From Sipunculus nudus (lineage: Eukaryota > Annelida > Sipuncula > Golfingiida > Sipunculidae), in NCBI GenBank assembly GCA_026874595.1, contig CM049320.1, forward strand, positions 43,472,714 to 43,536,713: 64,000 nt of DNA, in the 5' to 3' direction. Each line of letters starts with the position of its first letter. Within the stretch, counting starts at the first letter, position 1. A program made the translations under genes and the position numbers. Under the pieces are notes generated by a model, which was not told where the DNA came from, searched no databases, and worked only from the letters and a program-made list of their open reading frames with translations. This document shows, in pieces, positions 1-64,000 of the stretch.

Positions 1-1669
1 CCTTGTGGGATAATGATAGAGCATCAGCATCTCGGTGTGATAATGATGGAGGGTTAGTCTCTGTGGGATTATGATGAGGGTCAGTCTCTGTGGGATAACG
101 ATGAGGGTCAATCTCTGTGGGATAACAATAGAGCATCAGCATCTCTTTGGGATAAAGACGAAGGGTCAGTCTCTGTGGGATAATGATGGAGGGTTAGTCT
201 CTTTGGGATAATGATGAGGGTCAGTCTCTGTGGGATAATGATAGAGCATCAGCATCTCTGTGGGTTAATGATAGAGTACAGCATCTCTGTGGGATAAAGA
301 TGAAGGGTCAGTCCCTGTTTGATAATAATGGAGGGTCAGTTTCTGTGGGATAATGATGAGGGTTGTCGGCGTCTCTGTTTGTGATGTAATAAAACAAAGC
401 ATAGGCTTGGAGGATCAGTCCGTGGGATAATAATGGAGGGACAGCATCTCTGAGGGATAATGGAGGGTCAGTCTCTGTGGGATAAAAATGGAGGGTCAGT
501 CTCTGAAGGATAAAAATGTAGGGTCAGTCTCTGTGAGATAATGATAAGGGTCAGTCTCTGAGAAATAATGATGAGGGTCAGTCTCTGTGGGATAAAGATG
601 AAGGGTCAGTCTCTATGGAATAATGATAGAGGGTCAGTCCTTGTGGGATAATGATAGAGCATCAGCATCTCGGTGTGATAATGATGGAGGGTTAGTCTCT
701 GTGGGATTATGATGAGGGTCAGTGTCTGTGGAATAATGATGAGGGTCAGTCTCTGTGGGATAATGATAGAGCATCAGCATCTCTGTGGGATAAAGATGAA
801 GGGTCAGTCTCTGTGTGATAATGATGGAGGGTCAGTCTCTGTGGGATAATGATGAGGGTCAATCTCTGTGGGATAACGATAGAGCATCAGTATCTCTGTG
901 GGATAAAGATGAAGGGTCAGTCTCTGTGTGGTAATGATAGAGGGTCAGTCTCTGAGGGATAATAATGAGGGTCAATCTCTGTTGGATAACAATAGAGCAT
1001 CAGCATCTCTGTGGGATAAAGATGAAGGGTCAGTCTCTATGGGATTTTGATAGAGGGTCAGTCTTTGTGGGATAACGATAGAGCATCAGTATCTCTGTGT
1101 GATAATGATGGAGGGTTAGTCTCTGTGGGATAATGATGAGGGTCAGTGTCTGTGGAATAATGATGAGGGTCAGTCTCTGTGGGATAATGATAGAGCATCA
1201 GCATATCTGTGGGATAATGGAGAGTCAGTCTCTGTGTGATAATGATGGAGGGTTAGTCTCTGTGGGATAATGATGAGGGTCAGTCTGTGTGGGATAACGA
1301 TAGGGCATCAGCATCTCTGTGGGATAAAGATGAAGGGTCAGTCTCTATGGGATACTGATAGAGGGTCAGTCTTTGTGAGATAACGATAGAGCATCAGCAT
1401 CTTTGTGTGATAATGATGGAGGGTTAGTCTCTGTGGGATAATGATGAGGGTCAGTCTCTGTGGGATAATGATGGAGGGTCAGTCTCTTGGGGATAATGAT
1501 AAGGGTCAATCTCTGTGGGATAATGATAGAGCATCAGCATCTCTGTGGGATAATGATGGAGGGTTAGTCTCTGTGGGATAATGATGGAGGGTCAGTCTCT
1601 GTGGGATAATGATGGAGGGTCAGTCTCTTTGGGATAATGATGGAGGGTCAGTCTCAGTAGGATAATGAT
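1..1669. repeat. 29-bp minisatellite with 638-bp higher-order period
   Basis: More than 55 degenerate copies of a 29-bp unit based on gggtcagtctctgtgggata. The block at 1-80 recurs almost identically from 639, giving a 638-bp (22-unit) higher-order repeat. Unit variants such as gagcatcagcatctc recur in a set order. It lies upstream of exon 1 in an intron, with no open frame, and continues off the left edge. Confidence 0.93.
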
Positions 1670-2788
1670 TTATTGATGGGTTGACCTAAACGCTTTCAGG
1701 TTCAGGACAAGCAGGTTAGATCTGATTAAAGTTAAGATTGAACATTTCAGTTTGGTAAGACTTACAAGGATAAGCTTTGAGCCTTGTCACACACCTGCAC
1801 CTAGCTTGACTTGCTTTGCATAATCAGATGAAAACCAAGAGCAGCTTAACCTCATTGAATGCACAATAATTTGACATACCTACATATACCTGTATAACAG
1901 GAGAACATCTACTAATTCATTGAGAGACCATGTGCAATAATCCATTCTGAAAAAAACAGTACTAATACTGATAGGTGATGGTTCCAGCTGTTGTTTTCAG
2001 TAACATTTAAAATTGACCAATATGGTCTTATTATTTAGTTAGTTTTCTTTCCTACAAAGCTTCAGCATACTTAGGGAATTAGGCTGACATCATTTTGATC
2101 TTCATGGTCACATGAGCTGTATCGATCTTATTTGTTCCTCAAACCTGGCCAAATTATTATCAATACATTTTCTATTTTACATGTATATATTTATTTTTTC
2201 TTAAATGGGTCAGGAGTGAAATATTAGTTTCATGATGACTTGTTATTGCTAAAATCTGGTTTCTGACCTATAGTGTGCTGGGGCACCTAGGTTTGATGGT
2301 TCAGTATAGATGATCATTTACCTGTATGATAAACAGTCATCCAAATATACTGGTAGTTTCTTTATTTCTCAGAATTTCACTTTTTTCCCTCAATTTATTT
2401 TGTATGACCACTCTATATGCACATTTAACTAATGTTTAATTTTTTTCATAATTTCAGTTTCTTAATGTAATTATTTGTTTACTAAGTATTTATCCATCAG
2501 GGTAGCACAGGACATCATCCATGGTGGAGAGCTTGTAGGCTGAAGGTTCTGAACAGTAATGTATTGCATTAAAACTAGGGAGAGCACATTCATCTGATTC
2601 TGCTACACTTAATATTTACCTAGTTATGTTTGATTCCATTCTTTATTTTCAGACAAAGGTCATTCCAGAGTTGGTAACCAGTTAAAATAAGTGCTGTGGT
2701 ATTTCTGTATCAGTTTGTATATGTTAGTTTTCATTGATGAATGAATGTAAAGGAGAACCTTTGAGTACATTAACTGTGTCTGCTCCAG
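1670..2788. other. Unique intron sequence upstream of exon 1
   Basis: AT-rich DNA with no repeat family, open frame or RNA gene that I could recognise. The missing first half of Ig domain 1 was looked for here and not found. Confidence 0.6.
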
Positions 2789-2966
2789 GCAACTTACACC
2801 CTGATCTGGGATAAGAAGGCTGGATTTCTGTCAGACCGCGCTACTGATGATGGTGAAGGCACACTCACCATTACTAACGTCCAGCCCGATGACTCCGGCA
2901 CCTACACCTGCACAGGATCTAACTTCATCAGCTTTGACAGCAAGGAGGCCTACCTTGTCGTAAGAA
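2789..2966 (+). CDS. HSPG2: Perlecan exon 1 of window: second half of Ig domain 1
   Basis: Follows a tgctccag acceptor and ends at donor GTAAGT (2967). It enters in phase 0 and leaves in phase 1 with 59 full codons. It encodes strands C to G of an I-set Ig domain: TYTLIWDKKAG with the core Trp, then PDDSGTYTCTGSN with the second Cys. The first Cys must lie in an exon upstream of the window. An alternative GTAAGA donor 7 nt earlier (2960) would break the phase-1 join to exon 2, so 2966 is preferred. Confidence 0.88.
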
Positions 2967-3411
2967 GTAAGTCATTAAAGTCTCACGATGTTTCACCAGT
3001 GTTATAAAATGTTGTTTTTTTCATTAATATTACATAAACTGTTACAAAGGGACCACTAGACATGTACATATATTCTTGAAGCTTGTTCTCTATAATTATT
3101 GTGGTGTATTAAAACTTTATGATTTCCCAAAACTTTTAAAAGACCTAAATTATAATTGCATTATATATTTCAAATTTAATTTTATTTTTTTCCCAGCCAT
3201 AAATGGTTCAAAACAGTTCATTTTCAACCTACAGATTTGTGAACAGATGTTCACAATGGATAGCCTTTTATCAGTGAAAATATAGAAAAATCGTTCATCC
3301 GACTGTTCATTTCAAAATTGAATACACCTATAAATTCATAACTTTGAAAATAAACTCCCCAAATAAAAAACAAACATTTCTGGGAGAAATGGGGGGGGGG
3401 GGTTACCTGTT
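2967..3411. other. Intron 1 unique 5' part
   Basis: AT-rich intron sequence with an 11-nt poly-G run near 3391. Nothing else was recognised. Confidence 0.6.
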
Positions 3412-4146
3412 TTTAGCTCAGCTGACTGAAAGTCATCTGAGTTACAGTGATCACTCTTTGTCTGTCGTCCATCTGTCGGTCTGTCTAGCTGTCTGTCCGT
3501 CTGTCCGTTAACCAGGTACAAATCCCAATCACTGGGCCAGGAATCTTGACATCCAGGGAGGTCCATGAAAAGTCTACTTGGAAACCTGAAATTAGATCTC
3601 TGTTACCCATATTCTTCGAGCTATGAGACTCCAAGGTACCCCCCCCCCACCCAGAATAATGGAAAATTTGATACAAAACCTCCAGTATCTGAACAACTAA
3701 TGCATTGATCCTCATGATTCTTTGCATGGATATTGATCATGCAGTGTTTCATCAGTTTCTGCAGACTGGTGGCGCCACCTGTATTTTTTTATTTTTTTTA
3801 CGATTTTTTTTCTGTTTTTGAGACCTTAAAAGATGTGGTTGTCTGTTAACAGGGCACAAATCGTTACCATTAGACCTGGAATCTTCTAACTTGATATCCC
3901 AGGGGGTCCATAAAATATCTCTGTTGTATCTTAAAAAAGGTCTCTGTTACCCATTTCCTCTGAGCTATAGGGCTCAAAAGAACCCCCAGAATAACTTAAA
4001 ATCCACCTCCAGTATCTGAACAACTAATGCATTGATCACCATGATTTTTTGCATATATATTGGTCATGGAATGTTTTATCAGTTTCTGCAGAATGGTGGC
4101 ACCACCTGCATTTTTATTTTCAAATTTTACATATATTTACTCAATT

Positions 4147-7100
4147 TTTAGCTTAGCTGATTATAAGTCATCTGAGCTATAGTTGTGGTCCATTGTCCGT
4201 CGTCTGTCCTTCCGTCGTGCCGTCCGGATGTCCGTAAGACTGGCACATTTCGACACCAATGGACCTACGAATCTGAAATTTGGCATACAGTTAGATGTCC
4301 CCAAAATCTCCTACCATGCCGAAAATTGGGTCAATAGGACTTCGTTCCTTCGAGATATTAAGGAAAAACCTCAATTTTTTATGAGAAATCTATTTTCACA
4401 CTTCAGGAATGCCTAATATCAAAACCACTCATCTAGTTTTCTTCATATTTACCATAAATATTCCTCTATATAGTTCCTATGTACATGCCAGAAATTAAGC
4501 CAGTATTATTTAATTTAAAAAAGTTATGGGCCCAAACATAATGGACTTTGTAAAAAAATCAGGAAAGATATTTGGTCACTTAAGACCAAAAGTGTTAAAG
4601 GTAGGGACTTTTTTTCAGTAATACAACTTAAATTAATCAAAATTTAATTGTATACCAAAAATCAGATCAAAATCTGTTAAATTTTTTTAAATATTGGTAA
4701 AAATATAAAATTGGTACCTTAAATTTTGCCCAACTTTGGCCACGGCACGTTTTTTTCCTGTAAGTACTGTGGATTTAATTTTCACAGCATGTGCACATAA
4801 GGATTTAACTGTTAAAATTGTATTCCCTTACATTGTCAAGCAGTCCACTTGTAGGTCATTCAGTGCAGCTCTCTCCACTGAGTTGAGCCTGATCAGGCTG
4901 TCTGCAGTTACCGTAAAAGTCGTTGCAGAAGTCGCATCCTTATTACAAGTCGCACCCTGACTTTTAGGATCCCCCTGGGGAATAGCCGTTCAAGTTTAGT
5001 TTCAGGAAAAGTCCATAATATAGGTCGCACCCAGACTTCGGAGGCATCCCAACCACCTGATACTTTTGGAATTTGAGTATCATTCCTTGCGATGCTAGAC
5101 TACAACCAACGTCCCTGTAGTACTTTTGTGGTTTATAAACTAGATAAACCATTCAAACGTAAAAATAATTGGACAGCTTTAATACAATGCTTATATTTAA
5201 GGAATAACAACAGAATCTTAACATATAAAGTCGGGGTTCAATTGTCAGGTAAGATTTGTACAGTGCCAAAGTCAGCTGCGTCGGATAACATTTTGTGCTG
5301 TGAAACGATGTCATTGTTGCCGTTTCTTACTAGGTTAAGTAACATTAGAATGCAAATATCAAGTTAAATGACTGTATTAATAAACTAAAAGAGTCTGAGG
5401 CAAATTACTATCACAATCGAGCAACTCTTTAAATTGTTAAAGATCGTCAAACGTAGGGTAGATTCATTAGACTATGATTAGTTTGCGTACGCGTGACGAG
5501 TCCCAATCCGTCGCATTGGGCATGATTTGAACTGACTTAAGACAACTGAAAGATGGAAAGAATAATTGAGTTTGAATTTATTCACCTAATTTCTTAAATA
5601 GGCTCTAAGACTGAATTTAGTAACCCTTCAATTAAGTGTTACAACTTACCATCTAGGCGCGGCACATGCACGGTATTACTGAAATCACTGAAATATATGT
5701 CAGTCAACAGGGGGATAATGAACGCTTTATCGACCGGTCAGTTAACGTAAAATAAACATAATTGAATTTACAGATATTATATTTACTGGGACTAATGATT
5801 TATTTTTCTTTGATAATATCTGGAAAACCCAATTTCCATCGTTATCAGTAATTATATTCAAGTGGCTTGGATGTATGGCAAACTCAGCCGTGTTGAACCA
5901 GATCCGTCATGACACCAAACGGTGCCGGTTCCCATGGAATTTAGGTGCGTATGTGGCATTTTAAGTAAATAAAATATATACCTATATGGTGTTTGTTATT
6001 TCATTGTATTGACTAATGTGTCTTCATTAAAAAAATCACGAATACGTCAACGCACGATTGACCGTAATGCATGCGTGCCGCCATATTGTTGGGCATACGA
6101 TCGTCCTGAAAGAGACACGGGTAACACTCGGAGCAAATCGTATATTTGTAGCTCACGTGAAACGTTATAACATTGTTATCCAAACCGCTTGAAAACCACG
6201 AGATGGTGACAGTGACCTAATGGTTCTTAATATGAGAGTTTATAATTGTGGATATCAGTCACGGAAGGCTTAGTTGACATGGGGATGTAAAGGTCATTGC
6301 ACGGGTGACCCGGGGCTTGAACTTCCGCTACACGGCTTCAAAGGTCAGCTGGTATTCAGCGATCAACCGGGCAGGCAAAAGAATTCACGACTTATGTGTA
6401 GTGGATCAAGCTTGAATGTGACGCAACTTTACATGCATAAACGGATATGGAACCGCGAGTTTTTCATTATGGAAAGCATACCCATATAGTTAAACGGAAA
6501 GAAAATGTACATCAAAGAGCGGCAGACTGGCATATGCGTCAAATTGATTCATGATATAATAGTAACGCAGATTAGGAAGTGTCACTTGAATGGCGACTTG
6601 TCAGAACGGGTAGGTCTTGAACTGGGCAAATTTAAAATTTGCATTTAATGTTAATAAAATGAAAATTTCGTCAGTTCACAAAATATAAAGCATAAGAGAT
6701 GGTTAAAAGTGTAAATTATTGGGGAAAGACGTTTCACAAAGCACTGGTTAAAGGTATTGCCGATTATCGCTCAACTGACGTCATTCCATGTACCGGGAAA
6801 GCTGACAGAAACGGGATAAGTACGTATTATAAGTCGCACCCCGACTTTGCTAGAAAATTCTAGTTTTTAGAATTCGATTTCCTAGTACAAGTCGCGACTT
6901 CTGCAACGACTTTTACGGTAATACCATACCACAGGGAGCCTTTTTCTCTGGCAACCCCCGCTAACCCTCCCCCCCCCCCACCCCACCCCCATTCTGTTGA
7001 CAGACCTGTACTATGAACTAGATGAATCTTAAAATAAACATTTTTTTTCAGCAACGAGCAGTAACAACGGAGACCCCTCCCCCCACCCACCCCTTCAATA

Positions 7101-7680
7101 CACAGGACTAATAAACAAGATGAATCTTATAATTTTAATGTTAAATAAATTCTTTTGATGAGACTTGGACAATTTTGATTGTTTTAAAGAAAAAATATTC
7201 AGGAATTTAATCCTAATATTCAAATGTGACAAAATGTTAGGATCTAATGTAAGTGCTAACTGACAAGATTTAAGAAGATATAAATACTTTGTAGCATTTC
7301 ATTTATATCTCTTAAAGTTGGCAGGGCCTAGGTGTGAATAACACTGTTAACTTAGTATTAAAATTAGGAATATTGGTCAAACTTTGTTGGATTAATTTTT
7401 AACTAATATGGCCATATATTTATCTTTTGAAAACTTAATTACCTTCACACATTATTTGTATATGAAATGTTACTTTTATATAACACTTACCGTAGGCCTA
7501 TTTGTTCCCTTGGTGCATCATTAAATGTTTTAGCTCATGTCCATTATTCTATAATTTACATTCTCTCATAGCTTTTCTAATGATAATATACATGTAAAAC
7601 CAAAAGAAATAAAAATATTTTGCAGTTACTAATATTTTCAAAAATTCAGCTGAGCAATGTGACCCATGGGTCCTTTGTTT
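4147..7680 (+). mobile_element. Family A element (long type), nested, itself carrying a TIR transposon
   Basis: Begins ttttagcttagctgattataa with a gtccgtcgtctgtcc tract and ends ttcagctgagcaatgtgacccatgggtcctttg, including the 12-bp palindrome GACCCATGGGTC. It lies inside another A copy and is split by the TA-flanked transposon at 4911-6918. A C-rich duplicated block sits at 6960-7095. The interior matches the copies at 21694 and 30279. Confidence 0.7.
4911..6918. mobile_element. Non-autonomous TIR DNA transposon 1 (TA target site)
   Basis: 25-bp perfect terminal inverted repeats starting CCGTAAAAGTCGTTGC (4911-4935) and ending at 6918, flanked by TA on both sides (4909-4910, 6919-6920). 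Subterminal aagtcgcaccc motifs repeat on both ends. There is no transposase frame in about 2.0 kb. TA target and a CCG start suggest the Tc1/mariner/pogo group; that class is inferred. Confidence 0.85.
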
Positions 7681-8030
7681 CATACCTTCAATGATGTGGT
7701 TGTCTGTTAAATCATAACCATTGGACCTAGAATCTTGACATCCATGGAGGTCCATGAAAAATCTCCTTGGAATCCTGAAATTAGGTCTCTGTTACCCATA
7801 TCCTCCGAGCTAAGCTTCATTTGATTGGGGATACCACCTACAAAATTTGGCATCAGATGATAAAATTTCCTTTTGTGAATGTCTTCTTAGTCAGCTGAGC
7901 ATCCTGACCTATGGGTCACTTGTTCAGCATGGTGTCCAGTATTCTGTATGGTGAAATAAATTGACTTTTAGTCAAATTCATTTAAATGGTTTAAACCCTA
8001 TATAAAATCAAGAAGTATTTGGTGTCTGTG

Positions 8031-8574
8031 TTTCAGCTGATACAGACAGCAAGATACTTATGTTGACCTGAGTGACCTGTGTGTGTCTTGTTTCAGCTGA
8101 TACAGACAGTAGGATACTGGTGTTGACCTGAGTGTCCTGTGTGTCTTGTTTCAGCTGATACAGACAGTAGGATACTGGTGTTGACCTGAGTGACCTGTGT
8201 GTGTCTTGTATCAGCTGATACAGACAGTAAGATATTGGTGCTGACCTGATTGACCTGTGTGTGTCTTGTTTCAGCTGATACAGACAGTAAGATACTGGTG
8301 CTGACCTGAGTGACCTGTGTGTGTCTTGTATCAGCTGATACAGACAGTAAGATATTGGTGCTGACCTGATTGACCTGTGTGTGTCTTGTTTCAGCTGATA
8401 CAGACAGTAAGATACTGGTGTTGACCTGAGTGACCTGTGTGTGTCTTGTATCAGCTGATACAGACAGTAAGATACTGGTGATGACCTGAGTGACCTGTGT
8501 GTGTCTTGTTTCAGCTGATACAGACAGTAAGATACTGGTGCAGACCTGATTGACCTGTGTATGTCTTGTTTCAG
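8031..8574 (+). repeat. 60-bp array of duplicated exon-2 acceptors
   Basis: Ten copies of tcttgtttcag followed by CTGATACAGACA, with AG ends at 8036, 8096, 8154, 8214, 8274, 8334, 8394, 8454, 8514 and 8574. The last opens exon 2 (CTGACACAGAGA). Most copies run straight into GTAAGATA, a good donor core, so each unit contains a possible 12-nt exon. Retaining a unit instead gives TGA within 40 nt. Confidence 0.95.
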
Positions 8575-8850
8575 CTGACACAGAGAGACCTACAGCAAGG
8601 ATTACCCCAGCCTTCCTGGATCTGAATGTTGGACAAGCTTTGGAGTTTACCTGTGTTGCAACAGGAGTTCCAGCTCCAACTGTTGAGTGGAGACGTGACA
8701 GTGGTGTTGCTATGAATCCACAGGCAACAATAGAGAATGGTGTCCTAAGAATCCCGTCAGTGACCAAGGCTGACCAGGGCAGTTACTACTGCAGAGCCAG
8801 AAACTCTGTGGGTATGGTGGAAGAGAGAACAAGAGTAGCAGTGAGAGGAG
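8575..8850 (+). CDS. HSPG2: Perlecan exon 2: complete Ig domain 2
   Basis: A one-exon Ig domain, phase 1 to phase 1, 91 full codons plus split codons. Landmarks are LEFTCVATG (first Cys), VEWRRDSG (core Trp), then KADQGSYYCRARN. The donor is GAG|GTAGGA. The acceptor, tttcag at 8574, is the last of ten nearly identical acceptors spaced 58-60 bp in the array immediately upstream. It is chosen because only this copy opens into the conserved Ig frame. Confidence 0.93.
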
Positions 8851-8943
8851 GTAGGAGAATCACACAGACTGTACAAAGCTGTTACAGACATTATAAAGTG
8901 AATGTGAGAAACCTGTAATTCCTGTAACTTGCAAATAAGGATT

Positions 8944-9256
8944 TTTAGCTCAGCTGACAGAGAGTCATCTGAGCTTTAGCCATTACTCTTTGTCCGTCTG
9001 TCCAGCCGTCTGACCGTTAACCAGGCACAAATTGTAACCATTGAACCTAGAAGCTTCCTACTTGATATCCAGGGAGGTTCATGAAAAATCTCCATGGAGA
9101 CCTGAAAATCTCTGTTACCTATATTCACTGAGCTATGGGGCTCAGAAATACTCCGCAGAATTATTTAAATTTGAACAACTAATACATTGATCACCATGAT
9201 TCTTTGCATGAATTTTCATCATGGAGTGTTTCATCAGTTCCTGCAGACTGGTGGCA
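8944..9256 (+). mobile_element. 5' part of a family A element
   Basis: Starts ttttagctcagctgacagaga and proceeds through the usual unit to ctgcagactggtggca, where the 33-bp minisatellite takes over. The 3' end is missing. Confidence 0.7.
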
Positions 9257-10804
9257 CAGACCTTACAGGACTATCAGACAGTGTATCAACAGACCTTACA
9301 GGACTATCAGACAGTGTTTCAATCGACCTTACAGGACTATCAGACTGTGTATTAACAGAGCCTACTGGACTATCAGACAGTGTATCAACAGACCTTACAG
9401 GACTATCAGACAGTGTATCAACAGACCTTAGTGGGGGTATCAGACAGTGTATCAACAGACCTTACAGGACTATCAGACTGTGTATCAACAGACCTTACTT
9501 GAATATCAGACAGTGTTTCAACGGACCTTACAGGACTATAAGACAGTGGATCAACAGACCTTACAGGACTATAAGACAGGGTATCAACAGACCTTACTGG
9601 AATTTCAGACTGTGTATCAACAGACCCTACTGGACTATCAGACAGTGCTTCAACAGACCCTACTGGAATATCAGACAGTGTATCAACAGACATTACAGGA
9701 CTATCAGACAGTGTATCAACAGACCTTACAAGACTATCAGACTGTGTATCAACAGACGTTACTGGAATATCAGACACTGTATTAACAGACCTTACTGGAC
9801 TATCACATAGTCTTTAAACAGACCTTACTGGACTATCAGACAGTGTATCAACAGACCTTACTGGAATATCAGACAGTGAATCAACAGACCTTACTGGAAT
9901 ATCAGACAGTGTATCAACAGACCTTGCAGGACTATCAGACAGTAGATCAACAGACCTTACAGGACTATCAGACTGTGTATCAACAGACCTTACTGGACTA
10001 TCAGACAATGTATCAACAGACCTAAGAGGACTATCAGACTGTGTATCAACAGACCTTACTGGAATATCAGACAGTGTATCAACAGACCTTTCTAGACTAT
10101 CAGACAGTGTATCAACAGACCCTACTGGACTATCAGACAATGTTGTTATGTTCCTTTGGCATCCATGGAAACGGACAGTGTATCAACAGACCTTACAGGA
10201 CTATCAGACAGTGTATCAACAGACCTTACAGGACTATCAGACTGTGTATCAACAGACCTTACTTGAATATCAGACAGTGTATCAACAGACCTTGCAGGAC
10301 TATCAGACAGTAGATCAACAGATCTTACAGGACTATAAGACAGATGTATCAACAGACCTTACTGGATGATCAGACTATGTATCAACAGACCTTACTGGAA
10401 TATCAGACAGTGTATCAACAGACCTTGCAGGACTATCAGACAGTAGATCAACAGACCTTACTGGACTATCAGACAATGTATCAACAGACTTAAGAGGACT
10501 ATCAGACTGTGTATCAACAGACCTTACTGGAATATCAGACTGTATCAGGGGACTTTACAGGACTATCAGACAGTGGATAAACAGACCTTACAGGACTATA
10601 AGACAGGGTATCAACAGACCTTACTGGATGATCAGACTGTGTATCAACAGACCTTACTGGAATATCAGACTGTGTATTAACAGACCTTACTGGAATATCA
10701 GACCGTGTATCAACAGACCTTTCTAGACTATCAGACAGTGTATCAACAGACCCTACTGGACTATCAGACAATGTTGTTATGTTCCTTTGGCATCCATGGA
10801 AACG
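9257..10804. repeat. 33-bp minisatellite with 631-bp segmental duplication
   Basis: About 46 copies of a 33-bp unit (cagaccttacaggactatca + gacagtgtatcaa). Because 33 is a multiple of 3, several frames on both strands stay open for 60-207 codons; these are artefacts. A non-repeat tag, ttgttatgttcctttggcat, occurs at 10142 and again at 10773, 631 bp apart, showing a block duplication. Confidence 0.93.
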
Positions 10805-10834
10805 GGCGAATTAGCTCCACGTAGAATTTATATA

Positions 10835-12381
10835 CCGTAGATCCGCGTTTTGCCGCCGCACGTCGTCTAATGGCCGCACCCCATGTTCGTAAAATATCTG
10901 GAAGGCTCCTTCACTGGAGTAAAAAATTCCCAAAACCTTACTTAATGGCCGCACCACATTCTCATCACGTTCCATTGCCGGGTGAGGTATTGGAACACAA
11001 CGAAAAAAGGTTCTTTCTTAAACGCTAGGCTGCAGCTAGGTACGCAGCGGTATGCTGATATGCGGTCAGGCATTACAATTTTGGGAAACAGTTGCAACTG
11101 TGTATGTTGCTTGGCTAATTAATTAATTTAATTAATTGGTTAAACCGCCTGATCTATCCGATTAGAATAGATGACAATTTGTTCGGTTTATAACGACTCA
11201 TCCAAGACGAATTCTAGTAGGGCTACGAAATTAATTTGACACATCACTGAATGCCGGAGAATCTTGCGCCTTTAACTTGGCTAATTAAAGTTCAATGAGG
11301 CATCAAAGCATTGTATGGGACGACTGTAGTTTAAATATTATTTAGACATTATACATCGTCGGTCATTTAACAACAAAACATTTAAATAAACGACACATTC
11401 GTCGGTGATCATATTTCCAGAACACCGCGGGTTGTGCTGATCATAATATATGCAAAATGGTGTCCGAACCGTCAACCGGCAAAAGATGCCACATAAAATG
11501 ATTACGGAACTGGCGGGCCTTGGTGTACCTTGCGCCTTTACCCTGGCTAATTAAACTTCAATGGGATATCATAGCCAACGGGACTCTTTGTGATGGCTTT
11601 TATTTACACTCTATACAACGTCGGTCAATTAACAACCTTGACAAAACCTTTGAATAAGCGAATCCCGCGTCGAGCCTTTACGCGTACTCCCAGGGTCCTG
11701 CTGATCATAATATATACACACTGGTGCCCGAACCGTCTGCTAACAAAGTGTGCCATATTTAAAGATTACGGAACTAGCTGGTGAGGTTATGACCTTTGAG
11801 CGCCATCTATTGACAATGTGATCAACGAAGAAGTATCTGAACGTGAACGCAGGTTTAATTGCCGAAGAACGTATGGTCTTTGGTTATCTTTTGTTTTACA
11901 GTTTATTTGAAAAGAAATGATATGTTCAAGAAATATCTTAAAATAATGTTTTACCGATATTGCAGCCATACTCAAATATAGGTATAACCGTTAGTCTTGA
12001 TAGAATGCATAATTTGTCGAGTGAATATCGATCTTTTATCAATCATTGCGTGACAATTGCCGTGGTTTATGACTGACTCAGAAAATTTTTATAATACATA
12101 TAAGCCTGTTTAAAATATCAATTTTACATTTTATAAAATTAATAATGAATAAAATTAATATATAAATATGCAGTATCATTACCTATACGTTCTCAGTATT
12201 CACTTCTTCCTCAGCCTATTATCGCCCATTGCGCCTCGGCGGGCCGTCGAGTCACTTGTACATGTTTGAATTTAGCCTAACCTGCGTTTTATAGCCGCAT
12301 CCCTTGTCGAGAAATATTAGTCAGGATTTTTGGCTGGAAGTCTTTATTTTATGGCCGCGGCGGCAAAACGCGGATCTACGG
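10835..12381. mobile_element. Non-autonomous TIR DNA transposon 2 (TA target site)
   Basis: 25-bp perfect inverted ends starting CCGTAGATCCGCG (10835-10859; 12357-12381), flanked by TA (10833-10834, 12382-12383). Subterminal ggccgca(c/t)cc motifs parallel the gtcgcaccc motifs of transposon 1. The interior has two diverged copies of a roughly 280-bp block (about 11240 and 11520) sharing cttgcgccttta and gctgatcataatatat. No transposase. Confidence 0.85.
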
Positions 12382-12900
12382 TATATATATCCATGTGCTC
12401 TGCTCTCTTTTCCTCACCAATCATGATAAATCATGATAAAGTCCATCCTTATGGTAATAATGTAGTCTATTTTCTTCAAAGTTCACAAAAAATATATAAA
12501 AAATATGTATTGATGGTTGACATTTCTAACTACAAAAATGATCATAAAATCTTCCTTTAAAAAATTTCTAATCTTATAAAATGAAGCTTTTATGAATTTT
12601 AGTTAAAACAACAGAGTTCACTGATGCCTAAAGTGCCTCCCCTCCTTTGTCGGGGACTTGTAAAGCCCTTAAGTATATGTCCCTAAACCTGACTCACCAA
12701 CCAGGTACTTGGATTAAAGCTACTGAATATTATAATTTTGACCTAAACCCAGCATTAAAAATACTGTCCATTTAGAACCAAGAAAAGCCCTGACCATTCA
12801 TATCATCTAAATATATTAACATAATGAACTTAATGAACTTAAAAACCACAAACCCAATTGTCATACAGTTTGTTGAATGATTTGTCAATTTCTGTTCCAG
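12382..12900. other. Unique 3' part of intron 2
   Basis: AT-rich; nothing recognised besides a short aatgaactt doublet near 12822 and the exon 3 pyrimidine tract. Confidence 0.55.
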
Positions 12901-13050
12901 AACCTCCAAAGTTCCCCATACAAGTTGGGCCCCCAAGTCGGACAGTTGAGGTTGGTCAGACAATACGTCTTGTCTGTCAGGTGAGGGAGACTCCAGACCT
13001 CCGGGTGAAGAGCATCAAGTGGTCCAGGGTTGACGGAGACTTACCTGAAG
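12901..13050 (+). CDS. HSPG2: Perlecan exon 3: first half of Ig domain 3
   Basis: Acceptor ctgttccag, donor GTATGT, phase 1 at both ends, 49 full codons. It encodes PPKFPIQVGPPSRTVEVGQ, then IRLVCQVRE (first Cys) and IKWSRVDGDLPEG (core Trp). The LPxG turn before the break is typical of perlecan Ig repeats. It completes its domain with exon 4, 3.6 kb downstream across a SINE pair, a minisatellite and a 2.6-kb mobile element. Confidence 0.92.
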
Positions 13051-13110
13051 GTATGTTCAGCATTTGTAGAGCAGAATGTAAATGTAGAGAGTAACGGTTT
13101 CAGATATTGT

Positions 13111-13370
13111 TACGTGGTGACATAAACTGTCTCGCTAGAGAAGCTTGCTTCGCTAGCGAAGCGGTAGGAACGCTGGTCCTGTGCGCCACCATTATGGGTT
13201 CGAATCCCAGATCGACCCAATGTTTTCCCATGAGCTTTGTCTTCATAACAAAATGGGGGCTCTTCCAATGTGACGGTAAACTTTGTGGCCCAGGGGAGAG
13301 CTCACCAAAGTGTGACTCCTGGGATAATTAGTCTTGTTCTGATGGCAGAACGCTTTTAAGAGGGTGTGTG
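13111..13370 (+). mobile_element. tRNA-derived SINE copy 1
   Basis: Has pol III promoter-like boxes: A box near 13153 (tagcgaagcggtagg) and B box GGTTCGAATCC at 13197-13207 within a T-arm-like cattatgggttcgaatccca. The upstream 5' tacgtggtgacataaa motif restarts at 13371 with copy 2. It does not fold as an intact tRNA, so a SINE fits better than a tRNA gene. Confidence 0.65.
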
Positions 13371-13530
13371 TACGGGGTGACATAAAAGCGGACCGAACTG
13401 TCTCACCAGAGAAGCTTGCTTTTCTAGTGAAGCGGTTGGTATGCTGGACTTGTTCTCCACCATTATGAGTTTGAATCCTGGATCAGCCCAGAATTTTCCC
13501 CTGTATTATTTGTCTTCGTAACAATATGTA
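13371..13530 (+). mobile_element. tRNA-derived SINE copy 2, truncated
   Basis: Begins tacggggtgacataaaag, has gtgaagcggttggtatgctg as A box and AGTTTGAATCC (13468-13478) as a decayed B box. Head-to-tail with copy 1 but missing the 3' tail, so dimer formation or a tandem duplication. Confidence 0.6.
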
Positions 13531-13618
13531 TATTCACTCTAAACGGTAAATAACTGTAAATCTAAGATTATTTTCATGGATTAAAACCAGATAAATGTGT
13601 TAGAAGAAAATTGTTGTT

Positions 13619-13982
13619 AAGGGCTGAAACTTGATAAAATGTTGATATGGTAATGTTGTTTATTTTAGGCCTGAAAACATGTCAGTGTGTTGATATGAAA
13701 GAGATGTTTATTTAAGGACTGACATCTGATAAATGTGTTGATGTGAAATTGATGTTTATTTGAGATGTGTTGATATGATATTGATGTTTATTTGAGATGT
13801 GTTGATATGAAATTGATGTTTATTTGGGATGTGTTGATATGAAATTGATGTTTATTTGAGATGTGTTGATATGATATTGAAGTTTATATGAGATGTGTTG
13901 ATATGATATTGATGTTTATTTTAGATGTGTTGATATGATATTGATATTTATTTGAGATGTGTTGATATGATATTGATGTTTA
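13619..13982 (+). repeat. 48-bp then 32-bp repeat resembling the exon 4 acceptor
   Basis: Three longer units ending tttattttag/tttatttaag then G(g)(a/c)ctga, followed by about eight 32-bp units (tgagatgtgttgatatgata + ttgatgtttatt). The last unit, taatgttttttaag, lies on the far side of element B1 at 16597-16633 and is the working acceptor of exon 4. Confidence 0.88.
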
Positions 13983-16596
13983 TTGTATCCCCAGACAAAG
14001 TCGGGGGATACTATGTTTTCATACCGGTCCCGCCGCCGCCGCCGCCGCCGCCGCATATAAATCTTGTTGGCGCAATAACCCAAAAAATATTTCACGGAAC
14101 TTTACCAAACTTGGTATATGTATAGATATGGGTGAGAGGACGACGCCCATTTAAAATGAGGTCATGACCTTTACTAGGAGAGGGTCCTTGACCTTGAATA
14201 GGTCCAATTTTTGGGAAAATCACACAAATTCTTTAATATCTCAAGAAATCTTGCATAGGTTTATCCTAAAATCAAGTTGATGGAAGATCATGGATAGGGT
14301 TGTCATGTTCCAGAAACTGGTGGCGCCACCTATTATTCTTTACTTGTTTTCATGCCGTTTAATACTCCCAAAATTGCTACCTTACAGTACTGTGAGCATT
14401 ATAAGTCAAAAACTAATGGACAGATTTCTTTTATATTATGCATATACATAGGTATGGGTTATGGGATGATGGTTATTTAAATTGGGGTCATGACCTTTCC
14501 TATGTTAGTGGCCTTGACCTTGAATATTGCCATATATGGTGAAAATCACACTCCTCTTATGATATCTCCAGTGTTGATAGCCATATAGATTTCAAACATG
14601 ACTTATGTATGGCCCACCACTAAAGTAAGAACCCTATAGGTTCGAGGGTCATGAGGTCAAAGGTCAAGGTCACCGGACTGGCATTTTAAAATATACTGTG
14701 GATGCATTTTAAGCCAAACTTTCATCCCAGGTCTTCCATCTTGAATATATAGCTCACTTGCCAATATTGGATGATCCATAGAAATTTTGGGGTCACAGTG
14801 TCAAAGGTCAAGGCCACAGGAGCTATCTGTCCAAAAATTAGTTTCTGGATGATAATTCCTTCTTTTATTGATGTATGGATTTCAAACTTGACTTGTATTT
14901 GACCCATTGGAAAAGCAAGACCTGAATTGATTTTGGGGTCATGAGGTCAAAGGTCAAGGTCACAGGAAACCTCTTTAAAAAGGTTGTGGATGCAATTTCA
15001 GCCAAAAAATTCATCCGAGATCTTTCATCTTGCACATATAGTTCACCTGCCAAGAGTGGAAGACCCCTATCAATTGTGAGGTCACAAGGTCAAAGGTGAA
15101 GGTCACAGGAGCCATCTGTCCAAAAATTAGTTTCTGGATGATAATTCTGCTTTTATTGATGTATGGATTTCAAACTTGACTTGTATTTGACCCATTGGAA
15201 AAGCAAGACCTGAATTGATTTTGGGGTCATGAGGTCAAAGGTCAAGGTCACAGGACACATCTTTAAAAAGGTTGTGGATGCAATTTCAGCCAAAAAAATC
15301 ATCTGAGATCTTTCATCTTGCACATACCATTCACCTGCCAAGAGTGGAAGACCCCTATCAATTTTGAGGTCACAAGGTCAAAGGTGAAGGTCACAGGAGC
15401 CATCTGTCCAAAAATTAGTTTCTGGATGATAATTCCTGCTTTTATTGATGTATGGATTTCAAACTTGACTTGTATATGTCCCATTGGAAAAGCAAGACCA
15501 AAATTGATTTTGGGGGCATGAGGTCAAAGGTCAAGGTCACAGGACACATCTTTAAAAAGATGTGGATGCATTTTCAGCCAAACATTTCATCTCAGATCTT
15601 TCATCTTGCACATATAGTTCACCTGCCAAGAGAGGAAGAACCCTATCAATTTTGAGGTCACAAGGTCAAAGGTGAAGGTCACAGGAGCCATCTGTCCAAA
15701 AATTAGTTTCTGGATGATAATTCCTGCTTTTATTGATGTGTGGTTTTCAAACTTGACTTGTATATGTCCCATTGGAAAAGCAAGACCATAATTGATTTTG
15801 GGGTCATGAGGTCAAAGGTCAAGGTCACAGGATACATCTTTAGAAAGGTTGTTGATGCAATTTCAGCCAAAAAATTCATCTGAGATCTTTCATTTTGCAC
15901 ATATAGTTCACCTGCCAAGAGTGGAAGACCCCTATCAATTTTGAGGTCACAAGGTCAAAGGTGAAGGTCACAGGAGCCATCTGTCCAAAAATTAGTTTCT
16001 GGATGATAATTCCTGCTTTTATTGATGTATGGATTTCAAACTTGACTTGTATATGTCCCATTGGAAAAGCAAGACCCAAATTGATTTTGGGGTCATGAGG
16101 TCAAAGGTCAAGGTCACAGGACACATCTTTAAAAAGATGTGGATGCATTTTCAGCCAAACATTCATCTCAGATCTTTCATCTTGCACATATAGTTCTCCT
16201 GCCAAGAGAGGAAGAATGCTATCAATTGTGAGGTCACAAGGTCAAAGGTGAAGGTCACAGGAGCCACCTGTAAAAAAATTAGTTTCTGGATGATAATTCC
16301 TGCTTTTATTGATGTATAGATTTCAAACTTGACTTGCATATGTCCCATTGGAAAAGCAAGACCCAAATTGATTTTGGGGTCATGAGGTCAAAGGTCAAGG
16401 TCACAGGACACATCTTTAAAACAATCAAGGTCACAGGACCAACATCTTCAACAAGATTGTGGATTGTTAGATGGAAGAAACAATAAATATGCCAAGTGTC
16501 AGTATATGCTGCCAAAATTGGGGGTCTGTTCTTAAAGGAGGGGGGCCTACTATGTCTGGGGATACTCTGGCACCTGCGGTGCCAAGAAATGTCTAG
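13983..16596 (+). mobile_element. Family B Helentron/HINE-like element, copy B1
   Basis: Starts TTGTATCCCCAGAC, a 5' hairpin (GTATCCCC...GGGGATAC), ends with perfect subterminal inverted repeat GTCTGGGGATAC (16554-16565), hairpin GGCACC-TGC-GGTGCC (16569-16583), 9-nt spacer, then CTAG (16593-16596) followed by TT. These are Helitron/Helentron 3'-end hallmarks with TT target. The core has about six tandem dimer units of 287-289 bp. Inserted inside the 32-bp minisatellite. No Rep/helicase frame. Confidence 0.82.
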
Positions 16597-16633
16597 TTTG
16601 AGATGTGTTGATATGATATTAATGTTTTTTAAG

Positions 16634-16771
16634 GATCAAGGCAAGCTAATGGTATCTTGGACATCCGTAACATACAGACACAGGATACGGGCCGCTACCA
16701 GTGTACTGTAGAGCTGGACTCTGGCTTCTCTAGATACACATATGTAGTTGTGTCTGTCAAATCGGGAACAG
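16634..16771 (+). CDS. HSPG2: Perlecan exon 4: second half of Ig domain 3
   Basis: Encodes ANGILDIRNIQTQDTGRYQC (second Cys) and the closing strand YTYVVVSVKSG. Donor is G|GTAAGT. The acceptor is ttttttaag (AAG rather than CAG/TAG), which gives a phase-1 entry and keeps the frame with exon 3. It lies only 37 nt after the 3' end of mobile element B1, inside the last unit of a 32-bp repeat, so the functional acceptor region is repeat-derived or the source of the repeat. Confidence 0.88.
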
Positions 16772-16919
16772 GTAAGTAATGTTTCTAGATCTGATGGATA
16801 TGGGAGGTGTGTTATAACAATGTGTAAAAGGTTACCACATTATATAGATGTAAAACCATATGACATTATACCATTTGCCAGAGGGTACTGCTGTACTGTA
16901 TTTTGTATTTGATTTATGT

Positions 16920-16959
<40 letters not shown>

Positions 16960-18107
16960 ATATGTGTATAGATAATTGGTGTTAATATTATTAGGGCCCC
17001 ACTTGAAAACACAGGTACCCCATAGTAATCATCCTGTCTGACCATCTAGCTGTCCACAAATTCATTCTTTATGATAATCAGTTTTTATTAAATGATATGT
17101 TTAAAATGTTACATATCTATGCCCCCACTACTAAGGTAAGAACCCTGGGGTAGCTGTTTTCAATTTTACAAGCCCACCAGGCCTGTAAATAGGGAATTTC
17201 ACAGGCCAGCAAGGCTATTTACAGGCCTGCATCATTCCCTTGGCCTTACTTTAACTATCTAATAATCTGAATTGACAAACATCTTAAACAAAATTTCTTT
17301 GAATCGTGACATTAAGATAGCAAAAATTTTGTTCTTGTACATATGTTACACCTTGGGTTAGGTTTGTTGATATATGCCTTCCCTATGTTCTTTTGTGTGT
17401 AGGGAGGGGAGGAGGTTCATAATGAGAGATAATAAGATAGATAACCCTTTCAATTATAGAAATTACCAATTATAATTTAGCAGATGAAGGTATAGTATCA
17501 TATAGGTTTCTTGCGGTTTAATTTTGGGTTTGAATGGCAGACAGGGACAAACTGTGTGAACGGATCATTTCTTTCATGAATGTTGTGGTTATATATTAAG
17601 GCTTAACGCTGCTTGTACAAATGATTAATTCAGTGACCAAAAACATGACATTTCTCGTGGTATAAAGTATTCAGAATACCAATGACCACCTTCTTTTAGT
17701 CACTACTTTAATGTAAAAGACAAAGTCCATGCCAACAGTTGGTGTGAAGTCAGTCAAATTTGATACTTCCCGGTAAAATTTAAAGGGTTGGTGACGTGGT
17801 CCATTCTGCAGGATAAAGATCCCTATGACAGCTAGTCTCATAATAAATAGTGATTCAGATATACCTGATGACATTGACCCTATAAATGTCAATATATGAT
17901 TATGAAAAAACGGAGCCTATTTTAAAGGGGGGGGGGGGGGGTATGCCCTGATGCCATAACTTCCAGTGGATTATATAAACCGAAATTAAGAAAGCAAGGT
18001 ATTAAAATAAAAAGATAAATGTACTTTCAGAATGTCATTTTTAATTGCAAGTATTAAGTTTACAGTTTACAGTTTACAGTTTACATACATTTATAACAAT
18101 TTTCTAG
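16772..18107. other. Intron 4: microsatellite, inverted repeat, decayed repeat
   Basis: Holds a (TA)n/(TG)n tract at 16921-16962, a decayed repeat G fragment at 16993-17160, a 15-bp perfect inverted repeat (CAGGCCTGTAAATAG, 17178-17192 and 17215-17229), a 13-14 nt poly-G run near 17928, and four TTTACAG copies before the exon 5 acceptor. No gene seen. Confidence 0.7.
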
Positions 18108-18253
18108 TTTCACCTCCGACTGCACAGCTCGACCTACAGCGCCGTGTGATTGCTCAAGGATCAAGCGCCACCCTCCGCTGTATTGTGACAGGCCAACCCC
18201 CACCAACAGTCACATGGTCCCGTGTCAGTGGAGAACTCACCGCCAACCATCAG
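18108..18253 (+). CDS. HSPG2: Perlecan exon 5: first half of Ig domain 4
   Basis: Acceptor ttttctag, phase 1 in, phase 0 out, 48 full codons. Encodes VSPPTAQLDLQRRV, ATLRCIVTG (first Cys) and VTWSRVSGELTANHQ (core Trp). Donor CAG|GTGTCA is weak, but it lets the reading continue with ISNNILRI in exon 6, as expected for an Ig E strand. Four head-to-tail TTTACAG copies lie 24-50 nt upstream of the acceptor. Confidence 0.87.
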
Positions 18254-18344
18254 GTGTCATGGCATAACACTACACCAGCTTGCAACACAAAGCAAACAAA
18301 CATAGGGTACAACCATAGGTCGAGCCCTCAAGTTGAAATAACAC

Positions 18345-19520
18345 AGACAGAGAGACAGACAGAACATATTGTCTGTTTTCTGTCAGTTGTATAACTTTCA
18401 GAGCAGTTGCTTAGAAACTGTGGCCTGTAGAATGACAAAAAAACAGGCAAGAAGATAAAGCTGACAACAACATGAACAGACAGACATTCTGACTGACTAA
18501 CACAACCTGGATGACATTTAACTAGGAAAAGTTCTGGGGAATTCATAGAGGAACAAAATGAGCTATAGTTTGTGTAGATAGAACAATTTTTTTTACAAAG
18601 TTATGAGAAAAAAAAATTTTGATTTTATTTAATGTCCTTGACCCTTCATTTTTTTCAACCATAAACAACAGACTTATTGGAGTTCTCTTTCTATCAACTG
18701 TATAACTTTTAAAGCAATCGCTCAAGAATTGTGGCCTGTAGAGTGAGAGCAGTAAAATCTCACAAAATCTCATTTTACGTAAAACAGTACTAGATCAAAT
18801 TGGTATAAATTTGAGTCAAACTAATCAACGGCAGCCTGAAGCAAAAAAACTAGATATATCTGGTTTGTAATTTGAAAAAGTTGTAAAAAAATAAGACCAA
18901 GTATTTTCTAATATCATGAATTTCCCCTCAAAATGTGTAACCATGGTACCGCAGATTTTAGGCAGCATAGAAAAATGGCCATGAAATGAAGAATAGAATG
19001 AACTACAGTTTGACCTTAAACCAATTCGCATTAAAAGACAATAGGGTTCTAGAAATATATAGTTATTCTATCAACTGTATATCATTCAGAGCAATTGCTC
19101 AAAAATTGTGGCCTGAAGAATGCCATATGTCAGACAAAATTCAAGCAGGGAAAGCTACTTTGACAACAACTGCGAACAGACGGACATACTAACAGACTGA
19201 CACATCTTGGATGAAAGTTAACTTGACCATGCATGTTATTGGGAATGCATAGAGGAACAAAATGAGCTACAGTTTGTGCAGATAGACTTGTGCAAAATTT
19301 AACGAAGTTATGATGAAAATAAAGATTTTGAAGTTTATCAATGACCTTGACCGTCAACCAATATTAACCAGAACAGAAGGTGTCTGGGACTTTTGATTGT
19401 CAATCAACTGTGTGAGTTTTAAAGCAATTGCTGCAAAATTGTGTCCTGTAGAGAGGAGACAGACAAAACAAGAACAGACAAACAGACATATGCAACTGAC
19501 CAAGATTTCTAGCAAGCAAC
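18345..19520. repeat. Tandem array of four diverged 330-380-bp units in intron 5
   Basis: Units recur at about 18380, 18690, 19070 and 19400, each with tatcaactgtataactttnaa, agcaattgctcaaaattgtggcctgtagaa-like text and, in two, gaggaacaaaatgagctaya. Probably the core of a mobile element; no clear ends. Confidence 0.65.
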
Positions 19521-19880
19521 AATCAACACAAGTCATATAATCAGCCCATATGACTACGCCAGATCCAGTATGTCTACCGAGATGTATTTGTAATTGTACC
19601 TCCATCTTGATGTTCTGGTTTGTCTATCCCAGTGTCTGTTCTATGTAAAAGCAAGTCTTGCAACTTTCAGATTAACAGAATATTCCCAGTATTGCCATTT
19701 CCTGTAATTTTTTTGTTTTCTATACATCTCTTGTGGCTGGAACAGTGACCAATGTAAGTAATATCTCGTTTTTAATATCTCATTGATAATGCTTACTTGT
19801 TGGGAGATTTCTCTGGGTTATCCCTCTTGGTTGGAGCAGTTTCTGTCAAAAGTAGTATTTAATGTAATGTTTGTTTGTAG

Positions 19881-19998
19881 ATCTCTAACAATATTCTGAG
19901 GATCTTGAGGGCAGACACAGCAGATAGAGGTGTGTATGTGTGCCTCGCCAGAAACCGTGTCGGCCAAGCCCAGGCTGCTGGATATGTGGAAATCGAGC
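19881..19998 (+). CDS. HSPG2: Perlecan exon 6: second half of Ig domain 4
   Basis: Acceptor tttgtttgtag, donor C|GTAAGT, phase 0 in and phase 1 out. Encodes ISNNILRILRADTADRG followed by VYVCLARNRVGQAQAAGYVE, including the second domain Cys and the G-strand. Length and motif spacing are normal for perlecan Ig repeats. Confidence 0.9.
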
Positions 19999-20162
19999 GT
20001 AAGTCACACACACTCGTACAATCTGAAATTCAATAATCAGTCTGCTTCAAATTTCATAATCACAAAGATATAAAGGAGAATCTAATCACTTGTCATTCAC
20101 ATAGTCAGTATCTATATGGTGTTTGTTGTAGAATGATTTGAACTAGTGGTAACTATTTGCAG

Positions 20163-20286
20163 GTCGCAGTGTGCCCGAGATCCAGATTTATCCAAACATC
20201 TCACAAACCATCCCACTTGGAGGAAGTGCTTTGTTCCAGTGTCGTATAATCGGCGGAGAACCAAGACCAGCTGTAGAGTGGAAGAG
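20163..20286 (+). CDS. HSPG2: Perlecan exon 7: first half of Ig domain 5
   Basis: Acceptor ctatttgcag, phase 1 in, phase 2 out. Encodes RSVPEIQIYPNISQT (NIS is a possible N-glycosylation sequon), ALFQCRIIG (first Cys) and VEWKR (core Trp). Donor is AAGAG|GTCTGA, a weak +3 to +6 sequence, chosen because it joins in frame to exon 8. The following intron, 14.2 kb, is by far the longest in the window and is almost all nested repeats. Confidence 0.85.
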
Positions 20287-21040
20287 GTCTGACTCATCTT
20301 TCAAACCTTTCACCTTTTTAATCATGATGTTACAAGCTTAATGCTTATTATTAAGACATTTCATATGCAGCCAGTTATCTTTTGATCATTTGTACATATT
20401 ATGCATTCATGCCATCTGAAACTTAAAGGGACATAATCTGAGCAATATTATGCCTTTTCTGTTCATACTATCAGTTAAGTTTTGCTTTATACAAAAGCCT
20501 CCCAGCAAAACCGTCCCAGCACACAGCCTCAGTACTTCCTATACAGCTGTGTAACACCTTGTTATGGTTCTGCGTGTGAGTAAACACAGTCCATGTGTGT
20601 CTGTTTACCATAACAAGGTCATGTGACTCGAGGTCTGATTTTGTGCATGCACAACAGATCCCAAACAAGGACTAGTCCAAACTAGTCAATACATGGACCT
20701 TCGCGCCATTTGATATATCCCCGCTTGTTGGACATTATGGTCCATGGACCGAATGTATAGTCATTGTAGAACCTGTCGCAACAGGACTGTACAAAAGGTC
20801 CAGGGACCTCAGCTGAAATTGCATGTTTAACATGTGTTGTATCAGCCACTGGGAACATGTGTTACATTTTTTTGGGCCAACTCCTGATTGACAGGCGTCG
20901 TTGCCCAGGCAATGCATGAGCTGTGTTTATGTTGATGCCTTTGATTGCACAGTCCACTTTTTTTTACACTCATCCAAATGAGAAAGCCAACTGTTCCAGA
21001 GCAGTATTTTGGCAGGTACAAATTTATTTCAAAGAGAAGA
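20287..21040. other. Start of the 14.2-kb intron 7
   Basis: Mostly unique. A 13-bp perfect inverted repeat (ACCTTGTTATGGT at 20556-20568; its complement at 20607-20619) forms a hairpin with a 38-nt loop. No gene seen. Confidence 0.65.
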
Positions 21041-21044
21041 TGCT

Positions 21045-21334
21045 ATTTTTAGCTCAGCTAACTGTAAGTCAACTGAGCTATTGGGATTGGTCAGCGTCCA
21101 TCCGTCTGCCTGTCTAGCTATCCATCTGTCCGTCCGTACATTAGAATGGCATGTTTTGACACTGTTGAACCTAGAAACCTGTAACTGAATATCCAGGGAG
21201 GTCTATTAAAAAATCTTTTTGGAAACTTAAAATTAGGTCACTGTGACCTATATCCTCTGAGCTATGGGGCTTGTAAATACCACCCCCCTCAGAATAATTA
21301 AAAATTTGATACAAAACCTCCAGTATCTTGATAA
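21045..21334 (+). mobile_element. Family A 5' fragment
   Basis: Starts ttttagctcagctaactgtaa and follows the short-type A text to gatacaaaacctccagtatc, then is broken by a family B element starting at 21335. Confidence 0.7.
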
Positions 21335-21693
21335 TTGTATCCCCAGACAAAGTCGGGATACTATGGTTTAAGCATGGTCAGGCCTCCCCTCCGCTGCCGC
21401 AGAGATTTCATTTGGACGCGATAACTCGATAAATATTTAATGGATCATTACCAAACTTGACATGTGCATAGATAAGGGTGAGAAGATGAAGCCTATTTAG
21501 AATCAGGTCATGACCTTTACTAGGAGAGTGACCTTGACCTTGAATATTTCAATTTTTGAGGAAAATCACACAAATTCTTAAATATCTTGAGAAATCTTGC
21601 ATGGATTGATCCAAAAATCAACTTTACTGAAGATCTTGGATAGTGATGTCATGTACCGGAAACTGGTGGCACCACCTGTTATTCTTTTCTTGT

Positions 21694-24600
21694 TTTTTAG
21701 CTCAGCTGACTATAAGTGACTGGTCCATTGTCCGTCGTCCGTCCGTCTGTCTGTCCGTCCGTCCGTCCGTCCGTCTGTCCGTCTGGATGTCCGTCCGTAA
21801 GACTGGCACGTTTCGACACCGTTGGACCTACGAATCTGAATTTCGGCATACAGTTAGATGTCCCCATAATCTCCTACCATGCCAAAAACTGGGTCAATAG
21901 GACTTCGTTCCTTTGAGATATTAAGGAAAAACCTCAATTTTTTATTAGAAATCTATTTTCACACTTCAGGACTGCCTAATATCAAAACCACCCATCTGGT
22001 TTTCTTCATACTTACCATAAATATTCCTCTATATAGTTCCTATGTACATGCCAGATATTAAGTCAGTATTATATAATTTAAAAAAGTTATGGGCCCAAAC
22101 ATAATGGACTTTGTAAAAAAATCAGGAAGATATTTGGTCACTTAAGACCAAAAGTGTTAAAGGTAGGGACTTTTTTCCAGTAATACAACTTTAATTAATC
22201 AAAATTTAAATGCATACCAAAAATTAGATAAAAATTTGTTAAATTTTTTTAAATATTGGCAAAAATATAAAATTGGTACCTTAAATTTTGCCCAACTTTG
22301 GCCATGGCACGTTTTTTTCCTGTAAGTACTGTGGATTTAATTTTCACACCATGTATACATAAGGATTTCATCTGTTAAAATCTGAAATTTGAAAATAAAA
22401 GCTGCAAAATTAGGCTAGTTATTTAATTTTTTTTGGAGGCTCTTGTTGTATTCCCTTACATTGTCAAGAAGTCCAATTTGATGACTGTAGGTCATTCAGT
22501 GCACATCTCTATGCTCCCCAGGCTGTTGACATTATTTTAGATGTCCCCAAAATCTCCTACCATACCGAAAATTTGGTCATTAGGACTTTGTTCCTTCGAG
22601 ATATTAAGGAAAAAAAACTCCGTTTTCCATAAAAAAAAGCCATTGTTACACTTCAAGGCTGCCTAATATCAAAACCACTGATCTGTTTTTGATCGTATTT
22701 AGTATTCACATTTTTTTATACATTTTCTATTAACATACCAAAAATTAGGTCAGTATTGGGTATTATTTTGAAGTTATGGGCCAAAACATAATTCAATTTT
22801 TTAAAAAATCAGGAAATATATTTACTCACCTAACATGAGAATTGCTGAACCTAGAGACTTTTTTTCAGGAATATAACTTTATTTAATCAAGATTCAATTG
22901 TTTACCCAAAATTAGATCTGAATTTTGCAAATTTTTCAAGTTATTAGCATAAATAAAAAATCAATACCTTAAATTTTGTCCAACTTTGGCACTGTTGATT
23001 TAATTTTCCCAGCATATATGCATAAGGATTTAATCTTTTAAAGTCTGAACTTTCCAAAGAAATTGATAGGATTGAATAGCTTTTATTCATGTTTTCATAC
23101 ACCATGTCAAGTGTTGTTTACATCTAGCCCACCTAGTAGTACAGCCTTCACTTGCATTATGTAACCCACCCCAGGCAGCTTACCTTGGCCCAGCTTGGCC
23201 ACTACTAGCAGGCTTCCCCTCTGCCCTGCACTCATCCCCCTTCCAGCTGGTGCATAAACTAGATGAATGTTATTATTGTATCCGCCAAAACAGAGTTTTG
23301 CGGATACTATGTTTTCAGCTGGCCGCCGCCGCCGCGTAGGTGTCCGGAGAACTCCTCTGTAACCGCTGGGCGGAATTTTCCAAAACCCGGGATTATGTTC
23401 GGGTCACATGTGAACTGCTGCGCTCCGATTTTGTTTTGACCTCTGACCTTTCCTCTGCGCTCTGCATCCGTTTGTGCGTCTGTTTCCACACATAAACCCA
23501 CATATCTCGGGAACCGTTAGACCGATCAGGAAAATTTTTTTGCACAAATGTAGCCCTCTGAGAGCTTTATAACATACACCAAAAATGGTGGCGCCACCTG
23601 CAACCATGTTTGCACAGTGTCCATCTGTTCGTCTGCCTTGGGTTAAAATCACTCATATCTCTGCAGTGACTTGACTAATTCACCTGAAATTCGGCATGCG
23701 TAAATATCCTGGATAGCTTTTCTGATTTTATGACAGGTGGCGCCACCTACATTCACGTTTACGCTGCAGACATCCAAGCTCATATCTCGGGAACCGTTTG
23801 ACCGATCAGGAAAATTCTTTTGCACAAATGTAGCCCTTGGAGAGCTTTATAACATACACCAAAAATGGTGGCGCCACCTGCAACCATGTTTGCACAGTGT
23901 CCATCTGTTTGTCTGCCTTGGGTTAAAATCACTCATATCTCTGCAGTGACTTGACTAATTCACCTGAAATTTGGCATGCGTATACATCCTGGATAGCTTT
24001 TCTGAATTTATGACAGGTGGCGCCACCTTCATTCACGTTTACGCTGCAGACATCCAAGCTCATATCTCGGGAACCATTTGACCGATCAGGAAAATTCTTT
24101 TGCACAAATGTAGCCCTTGGAGAGCTTTATAACATACACCAAAAATGGTGGCGCTACCTGCAACCATGTTTGCACAGTGTCCATCTGTTTGTCTGCCTTG
24201 GGTTAAAATCACTCATATCTCTGCAGTGACTTGACTAATTCAACTGAAATTTGGCATGCGTATACATCCTGGATAGCTTTTCTGATTTTATGACAGGTGG
24301 CGCCACCTACATTCACGTTTACGCTGCAGACATCCAAGCTCATATCTCAGGAACCGTTTGACCGATCAGGAAAATTTTTTTGCACAAATGTAGCCCTTGG
24401 AGAGCTTTATAACATACACAAAAAATGGTGGCGCCACCTGCAACCATGTTTGCACAGTGTTCATCTCCTGTCTGCCTTGGGTTAAAATCACTCATATCTC
24501 TGCAGTGGTTTGACTAATTCACCTGAAATTTGGCATGCTTATACATCCTGGATAGCTTTTCTGATTTTATGACAGGTGGCGCCACCTACAATCAAGTTTA

Positions 24601-26798
24601 CGCTGCAGACATCCAAGCTCATATCTAGGTAACCGTTTGACCGATTGGGCCAAAATTTTGCATGTGTATAAATCTCATATAGCTCTTTATCATAAGCAAA
24701 ACTGGGGGCGCCACCTGCAGCCATGTTTGCACAGCTCCCGTCTGTTTGTCTGCCATGGGATAAAATCACTCATATCTCGGCAGTGGTTTGACATATCTGC
24801 CTAAAATTTTGCAAGTTTATACATCCCCGACAGCTCTCTTGATTTTATGACAGGTGGCGCCACCTGCATTCTAGTTTATGCAGCAGATATCCAAGCTCAT
24901 ATCTTGGGAACCGTTTGACCGATTGGGCCAAAGTTTTGCATGTGTATAGTTCTCACAAAGCTCTTTATCATACGCTAGCTGGTGGCGCCACCTGCAACCC
25001 TTTTTTGCACAGTGTCCATCTGTTTGTCTGCCAAGGGCAAAAATCACTCATATACAATATAGTGGTTTGACTTATCTGCCTTTAAATTTTGCATATGTAT
25101 ACAACTTGGACGGCTTTCTGGATTTTTTGGTAGGTAGCGCAACCTACATACACAATTTGGCTGCAGACATCCATGCTAATATGCAACACTTCACCCGTTC
25201 CACTCTGATTTAGGCGGATACAAGTAGTCGCTTGTCGACTACCCGTATTCTAGTTTTATTTTATTCTTGGACATGCTACATTTTAGATTTTGTATTGAAC
25301 CACCAGGGTTACAATGATTAAAGTGTACATTTAATTGTGTCCACAAAGTGGTGTATTGCTGTGAAAGTGTGGATGTTCATGAGATAAGTAATTCCTTACT
25401 TCAGAAGAGTAAAAACTTCACCAGGTGTGAAATTGACTATTAATTCCAGTAATTAATTAAAACTGGGATAGTAATTAGCACAGTGATATTGTTTGTCCCT
25501 CATTCAACCAACAGTGTGTATACTTTATTTGAAAAGATGTTTTATTTTATCAAATTTACTTTTATTTTATTTTGGTGAATAAAATTAAGCATGTCCTGAA
25601 AACTCCAATGTGGAGAATATTCTTGTAGATGCCATGTTGTGGCATTATTTTCTTTTAAAATTAGTTTAAACATTTATGATTTAAAAATAATAAAATATAT
25701 GTGTATGCATAATATGACCCAATGTTTTTTACTCTGTATATATAATGATTGCAACTTTTGCAACAATTCTAATATTTTAACTTATATTTTCAGGTTTTTT
25801 AATTAAAAATTTATAAACCTGTAAATAAAAAAATGATTCAGATAAAAACTTCTAAATGGAAAAAGTGGATCTGCTTAAAAAAATAGGATTATATATAAAC
25901 TTAAATGCATTATTCTCTTGAAAGTGAAATAAAGGTATTAGTCCATTCTGTCCACTTGCCTGTCCATCTGTAAATTTTCGTATGCAACACAGTATCTCAA
26001 AACTTTTACTGTTTTTCTTCATGACAGTCTTGTCAGAGTATTAGTTTGCAATCATATATTTAGAACTTTACTATAACCAAGTAGGAGGGCCCCTTTCCTC
26101 TTAGCTTTTCATATTCTTATATAAATGAAAAACATTACAATAGAATATTTCTACATCCACCTTCGTGCTGCCCTCACTTTTCCCTTCTCCGAACCCCATC
26201 CCAAAGTCAGCCTCAGTAAGCAACAACAAGACGAATCAGATATATTCATACTTTAATATTTTGTATAACTATTCGTCCATAGGTACCTATGTACATGCCA
26301 GAAATTATGTCAATATTGTGTAATATGTAGACATAGTGGGCATCACAATAATGTACCTTGTCAAGACTAAAGAGATATTGTGTCATACAGTCACATATTC
26401 ATAAATCACTTCATCAGCATAGTTAATCATAACATCATATCTGTCAAATTGAATGCTTGCAGACTACCATACACTTTAGATCCTTCAACAAATAACCTTA
26501 TCATCATTCTACTACTGCTTATTACTGCTGTCATTGCATTCATATTTGCTCAAATATATCACAATTTTCAACCCCTCCTAAATAAATAAAAAATAAACCA
26601 CTTTATTTGACTCTATTAATCCATCAGTCAGGTAATTTCATTTATCATTTACTCACATATTACATAACATTCCTTTATAATAGCCCAACATGTATATGAT
26701 ATTCATAAGCTTTATCGACTCAATATAGTATCACAGTGGAGAAACATTTATAGTCCAATCACGATCAGCTGAGCGCCGTGACCCATGGGTCCCTTGTT
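21694..26798 (+). mobile_element. Family A long-type element carrying nested C1
   Basis: Starts ttttttagctcagctgactata, followed by about 60 bp of gtcc/gtct microsatellite, two 700-bp diverged units, an AT-rich 3' half, and the end gatcagctgagcgccgtgacccatgggtccc. It is split by the C1 element at 23276-25253. No coding frame longer than chance. Confidence 0.72.
23276..25253 (+). mobile_element. Family C Helentron/HINE-like element, copy C1
   Basis: 5' TTGTATCCGCC (23276-23286) is perfectly inverted at 25213-25223. A 14-bp 5' hairpin follows (GTATCCGC...GCGGATAC). The 3' hairpin GTAGTCG-CTTGT-CGACTAC (25224-25242), spacer and CTAG (25250-25253) precede TT. The core has about five 280-bp tandem units, each with two ggtggcgccacc palindromes. 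Short open frames of 60-82 codons repeat with the units and are not genes. Confidence 0.83.
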
Positions 26799-27119
26799 TG
26801 CCATTAATACCCCCATCATTGCCACTTAACAGTACTGTTAGCATTATAAGTCAAAAACCAATGGACAGATTTCTTTCATATTATGCATATACATTGGTTA
26901 TGGGATGATGTATATTTAAATTGAGGTCATGACCTTTCTTATGAGAGTGGCCTTGACTCTGAATATTGCCATATATGGTGAAAATCACACAAAATCATAA
27001 ATAACTCAATAAAGGATGCATGGATTGGTCCAAAAATCAAATTTACCAAAGATCTTGGATAGCTTTGTCTTCTGTGGAAGACAGGTTGCGTGACCTTCTG
27101 TCCTTTTCTTGTGTTCGCG

Positions 27120-27765
27120 CCTTTTAATGCCCCATCATTGCCACTTGACAGAATAAATTAATGCCCTTTTCTGTGGAGTGATTTGCCCTATTGGCCTGAA
27201 AATGTGCAAGTCCATAAATCTTGGCCTACTCCATCTTTTTCTCAAGACTGGTGGTGCCATCTGCAATCGTTTGGGTGTGGCATCCATCTGTACATATGCT
27301 TTGGGTGAAAATTGCTCATATCTTTGGAGTGGTTCAAGTTATTGGGTCTTAAATTTGGCATGTCCATCCATCTTGGAAAGTTTTCTTATAAATCAGACAG
27401 GTAATGTCACCTACCTTTCCCGTTTTTGTAGAATAAATTAATGCCCTTTTCTGATGAGTGATTTTCCTTATTGGCCTGAAATTGTGAATATCCATAGATC
27501 TTGGACTTCTCCATCTTGTACTCAAGACTGGTGGTGCCATCTGCAATTGTTTTGCCGTAGTGTCCATCTCTAATGTGCTTTTGGTGAAAAGTGCTCATAT
27601 CTCTGTAGTGGTTCAAGGTATTGGTCTTAAATTTGGCATGTCTATCCATCTTTGAAAATTTTCTTGTAAACCAGACAGTTGGCACCACCTACCTTCCTGT
27701 TTCAATAAAATAAATTAATGCTCTTTTCTCAAGAGAGATTCAACAAATTTGGCACACCTGTACTT
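27120..27765. repeat. Family D tandem units
   Basis: Two diverged units of about 265 bp (gtgattt(g/t)cc(c/t)tattggcctgaa..., ctcaagactggtggtgccat). Related units occur at 29690-30080 and 36880-37445. At 36734 they directly follow a family B 5' end, so D is probably the core repeat of a B subfamily. Confidence 0.65.
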
Positions 27766-27767
27766 TT

Positions 27768-28830
27768 AGCGAACTTGTGAGCTTATGGGATGGTGCGGCG
27801 TCGTCCGTTGTGCGTCGTCTGTCGTGCGTCGTCCATAGCAATCTCAAAAACGGCAGGAACTACCATCACCAAATTTTTTGCAAATAATCGGTCATCCAAA
27901 AAACTATATCGGATTTTGTTTATTTTTTTTCTAACTGCATTTTCTTAGATTTTATAGGGAAAAAGCTAAAAATGCTTTAAAAATCTTCTCCGAAACTGTC
28001 CAGCCAAATTGTTCAATATTTCACAGAAATGATCCCTGGCACAATCTTTCTCAAGTTTGTTCGAATGGTTCCAGTTCAGAGATTTTGGCCAAGATACAGG
28101 AGGTTGAACTTTGTTAATTGTGCAAAAAAGCATATTAAAATTTAAATCTCAGAAATGGCTGTAGCTATCATCACCAAATTTTATGCCAATGTTGTTCACA
28201 TAGGTCATATCTGAAATTGAGGTATTGGTGGCGCCACCTGCATCGGCCTTTTTTGTACGAGGTCGTCAGTGCCTGTATCACACTGAGGGCTACAAAAAAC
28301 TTCTTCTCTGAAACCATATGGCCAAAATGTTTAATATGGCACAGAAATGATCCTAGGGTAGTGCTTTCTGAAGTTTGTTCAAATGATCTCTTTTCAATGA
28401 CTTTTGGCTAAGTTATGGGAAGCTGAATTTAGTGATATGCCATAACAGCCCATTTTAGCTCAGTGGCTACAAAGATCTTCTTCTCAAAAACCACTTGGCC
28501 AAATTCTTAAATCTTGCACATTAATTATCCTCAGATGTTGATAATTCAAGTTTGTTCAAATGGTTTTGGTTCAGTGCTTTTTGGCTGAGTTACGGGAAGC
28601 TGAACTAAGCCAGTTTGCTGTATCGTCCTACATGAGTTATAACCTGCCAAACGTTTTTAGACTGATGCCACTGAAGCAAGTTTGTTAAATATTTTTTACA
28701 AGAAAAATTCCTACAATAATTCTTATAATTATTGTCATAAATGGTTCCACATGAATGATTTTTGGCTGAATTATGGAGATTGAATTGAGTCATTTTACCA
28801 TATATGTTAGCTGTGTGATGCTGTTACATC
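27768..28830 (+). mobile_element. Family F repeat (ttttagcgaacttgtgagc)
   Basis: Begins ttttagcgaacttgtgagct then a cgtcgtccgt-rich tract, followed by three diverged units around ttggccaagatacaggaggttgaac-like text, one ending in ggtggcgccacct. Same layout as families A and E. The 3' end is unclear; it seems to interrupt family D. Confidence 0.6.
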
Positions 28831-29690
28831 TAGCCTGGCACCAGTTTATCAGCATCTATTACATCATGCCACCAGACATTTAGATTTCAGGATATCTTTG
28901 GTTAATATTGACAAGAAAGTTTTTTTAAAAGCTTTTAAACTATTTTAGATTTATGATTAAAGTTATTCATCATACCAGGCAATATTACAATCATAGATAT
29001 TCAGCTCTCTGTGGCTATATAAAGACAACAGTACGCGGATTATAAATTATTGGTATCCCCACTCAACTTAATTCAAGAATTTGCCATCAATGAGATATAT
29101 CTGTATTTTAATTTTGCATTCAGTATGCATCCGTAATAATTTTACATATATTCCTGATTTTTTTTTTATAAAAAGTCAGCTGAAAAGCATTTTGTATTGG
29201 GAAAATAAATTTCAAAGTTATTTCAAGTAGGGACCACTTTTGTGTTCAGATGGCAGCACTTGGTTTACCATTGGCAGATCGCCAGTGCCTTGATGTTTGC
29301 CATTAGCCAAAATGATGTCAGCTCTATAAATAGTTTTGGCACAGTGCCAGGATTGGAAGAAGTGCAGCCAGGTATAGGTCAAGAGTTCACTCTGTGCAGT
29401 AGCTGCATTCTATTTATAGCTTTGGCAGACTGCTCACTACATCATATTTGGCACCAAAGTGCAGCCTGAATCTATTTATAGCTTTGGCAGACTGCCAACT
29501 GTGTCAGATTATGCAACAGGTCAACAGTTCACTCAGTGCAGCCAGGTACAGGTCAAAAGTTCACTCAGTCTAGCCAGGTGCAGGTCAAGAGTTAACTCAG
29601 TGCAGTAGCTTCAGGCAGCAATTTTTCACAGGTCAGTCGGGGGCAACTGCCTTACTCACCTATGCCTTGTCAGCCCAGTGCATCAAACTC
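28831..29690. other. Intron 7 interior without gene
   Basis: AT-rich, with a local duplication of ctatttatagctttggcaga (about 29411 and 29470) and three or four copies of caggtcaagagttcactca-like text (29370-29610). No gene seen. Confidence 0.55.
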
Positions 29691-30080
29691 TGGGGAAGTT
29701 TGATGTATTGGACTGATATTTTGACCTGTCTATGCGTCTTTGATGGTATTCTCATTTACAAGACAGGTGGTGCCACGTACATTGACTTTTGCAAAGTGTA
29801 TGTGCCTGCTTATTTCTACAGAGGAATTTGATGTATCAGCCTGAAATTTGGCATTTTTATACATATCAAATAGCTTTGTCCTATACAAGACTGGTGATGC
29901 CACCAACAATAATTTTTGCACAGTGTGTCCCTGCTTATTTCTCAGGAGGGGTTTGATATATCAGTCTGAAAATTGGCATATGTGTATATCTCTGATAGCT
30001 TTGAAGTATACAAGACTGGTGGTACCAGCTACAATCGTTTTTGTGTTGTGTGCACCCATGCCAGAATTTCAGCAGTGATG
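29690..30080. repeat. Family D units, second block
   Basis: Three units with tatcagcctgaaatttggca, atacaagactggtg(a/g)tgcca, of about 130 bp; probably the continuation of the block at 27120 on the other side of family F. Confidence 0.55.
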
Positions 30081-30278
30081 TTTGTGTAATTGTTTCTTAT
30101 TCAAAATGTTTAGTACTTGCATTTTTCATATACATGAAAAGTAATGGTCCAGCATTGAAGCATTATACCTGGTGTATTTCCCAATGCACAGGTTTGCATT
30201 AGGCCTGTAGGCCTTGTTTTCTTATTTTCACAATTTATTCTGTTTTTGGGACTGTCATATGACAGTAATTATGTCATT

Positions 30279-32907
30279 TTTAGCTCAGCTGACTATAAGT
30301 CATCTGAGCTATAGTCGTGGTCCATTGTCCGTCGTCCGTCCGTCTGTCCGTCCGTCCGTCCGTCCGTCCGTCCGTCCGTAGATGTGGCACGTTTTGACAC
30401 CGTAAGACCTAGGAATCCAAAATTCAGCATAATGTTCGATGTCCCCAAGATCTCCTACCAAGCCGAAAACTGGGTCTTTGCGACTTCATTCCTTTGAGAA
30501 ATTAAGGAAAAACCTCAATTTTTTATTAAAAACCTATTTTCACACTTCAGGACTGCCTAATATAAAAACCACTCATCTGTTTTTCCTCATATTTCCTATA
30601 AATAATCCTCTATATAATTCCTATGTACATGCCAGAAATTAGGTCTGTATTATATAATTTAAAAAAGTTATGGGCCCAAACATAATGCATTTTGTAAATA
30701 ATCAGGAAAGAAATTTTATCACTTAACACAAAACTTGTTAAAGCTAAGCACTTTTTTTCCAGTAATATTACTTTTATTAATCAAAATTAAATTGTATACC
30801 CAAAATTAGATCAAAATCTTTTAAATTTTTTAAAATATTAGCAAAAATAAAAAATTGGTACCTTAAATTTTGCCCAACTTTGACCATGGCACGTTTTTTT
30901 GCTGTAACTGCTGTGGATTTAATTTTCACAGCATGTTTTTGTTAGCATTGAAACTATTAACACCAAAAATTTGAAACCAGTTGATCAAAAACTGTAGATT
31001 TTATTCAAGTTTTCAAGCACCATGTCACATATTGCTAGTGTTATGCAGTTTGCTAGAGCTCAGCTCCCGAGCTTCAGCTCTAAGTTCCTTAAATTTGGCA
31101 TACAGTTAGATTTCTCCAAAATCCCCTACCATGCATAGAATTTGGTCACTAGGACTTAATTCCTTCGGGATATCAATGAAAAACTTCATTTTTTCATTAA
31201 AAACCCATTGTTACACTTTAAGACTGCCTAATATCAAAACCACTGATCTGACTTTGATCATATATAATATACATATTTTTCTATACATTCGCTATGCACA
31301 TGCCAGAAAAGATGTCAGTATTGTGTATTTTTTTTAAGTTATGGGCCCAAACATAATGCACTTTATAAAAAATCAAGAAATATATTTACTCCCTTAACAA
31401 GGGCATTGCTGAAGCTAGAGATTTTATTGTCAGGGATGTAACATTATTTAATCAAGATTCAATTGAATACCCAAAATTAGATCTGAATTTTATAAATTTT
31501 ATAAGTTATTAGTATAAATATAAAATTAGTACCTTAAATTTTGCCCAACTGTGACCATGGCACGTTTTTTTCCTGAGAGCACTGTTGATATAATTTTCAT
31601 ATCATGCACACATAAGGATTTCAGCTTTTTAGTTTAGAAAGCTGAAAGAAATTGGCCAAATATTGTAGCTTTTATTAATGTTTTTTATGAGACCCTGTCA
31701 GACTTTGGCTCTCTCCAGCTCCTCTTGAGTCACCTGTATGTTGACCTTGTTGACCTTTCATCAAATTATGCACGCTTGAGGCGAGAATCCAGGCAGCTTA
31801 TGGCCAGCCACAGTTGATCCAGGTGTCCAACCCAACTCATCTAGTAGTTTTAACCAACAACATAACAATAAACAATAAATTAATAAATTTTTATTGGTTT
31901 TTAATAACAAATTAAAGAAAAATAGAAAAGGAATTTGTTAGTTTATAATAACAGGAAATTAACTTGCAGTTACTGATGATATAAGAATCTTGTATCGATG
32001 GGTAGAATGTCACATATTCCAAATAACACCATGCAGTCACCTATGGCATTTTTCAGTTCATTTTTAATGATAAAGAAGTAAATCATATTATTCATTACTA
32101 ATCATTAGGGATTATATGAAGGAAATTAATGATAGACAAAGATGCAGTTGATAATATTAATCTAGATTCCTACTGTGTCTAGTGTGTACATTGATGTGAA
32201 ATTAGTCCAAAATGAATTTTTTACAGTTATTTTTTAATATAAATATAAGCCATAAAACCAGGTACTTATGATCATTATTTAAATGTGTGAATTTTGTATA
32301 TTCTGGATTCTCAAAATCATTGTTTGGTGAAAACTGAATAAATACCAAACATGGTGCAAATACTTTGTAATTGTATTTAAATACGAATATGATTATGTAC
32401 TCCATTATAAAATTTCTTGCATAAAGAATGGGAATTCAGGTAAAAATGAAAGTATATGAATACTCGTGCAAATACTTTCAAAATGTATTCATGAATGCAT
32501 TCATGAATATATTCTTTAATATTATTTTAATAATCATATCAGTTATATTTCATTTTAAAAAATCATATGATTCTCTTATTATTTTTAATAAAAATTATAT
32601 TTGGGACAATATTTGTAATTTTTTTAATAAATAGTTAAACTCCTATATTATATGTCCTGCTTATAAGTTATATGGCCAAGTCAAAATCTGTGTGACAATA
32701 GCACTCCATTTGTTAATAAAATAAATGAAATCAATCCTCTTCCCTGTCTCCAAAGATACTATCAAAATCATACATAAGCTAAACACCCACAACTCATAAT
32801 ACAGCTTATATTTATTACCACACAAAACCAGCATGTGCCTCATTTCTAAAAAATATTTTTTTATCACATATAACAGCTGAGCGTCGTGACCCATAGGTCC
32901 CTTGTTT
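30279..32907 (+). mobile_element. Family A long-type element, uninterrupted copy
   Basis: Starts tttttagctcagctgactat (5' hairpin AGCTCAG...CTGAGCT), gtccgtcc microsatellite at 30325-30380, two 700-bp units, AT-rich tail, and ends aacagctgagcgtcgtgacccatag-gtccc. At about 2.63 kb this is the best full-length example in the window. Confidence 0.75.
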
Positions 32908-34282
32908 CAAACGTGGTTTCATGTAGTTTCCTGATACCTTGTGTATTTATGGATAATGATTGGTTCCTTCAGTTACTGAAGACTGGGAGTGCTACCTGTA
33001 TTTTTTCCTTTATTTTGAGTCTTCAGAATGATATAGATAATATCAGATTTGCAACTTTGGTTTCACCTAGTGTCCTGAAGCCTTGTGTGTTATTTAGACC
33101 CCACTTGAGCACGCAGATGCCCTATAGTAATCACCCTGTCTGTCCGTCTGTCCATCAGTTCGTCTTTCAGTATGTCTGTCAATTTGTTTCCTTATGATAA
33201 CTCAAAAGTGCCATCTATCCACATATTAGTTTCCAGAGGATGACACCAGTTTAGATTGAAATATTGGTTTCAAACCTGACTTATATATTGCCCACCACTA
33301 AAGTAAGAACTCTGTTGATTCCCGGGTCATGAGATCAAAGGACAAGGTCACAGGACCCACTACTTAAGAAAGATTGTGGATGTATTTTAAGCCAAACTTT
33401 TTATTGCAACCCATCTGTATTCCACATGTGGTGTACATGCCAATAGTGGTAGTTTCCTTTCGATTTTGGGGTCACTTGGTCAAAGATCAAGGTCACAGGG
33501 CCCATCCATTCACAAATTAGTTGGTGAATGAACTCCAGTTTGGGTAGACAGGATGGCTTCAAACTGTTCAGAAGACCAATATTTGAAAAACCTCATGAAC
33601 ATATCTTTATAGACAAATGCAGCTGAGCATCGAGACCCATGGGTCACTAGTTCCATTTTTGAGACCATTAAATGACAGCTGTCATTTCAGTTTCTGAGCT
33701 GTGGTTTCATCTAAAATCCTGAAACCTTGTTTTTTTAATAATCATGAATACTAATAGTTTTATCAGTTGCTGAAAACTGGCGGCTCCACCTGGATTTTTT
33801 CCCAACATTTTTCCTCAGTATTTGAGACTGTCAAAATACTTGAGCAGTGATATCAGTTTCTCAGATGTAGTTTCATCTAGTGTCTGGAAATCTGGTGTGT
33901 TTATTGATCATAAATTCTCTATTTTTGTTGCCATCTATTGTCAGCAGTCATATCAGTTTCTCAACTGAGACTTCATCTGGTGTCCTGAAACTTCACATAT
34001 CCATTAATCATGACTAGTTCTATTAGTTCCTGAAGACCTGGTGGTGCTGCTTGAATTACAGATTACAGTGATGGTGCCATTTTCTCAGCTTCTAAAACCT
34101 GGATGTATTACAGGGCACAAATTTTAAACAATGCAACTCTACATTGATGAATAGGTCACCATGACCTCATTAGCGTACAGTGTCCTCTGGACATTCATGC
34201 CACACACATTAATGCCTCTGATGTCATAGCCATAACCAACATGTCAGTCAGCTGAGCATCATGACCCATGGGTCACTTGTTG
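32908..34282. repeat. Family A-related and G repeats before exon 8
   Basis: Units of gtttcatctagtgtcctgaa / ccttgtgtgttta text (32930-33095 and 33650-34060) are split by a G repeat (33096-33652: gaccccacttgagcac, family-B-like aggtcacagg tracts) and the whole ends with gtcagctgagcatcatgacc...tcacttgtt at 34249-34282. No gene seen. Confidence 0.6.
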
Positions 34283-34299
34283 GTAATGAGATCCACTGT

Positions 34300-34459
34300 C
34301 CAAGGGAAAACATTTCACTGTCCTAGGGCAAACAGTGTAGCTTTTTCCTCTAACTAAAACAAACTTTTTTGCAATGTGATGTACTTTCCTAGGGCAAAAA
34401 CTGTAGCCTTAACCTCTATCCTAAACATAATTTTGTTGTAATGTGATCTACTTTCCCAG
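34300..34459 (+). repeat. 67-bp duplication of the exon 8 acceptor and exon start
   Basis: Two decayed copies of the junction (ctttcctag + GGCAAAAACTGTAGCC and tcctag + GGCAAACAGTGTAGC) precede the true ctttcccag + GGCTGACAATGAAGCC. AG positions 34325, 34392 and 34459 are exactly 67 bp apart. Confidence 0.85.
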
Positions 34460-34614
34460 GGCTGACAATGAAGCCTTTACTTCTAACACGGAGGTGATTT
34501 CTGGTAACGTCATCCGGTTCTTGCGAGTCACTGGAGATGAACAAGGTACCTACATCTGTACAGCGACCAACAAAGCTGGCTCGGTCAGTTCCAGCGCCAC
34601 TCTAAGGATTGTGG
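34460..34614 (+). CDS. HSPG2: Perlecan exon 8: second half of Ig domain 5
   Basis: Acceptor ctttcccag, donor G|GTAAGT, phase 2 in and phase 1 out. Encodes ADNEAFTSNTEVISGN, VIRFLRVTGDEQGTYICTAT (second Cys) and SVSSSATLRIVG. Two decayed copies of the acceptor plus exon start lie exactly 67 and 134 bp upstream (AG at 34392 and 34325); both lead quickly to stop codons, so 34459 is the real site. Confidence 0.9.
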
Positions 34615-35011
34615 GTAAGTGGCCTGACAAAGTGAAAACTAGTTTCATGAAAAAAAATGTTGTCGAGACATTTAGCTGTAACTGTCAGTTTACTATGTCC
34701 ATTGTCTGGGCCAGTCATGTAGTCCAGTCTGCACTATCCAAGTCTGCCTTAATGTCCAAGTCTCACTTGGATATTTTCTCACTGAACATGGTAACTGTTG
34801 AAGCTTGTGACCTTTTTTTCAAGGGTATAACTTTATTTAATCAAGATTTAACTGTATATTTGAAATTAGGTCAGAATTTTGTAAGTGTTACAGCTGAAAT
34901 GTTAAATCAGTTTTGCCCAACTTTTACCATGGCACATTTTTTTCCCTTATCATTCCTTGACTAATCATGTTTTTTTTTAATCATTTCAAACCTCTAGAAT
35001 GGGAGATTTTG

Positions 35012-36720
35012 TAAGCTCAGCTGACTATAAGTCATCTGAACTATAGTCGTGGTCCATTGTCAGTTGTCCGTCCAGAGATTGGCATGTTTTGAAACCATAA
35101 GACCAAGGAATCCAAAATTCGGCATAATGTTAGATGTCCCCAAGATCTCCTACCAATCCGAAAACTGGGTCTTTGCAACTTCGTTCCTTTGAGAAATTAA
35201 GGAAAAACCTCAGTTTTTTATTAAAAACCTATTTTAACACTTCAGGACTGCCTAATATCAAAAACACTCATCTGTTTTTCCTCATATTTACCTTAAATAT
35301 TCCTCAATATAGTTCCTATATACATGCCAGAAATTAGGTCAGTATTATATAATTTAAAAAAGTTATGGGCCCAAACATATTGCACTTTCTAAAAAATCAG
35401 GAAAAGTATTTGGTCACTTAACACAAAAAAATGTTAAAGCTAGGGACTTTTTTCAGTAATATAACTTTAATTAATCAAAATTTAATTGTATACCCAAAAT
35501 AAATTCAAAATCTTTAAACTTTTTAAAATATAAACAAAAATATAAAATTGGTACCTTAAATTTTGCCCAACTTTGACCATGGCACATTTTTTCTCGTAAG
35601 TATATTTAATTTATTTTTCACAGCCAGGATACATGTGGATTTAATCTTTTGAATTCTGAAATTTGAAAGTAAAAGCTTAAAAAATTTTCTAATTATTGAA
35701 GTTTTTCAGATGCTCTAATGTATTTGCATTTTGTATATCAAAGACCCCACTCTTGCTCACTCCAACCTTGCCTAGGTAACCTTATTAGTGATGCAGCACT
35801 GGCAGAACACCCCTGCTGTAATAAATATACATTTATTCTCTTGGGCCCTACCCTAACACCCCCCCCCCCCCACCACCATCACCAATTATATTGCAATACA
35901 TGGTTTGTTATTGTCAACTGTATTTCTTTAAATGTAAAGCTGTTTTTGATCAAATGTGCACAACTTTTCTTGAAATATTAATTCAAGAAGTAATCCAAGA
36001 GATGCCATGTTGTTCTGTTGTAGCGTTATTAAGAAATTATTTCCTTTTAAATAATTAAACAAAATATAATTTAACCCATCAGTAGGCATAATTTGATAAT
36101 ATTTGAAACAAACCATGGATAAATAAAGGTGCAATTTAAAATTGTGAATTCTGGAGTGTTATTTTCATATATTTATTGCTTTGCAAATTAAAAAAAATTT
36201 ATTTTATAAAAAAAAAAGAAATATATCTGTTTGCATAATGTGATGTTACCTGACTAAATTAAGTATAAATGTTGATGCAATTTCGATTTGTGAATCAAAT
36301 AAAATATTCAGGTATATATGATATACTGTAAATATTTAGTAAAATTTATAAACTTAAAAATGGACAGATTATCATGGAAAACTGACGTTGACAGCTGGCA
36401 CAGCTGCCATAAAAAGCACAAAATGTGTGTTTTTTTTTAAAACATTGTCAAATCTTTTCATTTGATCAGTTTTTCTGCCAATGGTAACGCGCAGATGTGC
36501 TGTGTTTGCAGTTCTCTTCCATAGACCTTTCTCTGAGATCATGACTGGCAACATGCCAGACGGTTTGTCACAGAAAGGCTGTTTACACTGACCATGTAAA
36601 TTAGCAAACTAAACAATAAATACCAACACTCTAGATGAACTGTTGACATGATGTGTGTATTTTCCCAGTACATATTCAGTCATATCTTTATTTCTGAAAT
36701 ATATTGAAGACCAGATTTAC
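35012..36720 (+). mobile_element. Family A long-type element, 3' end not found
   Basis: Begins taagctcagctgactataag with a shortened gtcc tract and follows the long-type text through about 35700, then AT-rich sequence like the tail of the other copies, with a C11 run at about 35860. The usual agctgagc end is missing, so truncated. Confidence 0.6.
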
Positions 36721-36733
36721 GCTTACTGTGTAA

Positions 36734-37445
36734 TTGTATCCCCAGACAAAGTGGGAATACTATGGTTTAAGCACGGTTGCCATGCAGAGATTTTGTTTGG
36801 ATGCAATAACTAAAAAAATATTTTACGGATCTTTACCAAACATGACATGTGCATAAATATGGGTGAGAGGATGAATACATCCATGATGTATTCAAGACTG
36901 GTGGCACTATCTGCAATCGTTATTGTGTGGCATCCATCAGTACGTTTGCTTTCAGTGAAAATTGCTCATATCTCTGGAGTGGTTCAAGGTATTGGTCTGA
37001 AATTTGGCATGTCCATCCATCTCAGAAAGTTTTCTTTTAAACCAGACAAGTGGCACCACCTACCTTCCCATGTTTGTAGAATGAATAAATGCCCTTTTCT
37101 GGGGAGTGAAATTGTGCATATCCATAGATCTTGGACTCCATCATCTTGTATTCAAAACAAGTGGCGCCATCTGCAATCTTTTTGCTGTGGTGTCCATCTA
37201 TACATGTGCTTTGGGTGAAAATTGCTTGTATCTCTGGAGTGGTTCAAGGTATTGGTCTGAAATTTGGCATGTCCATTCATCTAGATAAATTTTCTCGTAA
37301 ACAAGACAGGTGGCCCACATACCTTCCCCTTTCTGTAGAATAAATTAATGCTCTTTTCTGAAAAAAGGTGTGCTGAATTGGTCTAAATCTGTATATGTCC
37401 ATAGATCTTGGTCTCCATCTTGTACTTAAGACTGGTGGCGCCAGT
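36734..37445 (+). mobile_element. Family B 5' end joined to D units (B4)
   Basis: TTGTATCCCCAGACAAAG at 36734, about 145 bp of family B, then D units of about 280 bp (ggcatccatcagtacgtttg, gtattggtctgaaatttggc). No 3' hairpin or CTAG end, so incomplete. Confidence 0.6.
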
Positions 37446-37959
37446 CACTTCATGTATTACAGAAAATATTAAAATATCTTTGTTTTTACTCAAGCAAAAG
37501 CTACACATGATAAATAAACAGTCCGACTGTGATATAAACTTGTGAACAGGTCATGACATCGCTCCTGACTGTCAAAACTTGACCTAATTGCGGGGTCAGG
37601 CCAATCACGTGTGTCATGCCTGAACATTTCAGGGCGGCTGAGGCTGGTCATTGGTGCTGTTGTAGCTGTGTTAAACCAATAAAAATGACCTAGTATTTAA
37701 TTTTGGCTGTATTTAACAGAAGTTATAAACAAAAACAAATCATAAACTTTAATTTGTCACATGTCTGTCAGGATTGCCAAAAATTATTGATTCCTGAGGA
37801 ATTTTTGGCAAGTGTCCGATATTTGCCAGGTTTACTCTACATTTGATTTAATATTCTCAGCATGAAAACATAAGGATATTGTTGGTTTAGACATAATGAT
37901 GAGAGTAGTGGGGTACTCCAGGCTTTATTCACCATGATATTAGTTGTACAACAGCTGGC
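37446..37959. other. Intron 8 unique stretch
   Basis: No repeat family, frame or RNA gene recognised. Confidence 0.5.
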
Positions 37960-38688
37960 CTTACAGAAAGCTGGAGGATTTCCACCTGACCATGAGGGGT
38001 TCTGTATTACAAAAAGCAGGTGGAAAATGTCTACCTGACCATGACTGGTTCTGTATAACAAAAAGTAGATGAAACATGTCTACCTGACTGTGACTGGTTC
38101 TGTATAACAGAAAGCAAATGGAACATGCCTACCTGACTGTCACTGGTTCTGTGTAACAGACAGTAGATGGAACGTGTCTACCGACCATGACAGGTTCTGT
38201 ATAACAGAAAGCATATGGAACATGTCCACCTGACTGTGACTGGTTCTGTATAACAGAAAGCAGATGGAAAATGTCTACCTGACTGTGACTGGTTCTGTAT
38301 TACAGAAAGCAGATTGAACATGACTACCTGACCATGACTGGTTCTGTATAACAGAAAGCATATGGAACATGTCTACCTGACTGTGACTGGTTCTGTATAA
38401 CAGAAAGCAGATGGAACATGTCTACCTGACTGTGACTGGTTCTGTATAACAGAAAGCAGATGGAACATGTCTACTTGACTGTGACTGGTTCTGTATAACA
38501 GAAAGCATATGGAACATGTCTACCTTACTGTGACTGGTTCTGTATAACAGAAAGCATATGGAACATGTCTACCTGACTGTGACTGGTTCTGTATAACAGA
38601 AAGCAGATGGAACATGTCTACCTGACTGTGACTGGTTCTGTATAACAGAAAGCATATGGAACATGTCTACCTGACTGTGACTGGTTCC
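37960..38688 (+). repeat. 49-bp minisatellite abutting exon 9
   Basis: About 15 units of cagatggaacatgtctacct + gactgtgactggttctgtataacagaaag. Each carries a branch-point-like ctgac and ends gtataacag, resembling a 3' splice site. The last unit stops 37 nt before exon 9; the true acceptor text is not itself part of the unit. Confidence 0.92.
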
Positions 38689-38725
38689 ATGGTCTTCTTC
38701 ACACTGTTGCTGTTATCGTTTACAG

Positions 38726-38861
38726 GACGGCCCCGGGTTACAATTTCTCCATCACCGAGGCTCCAGGTGGCCATTGGACAGAGAGTTTCATTTGAATGTA
38801 CAGCAGATGGAGTCCCAACACCAAGTGTGTACTGGGTTAGTCCACGACAGCCTACTGGAGT
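38726..38861 (+). CDS. HSPG2: Perlecan exon 9: first half of Ig domain 6
   Basis: Acceptor atcgtttacag, donor GTAAGA, phase 1 in and phase 2 out. Encodes RPRVTISPSPRLQVAIGQ, VSFECTADG (first Cys), PSVYWVSPRQPTGV (core Trp). A 49-bp minisatellite of about 15 units ends 37 nt before the exon. An open frame with an ATG at 38656 runs into this exon through the pyrimidine tract; that is treated as chance. Confidence 0.9.
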
Positions 38862-39311
38862 GTAAGAGTAATGTTATATACTACTTTATAATGTATCAAA
38901 ATGCATATACACAAAAAAGCAGTCAACTTGCATTAACTTATTTTACTTCTTAATTGCTGTTTTATAAAAAAAAATTAAGGTTTAAAAGATTAATTACTGA
39001 TTCTTTGTATGCTCGAGGCATCTTCTGCATTATGGCATGGTCCAGGCCTGTCAGCCACTGTAACTTTTCTCTCATATGTTTAAAACCTTAGATGTTTCAT
39101 CAGTTAGTATGGTGAAGGGATATGTTATCATTGGGGATAAGCATCACTTTTATCCAGTAATTTGGTCTACCCCTGAACACTTAAACAGTTAATGGATGTG
39201 AAGTAGTGTAGTTTTGTGATAAAAATTTGTTTCTATCCCTGCTTTTCACTTTTACACATGTGTACAGCATGCTTTAATACCATACACATCTTTGGTATGT
39301 GTCTGATGTAG
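38862..39311. other. Intron 9, unique
   Basis: No repeats or genes recognised. Confidence 0.6.
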
Positions 39312-39439
39312 CCGAGGACGAGGCACTCTAGGATCAGCGGTCTACAACATTGACTCGGTACAGGAGCAAGACGCGGGGGTTTACCTGTGTATCGCAGACA
39401 ATGGCATTGAGACAGTGGAAAAGAGAATGCAGCTCATAG
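39312..39439 (+). CDS. HSPG2: Perlecan exon 10: second half of Ig domain 6
   Basis: Acceptor tctgatgtag, donor TAG|GTGAGT, phase 2 in and phase 1 out. Encodes RGRGTLGSAVYNIDSVQEQD, then AGVYLCIADNGIETVEKRMQ (second Cys). The donor is the first of four identical GTGAGT sites spaced exactly 69 bp; use of any later one adds an in-frame TAA. Confidence 0.9.
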
Positions 39440-39715
39440 GTGAGTGGACTCTCACGTTTGTTAACTTAATCAAGGAGAATCAGTGGTAATGCTGCACAGC
39501 TTGTCTTAGTGAGTGGACTCTCACGTTTGTTAACTTAATCAAGGAGAACCAGTGGTAATGCTGCACGGCTTGTCTAGGTGAGTGGACTCTCACGTTTGTT
39601 AACTTAATCAAGGAGAATCAGTGGTAATGCAGCACGGCTTGTCTAGGTGAGTGGACTCTCACATTTGTTAACTTAATCAAGGAGAACCAGTGGTAATGCT
39701 GCACGACTTGTCTTA
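39440..39715 (+). repeat. 69-bp array of exon 10 donors
   Basis: Four copies beginning with GTGAGT at 39440, 39509, 39578 and 39647, spaced exactly 69 bp; the preceding tag/tta also matches the exon end. Copies are about 95% alike, so recent. Confidence 0.95.
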
Positions 39716-39908
39716 ATTTATATATTTCTATCCTTCAATCAAATTATTAACATAAATTCTGTATAAAGGTCTCTGATTAAATTTTAAAATAATCAGAATC
39801 AAATTTTTGTGCATATTTAAAGTTTGTTAGAAGCTTATTTGGCAAAAATAACTGTAACTAGATAACTGATCAGCAGGACAATACTGTGGTGAAGTTGTTG
39901 ATCTTATT

Positions 39909-40192
39909 TAGTGAATGTCTGTTTACATGCTTTATCTTGTGTGATAAATGTCTGTTTCAGTGCTTGATCCTATGTGGTGAATGTCTGTTTCAGTGCTTGA
40001 TCCTATGTCGTGAATGTCTTGTTTCAGTGCTTGATCTTGCATAGTGAATGTTTGTTTCAGTGCTTGATCTTGCATAGTGAATGTCTCTTTCAGTGCCAGA
40101 TCTTGCATAGTGAATGTCTGTTTCAGTGCCAGATCTTGCATAGTGAATGTCTGTTTCAGTGCTTGATCTTATGTAATGAATGTCTGTTTCAG
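39909..40192 (+). repeat. 33-bp array of exon 11 acceptors
   Basis: Eight copies of gtgaatgtctgtttcag + TGC; AG ends at 39960, 39993, 40027, 40060, 40093, 40126, 40159 and 40192. The last is the real acceptor. Every earlier one reads to a stop codon within a few codons. Confidence 0.95.
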
Positions 40193-40282
40193 TGCAGCGC
40201 CGTGTGGTGACTCCTCCAGTCACTCAGCAAAAGATCCCGGCTGTGGCAGGACAGATGGTAGAACTGCGTTGTCAGGCGTCAG
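40193..40282 (+). CDS. HSPG2: Perlecan exon 11: first third of Ig domain 7
   Basis: A 90-nt exon, phase 1 at both ends. Encodes VQRRVVTPPVTQQKIPAVAG and MVELRCQASG (first Cys), ending just after the B strand. Acceptor tgtctgtttcag is the last of eight copies spaced 33-34 bp. Donor G|GTCAGG is weak at +4 to +6. The break right after CxxxG matches exon 16. Confidence 0.88.
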
Positions 40283-40630
40283 GTCAGGATATTGTGTCTT
40301 AACATTAAACAGACCAGTATTCATCTTTTTCTTGCTTACATATTCAGGATATATATCAATTATTGGTTGTGCTGTTGTTCATTATGTTCTTTCTCTTTGT
40401 TGTGTTTCAAACCATCTTTTCATTTGTTAATTTACAAGTAACTATATGTCTGATATCATAATGACTGATACTAAATCCTTCAAATTTTGCTTAGACACAT
40501 CTCTGTGTAAACAGATCTGTATCTACTTTGATATTTTCTGTGAATATCAAAATGAAAGCAATTTAATGCATATTCCAGATCATTAGATCTAAGTTTTTAA
40601 AATAAGTTGCAGATTATAAATTTTGCATAG
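40283..40630. other. Intron 11, unique
   Basis: No repeats or genes recognised. Confidence 0.6.
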
Positions 40631-40807
40631 GTGGTGTACGTGTGGAGTGGACCAGAAAAGATGGCCGTCCCCTTCCAGCCAATCACCAAACCAGTGGGGG
40701 AATATTAAGAATCAATGACATTCAGCCAGACGATGCTGGCGAGTACATCTGTACAGTTAGCAGTCAGGGTGTCAGTCAGTCCGTCAGTGTGCTTGTGACT
40801 GTCAAGG
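40631..40807 (+). CDS. HSPG2: Perlecan exon 12: remainder of Ig domain 7
   Basis: Acceptor tttgcatag, donor G|GTAAGT, phase 1 at both ends, 58 full codons. Encodes GVRVEWTRKDGRPLPANHQ (core Trp), GILRINDIQPDDAGEYIC (second Cys) and a Ser/Val-rich closing strand QGVSQSVSVLVTVK. Confidence 0.93.
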
Positions 40808-41057
40808 GTAAGTAAACCACATCATCTAAGCTAGTCATGTACGTGAGAATCTGCCTCGTAGCTTCAAGTGTGAGCAGGAATAAGAAGACTGGTGTGAAAT
40901 TTAAAATAAATTTAAATTATTTAAGATTGACTAATGTTAAAATCACTGAGTTATACAACATTTAGTCCTGATTGACCATGCAGTGTTTCACCTGAGCATT
41001 GTTACCTCAGGTCATTTCATTACCATGAGATTTTATTTATTATTTTGTTTTTTGCAG

Positions 41058-41318
41058 TCCCACCCAGCATCAGCATCTCGCCCACAAGTCTGAGTGCGCG
41101 TGTGGGTGAGCGAGTCCAGCTGAGCTGCCGCGTTTCAGGCACAGAGCCGGTCAACAGAGAATGGACCAAAGTGGGCGGGGCACTACCTCCTGGTGCCAAG
41201 GAATATAATGGTGTCTTAACATTTGAAAGAGTTTCAGCCGCAGACTCCGGACGTTATCGATGTATTGCTATGAACGAGGCTGGCAGAGCTGAAGGTTACG
41301 CTGATCTTATTGTCAGAT
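41058..41318 (+). CDS. HSPG2: Perlecan exon 13: complete Ig domain 8
   Basis: The second one-exon Ig domain. Acceptor gttttttgcag, donor T|GTAAGT, phase 1 at both ends, 86 full codons. Landmarks are PPSISISPTSLSARVGERV, LSCRVSG, REWTKVGGALPPGAKEYNG, SAADSGRYRCIAMNEAG. The SNG/YNGVLxF core is characteristic of perlecan domain IV repeats. Confidence 0.94.
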
Positions 41319-41489
41319 GTAAGTGTCATTTTATATTTGCTGTCATGTCTTTTATTCTCTTTTGTGTAGTGCCCCTCAAGCCATGACTCATTCCTAATTT
41401 TGTATATAACCAAATGAGTTTTTGGTTTCATTTAATTTTAAACAAAATTTTCATGGAATTACAGATTAAGCTCTTTGGTTGAAGGTCTC

Positions 41490-41771
41490 TTTTTAGCTCA
41501 GCTGACTAAGAGTCATCTGAGCTATCATCCGTCTGTCTAGCTGTCTATCTGTCTGTCCATTAATAACTAGAATCTTCTAACTTGAATCCTGGGAGGTTCA
41601 TAAAAATCTCCTTGAAAACCTGAAATTACGTCTCTGTAACCCATATTCTCTGACCTTATATGCTTTGACTGAAATTGGATACCACCTACAAACTTTGGCA
41701 TTCAGATGATAAAATTTCTTTTGTAAATGTCTTCCTAGTCAGCTGAGCATCATGACCCTTGGTTACTTGTT
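41490..41771 (+). mobile_element. Family A element, compact 280-bp copy
   Basis: Both ends present in only 282 bp: tttttagctcagctgactaa (hairpin AGCTCAG...CTGAGCT) and agtcagctgagcatcatgac...tacttgtt. Tetranucleotide gtct/gtcc tract next to the 5' end. It shows the minimal mobile form of the family. Confidence 0.8.
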
Positions 41772-42278
41772 AAACCCACATATGTGTTTATACTAAAAGG
41801 TCTCTTTTTTTATACCCACATATCTGTTTTTATACCCACGGGACTGTGTAAATACTACAAGGTCTCTTTTATACCCATATGTCTGTGTTATCACCCACAG
41901 GTCTGTGTTTATACTAGGTCTGTATTATTAAGTTGAAAATCTGTCCGTCCGTCAGGTTTAAGTTTCCGAGTGATAACTTTCCTGAATATTATCTGATTTC
42001 ATTTTAATTTGGGTAAATGATTGCTCTCATGCATACCTTGGTTTGGATTTGTTTTGGAGTGTCTGTCTGAAAATTTAATATCACCAGCTCCAAAAAAAAA
42101 CAAAAATTTCCCTTTGGTTTCCAATTCACAACAAATATGACAAGTGGAGACATCTTCAGAAGGCAATGAAAACTAAATCACAAGCACTTTGACATGTGGA
42201 GACATCTTCAGGGGAAAATTTAAACAAAAACATATTGAGAAGGAAGCTGAAATAACAATTCCGAGACTGTTTGTTACC

Positions 42279-42967
42279 CACAGGTCTATGTTTATACTAG
42301 ATCTATTTTATACCCATATGTCTGGGTTATTATCCACAGGTCTATGTTTATACTAGATCTATTTTATACCCATATGTCTGGGTTATTATCCACAGGTCTG
42401 TGTTTATACTAGATCTATTTTATACCCATATGTCTGGGTTATTATCCACAGGTCTATGTTTATACTAGATCTATTTTATACCCATATGTCTGGGTTATTA
42501 TCCACAGGTCTGTGTTTATACTAGATCTATTTTATACCCATATGTCTGGGTTATTATCCACAGGTCTATGTTTATACTAGATCTATTTTATACCCATATG
42601 TCTGGGTTATTATCCACAGGTCTATGTTTATACTAGATCTATTTTATACCCATATGTCTGGGTTATTATCCACAGGTCTGTGTTTATACTAGATCTATTT
42701 TATACCCATATGTCTGGGTTATTATCCACTGGTCTGTGTTTATACTAGATCTATTTTATACCCATATGTCTGGGTTATTATCCACAGGTCTGTGTTTATA
42801 CTAGATCTATTTTATACCCATATGTCTGGGTTATTATCCACAGGTCTGTGTTTATACTAGATCTATTTTATACCCATATGTCTGGGATATTATCCACAGG
42901 TCTGTGTTTATACTAGATCTCTTTTATACCCATATGTCTGGGTTATTATCCACAGGTCTGTGTTTAT
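42279..42967. repeat. 56-bp homogeneous minisatellite in intron 13
   Basis: About 12 almost identical units (ggtctgtgtttatactagat + ctattttatacccatatgtctgggttattatccaca). Differences are mostly one a/g position. Decayed precursors at 41772-41930. Not next to an exon. Confidence 0.95.
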
Positions 42968-43044
42968 GCCTGGATGATTGTTCTGGACGAGTCTCATGAC
43001 TCATGAGCCATTTTCTGTTCCTGATGAACTGTGTGTTTTCTTCC

Positions 43045-44053
43045 TTTTTAGCCCTCAGCCCCAAGGCTGATGGGCTATTGTCGTCACCCAAGCTGTCCGT
43101 CCGTCCGTCCGGCGTCCGTTAACTTTTATCTTGTGAGCGGGATATCTTGAAAAGGATTCACCGTTAGAATTTTATTTCCTCGGTAAAGATGTATATCGAC
43201 AAAATCTCGGTCAAGTTCGAAGATGGGTGACCTTGACCTATTTTTCTACATTTTAGAGCTGATTATAGAAAAACACTTAGATGCTTATAACTCAGGAACC
43301 ATTTGGTGGATTTTCACAAAACTTACTATGATTATTAGGACTGATGGTCTGTACCCGCTTCACAAGTTTGGTGGCGCCACCTACAATTTCTGATTTTTAA
43401 TGAATTTTTATCGGATTTTTCAACTTTGGGCTTGTGAGCGGGATATCTCTAAAAGGATTCACCATAGGAATTTTATTTTTTCTGTAAAGATGTATATTGA
43501 CAAAATCTCGGTCAAGTTTGAAGATGGGTGACCTTGACCTATTTTTCTACGTTTTAGAGCTGATTATAGAAAAAACATTTAGAAGCTTATTTCTCAGGAA
43601 CCATTGGGTGGATTTTCACAATTTTTACTATGATCATAGGGACGGATGGTCTGTAACTGCTGCACAAGTTTGGGGCGCCACCTTCAATTTCTGATTTTTA
43701 ATGAATTTTTCTTTGATTTTTCAACTTTTGCCTTGTGAGCGGGATATCTCTAAAAGGATTTACAAGAGGAATTTTATTTCTTTGGTGAAGACGTATATCT
43801 ACAAAATCTCAGTCAAGTTCGAAGATGGGTGACCTTGACCTACTTTTCAAGGTCACAGAGCTTATCATAGAATAAAACTTAGAAGCTTATTTTTCAGGAA
43901 GCATTTGGTGGATTGTTATGAATCATGGTACATACCTCTGCATTTTAAATTTATAACTGAGACATGTACAGATATACATCCATGTGAGAACAGATATTTA
44001 GTACTTGTTACTGTTACCACCTCTAAACACTGTTGTTTTGGCTGAGGGCTTTT
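43045..44053 (+). mobile_element. Family E TIR/hairpin element
   Basis: Starts ttttagccctcagcc, inversely matched by ggctgaggg at 44040-44048. A 5' hairpin (AGCCCTCAGCC...GGCTGATGGGCT), a gtccgtccgtcc tract and three tandem 290-300-bp units (cttgtgagcgggatatctct) follow, one ending in ggtggcgccacct. Layout matches family A. No coding capacity. Confidence 0.75.
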
Positions 44054-44476
44054 GTCAGCTTCTGCTGATATTCTAGTTGTTTGAAGGATTGTTTAGTTGA
44101 AATCATTCTGAAAGTTTATCTTGAATCAAGAGCTGATATAAGTCTGTATGATATCAGCATTGCAGCATAACTGATAATGTACAGGTAATCTCCATAATAA
44201 TCCAGGCCATCATCTGACATCCCAGTGAATTAACATCCTGTTATATATTGTATTCTCAGAAACTATATTGCTATATCTGAGATGGTTGTTTTGTTTGTTG
44301 CCAACCTTGCTAAATTTAAGACAGCCCTAATACAAGAACACCATATATAAAAAAAGAAGTAAATAATAGATTAATACTGCATTTGTACAGCATATATGCT
44401 AAATTATTGACAACTGGAGACATTTGTGGTGTTGTCTTATTTGACATACAGTGTGTCATGGCTGATTTGTTGACAG

Positions 44477-44639
44477 CACCACCAACAGCGTCAATTGACA
44501 GGAGGGACGTGGTGCAGACAGAGGGCTCAACAGTTCAGTTTGTGTGTCGTGTGACTGGTTCTCAGCCGGTCAGTGTCAAGTGGAGCAAACAAGGAGGAGA
44601 CCTGCCTGATCAGCATCGTGTTCAAAATGGAGTCCTCAC
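44477..44639 (+). CDS. HSPG2: Perlecan exon 14: first half of Ig domain 9
   Basis: Acceptor tgttgacag, donor GTATGT, phase 1 in and phase 2 out. Encodes SPPTASIDRRDVVQTEGSTV, QFVCRVTG (first Cys), VKWSKQGGDLPDQHRVQNGV (core Trp). It lies 423 bp after repeat E. Confidence 0.92.
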
Positions 44640-45961
44640 GTATGTTATGTTTATTGTTGCCTCTGTATTTCTCATTCAGCTCACCTGAATTCAAGTTATA
44701 TGAGTTACAGAAATCAGTCTACCACATATCCCTTTTTTATGGCTGCACATCTCACCCTGAGTTTGCCATTTCCCTTTAAGCAGCTCCCACTATAAGGTCC
44801 AAATTCTCATATAACCTCTTTTTAAAATCGCAAAGCTAGGACTCTGTCTCTGGTCTTGGTCAAGCGAAAGTCAGCTGCAATGAGCACAGCCAGCAGCTTG
44901 TGTAAACCAAAAATTCACCACATATCTGCTTCAATAAGGAATAAATAAAAAGTGATGATTATATAGGTTGAAAATGTTAACAGGTGATTTATATTCAACA
45001 TTTAACACCCGAGACAGTGACAAAATATCTGTTTGTATAAAAAGAATTGTTTTGCCCAAGGGACCTTTCTTGGACACACTGGCATTTTTCAGGTATGGAA
45101 AAAATTGCCCGATGATTGTTTCATTTGTGTAGTAGTTAGGCTTAAAGCTTCTTGTATACTTCAAAACAGAACACGTCTTTGCATGTATGCACAAATTCAG
45201 GGCCAAAAGTATTAACTTTGAATTGAGATTCATATGTACATTCATTGAAACAAGAGAGCCTTATCCATCCACCAATCTCATCCATTTTAATCTAGTAATG
45301 AGTGCTGTTTGTGTTCACTTTTAAAATGTTAAAGTAACAGCTTGTATATATAAGTATTAAAATTTCATATTTCGAGTATTTAGACTATAAATTTTCATAT
45401 TTAGAGTATTTAGACTATAAATTTACAATTATTTACAGATTCTGTGGCTACAAAGACTATTCTCTCTATGGTATGCTTAATCTCCTGTTATCGGTCATGG
45501 GCTTGTCCCGGTATAAGTCTTCTTTTCAAAGTTCATTTCAGATACTCATTTCTGCCACTGTTTAAGGCCACATGTCCAGATTTTCATATTTAACTTTATT
45601 TTATAGCTGCATGGCAGGGATCTACAGTGCTCTCTCTCCCTAGTTTGGATGTTTTTCAGAGCATAATTTGTAATTTTACTAACAAAATTGTCTAATTTGA
45701 TATTCAGACAGATATTGAAGGAATCTATGTTATCAGAAACTTGACATCTTTTTTTTTCAAATATTGGGCCAAAAAATCATTTGTGATTAAAACTGGTTAT
45801 AACTATTCAGATTAAACATATTTGTAATGCCTTATTACAATGATCATGAAACAATATAGATCAAAGATCAGTGTAAAAGACAATACTCTGTTTGTAATAA
45901 CGATGATGATAGACTTCTTGTCAGACCATGAGTTTACTGTATTTGCTGTGTATATTTTTAG
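44640..45961. other. Intron 14, unique
   Basis: AT-rich. Only a short duplication of gagtatttagactataaatt (45374 and 45405) was noticed. Confidence 0.6.
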
Positions 45962-46059
45962 GATATACAACGTGGCCCCGGAGGATGAAGGGCGGTACAT
46001 CTGCACAGTAACCAATACTGCCGGGGGATCCCGGGACTATGCCTTCCTCAGAGTACAGC
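45962..46059 (+). CDS. HSPG2: Perlecan exon 15: second half of Ig domain 9
   Basis: Acceptor tatttttag, phase 2 in and phase 1 out. Encodes IYNVAPEDEGRYICTVTNTA (second Cys) and SRDYAFLRVQ. Donor C|GTACGT is the first unit boundary of a 65-bp array of about 20 copies that repeats the exon end (cagc) and the donor. The first site is selected because all later ones read into TAA. Confidence 0.9.
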
Positions 46060-47377
46060 GTACGTATTCAAGTTTACTTTTCTCAGTTATCCTGTGTGGT
46101 CTCCATGTAAAGTAATAGTACAGGGTACGTATTCAAGTTTACTTTTCTCAATTATCCTGTGTGGTCTCCATGTAAAGTATTGGTACAGCGTACGTATTCA
46201 AGTTTACTTTTCTCAATTATCCTGTGTAGTCTCCATGTAAAGTAATAGTACAGCGTTTGTATTCAAGTTTACTTTTCTCAATTATCCTGTGTAGTCTCCA
46301 TGTAAAGTAATAGTACAGCGTTCGTATTCAAGTTTACTTTTCTCAGTTATTTTGTGTGGTCTCCATGTAAAGTAATAGTACAGGGTACGTATTCAAGTTT
46401 ACTTTTCTCAATTATCCTGTGTGGTCTCCATGTAAAGTATTGGTACAGCGTACGTATTCAAGTTTACTTTTCTCAATTATCCTGTGTAGTCTCCATGTAA
46501 AGTAATAGTACAGCGTTCGTATACAAGTTTACTTTTCTCAATTATCCTGTGTGGTCTCCATGTAAAGTAATAGTACAGCGTACGTATTCAAGTTTACTTT
46601 TCTCAATTATCCTGTGTAGTCTCCATGAAAAGTAATAGTACAGGGTACGTATTCAAGTTTACTTTTCTGGATTATCCTGTGTGGTCTCCATGTAAAGTAT
46701 TGGTACAGCGTACGTATTCAAGTTTACTTTTCTCAATTATCCTGTGTAGTCTCCATGTAAAGTAATAGTACAGCGTTCGTATTCAAGTTTACTTTTCTCA
46801 ATTATCCTGTGTGGTCTCCATGTAAAGTAATAGTACAGCGTACGTATTCAAGTTTACTTTTCTCAATTATCCTGTGTAGTCTCCATGTAAAGTAATAGTA
46901 CAGCGTACATATTCAAGTTTACTTTTCTCAATTATCCTGTGTGGTCTCCATGTAAAGTAATAGTACAGCGTACGTATTCAAGTTTACTTTTCTCAATTAT
47001 CCTGTGTAGTCTCCATGAAAAGTAATAGTACAGGGTACGTATTCAAGTTTACTTTTCTGGATTATCCTGTGTGGTCTCCATGTAAAGTATTGGTACAGCG
47101 TACGTATTCAAGTTTACTTTTCTCAATTATCCTGTGTAGTCTCCATGTAAAGTAATAGTACAGCGTTCGTATTCAAGTTTACTTTTCTCAATTATCCTGT
47201 GTGGTCTCCATGTAAAGTAATAGTACAGCGTACGTATTCAAGTTTACTTTTCTCAATTATCCTGTGTAGTCTCCATGTAAAGTAATAGTACAGCGTACAT
47301 ATTCAAGTTTACTTTTCTCAATTATCCTGTGTAGTCTCCATGTAAAGTAATAGTACAGCGTACATATTCAAGTTTAC
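46056..47377 (+). repeat. 65-bp array of exon 15 donors
   Basis: About 20 copies of cagcgtacgtattcaagttt + 45 bp, starting with the exon 15 end and its donor GTACGT. A cagggtacgt variant recurs 260 or 390 bp apart (46121, 46381, 46641, 47031), showing higher-order amplification of 4- and 6-unit blocks. Confidence 0.96.
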
Positions 47378-47401
47378 TCTTTTCCATTTACCTGTACTGT
47401 C

Positions 47402-47600
47402 CAGGGTTGGGGCAATAACATGGTAATTGTGATTAATTACATTTACAATTAAATCAAAATTGTATGATAACAGCTACAATTGTGATTACATGAAATATCA
47501 GTATAATTGACCACAATTATGATTAATTTGACATGTAATCATGATTAAGTTTTTATAATTAAAAAATAACACAAAAAGTATTATATTCTTTATTTATATG
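47402..47600 (+). mobile_element. Possible hAT-type transposon end
   Basis: Begins CAGGGTTGGGGCAATAACAT followed by several aattgtgatta/taatcatgatta repeats, resembling hAT 5' ends with subterminal repeats. No matching CCCAACCCTG end was found, so truncated or misread. Confidence 0.4.
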
Positions 47601-48102
47601 TCAATTAAAGGGATATGTAGTTAAAGTAAATATCACCTGTGAGTTTATGAGAAGCAGCACCTGTGTGGAAGAAAGATTTTTCCTGCAACAATTACTGGTG
47701 CTGATACTCTTTATTAATATGTTACTTCAAAGGTAGGTTTATGAATGTATGCTAAAGTCAGTGAAATGTCTCATGTAAATGCTTACTTGATATGCTAGAT
47801 ACTTTTGATAAACATTGGTTTTTGAAACTGACATACATACATTCTCTGCATCTGAAATATGAAACTATGTTAGCAACTTAAAGAATCTTACAGAAAGAAG
47901 TCAATAGTTTTATTTATGACACTAAGATTTATTACCAGATTTTATGTATATCCTTAAATCAATATACCTTTTTTCAGTTAAATAGTACAGAGATACACTA
48001 TTGCTGTCCTGCTGTAACAGTCCAGTAAAAACAAGGATGGGACACTTTCCTATTCTGTGGGTGTCCATGTCATGATACCCATTGTTCAAGGTTCCTTTAA
48101 TT
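47601..48102. other. Intron 15 stretch
   Basis: No family or gene recognised. Confidence 0.5.
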
Positions 48103-49877
48103 CAGCTGAGCATCATGGGCCATGGGCCACTTGTTGTCTCCCCCCCCCTCCCCCCACCCCCCTTCAGGGGAGACGTTGTTTTCAGTGCCATCATTTGTCA
48201 TCATCAGTAGGATATCTTGTGAAGGCAATAACTTTTGAAGGGCTGCATATTTTCCTTCAAAAGTTTAAACACTCATTGTTCATCAAAAAATTGTGGAATT
48301 CGAAACTGGGTGACCTTGACCATCATCTTCAAGGTCAAATTTGCCGAAATGTGAAATTTTTGTGAACCTCATAACTTTTGAAGTATTTATCATTTTGTCC
48401 TAATTTGGTACACCAATTGTTCCTTCCAAGGTCTAGGGAGGAGTTCAAAACCTTGTGACCTTGACCAGGATCTTTAAGGTCAAATTGGCCCAATTATAGT
48501 TATTGTCTTGTGAACGGACTAACTTATGAAGGGCTGCATATTTTCCTCCAAAATTTTAACACTCATTGATTCTACCAAAATCTCAGAGGAGTTTGACACC
48601 GGGTGACCTTGACCATCATCTTCAAGGTCAAATCTGCCAAAATGTCATTACTTTTGAATTATTTAACATTTTGTCCTCAAATTTGACACACCAGTTCTTT
48701 CTGCCAAATCTCATGGGAGTTTGAAAAGTGGTGACCTTTCAGGTCAAATCTGCTGAAATCTAGAATCATTGTTTTGAGATAAAACTAATGTTTGTGGATA
48801 GTCCATAAGGGGGACATTTATATCTTTTTGCACTGAAATAGAAAGCTATTCTAGTTGACATATTATTTGTTTTCATACCCATCATCTGTTGTTGCCATTG
48901 TTGACAGTCTTTGTCAAACTGCAAAATTTTAGGATTATTATACGCTTCATCAGCAGCAGTTACACTATGCTCATGTATTCACTCCGCAGTAACTCCTGCA
49001 CATAACAGCGGTTATCTGTATGATTTAGCTACCAGGCGGTGCTGTCTCTGTGGAATTCCTTACTGTTTAATATTAAATCAATCAGTTGCAGGTATCTAAA
49101 ATCAAATGTTCTTGGAGGTGCTGGTTAATTTCTACTGTGGTTGAAAGTGCTTGTTGGCACAGACTTTAACCACCCCAATTGGAATACGCATGATGCAATA
49201 GTTACCTTTCATGACAGTCTCTGTACTAACTTGCTGGTGTGGCCTGAGTTCAGTTATCCCCCAGTGTTTGCAAATTTCCTCTTTAGCAGTGCCACACAAT
49301 GAGCTCCACATGGGCGCAGCCATCTTTGTTTACAAGCTGAGCCAAACAGATTTTGTTTACAGAGCATTCGGTTCGCTGGGTGTTTACCAATAATCCCCTG
49401 GTGGCAAAACCTGTAGAATCCTTCCATTTCTCACAGTGTGTGACTGGAAGGTCCCGGGAGGTCACACGCTGTGTTCAGAGCGTAGGATTATTATTACCTC
49501 TATAACCTCTGAAGTTGCTTTTGCCGTATATTTACAGAAGAGTTTGAAAAACTGGTGACCTACAAGGCCAAATCAGCCGAATCATAGTTCATCATCTTTA
49601 GGGTTCTTGTGAACATGATAACTTCTATTTTGTCCCAAATTTGATTGACCAAATGTTTCAATCAAGTTCTCAGTGTATTGCAAAACTGATGATCTTGACA
49701 CTGCCTGCACATGTGTGACCCATGACTGACAAGGAACCCTGTTGACTGTGGTGTCAGAAGGTGAAGATTACATCTTAAATTTATCTCAGTATGGCTTTCA
49801 GATTATAACAGTCCGGTTGTGAATGTTAGGCTAAAATAGCCTGCAGGTCATTTGAGCATCATGATCCATGGGTAATA
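48103..49877 (+). repeat. Repeat I block interrupted by the RecQ fragment
   Basis: Family A-like end (agctgagcatcatgggccat) at 48103, C-rich run, then two to three units of cttgtgaaggcaataacttt / gggtgaccttgaccatcatc to about 48790, resuming at about 49500-49740 and closing at 49848-49877 with an A-like tail. Split by the 48931-49494 segment. Confidence 0.6.
49206..49323 (-). pseudogene. Captured first exon of a RecQ-like DNA helicase gene
   Basis: On the minus strand an ATG in good context (aaagATGGC) opens MAAPMWSSLCGTAKEE, then ICKHWGITELRPHQQ and TETVMKG. The hydrophobic/aromatic-G-x-x-x-x-R-x-x-Q pattern is motif 0 of RecQ-type helicases, which precedes Walker A by about 20 residues. 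The exon would end at G|GTAACT, a plausible donor, in phase 1. Read through, the frame gives PIGVVKVC rather than a Walker A PTGxGKS, and no later helicase motif was found in the window. So it looks like a promoter plus first exon caught in a transposed segment. It could instead be the first exon of a gene whose rest I failed to see. Confidence 0.5.
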
Positions 49878-49889
49878 ATTTTTAATCTG

Positions 49890-50094
49890 AGACTCTCTAA
49901 GCAGTGAGAATCTATGAGTAATGAGAAACTCTAAGGAGTGAAAGAATATCTAAGCAGTGAGAATCTATGCAGTGAGAATCTCTGAGCAGTGAGTAACTCT
50001 TAGCAGTGAGAATCTCTGAGCAGTGAGAATCTATACAGTGAGAATCTCTGAGCAGTGAGAATCTATACAGTGAGAATCTCTGAGCAGTGAGCTA
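49890..50094. repeat. 16-17-bp repeat (gcagtgagaatctctga)
   Basis: About a dozen imperfect units; a 31-bp dimer (gcagtgagaatctatacagt) dominates the right half. It ends 160 bp before exon 16. Confidence 0.85.
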
Positions 50095-50254
50095 CTGACC
50101 TGTTTGCATCCAGGTGGGAAATGAGTAAGTAGGAGAATGTTCCTAAGTAACCTTGCCATTTATTTTCGTGTTAAATCTGATTCAGTAAGCAGTCAGTACA
50201 AAAGCATAGGTGTACTGTACTCACTTTCAGTTTGTTATCTTGTTTTGATTTAAG

Positions 50255-50350
50255 GGCGATCACGGCCGCCTACAGATGGGGGAGGAGTCAGAGAACAAGT
50301 CAAAGTTGTGAATGTTGGGGACCGTGTAGAAATGAGCTGTCAGGTGAAGG
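50255..50350 (+). CDS. HSPG2: Perlecan exon 16: first third of Ig domain 10
   Basis: Acceptor ttgatttaag (AAG), donor G|GTGAGC, phase 1 at both ends. Encodes RSRPPTDGGGVREQVKVVNV and DRVEMSCQVKG (first Cys). It ends directly after the B strand, as exon 11 does. A 26-bp repeat begins about 15 nt downstream of the donor. Confidence 0.88.
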
Positions 50351-50365
50351 GTGAGCCATTACAGT

Positions 50366-50530
50366 ATGAGATAATTTATGTAGATTTAAGCTATCAGTGA
50401 AATATGTAGATTTAAGCTGTTACTGAGATATGTAGATTTATACTGTCAGTGAGATATGTAGATTTAAACTGTGAGTGAGATATGTAGATTTAAAATGTTA
50501 GTGAGATATGAAGCTTTAAGCTGTTAATGA
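50366..50530. repeat. 26-bp repeat next to the exon 16 donor
   Basis: Five to six units of gagatatgtagatttaaact + gtcagt, starting about 15 nt after donor GTGAGC. The gtgaga text in the unit resembles the donor but the origin is not clear. Confidence 0.85.
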
Positions 50531-50724
50531 CTTGCCATTTGATTAGATCTAGCTTACATGTTTGGGGCATAATAATACATTCTTCAGCAAGGGAAAAGTT
50601 TAAGTGTAGATGTGTAGACTTATTAAAAAGTAATCACAGAAAGCAGGGGGACATTTGTGTTGGAGTGGGACTACAGCTATGCCCTGGACTCTGTTGAGAC
50701 TGATTTTAGATGTTGTCTTTACAG

Positions 50725-50904
50725 GGACTCCCAAGCCTGTTTTAACATGGCAGAAACGTGATGGTGAGCTGCCAGCTGGCTCAGAATTATCAGGAAATAC
50801 ACTTATCATTCCTAAAGTCCAGACAGGCGATGCTGGCACATACATCTGTGTGGCTACCAATATCATCGGATCTGTATTTGCTCAAATTTCATTGATTGTT
50901 GAAG
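50725..50904 (+). CDS. HSPG2: Perlecan exon 17: remainder of Ig domain 10
   Basis: Acceptor gtctttacag, donor G|GTAAAT, phase 1 at both ends. Encodes TPKPVLTWQKRDGELPAG (core Trp), NTLIIPKVQTGDAG, TYICVATNIIGSVFAQISL (second Cys). The last 28 nt of the exon plus its donor are duplicated 47 bp downstream; using that copy would frameshift into TGA. Confidence 0.92.
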
Positions 50905-50966
50905 GTAAATTTACATGTTACATGTTGCTCAAATTTCATTGATTGTTGAAGGTAAATTTACATGTT
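50877..50966 (+). repeat. 47-bp duplication of the exon 17 end and donor
   Basis: The text ttgctcaaatttcattgatt + gttgaaggtaaatttacatg occurs twice, donors at 50905 and 50952. Nearly identical, hence recent. Confidence 0.95.
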
Positions 50967-51645
50967 ATATTATCTTTTAAACTTTCTCAGTTTACAGTTT
51001 CACCTAGATGTCATTTTTCAACCCCTGTGCAATCACAGTGGGTTTTCCTATATTGTAATATTTTATCTAAAATTGTTGTCTTGTATTATGTCAGAAAATT
51101 TATGCGGAAATACATTTTTCATGCCAATGCCATAAACATATATATATAAACACAATGTTTCTATAAGAAGGATATATTAATGCATGCCAAGGTCATAAAA
51201 CATCATTCCCACAATATGTTTGTAAAAGGGCAGTGTTGAAGTCAGGTCACGACCCTTCAAGGCCGAGGCGGAGTCTTTGCCTTCCTAGGTAAGCCTCGAG
51301 GTCAAAACCAGTCTCAAGATGGACCTCCAACACTGGTAAAAGGAACATTAAATGTATGCCAGGGACATGAAATATATCACATGAAACATGATATGTCTGT
51401 AAGAAGAACATTTCTGTGCATATCAGGGGCATGAACTATCTCACAATTCATACAGTTTGTTTGTTATATTAACACTGCAGAGCATGTCAAGTCCATCAGT
51501 ATTTCTAAGTTCACACAAACTTTTTATAACAGGAACTTTGCATGCATGCCTATTAAGGCAATGTGCTGAAAAATATGCCTGAAAAAAAAAATATATATGT
51601 ATATGTTTTTAACATGGCCATTACAATAAATGTTTCATTGTACAG
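50967..51645. other. Intron 17 remainder
   Basis: Three or four diverged units of about 100 bp (atgccagggacatgaaatat, atatgtttgtaagaagaaca) between 51120 and 51440; otherwise nothing recognised. Confidence 0.55.
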
Positions 51646-51778
51646 GGAGGCCCTATATCCCCGTCAAGAAACAAGAACGTTTAGCTTCCATTGGTAGTCA
51701 GGTGACCCTGGAATGTCAGGCGTATGGAAACCCTCTACCAAGGGTTCGATGGAGTAAGCGTGGGGGACCTCTTCCAAG
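51646..51778 (+). CDS. HSPG2: Perlecan exon 18: first half of Ig domain 11
   Basis: Acceptor cattgtacag, donor AG|GTAATA, phase 1 in and phase 2 out. Encodes RPYIPVKKQERLASIGSQ, VTLECQAYGNPLPRVRW (first Cys, core Trp) and SKRGGPLPR. The next intron carries a full-length repeat A copy. Confidence 0.92.
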
Positions 51779-51922
51779 GTAATATTTTTTAGACTGATAA
51801 ATTACATTAGTTATTTCAGCATCGGAGGAGGGCTTTGTTTTTCATGTCTCCAGCTTGTATTCTAATCATGAATACTTTTTGTGTTGATTTGCTCCGATCA
51901 ATTTGTTAATATCTTCCATATT

Positions 51923-53247
51923 TAGCTCACCTGACTATTAGTCATCTGAGCTTTAGTAATGGTCCATTGTCCATCGTGCTGTCCGACTGTCTAATCATCT
52001 GTCTGTCCGTCTGTCTGTCCTTCCGTTCACGCAAATCATAACCACTGAATCTAGAATCTTCTAACTTGACACCCTAAGAGATCCGTGTAAAATCTCCTTG
52101 GACACCTGAAATAAGGTCTCTGTTACCCATATCTTCTGAGCTATGGGGCTCAGAATTACCCCCAGAATAATTAAAAATTTGATACAAAAGCTTCACTATC
52201 TGAACAACTAATGTATTGATCACCCTGATTCTATGCATGCATATTGATCATTGTGTGTTCCATCAGTTCCTGCAAACTGGTTGCACCATCTATATTTTTT
52301 CTTATTTTTACTCATTTTGATCTCTATTTTTGAGACCTTCAAAGATGTGGTTGTGTGTTAACAGGGCACAATTGTAACCATTGGACCCTAGAATCCTTTA
52401 ACTTGACGTCCAAGGCGGCCCCTGAAAAATCTCATAGGAAACCTGAAATTAAGTCTCTGTTACCCATATCCTCTGAGCTCTGAACCCCCCCGAGTAATTA
52501 AATATTTGATACAAAAGCCTCACTATCAGAACAAATAATGCATTGATCACCATGACTCTTTGGATGCATATTGATCATGGAGTTTTCATGTTTTCATGTG
52601 CCACCTGGATTTTTTCTAATTTTTACTCATTTTGTTCTCTATTTTTTTGAGACCTTCAAAGATGTGGTCTCTGTTAACAGAGCACAAATCATAACCAGTA
52701 GACCTAGAATCTTCTAACATGGCATCCTCAGAGATCCGTGAAAAATCTCCATGGAAACTTGGTGTTAAGTCTGTTACCCATATCCTCCGCGCATTGGGGC
52801 TCAGAAGAGCCCCGCCAGAATAATTTAAAATTTGATACATAAGCTTCACTATCTGAACAACTGATGCATTGATCACCATGAATCTTAAATGCATCCATTA
52901 GATCATGTAGTGTTTCATCAGTTGCTGCAGACTGGTGGCACAATCTGTATTTTTTTTCAGATTTTACACTTTTTTTCTTTATTTTGAAGACTTTCAAAGA
53001 AGCAGTTGTCAGTTAACAGGGCACAAATCGTAACCATTAGTCCTGGAATCTTCTGACTTGACATCCAGAGAGGTCCATTAAAAATCTCCTTGGAAACCTG
53101 AAATTAGGTCTCTGTTATCCATATCCTCTGAGCTATGCTTCAGTTGAATTGGGATACCACTTACAAAATTCATCATTCAGATGATAAAATTCCTTTTGTA
53201 AATGTCTTTCTACTCAGCTGAGTGTCATGACCCCTGGGTCACTTGTT
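51923..53247 (+). mobile_element. Family A short-type element, full copy
   Basis: tttagctcacctgactatta at the start, ctcagctgagtgtcatgacccctgggtcacttgtt at the end, with about four 300-bp units (accttcaaagatgtggttgt, cctgaaattaggtctctgtt, ctgcagactggtggcac). 1.3 kb; fills most of intron 18. Confidence 0.78.
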
Positions 53248-53512
53248 CAGAAACGTTAACCCTTTATCAGGTCAGAGGATGAAGCCTGTTTAAAGGGGAT
53301 AGGTCTTGCACAGATCTTGGGACACTACAGCATCCCAGAACTGTCTTGCATGGCATTTTTTATGAAACACAGGAACGTCAGAGACATAGCTTTAGGTTGA
53401 GTTAAGTGGTTAGAGTCTTATATACTAAACATTCACTACCGGCAATGATGTTGTTAACATGAACACTGTATAACATCAGTATTTATACAAGGAGGAACTG
53501 GTTTTGTTTCAG

Positions 53513-53640
53513 TGAACATACCGTCCGCAATGGTATACTTGTCATTCCGTCCATGAAGGCTGAGGATGTTGGTGAATATGTTTGTACAGCAGAGAATCAA
53601 ATTGGCACAACAGAGGCAGTCATTGTGCTTAAAACTGGAG
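53513..53640 (+). CDS. HSPG2: Perlecan exon 19: second half of Ig domain 11 (last Ig)
   Basis: Acceptor ttttgtttcag, donor G|GTAATA, phase 2 in and phase 1 out. Encodes SEHTVRNGILVIPSMKAED, VGEYVCTAENQIGTTEA (second Cys) and VIVLKTG. It is the last Ig domain before the laminin G domain, so this exon marks the domain IV/V boundary. Confidence 0.92.
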
Positions 53641-54168
53641 GTAATATATAAATTGTTGAGCAGATTGACTGAGTCAACCACAGTGATGCAATACGGCTGA
53701 ATGAGGCACAGTTGTCTCTGTCCTTTTTCTTCTTTGATGAATTCTTTGGTACATCTCTTTCTTTAAACTTACCTTTCAGACTTTATTTTTGGAAGATAAT
53801 AAATTCTCCAAAACTAAGGAACACACAAATGTTTCCATTATAGACTCATTGTTCCTAAACTGTAAAAAAATTACAGATGGTGTCAGAATATTGTGAGTCG
53901 TGTTTGAAATATCTTGAATGTTTTTCACTTAACAAAACAAGAGGCATCATCAGCATTCCTCACACTCTTATTTATATTTACACCCTCAGCAGGTATTGCT
54001 GTATTATATAATAAGTCATCAATACTGTGCAAGATTATAGCTGCTAGATAATCAAAGTTAAATGGCAGGACAATTATGTATATCATTTTCATCAGAAAGT
54101 AATGAATGTTTTGTATGTAAGTTATCTCCTTATGGGCTCACCTGACTAATGGCTGTTTTCTGTTTCAG
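53641..54168. other. Intron 19, unique
   Basis: No repeat or gene recognised. Confidence 0.6.
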
Positions 54169-54282
54169 TCCTTGTGCCGTACTTTCAGCAGGATCCCAAC
54201 TCCTATATGAACTATCAAACACTTCATGATGCATATCTGGATTTTGACATTGAGATGTCCTTCAACCCACAGGTTACAGATG
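54169..54282 (+). CDS. HSPG2: Perlecan exon 20: start of laminin G domain LG1
   Basis: Acceptor ttctgtttcag, donor G|GTAAGG, phase 1 at both ends. Encodes VLVPYFQQDPNSYMNYQ, LHDAYLDFDIEMSFNPQ. The VPYF...SY...L-DAY-xFxIxxxF-P pattern is the entry to the first LG module of perlecan domain V, whose C-terminal LG module (endorepellin) binds integrin in vertebrates. Confidence 0.92.
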
Positions 54283-54673
54283 GTAAGGCCCTTGCCATAA
54301 TGTGTTATCTCTAATGACTCTCCGCTGAACACTTTTTGTGGTGACTTTTCAACTCTAATGACTGGGAAGATTGATGTAAGAACCAGTAACAAATCCCTGT
54401 ATTTAGATCCTAGAGTATGTTACAGTCTCAATCATGTTTGCTCTGACTACAGCAGAATGAGGAGTGTCAATATCTCCATTATCCTTTACTCCTTCTGATT
54501 ATTTATTTTTGATAGATTTACACTGGTGTTCTCCCCGGGAAATTTGTTTGGTAATCATTAAATTAATTTTAAATGACAGTAAATACAGCTGGAAATATGT
54601 AGGGATAATCATATGAAATGTGTCCTGTTAATTTCAAATGATATGTCATGTTGAATTTTGTTCTTCCCTACAG
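54283..54673. other. Intron 20, unique
   Basis: No repeat or gene recognised. Confidence 0.6.
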
Positions 54674-54853
54674 GCCTGATGCTGTATAACGGTCGTGTGA
54701 ATCAGGACACAGGAGATTTTGTGTCGTTTGGCATGAGAAACAGCTGTGCTGAGTTCCGTTTTGACATGGGCTCAGGTCCAGCTATCATTCAGAGTGAACC
54801 AATCAACCTGCAGGAGTGGCACAATGTCCGGCTCCGCAGAGACCGACAGAAAG
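54674..54853 (+). CDS. HSPG2: Perlecan exon 21: middle of laminin G domain LG1
   Basis: Acceptor ttcttccctacag, donor G|GTGAGC, phase 1 at both ends. Encodes GLMLYNGRVNQDTGDFVSFG (a hallmark LamG strand), CAEFRFDMGSGPAIIQSEPI and LQEWHNVRLRRDRQKG (the W-HxVxxxR motif). A 51-bp repeat begins at the donor itself, later split by a MITE. Confidence 0.94.
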
Positions 54854-55325
54854 GTGAGCAGGAATAACAATTAACACCACGTCACCTGTAGCTGTCATTT
54901 GATAAACAGCAGGAATAACATTAAACACCACGTCACCTGTAGCAGACCTGCCAACTAGTCCAATTTAATCGTACTTAGTCCGATTTTTAAGATTTTTGGC
55001 AGGAGAAAATTGTATTTGTACGATTTTTTAATATTCTGGGAAAAGAAATTCATTCTGCTAATCAAAAGATTTCCTGTCAGTATATTCTGATCGAACTTCA
55101 TGTGTTCAAATTGTCAATCATTAATTCCATAACCTCATTAATCCTGAGCGGTTAAAACTCGATCTATTGTAGCTTTTACTCATCTGTGGCGCTCGCATTG
55201 AGTAAGATTTCCAACTTTCAAATGTTGGCAGGTCTGCTGTAGCTGCAATTTGATAAACAGCACGAACAGCAATAAACAACACATCACCTGTAGCTGCCAT
55301 TTGATAAACAACAGGAATAACAATA
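54854..55325 (+). repeat. 51-bp repeat starting at the exon 21 donor, split by a MITE
   Basis: About four units of agcaggaataacaattaaca + ccacgtcacctgtagctgtcatttgataaac. The first begins 3 nt into the donor GTGAGCAGG. The MITE at 54943-55236 separates the second and third units. Confidence 0.85.
54943..55236. mobile_element. 294-bp MITE with CAGACCTGCCAAC inverted ends
   Basis: Ends CAGACCTGCCAAC and GTTGGCAGGTCTG are perfectly inverted. Flanked by CTGTAG on both sides (54937-54942, 55237-55242), a likely 6-bp target duplication. No coding capacity. The superfamily is uncertain. Confidence 0.8.
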
Positions 55326-55418
55326 ATTACCACGTCAGATATCAAAATTGTGAAAAAAGAGTAATAAAGAAATAGGTACCTAATAACCCAAGTACCTTGA
55401 CCACACTGCTGTGTAACG

Positions 55419-55577
55419 CAGGTTGTGTCTGGCTGAGGATCATGATTAATGTTACTTATCATATATATCAATTTAATCTTGCAGGTTTTATGTATGTCAG
55501 GTTATGTCTGGCTGAGGATCATGATTAACATTAATAATCATATATATCAATTTAAACTTGTAGGTTTTATGTACATC
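55419..55577 (+). repeat. 79-bp duplication of the exon 22 acceptor and exon start
   Basis: Two copies of gtt(g/a)tgtctggctgagga + tcatgattaa..., each closing on an acceptor and GGTTTTATGTA; AG ends at 55483 (ttgcag) and 55563 (ttgtag, used). Confidence 0.92.
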
Positions 55578-55710
55578 GATGGCAAACAGTATGAAGGAAA
55601 ATCACAAGGGGAGTTTGCTGGACTGGACCTTGATGGTGACCTCTACCTTGGAGGGTATCCTGATTACGAAGCACTTCCTAAAACCACATCATTCTCAGAA
55701 GGATACTCAG
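55564..55710 (+). CDS. HSPG2: Perlecan exon 22: third part of laminin G domain LG1
   Basis: Acceptor aaacttgtag, donor G|GTAAAA, phase 1 at both ends. Encodes GFMYIDGKQYEGKSQGEF, LDLDGDLYLGGYPDYEALPK (LamG L-YLGG motif) and FSEGYS. An upstream copy of the acceptor and first 10 nt lies 80 bp earlier (AG at 55483) with an apparently better ttgcag acceptor, but it reads to TAA. Confidence 0.92.
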
Positions 55711-55938
55711 GTAAAAAACACACAGCCAGAAATGCTCATTTGCTTAACACATTTATTGCTGAGCCAAATATTCCCCCAGTTCCAGGGCCTGCAACAGTCT
55801 CAGGGAAAATCAGGGAGAGTCACTTCTAGGTGTGGATTTGCTGATAATGAGGGTGTGAAGTCCACCTGGTCCAAGGGCCATAAAACCAGGGGGAGGTGTT
55901 ATGCATGGAAGGAAGACATGACCCAGTAAATTAGCTAA

Positions 55939-58552
55939 TTGTATCCCCAGACAAAGTCGGGGGATACTATGTTTTCATACCGGTCCCGCCGCCGCCGCCA
56001 CCGCCGCATATAAATCTTGTTGGCGCGATAACCCAAAAAATATTTCACGGAACTTTACCAAACTTGGTATATGTATAGATATGGGTAAGAGGACGATGCC
56101 TATTTAAAGTGAGGTCATGACCTTTACTAGGAGAGTGTCCTTGACCTTGAATAGGTCCAATTTGGGGGAAAATCACACAAATTCTTTAATATCTCAAGAA
56201 ATCTTGCATGGATTTATCCCAAAATCAAGTTGATGGAAGATCATGGATAGGGTTGTCATGTTCCAGAAACTGGTGGCGCCACCTATTATTCTTTACTTGT
56301 TTTCATGCCGTTTAATACCCCCAAAATTGCCACCTTACAGTACTGTGAGCATTATAAGTCAAAAACTAATGGACAGATTTCTTTTATATTATGCATATAC
56401 ATAGGTATGGGCTATGGGATGATGTTTATTTAAATTGGGGTCATGACCTTTCCTATGATAGTGGCCTTGACCTTGAATATTGCCATATATGGTGAAAATC
56501 TTACACCTTTTATGATATCTCCAGTGTTGATAGCCATATGGATTTCAAACATGACTTATGTATGGCCCACCACCAAAGTAAGAACCCTTTAGGTTCTAGG
56601 GTCATGAGGTCAAAGGTCAAGGTCACTGGACTGGCATTTTAAAAGATACTGTGGATGCATTTCAAGCCAAACTTTCATCCCAGGTCTTCCATCTTGAATA
56701 TTTAGCTCACTTGCCAATAGTGGATGATCCATATAAATTTTGGGGTCACAAGGTCAAAGGTCAAGGTCACAGGAGCCATCTGTCCAAAAATTAGTTTCTG
56801 GATGATAATTCCTACTTTTATTGATGTATGGATTTCAAACTTGACTTGTATATGTCCCATTGGAAAAGCAAGACTCAAATTGATTTTGGGGTCATAAGGT
56901 CAAAGGTCAAGGTCACAGGACACATCTTTAAAAAGATGTGGATGCATTTTAAGCCAAACTTTCTTCCCAGGTCTTCCATCTTGAATATATAGCTCACTTG
57001 CCAATAGTGGATAATCCATATAAATTTTGGGGTCACAAGGTCAAAGGTCAAGGCCACAGGAGCTATCTGTCCAAAAATTAGTTTCTGGATGATAATTCCT
57101 TCTTTTATTGATGTATGGATTTCAAACTTGACTTGTATTTGACCCAATTGAAAAGCAAGACCCGAATTGATTTTTGGGTCATGAGGTCAAAGGTCAAGGT
57201 CACAGGAAACCTCATTAAAAAGGTTGTGGATGCAATTTCAGCCAAATAAATCATCTCAGATCTTTCATCTTGCACATATAGTTCACCTGCTAAGAGTGGA
57301 AGACCGCTATCAATTTTGAGGTCACAAGGTCAAAGGTGAAGGTCACAGGAGCCATCTGTCCAAAAATTAGTTTCTTGATGATAATTCCTGCTTTTATTGA
57401 TGTATGGATTTCAAACTTGACTTGTATATGCCCCATTGGAAAAGCAAGACCTGAATTGATTTTGGGGTCATGAGGTCAAAGGTCAAGGTCACAGGACACA
57501 CCTTTAAAAAGATTGTGGATGCATTTTCAGCCGAACATTTTATCTCAGTTCTTTCATCTTGCACATATAGTTCACCTGCCAAGAGAGGAAGAACCCTATC
57601 AATTTTGAGGTCACAAGGTCAAAGGTGAAGGTCACAGGAGCCATCTGTCCAAAAATTAGTTTCTGTATGATAATTCCTTCTTTTATTGATGTATGGATTT
57701 CAAACTTGACTTGTATTTGACCCATTGGAAAAGCAAGACCCGAATTGATTTTGGGGTCATGAGGTCAAAGGTCAAGGTCACAGGACACTTTTATAAAGAT
57801 TGTGGATGCATTTTCAGCCAAACAATTCATCTCAGATCTTTCATCTTGCACATATAGTTCACCTGCCAAGAGTGAAAACACCAATCAATTTTGAGGTCAC
57901 AAGGTCAAAGGTGAAGGTCACAGGAGCCATCTGTCCAAAAATTAGTTTCTGGATGATAATTCCTGCTTTTATTGATGTATGGTTTTCAAACTTGACTTGT
58001 ATATGTCCCATTGGAAAAGCAAGACCAAAATTGATTTTGGGGTCATGAGGTCAAAGGTCAAGATCACAGGACACATCTTTAAAAAGATGTGGATGCATTT
58101 TCAGCCAAACATTTCATCTCAGATCTTCCATCTTGCACATATAGTTCTCCTGCCAAGAGAGGAAGAAAACTATCAATTTAAGGTCACAAGGTCAAAGTTG
58201 AAGGTCACAGGAGCCACCTGTAAAAAAAATAAGTTTTCTGGATGATCATTCCTGCTTTATTGATGTATAGATTTCAAACTTGACTTGCATATGTCCCATT
58301 GGAAAAGCAAGACCCAAATTGATTTTGGGGTCATGAGGTCAAAGGTCAAGGTCACAGGACACATCTTTAAAAAGATCAAGGTCACAGGACCAACATCTTC
58401 AACAAGATTGTGGATTGTTAGATGGAAGAAACAATAAATATGCCAAGTGTCAGTATATGCTGCTAAAAATGGGGGTCTGTTCTTAAAGGGGGGGGGGGGG
58501 GCCTACAATGTCTGGGGATACTCTGGCTCCTGCGGTGCCAAGAAATGTCTAG
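55939..58552 (+). mobile_element. Family B Helentron/HINE-like element, copy B2
   Basis: Same ends as B1: TTGTATCCCCAGAC at 55939, the inverted GTCTGGGGATAC copy at about 58510-58521, hairpin GGCTCC-TGC-GGTGCC (one pair changed) and CTAG at 58549-58552, then TT. Also about 2.61 kb, with the same alternating core units and a 3' G-run at 58488-58501. Very similar to B1 along its length. Confidence 0.82.
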
Positions 58553-59090
58553 TTATAGCTGGTACTGCCTTCAAAGTAAACATGCACACACACAAATATA
58601 TATACAAATATATAGAAAGAGAGCTAGAATCTGTATCTGGAGAGTCCAGACGATCCCGATCAACAGCGGCTCCTGCAGACACTAGGATCAAGATGTCAAT
58701 CTATTATATTACTGTTGATATTTCAGTGGAACAACATGTGAGTCTGTCCCATTGATATATCAGTGGAAATAAGTAGAGATTTATCAAATGTCACAGTTAT
58801 AATTATGTTTGATCAAATTTCTGATGTCAGTGATGACACTTTCTCTTCAGATCCACTTCGGACTCACAAGGTTTGTATCTCATATTGATGTATGATTACT
58901 ATAAAGAACCTAGAAAAACGAGAAGCAAAATGGCACAGTGGGTTGAATAGTTAGATCATGCCTGCAATGACAGGCTGCCAGAGTGCCAACCTGCGGTCAA
59001 CTCTTTTTCATTTATTTTCTACAAACTTCTACTTTTAGTGCACCAAAATACATTTTTTACCTTTCAATCTGATTCTGTCAATCAGTATAA
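58553..59090. other. Intron 22 between B2 and C2
   Basis: Mostly unremarkable, but 58616-58710 reads like coding sequence (RELESVSGESRRSRSTAA) after a tatatag acceptor. No symmetrical phase exon can be made from it, so it is not annotated as an exon. Confidence 0.5.
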
Positions 59091-60824
59091 TTGTATCCGC
59101 CAAAACAGAGTTTTGTGGATACTATGTTTTCAGCTGCACGCCGCCGCCGCCGCGTAGGTGTCCGGAGAACTCCTCCGTAACCGCTGGGCGGAATTTTATG
59201 AAACCCGGGATTATGTTCGGGTCACATGTGAACTGCTGCGCCCCGATTTTGTTTTGACCTCTGACCTTTCCTCTGCGCTCTGCGTCCGTTTGTGCGTCTG
59301 TTTCCACACATAAACCCACATATCTCGGGAACCGTTTGACCGATCAGGAAAATTTTTTTGCACAAATGTAGCCCTTGGAGAGCTTTATAACATACACAAA
59401 CAATGGTGGCACCACCTGAAACCATGTTTGCACAGTGTCCATCTGTTCGTCTGCCTTGGGTTAAAATCACTCATATCTCTGCAGTGACTTGACTAATTCA
59501 CCTGAAATTCGGCAAGCATACACATCCTGGATAGCTTTTCTGATTTTATGACAGGTGGCGCCACCTACATTCACGTTTATGCTGCAGACATCCAAGCTCA
59601 TATCTCGGGAACCGTTTGACCGATCAGGAAAATTTTTATGCACAAATGTAGCCCTTGGAGAGCTCTATAACATACACAAAAAATGGTGGCACCACCTGCA
59701 ACCATGTTTGCACAGTGTCCATCTGTTCGTCTGCCTTGGGTTAAAATCACTCATATCTCTGCAGTGACTTGACTAATTCACCTGAAATTCGGCATGCGTA
59801 CACATCCTGGATAGCTTTTCTGATTTTATGACAGTTGGCGCCACCTACATTCACGTTTACGCTGCAGACATCCAAGCTCATATCTCGGGAAACGTTTGAC
59901 CGATCAGGAAAATTTTTATGCACAAATGTAGCCCTTGGAGAGCTTTATAACATACACAAAAAATGGTGGCACCACCTGCAACCATGTTTGCACAGTGTCC
60001 ATCTGTTCGTCTGCCTTGGGTTAAAATCACTCATATCTCTGCAGTGACTAGACTAATTCACCTGAAATTCGGCATGCCTAAACATCCTGGATAGCTTTTC
60101 TGATTTTATGACAGGTGGCGCCACCTACATTCACGTTTACACTGCAGACATCCAAGCTCATATCTCGGGAACCGTTTGACCGATTGGGCCAAAATTTTGC
60201 ATGTGTATAGATTTCACATAGCTCTTCATCATATGCAAAACTGGTGGCGCCACCTGCAGCCATTTTTGCACAGCTCCTGTCTGTTTGTCTGCCATAGGAT
60301 AAAATCACTCATATCTCGGCAGTGGTTTGACATATCTGCCTAAAATTTTGCAGGTTTATACATCCCCGACAGCTGTCTTGATTTTATGACAGGTGGCGCC
60401 ACCTGCATTCTAGTTTATGCAGCAGACATCCAAGCTCATATCTCGGGAACTGTTTGACCGATTGGGCCAAAGTTTTGCATGTGTATAGTTCTCACATAGC
60501 TCTTTATCATACGCAAAACTGGTGGCGTCACCTGCAACCATTTTTGCTCAGCGTCCATCTGTTTGTCTGCCACGGGCTAAAATCACTCATATACATGTAG
60601 TGGTTTGACTTATCTGCCTTAAATTTTTCATATGTATACAACTTGGACGGCTTTCTGGATTTTGTGGTATGGGCGGACACCTACATACACAATTTGGCTG
60701 CAGACATCTAGGGTAATATGCAACACTCAATTTTCCCTTGCTACTCAATCCATGCCTCACTTCACCCGTTCCACTCTGATTTAGGCGGATACACGTAGTC
60801 GCTTGTCGACTACCCGTATTCTAG
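59091..60824 (+). mobile_element. Family C Helentron/HINE-like element, copy C2
   Basis: TTGTATCCGCC at 59091, inverted GGCGGATAC at 60784-60792, hairpin GTAGTCG-CTTGT-CGACTAC (60795-60813), CTAG at 60821-60824, then TT. Four to five tandem 280-bp units, one fewer than C1. Non-autonomous. Confidence 0.83.
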
Positions 60825-62505
60825 TTCTAAAATTGTGTTATTATTTTATATTACCCATAAGTAATTTTCATACATAGTCACAGACTGTTTATACCAATAT
60901 GAATGATGCAATTGACCCCATTATTGTCCCCGTCAAACAAAGCATGGAATTATGTGAAAATTGTGAGTGAGAATAATGCAACCTAATATGATCATTCTTT
61001 TGTTTAGGATAAAATCTAATAGGAATTGTCGAAAAATCATTAGTTGGGTCTGCCTGTGGGATTGTGCCGGGCGATCATATGTTAAATATTCCTGCAACAG
61101 AATGTCCCAGTTTGCTACAGAATTTTTACAATTTACATGCACTTGTTGGCAAAGGTACTAACATATATATTTCTGTATATATAAATATCTAAGAAATGTG
61201 AAATTACTCCAAATAAGCCAAATAAATCACTTTTTGCCGCATTTTGATTACCCTGTCGATCTGTGTCTAGCTTGTGGCCATGTGCCTTTGTTGTTGGCTG
61301 CGCAGTAGGCTGTCCTTGCAGGACAATTAACCTGAACGAACTCACGCCTTGCTATCTCTAGCTCACACCTAAAGTGAGGTCTGTCACACTTTCATTGCAT
61401 CACCTGGATTTCCATAAGTAATTGACCAAAATACGCCCTTATATAAAACTAGATATGTTATTTTAAAGTCCCCGCTTTCATTTGATTCTAAGTAATGTTC
61501 CTACACAGAAACAGCTTCACACTAAAACGGGTCGTGAACTTATTTCTTGGCAAAGGACAAGAGCCGTGGACATTTTTACCCTGAGGCTACACACCTTTCC
61601 TGTTTTAAATAATCCAGCTCACTGATGAATTTCAAATAACCCCATTTCATGCCACGAGACCAATTTGCAAATGAACTTCTACCCATCTGTGAAGAGTTCA
61701 TTAGTAAATTTAAGAGGTTTCTAACTGAAAATTGCTGATAAATTTATGGTGTGTATATCCATCCTTGCAACTTGGGGAATCATAATAAATTATGTGTATA
61801 CATGTCATTGGCACTGAATGTGTTAATCTACAATCTAAATACATGTGAACATAGGTCAGATATATTGGCATAGACACATGGGCTTTGGAGCTTATGGCCT
61901 TTTTCTATATGGTTTATAATACAGCTTACACCATATTGAGCTAGCATATCCCAGCTTTGTGTATGTTAGGTGGAAATGCATTTTCTGTCCCAGATATGTT
62001 ACAGAATGTGGAACAAGTATGTCTATCTATGTCTATAATTACAGCTTTATCTGCCTGAATGAGATCTAATTCAAATGAGGAAGTAGGTCACTGTGACCTT
62101 ATATTTCAGAGACTGATTTACCTGGTATCAGGTTGACTAATGTTATGACCCATGGGGCTACAAGGTTCTGTTTCAGCTTTCATCTGTTGTTAAAGTTTGT
62201 TACTAAACCAGACAGCCAAATTATTTCCACACATTGGGGCTCAGACTTTACTTTTGCCATTAAAAGTATGGATTAAGTAATGACAAAAGCAATTACATGA
62301 TATGCAGCTGTTTGAAACTTTTTGCCAATTCTTCTACAGAGTGTTAGGTCAGTATATGGACATTTCTGAAAGAAATAGGGACCATAACTAGCAACTACCA
62401 TTAAATTCTTGTGATTAAAATTTTTGCTTTAGAGCTTTTTACTTAAATTTCCATTGAACTTGAAAGTTTTTGTATTGGTTAAACAAACATCCTCACTGCT
62501 TATAG
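60825..62505. other. Intron 22 3' part, unique
   Basis: 1.7 kb of AT-rich DNA with no repeat family or gene that I recognise. Confidence 0.55.
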
Positions 62506-62724
62506 GATGTATCAGTCAGTTGAAGATAGATGGCGTTCAGGTGGACCTTGGAAAAGAAGCCCGCAGCACAACTGGCATCCGTGACTGTCCAGTGTGCAAG
62601 GACCGGCCGTGTATGAATGGAGGCAGATGCTACGCTGCTCATGTGTTCCTGGGATACAGGTGTCTGTGTCCTACTGGCTTCTCAGGACCAAGGTGTGAAC
62701 AGGTCGGAGAACGCTGCTACCCAG
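62506..62724 (+). CDS. HSPG2: Perlecan exon 23: end of LG1 and an EGF-like domain
   Basis: Acceptor ctgcttatag, donor G|GTCAGA, phase 1 at both ends, 72 full codons. It completes LG1 with GCISQLKIDGVQVDLGKEA, the usual closing GCIxxLxIxG. An EGF-like module follows: CPVCKDRPCMNGGRCYA, YRCLCPTGFSGPRCEQV, then ERCYPG. The CLCPxGFxGxxCE signature is clear. The 6.8-kb intron before it holds two mobile elements. The coding region continues beyond the window. Confidence 0.93.
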
Positions 62725-62814
62725 GTCAGAAAATATGTCTTCAGTTATCCCACCTCAGAACAACAGATGTTTAAGATCATAGTACTAAAACACTAAAGAA
62801 ACTGATCTGTAAAG

Positions 62815-63035
62815 TAACCAAGCTATGAACCCATGTTGTAACTGTCCATAACCTCAACTATGACCCCATGTTATAACTGTCTACAGCCTCAAGTATGAAC
62901 CAATGTTATAACTTTCTATAGCCTCAACTGTGAACCCATGTTATAACTGTCTACAGCCTCAAGTATGAACCAATGTTATAACTTTCTATAGCCTCAACTG
63001 TAAACCCATGTTATAACTGTCTACAGCCTCTCTGA
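62815..63035. repeat. 35-bp repeat after exon 23
   Basis: About six units of cctcaactgtgaacccatgt + tataactgtctacag. Each ends like a 3' splice site (ctgtctacag). Confidence 0.88.
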
Positions 63036-63231
63036 CTTGTTCAGGTGAGTTTGCTGAAGTTCTCTAAAAGACATGTCTGTGTCAGTTGCTCCTGACAAAA
63101 TAGAGCTCTGTGAGTAAACGCTTTGTTTTTGGAATATAGCTTCACAGTTGAATTATTACATGCCTTGTATATAATTATATAATACAAGTAATTCTGTCAG
63201 TATATACAATACTCTACCTTTACTTAACAGT

Positions 63232-63980
63232 CAGCTGTCACAACTTACTATCCAGGTCTGTAACTGAACTTGTTAACACTTACTATCCAGGTCTGTAACT
63301 GAACTTGTTAACACTTACTATCCAGGTCTGTAACTGGACTTGTTAACAGTTACTATCCAGGTCTGTAACTGAACTTGTTAAAACTAACTATCGAGGTCTG
63401 TAACTGAACTTGTTAACACTTACTATCCAGGTCTGTAACTGAAAATGTAAACACTTACTATCCAGGTCTGTAACTGAACTTGTTAACACTTACTATCCAG
63501 GTCTGTAACTGGACTTGTTAACACTTACTATCCAGGTCTGTAACTGAACATGTTAACAGTTACTATCCAGGTCTGTAACTGAACATGTTAACAGTTACTA
63601 CCCAGGTCTGTAACTGGACCTGTTAACAGTTACTATCCAGGTCTGTAACTGGACTTGTTAACACTTACTATCCAGGTCTGTAACTGAACATGTTAACACT
63701 TACTATCCAGGTCAGTAACTGAACATGTTAACACTTACTATCCAGGTCTGTAACTGTAAATGTTAACACTTACTATCCAGGTCTGTAACTGAACTTGTTA
63801 ACACTTACTATCCAGGTCTGTAACTCAATTTGTTAACACTTACTATACAGGTGGGTAGCTGAACTTTTTAACAGTCACTTTCCAGGTCTGTAACTGTAAA
63901 TGTTAACACTTACTATACAGGTCTGTAACTGAACTTGTTAACACTTACTATCCAGGTCTGTAACTAAACATGTTAAGACT
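63232..63980. repeat. 35-bp minisatellite with splice-site-like units
   Basis: About 21 units of gaacttgttaacacttacta + tccaggtctgtaact. The core tactatccaggtctg resembles the exon 23 donor region (gctacccag|gtcaga), but an origin from an acceptor just outside the window is equally possible. Confidence 0.92.
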
Positions 63981-64000
63981 AATGTAGACCTGTAAATTAC

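Follow-up and report, generated by a model that had tools for sequence, protein, structure and literature searches.

Tandem arrays at seven splice junctions of a perlecan-like gene: an excess over chance placement and a probable origin as tolerated, mirage-type duplications

Why do so many of the tandem arrays within a single gene lie across its splice junctions? A preliminary description of this DNA had claimed that nine junctions were copied into the adjacent introns, and had proposed that junctions are hotspots for tandem duplication or that duplicated splice sites are tolerated or favoured. The window, by which we mean the entire 64-kb stretch of DNA analyzed, contains a perlecan-like gene on the forward strand that spans 2789..62724 and for which 23 exons are predicted (Table 1). 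The exon model was built by splice scoring and chaining and then refined by hand, so that all the exon edges are predictions; AG or GT is present at all 46 edges of the modelled exons and the spliced frame is open through 1171 codons. Pfam identifies 11 Ig domains in the spliced product, followed by Laminin_G (residues 983-1108) and EGF (1129-1161), the domain order of perlecan. Among solved structures, agrin and neurexin match the LG/EGF part best. The model contains 46 junctions and 60.5 kb of non-exon sequence, where about 45 junctions and about 57 kb of intron had been estimated. Neither ARAGORN nor Rfam, the latter at gathering thresholds, returned anything in the 64-kb window.

Table 1. 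Predicted exons and repeat features, in positions of the 64-kb window.
Feature	Position	Strand	Basis or remark
Exon 1	2789-2966	+	predicted
Exon 2	8575-8850	+	predicted
Exon 3	12901-13050	+	predicted
Exon 4	16634-16771	+	predicted
Exon 5	18108-18253	+	predicted
Exon 6	19881-19998	+	predicted
Exon 7	20163-20286	+	predicted
Exon 8	34460-34614	+	predicted
Exon 9	38726-38861	+	predicted
Exon 10	39312-39439	+	predicted
Exon 11	40193-40282	+	predicted
Exon 12	40631-40807	+	predicted
Exon 13	41058-41318	+	predicted
Exon 14	44477-44639	+	predicted
Exon 15	45962-46059	+	predicted
Exon 16	50276-50350	+	predicted
Exon 17	50725-50904	+	predicted
Exon 18	51646-51778	+	predicted
Exon 19	53513-53640	+	predicted
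Exon 20	54169-54282	+	predicted
Exon 21	54674-54853	+	predicted
Exon 22	55564-55710	+	predicted
Exon 23	62506-62724	+	predicted
60-bp array, acceptor of exon 2	8022..8584	+	TRF; final 10 bp exonic
32-bp array	13617..13985	+	TRF rows 13617-13761, 13733-13984, 13748-13985 merged
2.6-kb element, Helitron-like ends (presumed), central 288-bp tandem array	13988..16596	+	
Diverged 32-bp unit directly 5' of exon 4 acceptor	16599..16633, left edge approximate	+	sequence
67-bp array, acceptor of exon 8	34317..34487	+	TRF; 28 bp exonic
69-bp array from donor of exon 10	39440..39713	+	TRF; 4 donor sites
33-bp array, acceptor of exon 11	39898..40195	+	TRF; 3 bp exonic
65-bp array, donor of exon 15	46052..47378	+	TRF; 8 bp exonic
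47-bp duplication, donor of exon 17	50878..50967	+	TRF, 100% matches
51-bp-spaced direct repeat at exon 21 donor	54857..54943, right edge approximate	+	sequence, ungapped scan
79-bp duplication, acceptor of exon 22	55419..55573	+	TRF; 10 bp exonic

Minisatellites were taken from TRF with a period limit of 10-100 bp and overlapping rows were merged by hand, which yielded 23 arrays. Microsatellite rows (14030, 18057, 21729/21730 and 30327) were left out, as were rows with periods above 100 bp (125, 146, 148, 280 (two), 288, 289 and 301 bp); for the first array a 113-bp row was left out and a 28-bp row retained. In seven of the 23 an authentic splice dinucleotide lies inside the array, so that seven of the nine junctions originally claimed were recovered: four acceptors (exons 2, 8, 11 and 22) and three donors (exons 10, 15 and 17). 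Given the predicted exon edges, these seven include the exon-intron boundary, as do the units of the lancelet minisatellites called mirages that are discussed below. The units measure 33-79 bp, with a period specific to each locus, and when all 23 arrays were compared by BLAST (E up to 1e-3) no match was found among the junction units, in agreement with the earlier statement that they differ fully in sequence. The sole matching pair, 41767/42274, lies away from junctions.

The exon edge is included to different extents. By TRF edges, at least 8 bp of exon (8-28 bp) lie within the array at five of the seven junctions (exons 2, 8, 15, 17 and 22), and 0-3 bp at exons 10 and 11. The exon 2 array carries ten acceptor sites, the authentic one and nine decoys, with TTTCAG and TATCAG copies alternating along part of its length; the authentic copy is unlike the inner copies, a pattern that would arise if the edge copy escaped homogenisation but that coding constraint would also give. 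Three acceptor sites are present at exon 8, where the array, with 78% matches, is the most diverged of the seven and fell under the threshold in an ungapped scan. The exonic part of the exon 10 array is 0 bp by TRF edges and 3 bp by the ungapped scan. At exon 11 there are eight intact acceptor sites (the authentic one and seven others) and one further copy that lacks the AG; the exon 10 and exon 11 arrays together fill 569 of the 753 bp of intron 10. The largest number of copies is found at exon 15, with 21 donor sites, the authentic one and 20 others, among which sets of variant copies recur.

The two remaining junctions of the original nine are of a different kind. Because a diverged copy of the 32-bp unit sits directly before the exon 4 acceptor, we infer that the 32-bp array once abutted this acceptor until an insertion split the two. 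The 2.6-kb element that now parts them, inserted in the array, has first and last 20 bp identical to those of a copy at 55944-58552; it is presumably Helitron-like. Viral contigs contained neither of two transposon patterns, one of 27 and one of 23 bases, and genome contigs did not contain the 27-base one. The 21-base core motif of the 288-bp array had 0 matches in viral contigs and occurred in three genome contigs, two catalogued under a Bacteroidetes MAG and one under a Bathymodiolus symbiont, none with long similarity to the 64-kb window. At exon 21, where a donor copied at 51 bp had been claimed, there is one short direct repeat that is absent from the TRF list; it starts inside the donor hexamer and leaves the GT uncopied, and it was excluded as a junction array. 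Two more arrays lie close to junctions, 38 bp from the exon 9 acceptor and 26 bp from the exon 16 donor. These were considered as eroded mirages and left uncounted because, by eye, the period did not appear to fit their distance from the true site.

Taken together, the seven arrays are probably mirage-type minisatellites that arose from independent junction-spanning duplications and are tolerated without a function of their own. Each would have begun as a local tandem duplication across an exon-intron junction of the perlecan-like gene. Such duplications would be tolerated if the exon-proximal copy still yielded a correct mRNA, the extra copies ending up in the intron, and slippage or unequal exchange may then have expanded some of the arrays, the largest reaching 21 copies. 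The coding sequence within the arrays of exons 2, 8, 15, 17 and 22 points to exon copied into intron at these places, and the way in which variant copies recur at exons 2 and 15 is typical of minisatellite turnover. The decoys would be ignored mainly because the exon-proximal site pairs with a real exon (exon definition), rather than through greater local strength. That duplicated sites are tolerated, one part of the earlier proposal, is well grounded in this expected outcome and in the lancelet mirages, which are reported not to disturb regular splicing in the accounts of PMC3087553 and PMC3902484.

It was of interest to ask whether tolerance is sufficient. When the arrays were placed at random, with exon overlap capped at 27 bp (the exon 8 array has 28 bp by TRF), a mean of 0.46 and a maximum of 5 fell at junctions in 4000 trials, compared with the seven observed. 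Circular shifts with a 28-bp exon limit gave a mean of 0.45 and a maximum of 4 in 63,800 shifts; with the limit at 27 bp, six were observed and the maximum was 4 of 9115 shifts. The coincidence of arrays with junctions is therefore far beyond chance placement, as had been claimed, in statistics that derive from one gene in a window picked because the pattern was seen there. If nucleation were uniform and restricted to tolerated positions, 0.68 of the 23 arrays would be expected at junctions (P(≥7) = 2.9e-6). On this model tolerance alone is insufficient, and a bias of some kind has to be assumed, whether in how arrays originate, expand or are retained. Since 16 of the 23 arrays lie off junctions, arrays here do not in general originate by seeding at junctions.

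One source of bias would be mutational. Junctions may be hotspots, either through a link to transcription and splicing (R-loops, pausing or a nucleosome edge) or because donor-like sequence starts duplications, and we regard this as possible but tentative. The excess over uniform tolerated nucleation speaks for it, and, compared with matched stretches of intron, the 16 non-junction arrays contain donor-like sites of higher quality (mean percentile 0.71; p = 0.007 by KS, uncorrected, in one of two such tests). However, no such excess is seen for the acceptor-like sites of these 16 arrays (p = 0.87, mean percentile 0.51), and it is at acceptors that four of the seven junction arrays sit; moreover, these data are from one gene and array base composition was uncontrolled. 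It is conceivable, at a similarly cautious level, that in this lineage, which may lie outside the cephalochordates, minisatellites arise preferentially at exon-intron junctions, the DNA there being rendered prone to tandem duplication by transcription or splicing. If so, introns lengthen from copies of their own edges.

A different history, in which intronic minisatellites with AG or GT in the unit reached an exon, replaced the native site and shifted the exon edge by a few codons, is improbable. It would suit exons 10 and 11, where few or no exon bases are repeated, but the exon 17 duplication reproduces, with no mismatch, the final 27 bp of an exon that encodes Ig sequence, the exon 22 duplication copies the beginning of an exon that encodes laminin G sequence, and coding bases have been copied at exons 2 and 15 as well. 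For exons 10 and 11 individually, it is possible that the array was intronic at first and extended to the junction, or that it provided the splice site itself.

For favoured copies, another part of the earlier proposal, there is no support. Use of any of the 43 decoys would, by computation, introduce a stop codon in the mRNA, and the true site is equalled or outscored by 26 of them; at exon 22 the decoy CAG outscores the authentic TAG. These properties would suit decoy arrays kept by selection to regulate the splicing of a long gene, for instance as poison sites, but stops are expected in an AT-rich intron anyway and the 43 decoys do not count as separate cases. In several of the exon 15 decoys, donor bases at +3 to +5 have been lost. 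In MAFFT-aligned decoy copies of three arrays, the variability of splice-motif columns was not significantly different from that of the others (variable columns, motif versus other: exon 2, 1/16 and 5/44, p = 1.0; exon 11, 3/16 and 9/17, p = 0.07; exon 15, 4/9 and 10/56, p = 0.09). For these arrays the alignment supersedes an unaligned test (exon 2, p = 1e-4 and exon 11, p = 0.03, the motif being less variable in both; exon 15, p = 1.0) because indels had shifted its column register; the value for exon 10 (p = 0.14) is from the unaligned version alone. Selection for the decoys is thus very unlikely. Least probable, and disfavoured, is the idea that in an array-rich gene some arrays happen to end at exons, since, although arrays are dense (23 in 64 kb) and the pattern had been noticed before this window was chosen, six at junctions was never reached in the random placements and five never in the circular shifts.

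The tolerated-duplication reading places these arrays beside a known structure. Lancelet mirages, found in the globins BflGb6 and BflGb9, Adh3, troponin C and PGBD5, are described as minisatellite-like repeats whose unit lies across the boundary of an exon with its intron, on either the acceptor or the donor side (PMC3087553, PMC3902484), with units of 150-160 bp in the globins and 10-72 bp in Adh3 (PMC3087553). The cases called mirages in these accounts all have cephalochordate hosts. The present arrays resemble them in that the unit spans the boundary, 5' and 3' boundaries are both affected, units differ in sequence and length by locus, and there are many decoy AG or GT copies. They differ in that seven occur in one gene and their excess was measured, and in that the units are 33-79 bp, the anatomy is read from one haplotype's DNA and splicing is predicted. 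The preliminary description gave no precedent; the mirages provide one. The structure is therefore already known, and the additions made here are how many such arrays a single gene holds and the measured excess over neutral tolerance. With so dense a natural set of duplicated splice sites within one gene, it can be tested directly how the spliceosome selects the exon-proximal copy without a local-sequence advantage, and the excess turns an anecdotal lancelet curiosity into a question of rates, concerning the places at which minisatellites begin and the way in which introns become longer. Should the host be something other than a lancelet, structures of this kind are more widespread than the accounts cited here suggest.

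Other systems are more distant. The human gene IFI6 (6-16) reportedly carries a minisatellite with multiple splice donor sites at an exon end (Turri, 1995), and these donors are said to be used alternatively; it shares with the present arrays the tandem repeats with splice donors at an exon end but is a single locus. Minisatellite repeats at exon-intron boundaries in genes of human segmental duplications are tied to altered splicing; coding exons contain about half of the repeats, and those at boundaries reportedly form novel introns in recent paralogues (PMC2812944); the likeness lies in minisatellites at boundaries, and the difference in the coding-exon share and the formation of new introns. 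A tandem duplication in potato RdRp is likewise described as crossing an intron-exon boundary, with intron gain (PMC4974935). Intron gain by tandem duplication, as in the Rogers/Hellsten model and potato RdRp, was rejected for the present arrays, each of which is contained in a single predicted intron and has a single authentic site, at its exon end; a boundary is crossed in both situations, whereas here it is introns already present that grow, and the model shows no new one.

Within the window, splice sites were scored with generic metazoan matrices, and open exons were chained and then refined by hand, yielding 23 predicted exons on the + strand with a total of 3514 nt. AG or GT was found at all 46 edges of these exons, and when spliced they form a single continuous frame of 1171 codons, in whose product Pfam detected 11 Ig domains plus one laminin G and one EGF domain. 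This domain order is that of perlecan domains IV-V; among solved structures, the best matches of the LG/EGF part were agrin, neurexins and laminins.

The TRF output for the window comprised 48 rows, which were reduced to 23 minisatellite arrays by removing microsatellites and periods >100 bp and by merging overlapping rows. Seven of the 23 contain the authentic AG or GT of a predicted exon and will be called junction arrays. The preliminary description had named nine junctions copied into the adjacent intron; exons 2, 8, 10, 11, 15, 17 and 22 hold up by this measure, exon 4 is only probable, and exon 21 is withdrawn, since its repeat begins within the donor and the GT has no copy. Ungapped self-comparison recovered six of the seven, missing the exon 8 array at the threshold used, and two simulated control sequences gave no segment. 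By TRF edges, the coding sequence within the arrays amounts to 28 bp for exon 8, 27 for exon 17, 10 each for exons 2 and 22, 8 for exon 15, 3 for exon 11 and 0 for exon 10; two arrays occupy 569 of the 753 bp of intron 10. Two further minisatellites lie near a junction but off it.

Features of the window by position or exon
Feature	Position	Strand	Source	Remark
Junction arrays at acceptors	exons 2, 8, 11, 22	+	TRF	
Junction arrays at donors	exons 10, 15, 17	+	TRF	
Minisatellite	37984-38687			ends 38 bp upstream of exon 9 acceptor
Minisatellite	50377-50530			starts 26 bp downstream of exon 16 donor
2.6-kb element, first copy	13988-16596			inside exon 4 minisatellite
2.6-kb element, second copy	55944-58552			
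280-bp-unit array	23501-25182			
280-bp-unit array	59319-60592			
tRNA-like pair	13125-13500			

For this one gene, picked after the pattern was noticed in it, and with predicted exon edges, random placement of the 23 arrays, with up to 27 bp of exon overlap allowed, put 0.46 of them on junctions on average and 5 at most in 4000 trials, against the seven observed, which bears out the excess originally proposed. With at most 10 bp in exons the mean was 0.18 and the maximum 4 (4000 trials). When the exon set was slid round the window with a 28-bp limit, 63,800 shifts, neighbouring ones being mutually dependent, averaged 0.45 junction arrays and never exceeded 4. Nine of the 23 arrays lie within 40 bp of a junction, compared with an average of 1.1 and at most 6 in 2000 random placements. 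If arrays nucleated uniformly and junction-spanning units were simply tolerated, 0.68 would be expected, with P(≥7) = 2.9e-6. The pattern in this gene is real and well beyond chance.

As had been claimed, the units are independent in sequence: BLAST among the 23 arrays (E up to 1e-3) found one sequence-sharing pair only, both members off junctions, and no junction array matched any other array. Within a stretch of the exon 2 array, TTTCAG and TATCAG copies alternate, and in the exon 15 array the same donor variants recur as a set, the sign of expansion in multi-unit steps. At exon 4, the 32-bp array stops at 13985 and a diverged unit lies directly upstream of the acceptor at 16634. Because a 2.6-kb element separates the two, this array is likely to have adjoined the junction until the element inserted; the array proper now lies 2.6 kb away.

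Across the seven junction arrays, 43 extra copies of the splice sites (decoys) retain their AG or GT, one exon 11 copy without its AG being excluded. With the generic matrices, and with differences rounded to 0.1 bit, 26 of the 43 equal or outscore the authentic site; the single decoy of exon 22 exceeds it by 3.5 bits and four decoys of exon 15 by 4.7 bits. Correct splicing is therefore not explained by local site strength, and exon definition is the likely reason for it. Joining at any of the 43 would introduce a stop codon, in a set of non-independent decoys within introns where stops are common. The splice-motif columns show neither clear conservation nor depletion (p = 1.0, 0.07 and 0.09 for exons 2, 11 and 15), variability being lower than in other columns in exons 2 and 11 and higher in exon 15. 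In the 16 non-junction arrays, which include the displaced exon 4 array, donor-like sites were better than those of matched intron stretches (mean percentile of 0.71; p = 0.007, uncorrected for two tests or composition), a weak hint, and acceptor-like sites were no better (0.51, p = 0.87).

The two 2.6-kb copies have in common their ends, TCCCCAGAC... and a hairpin then CTAG, set between A and T, which are presumably Helitron-like, and each holds a central tandem array of 288- or 289-bp period. A 21-bp motif of this array is present in three contigs of a bacterial/archaeal collection: two belong to a Bacteroidetes MAG, and the third is catalogued under a Bathymodiolus mussel symbiont. When the window was compared with all three by BLAST, E up to 1e-5 gave a single 51-bp match, in contig L001; at E up to 1e-3 the 40 matches listed were this one and exact 22-24-bp motif copies in L001. 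Contig L003, catalogued under a gill symbiont of Bathymodiolus brooksi, has two GGTCAAAGGTCAAGGTC stretches at about 5000-5300 and may be host DNA. Elsewhere in the window, a similar 280-bp unit (CATATCTCGGGAACC...) makes up two arrays, which may belong to another mobile element family. A tRNA-like stretch that occurs twice at a spacing of 271 bp, the first copy having a GGTTCGAATCC box, looks like a tRNA-derived SINE; ARAGORN and Rfam reported nothing there.

A donor minisatellite of human IFI6 is reportedly a case related to the junction arrays. In lancelets, minisatellites whose unit spans an exon-intron boundary are called mirages (PMC3087553). Among the matches listed, mostly from non-subscription literature, titles and abstract starts contained neither structures called mirages outside lancelets nor any test of whether arrays are enriched at junctions. 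Splice-site-covering duplications in lancelet PGBD5 have been likened to the ones known from Adh and troponin C (PMC3902484), and boundary repeats in human duplicated genes are a related case outside lancelets (PMC2812944). The junction arrays are a published kind of structure; what is new here is how densely they occur, an excess measured against tolerance, and decoys that often equal or outscore the true sites.
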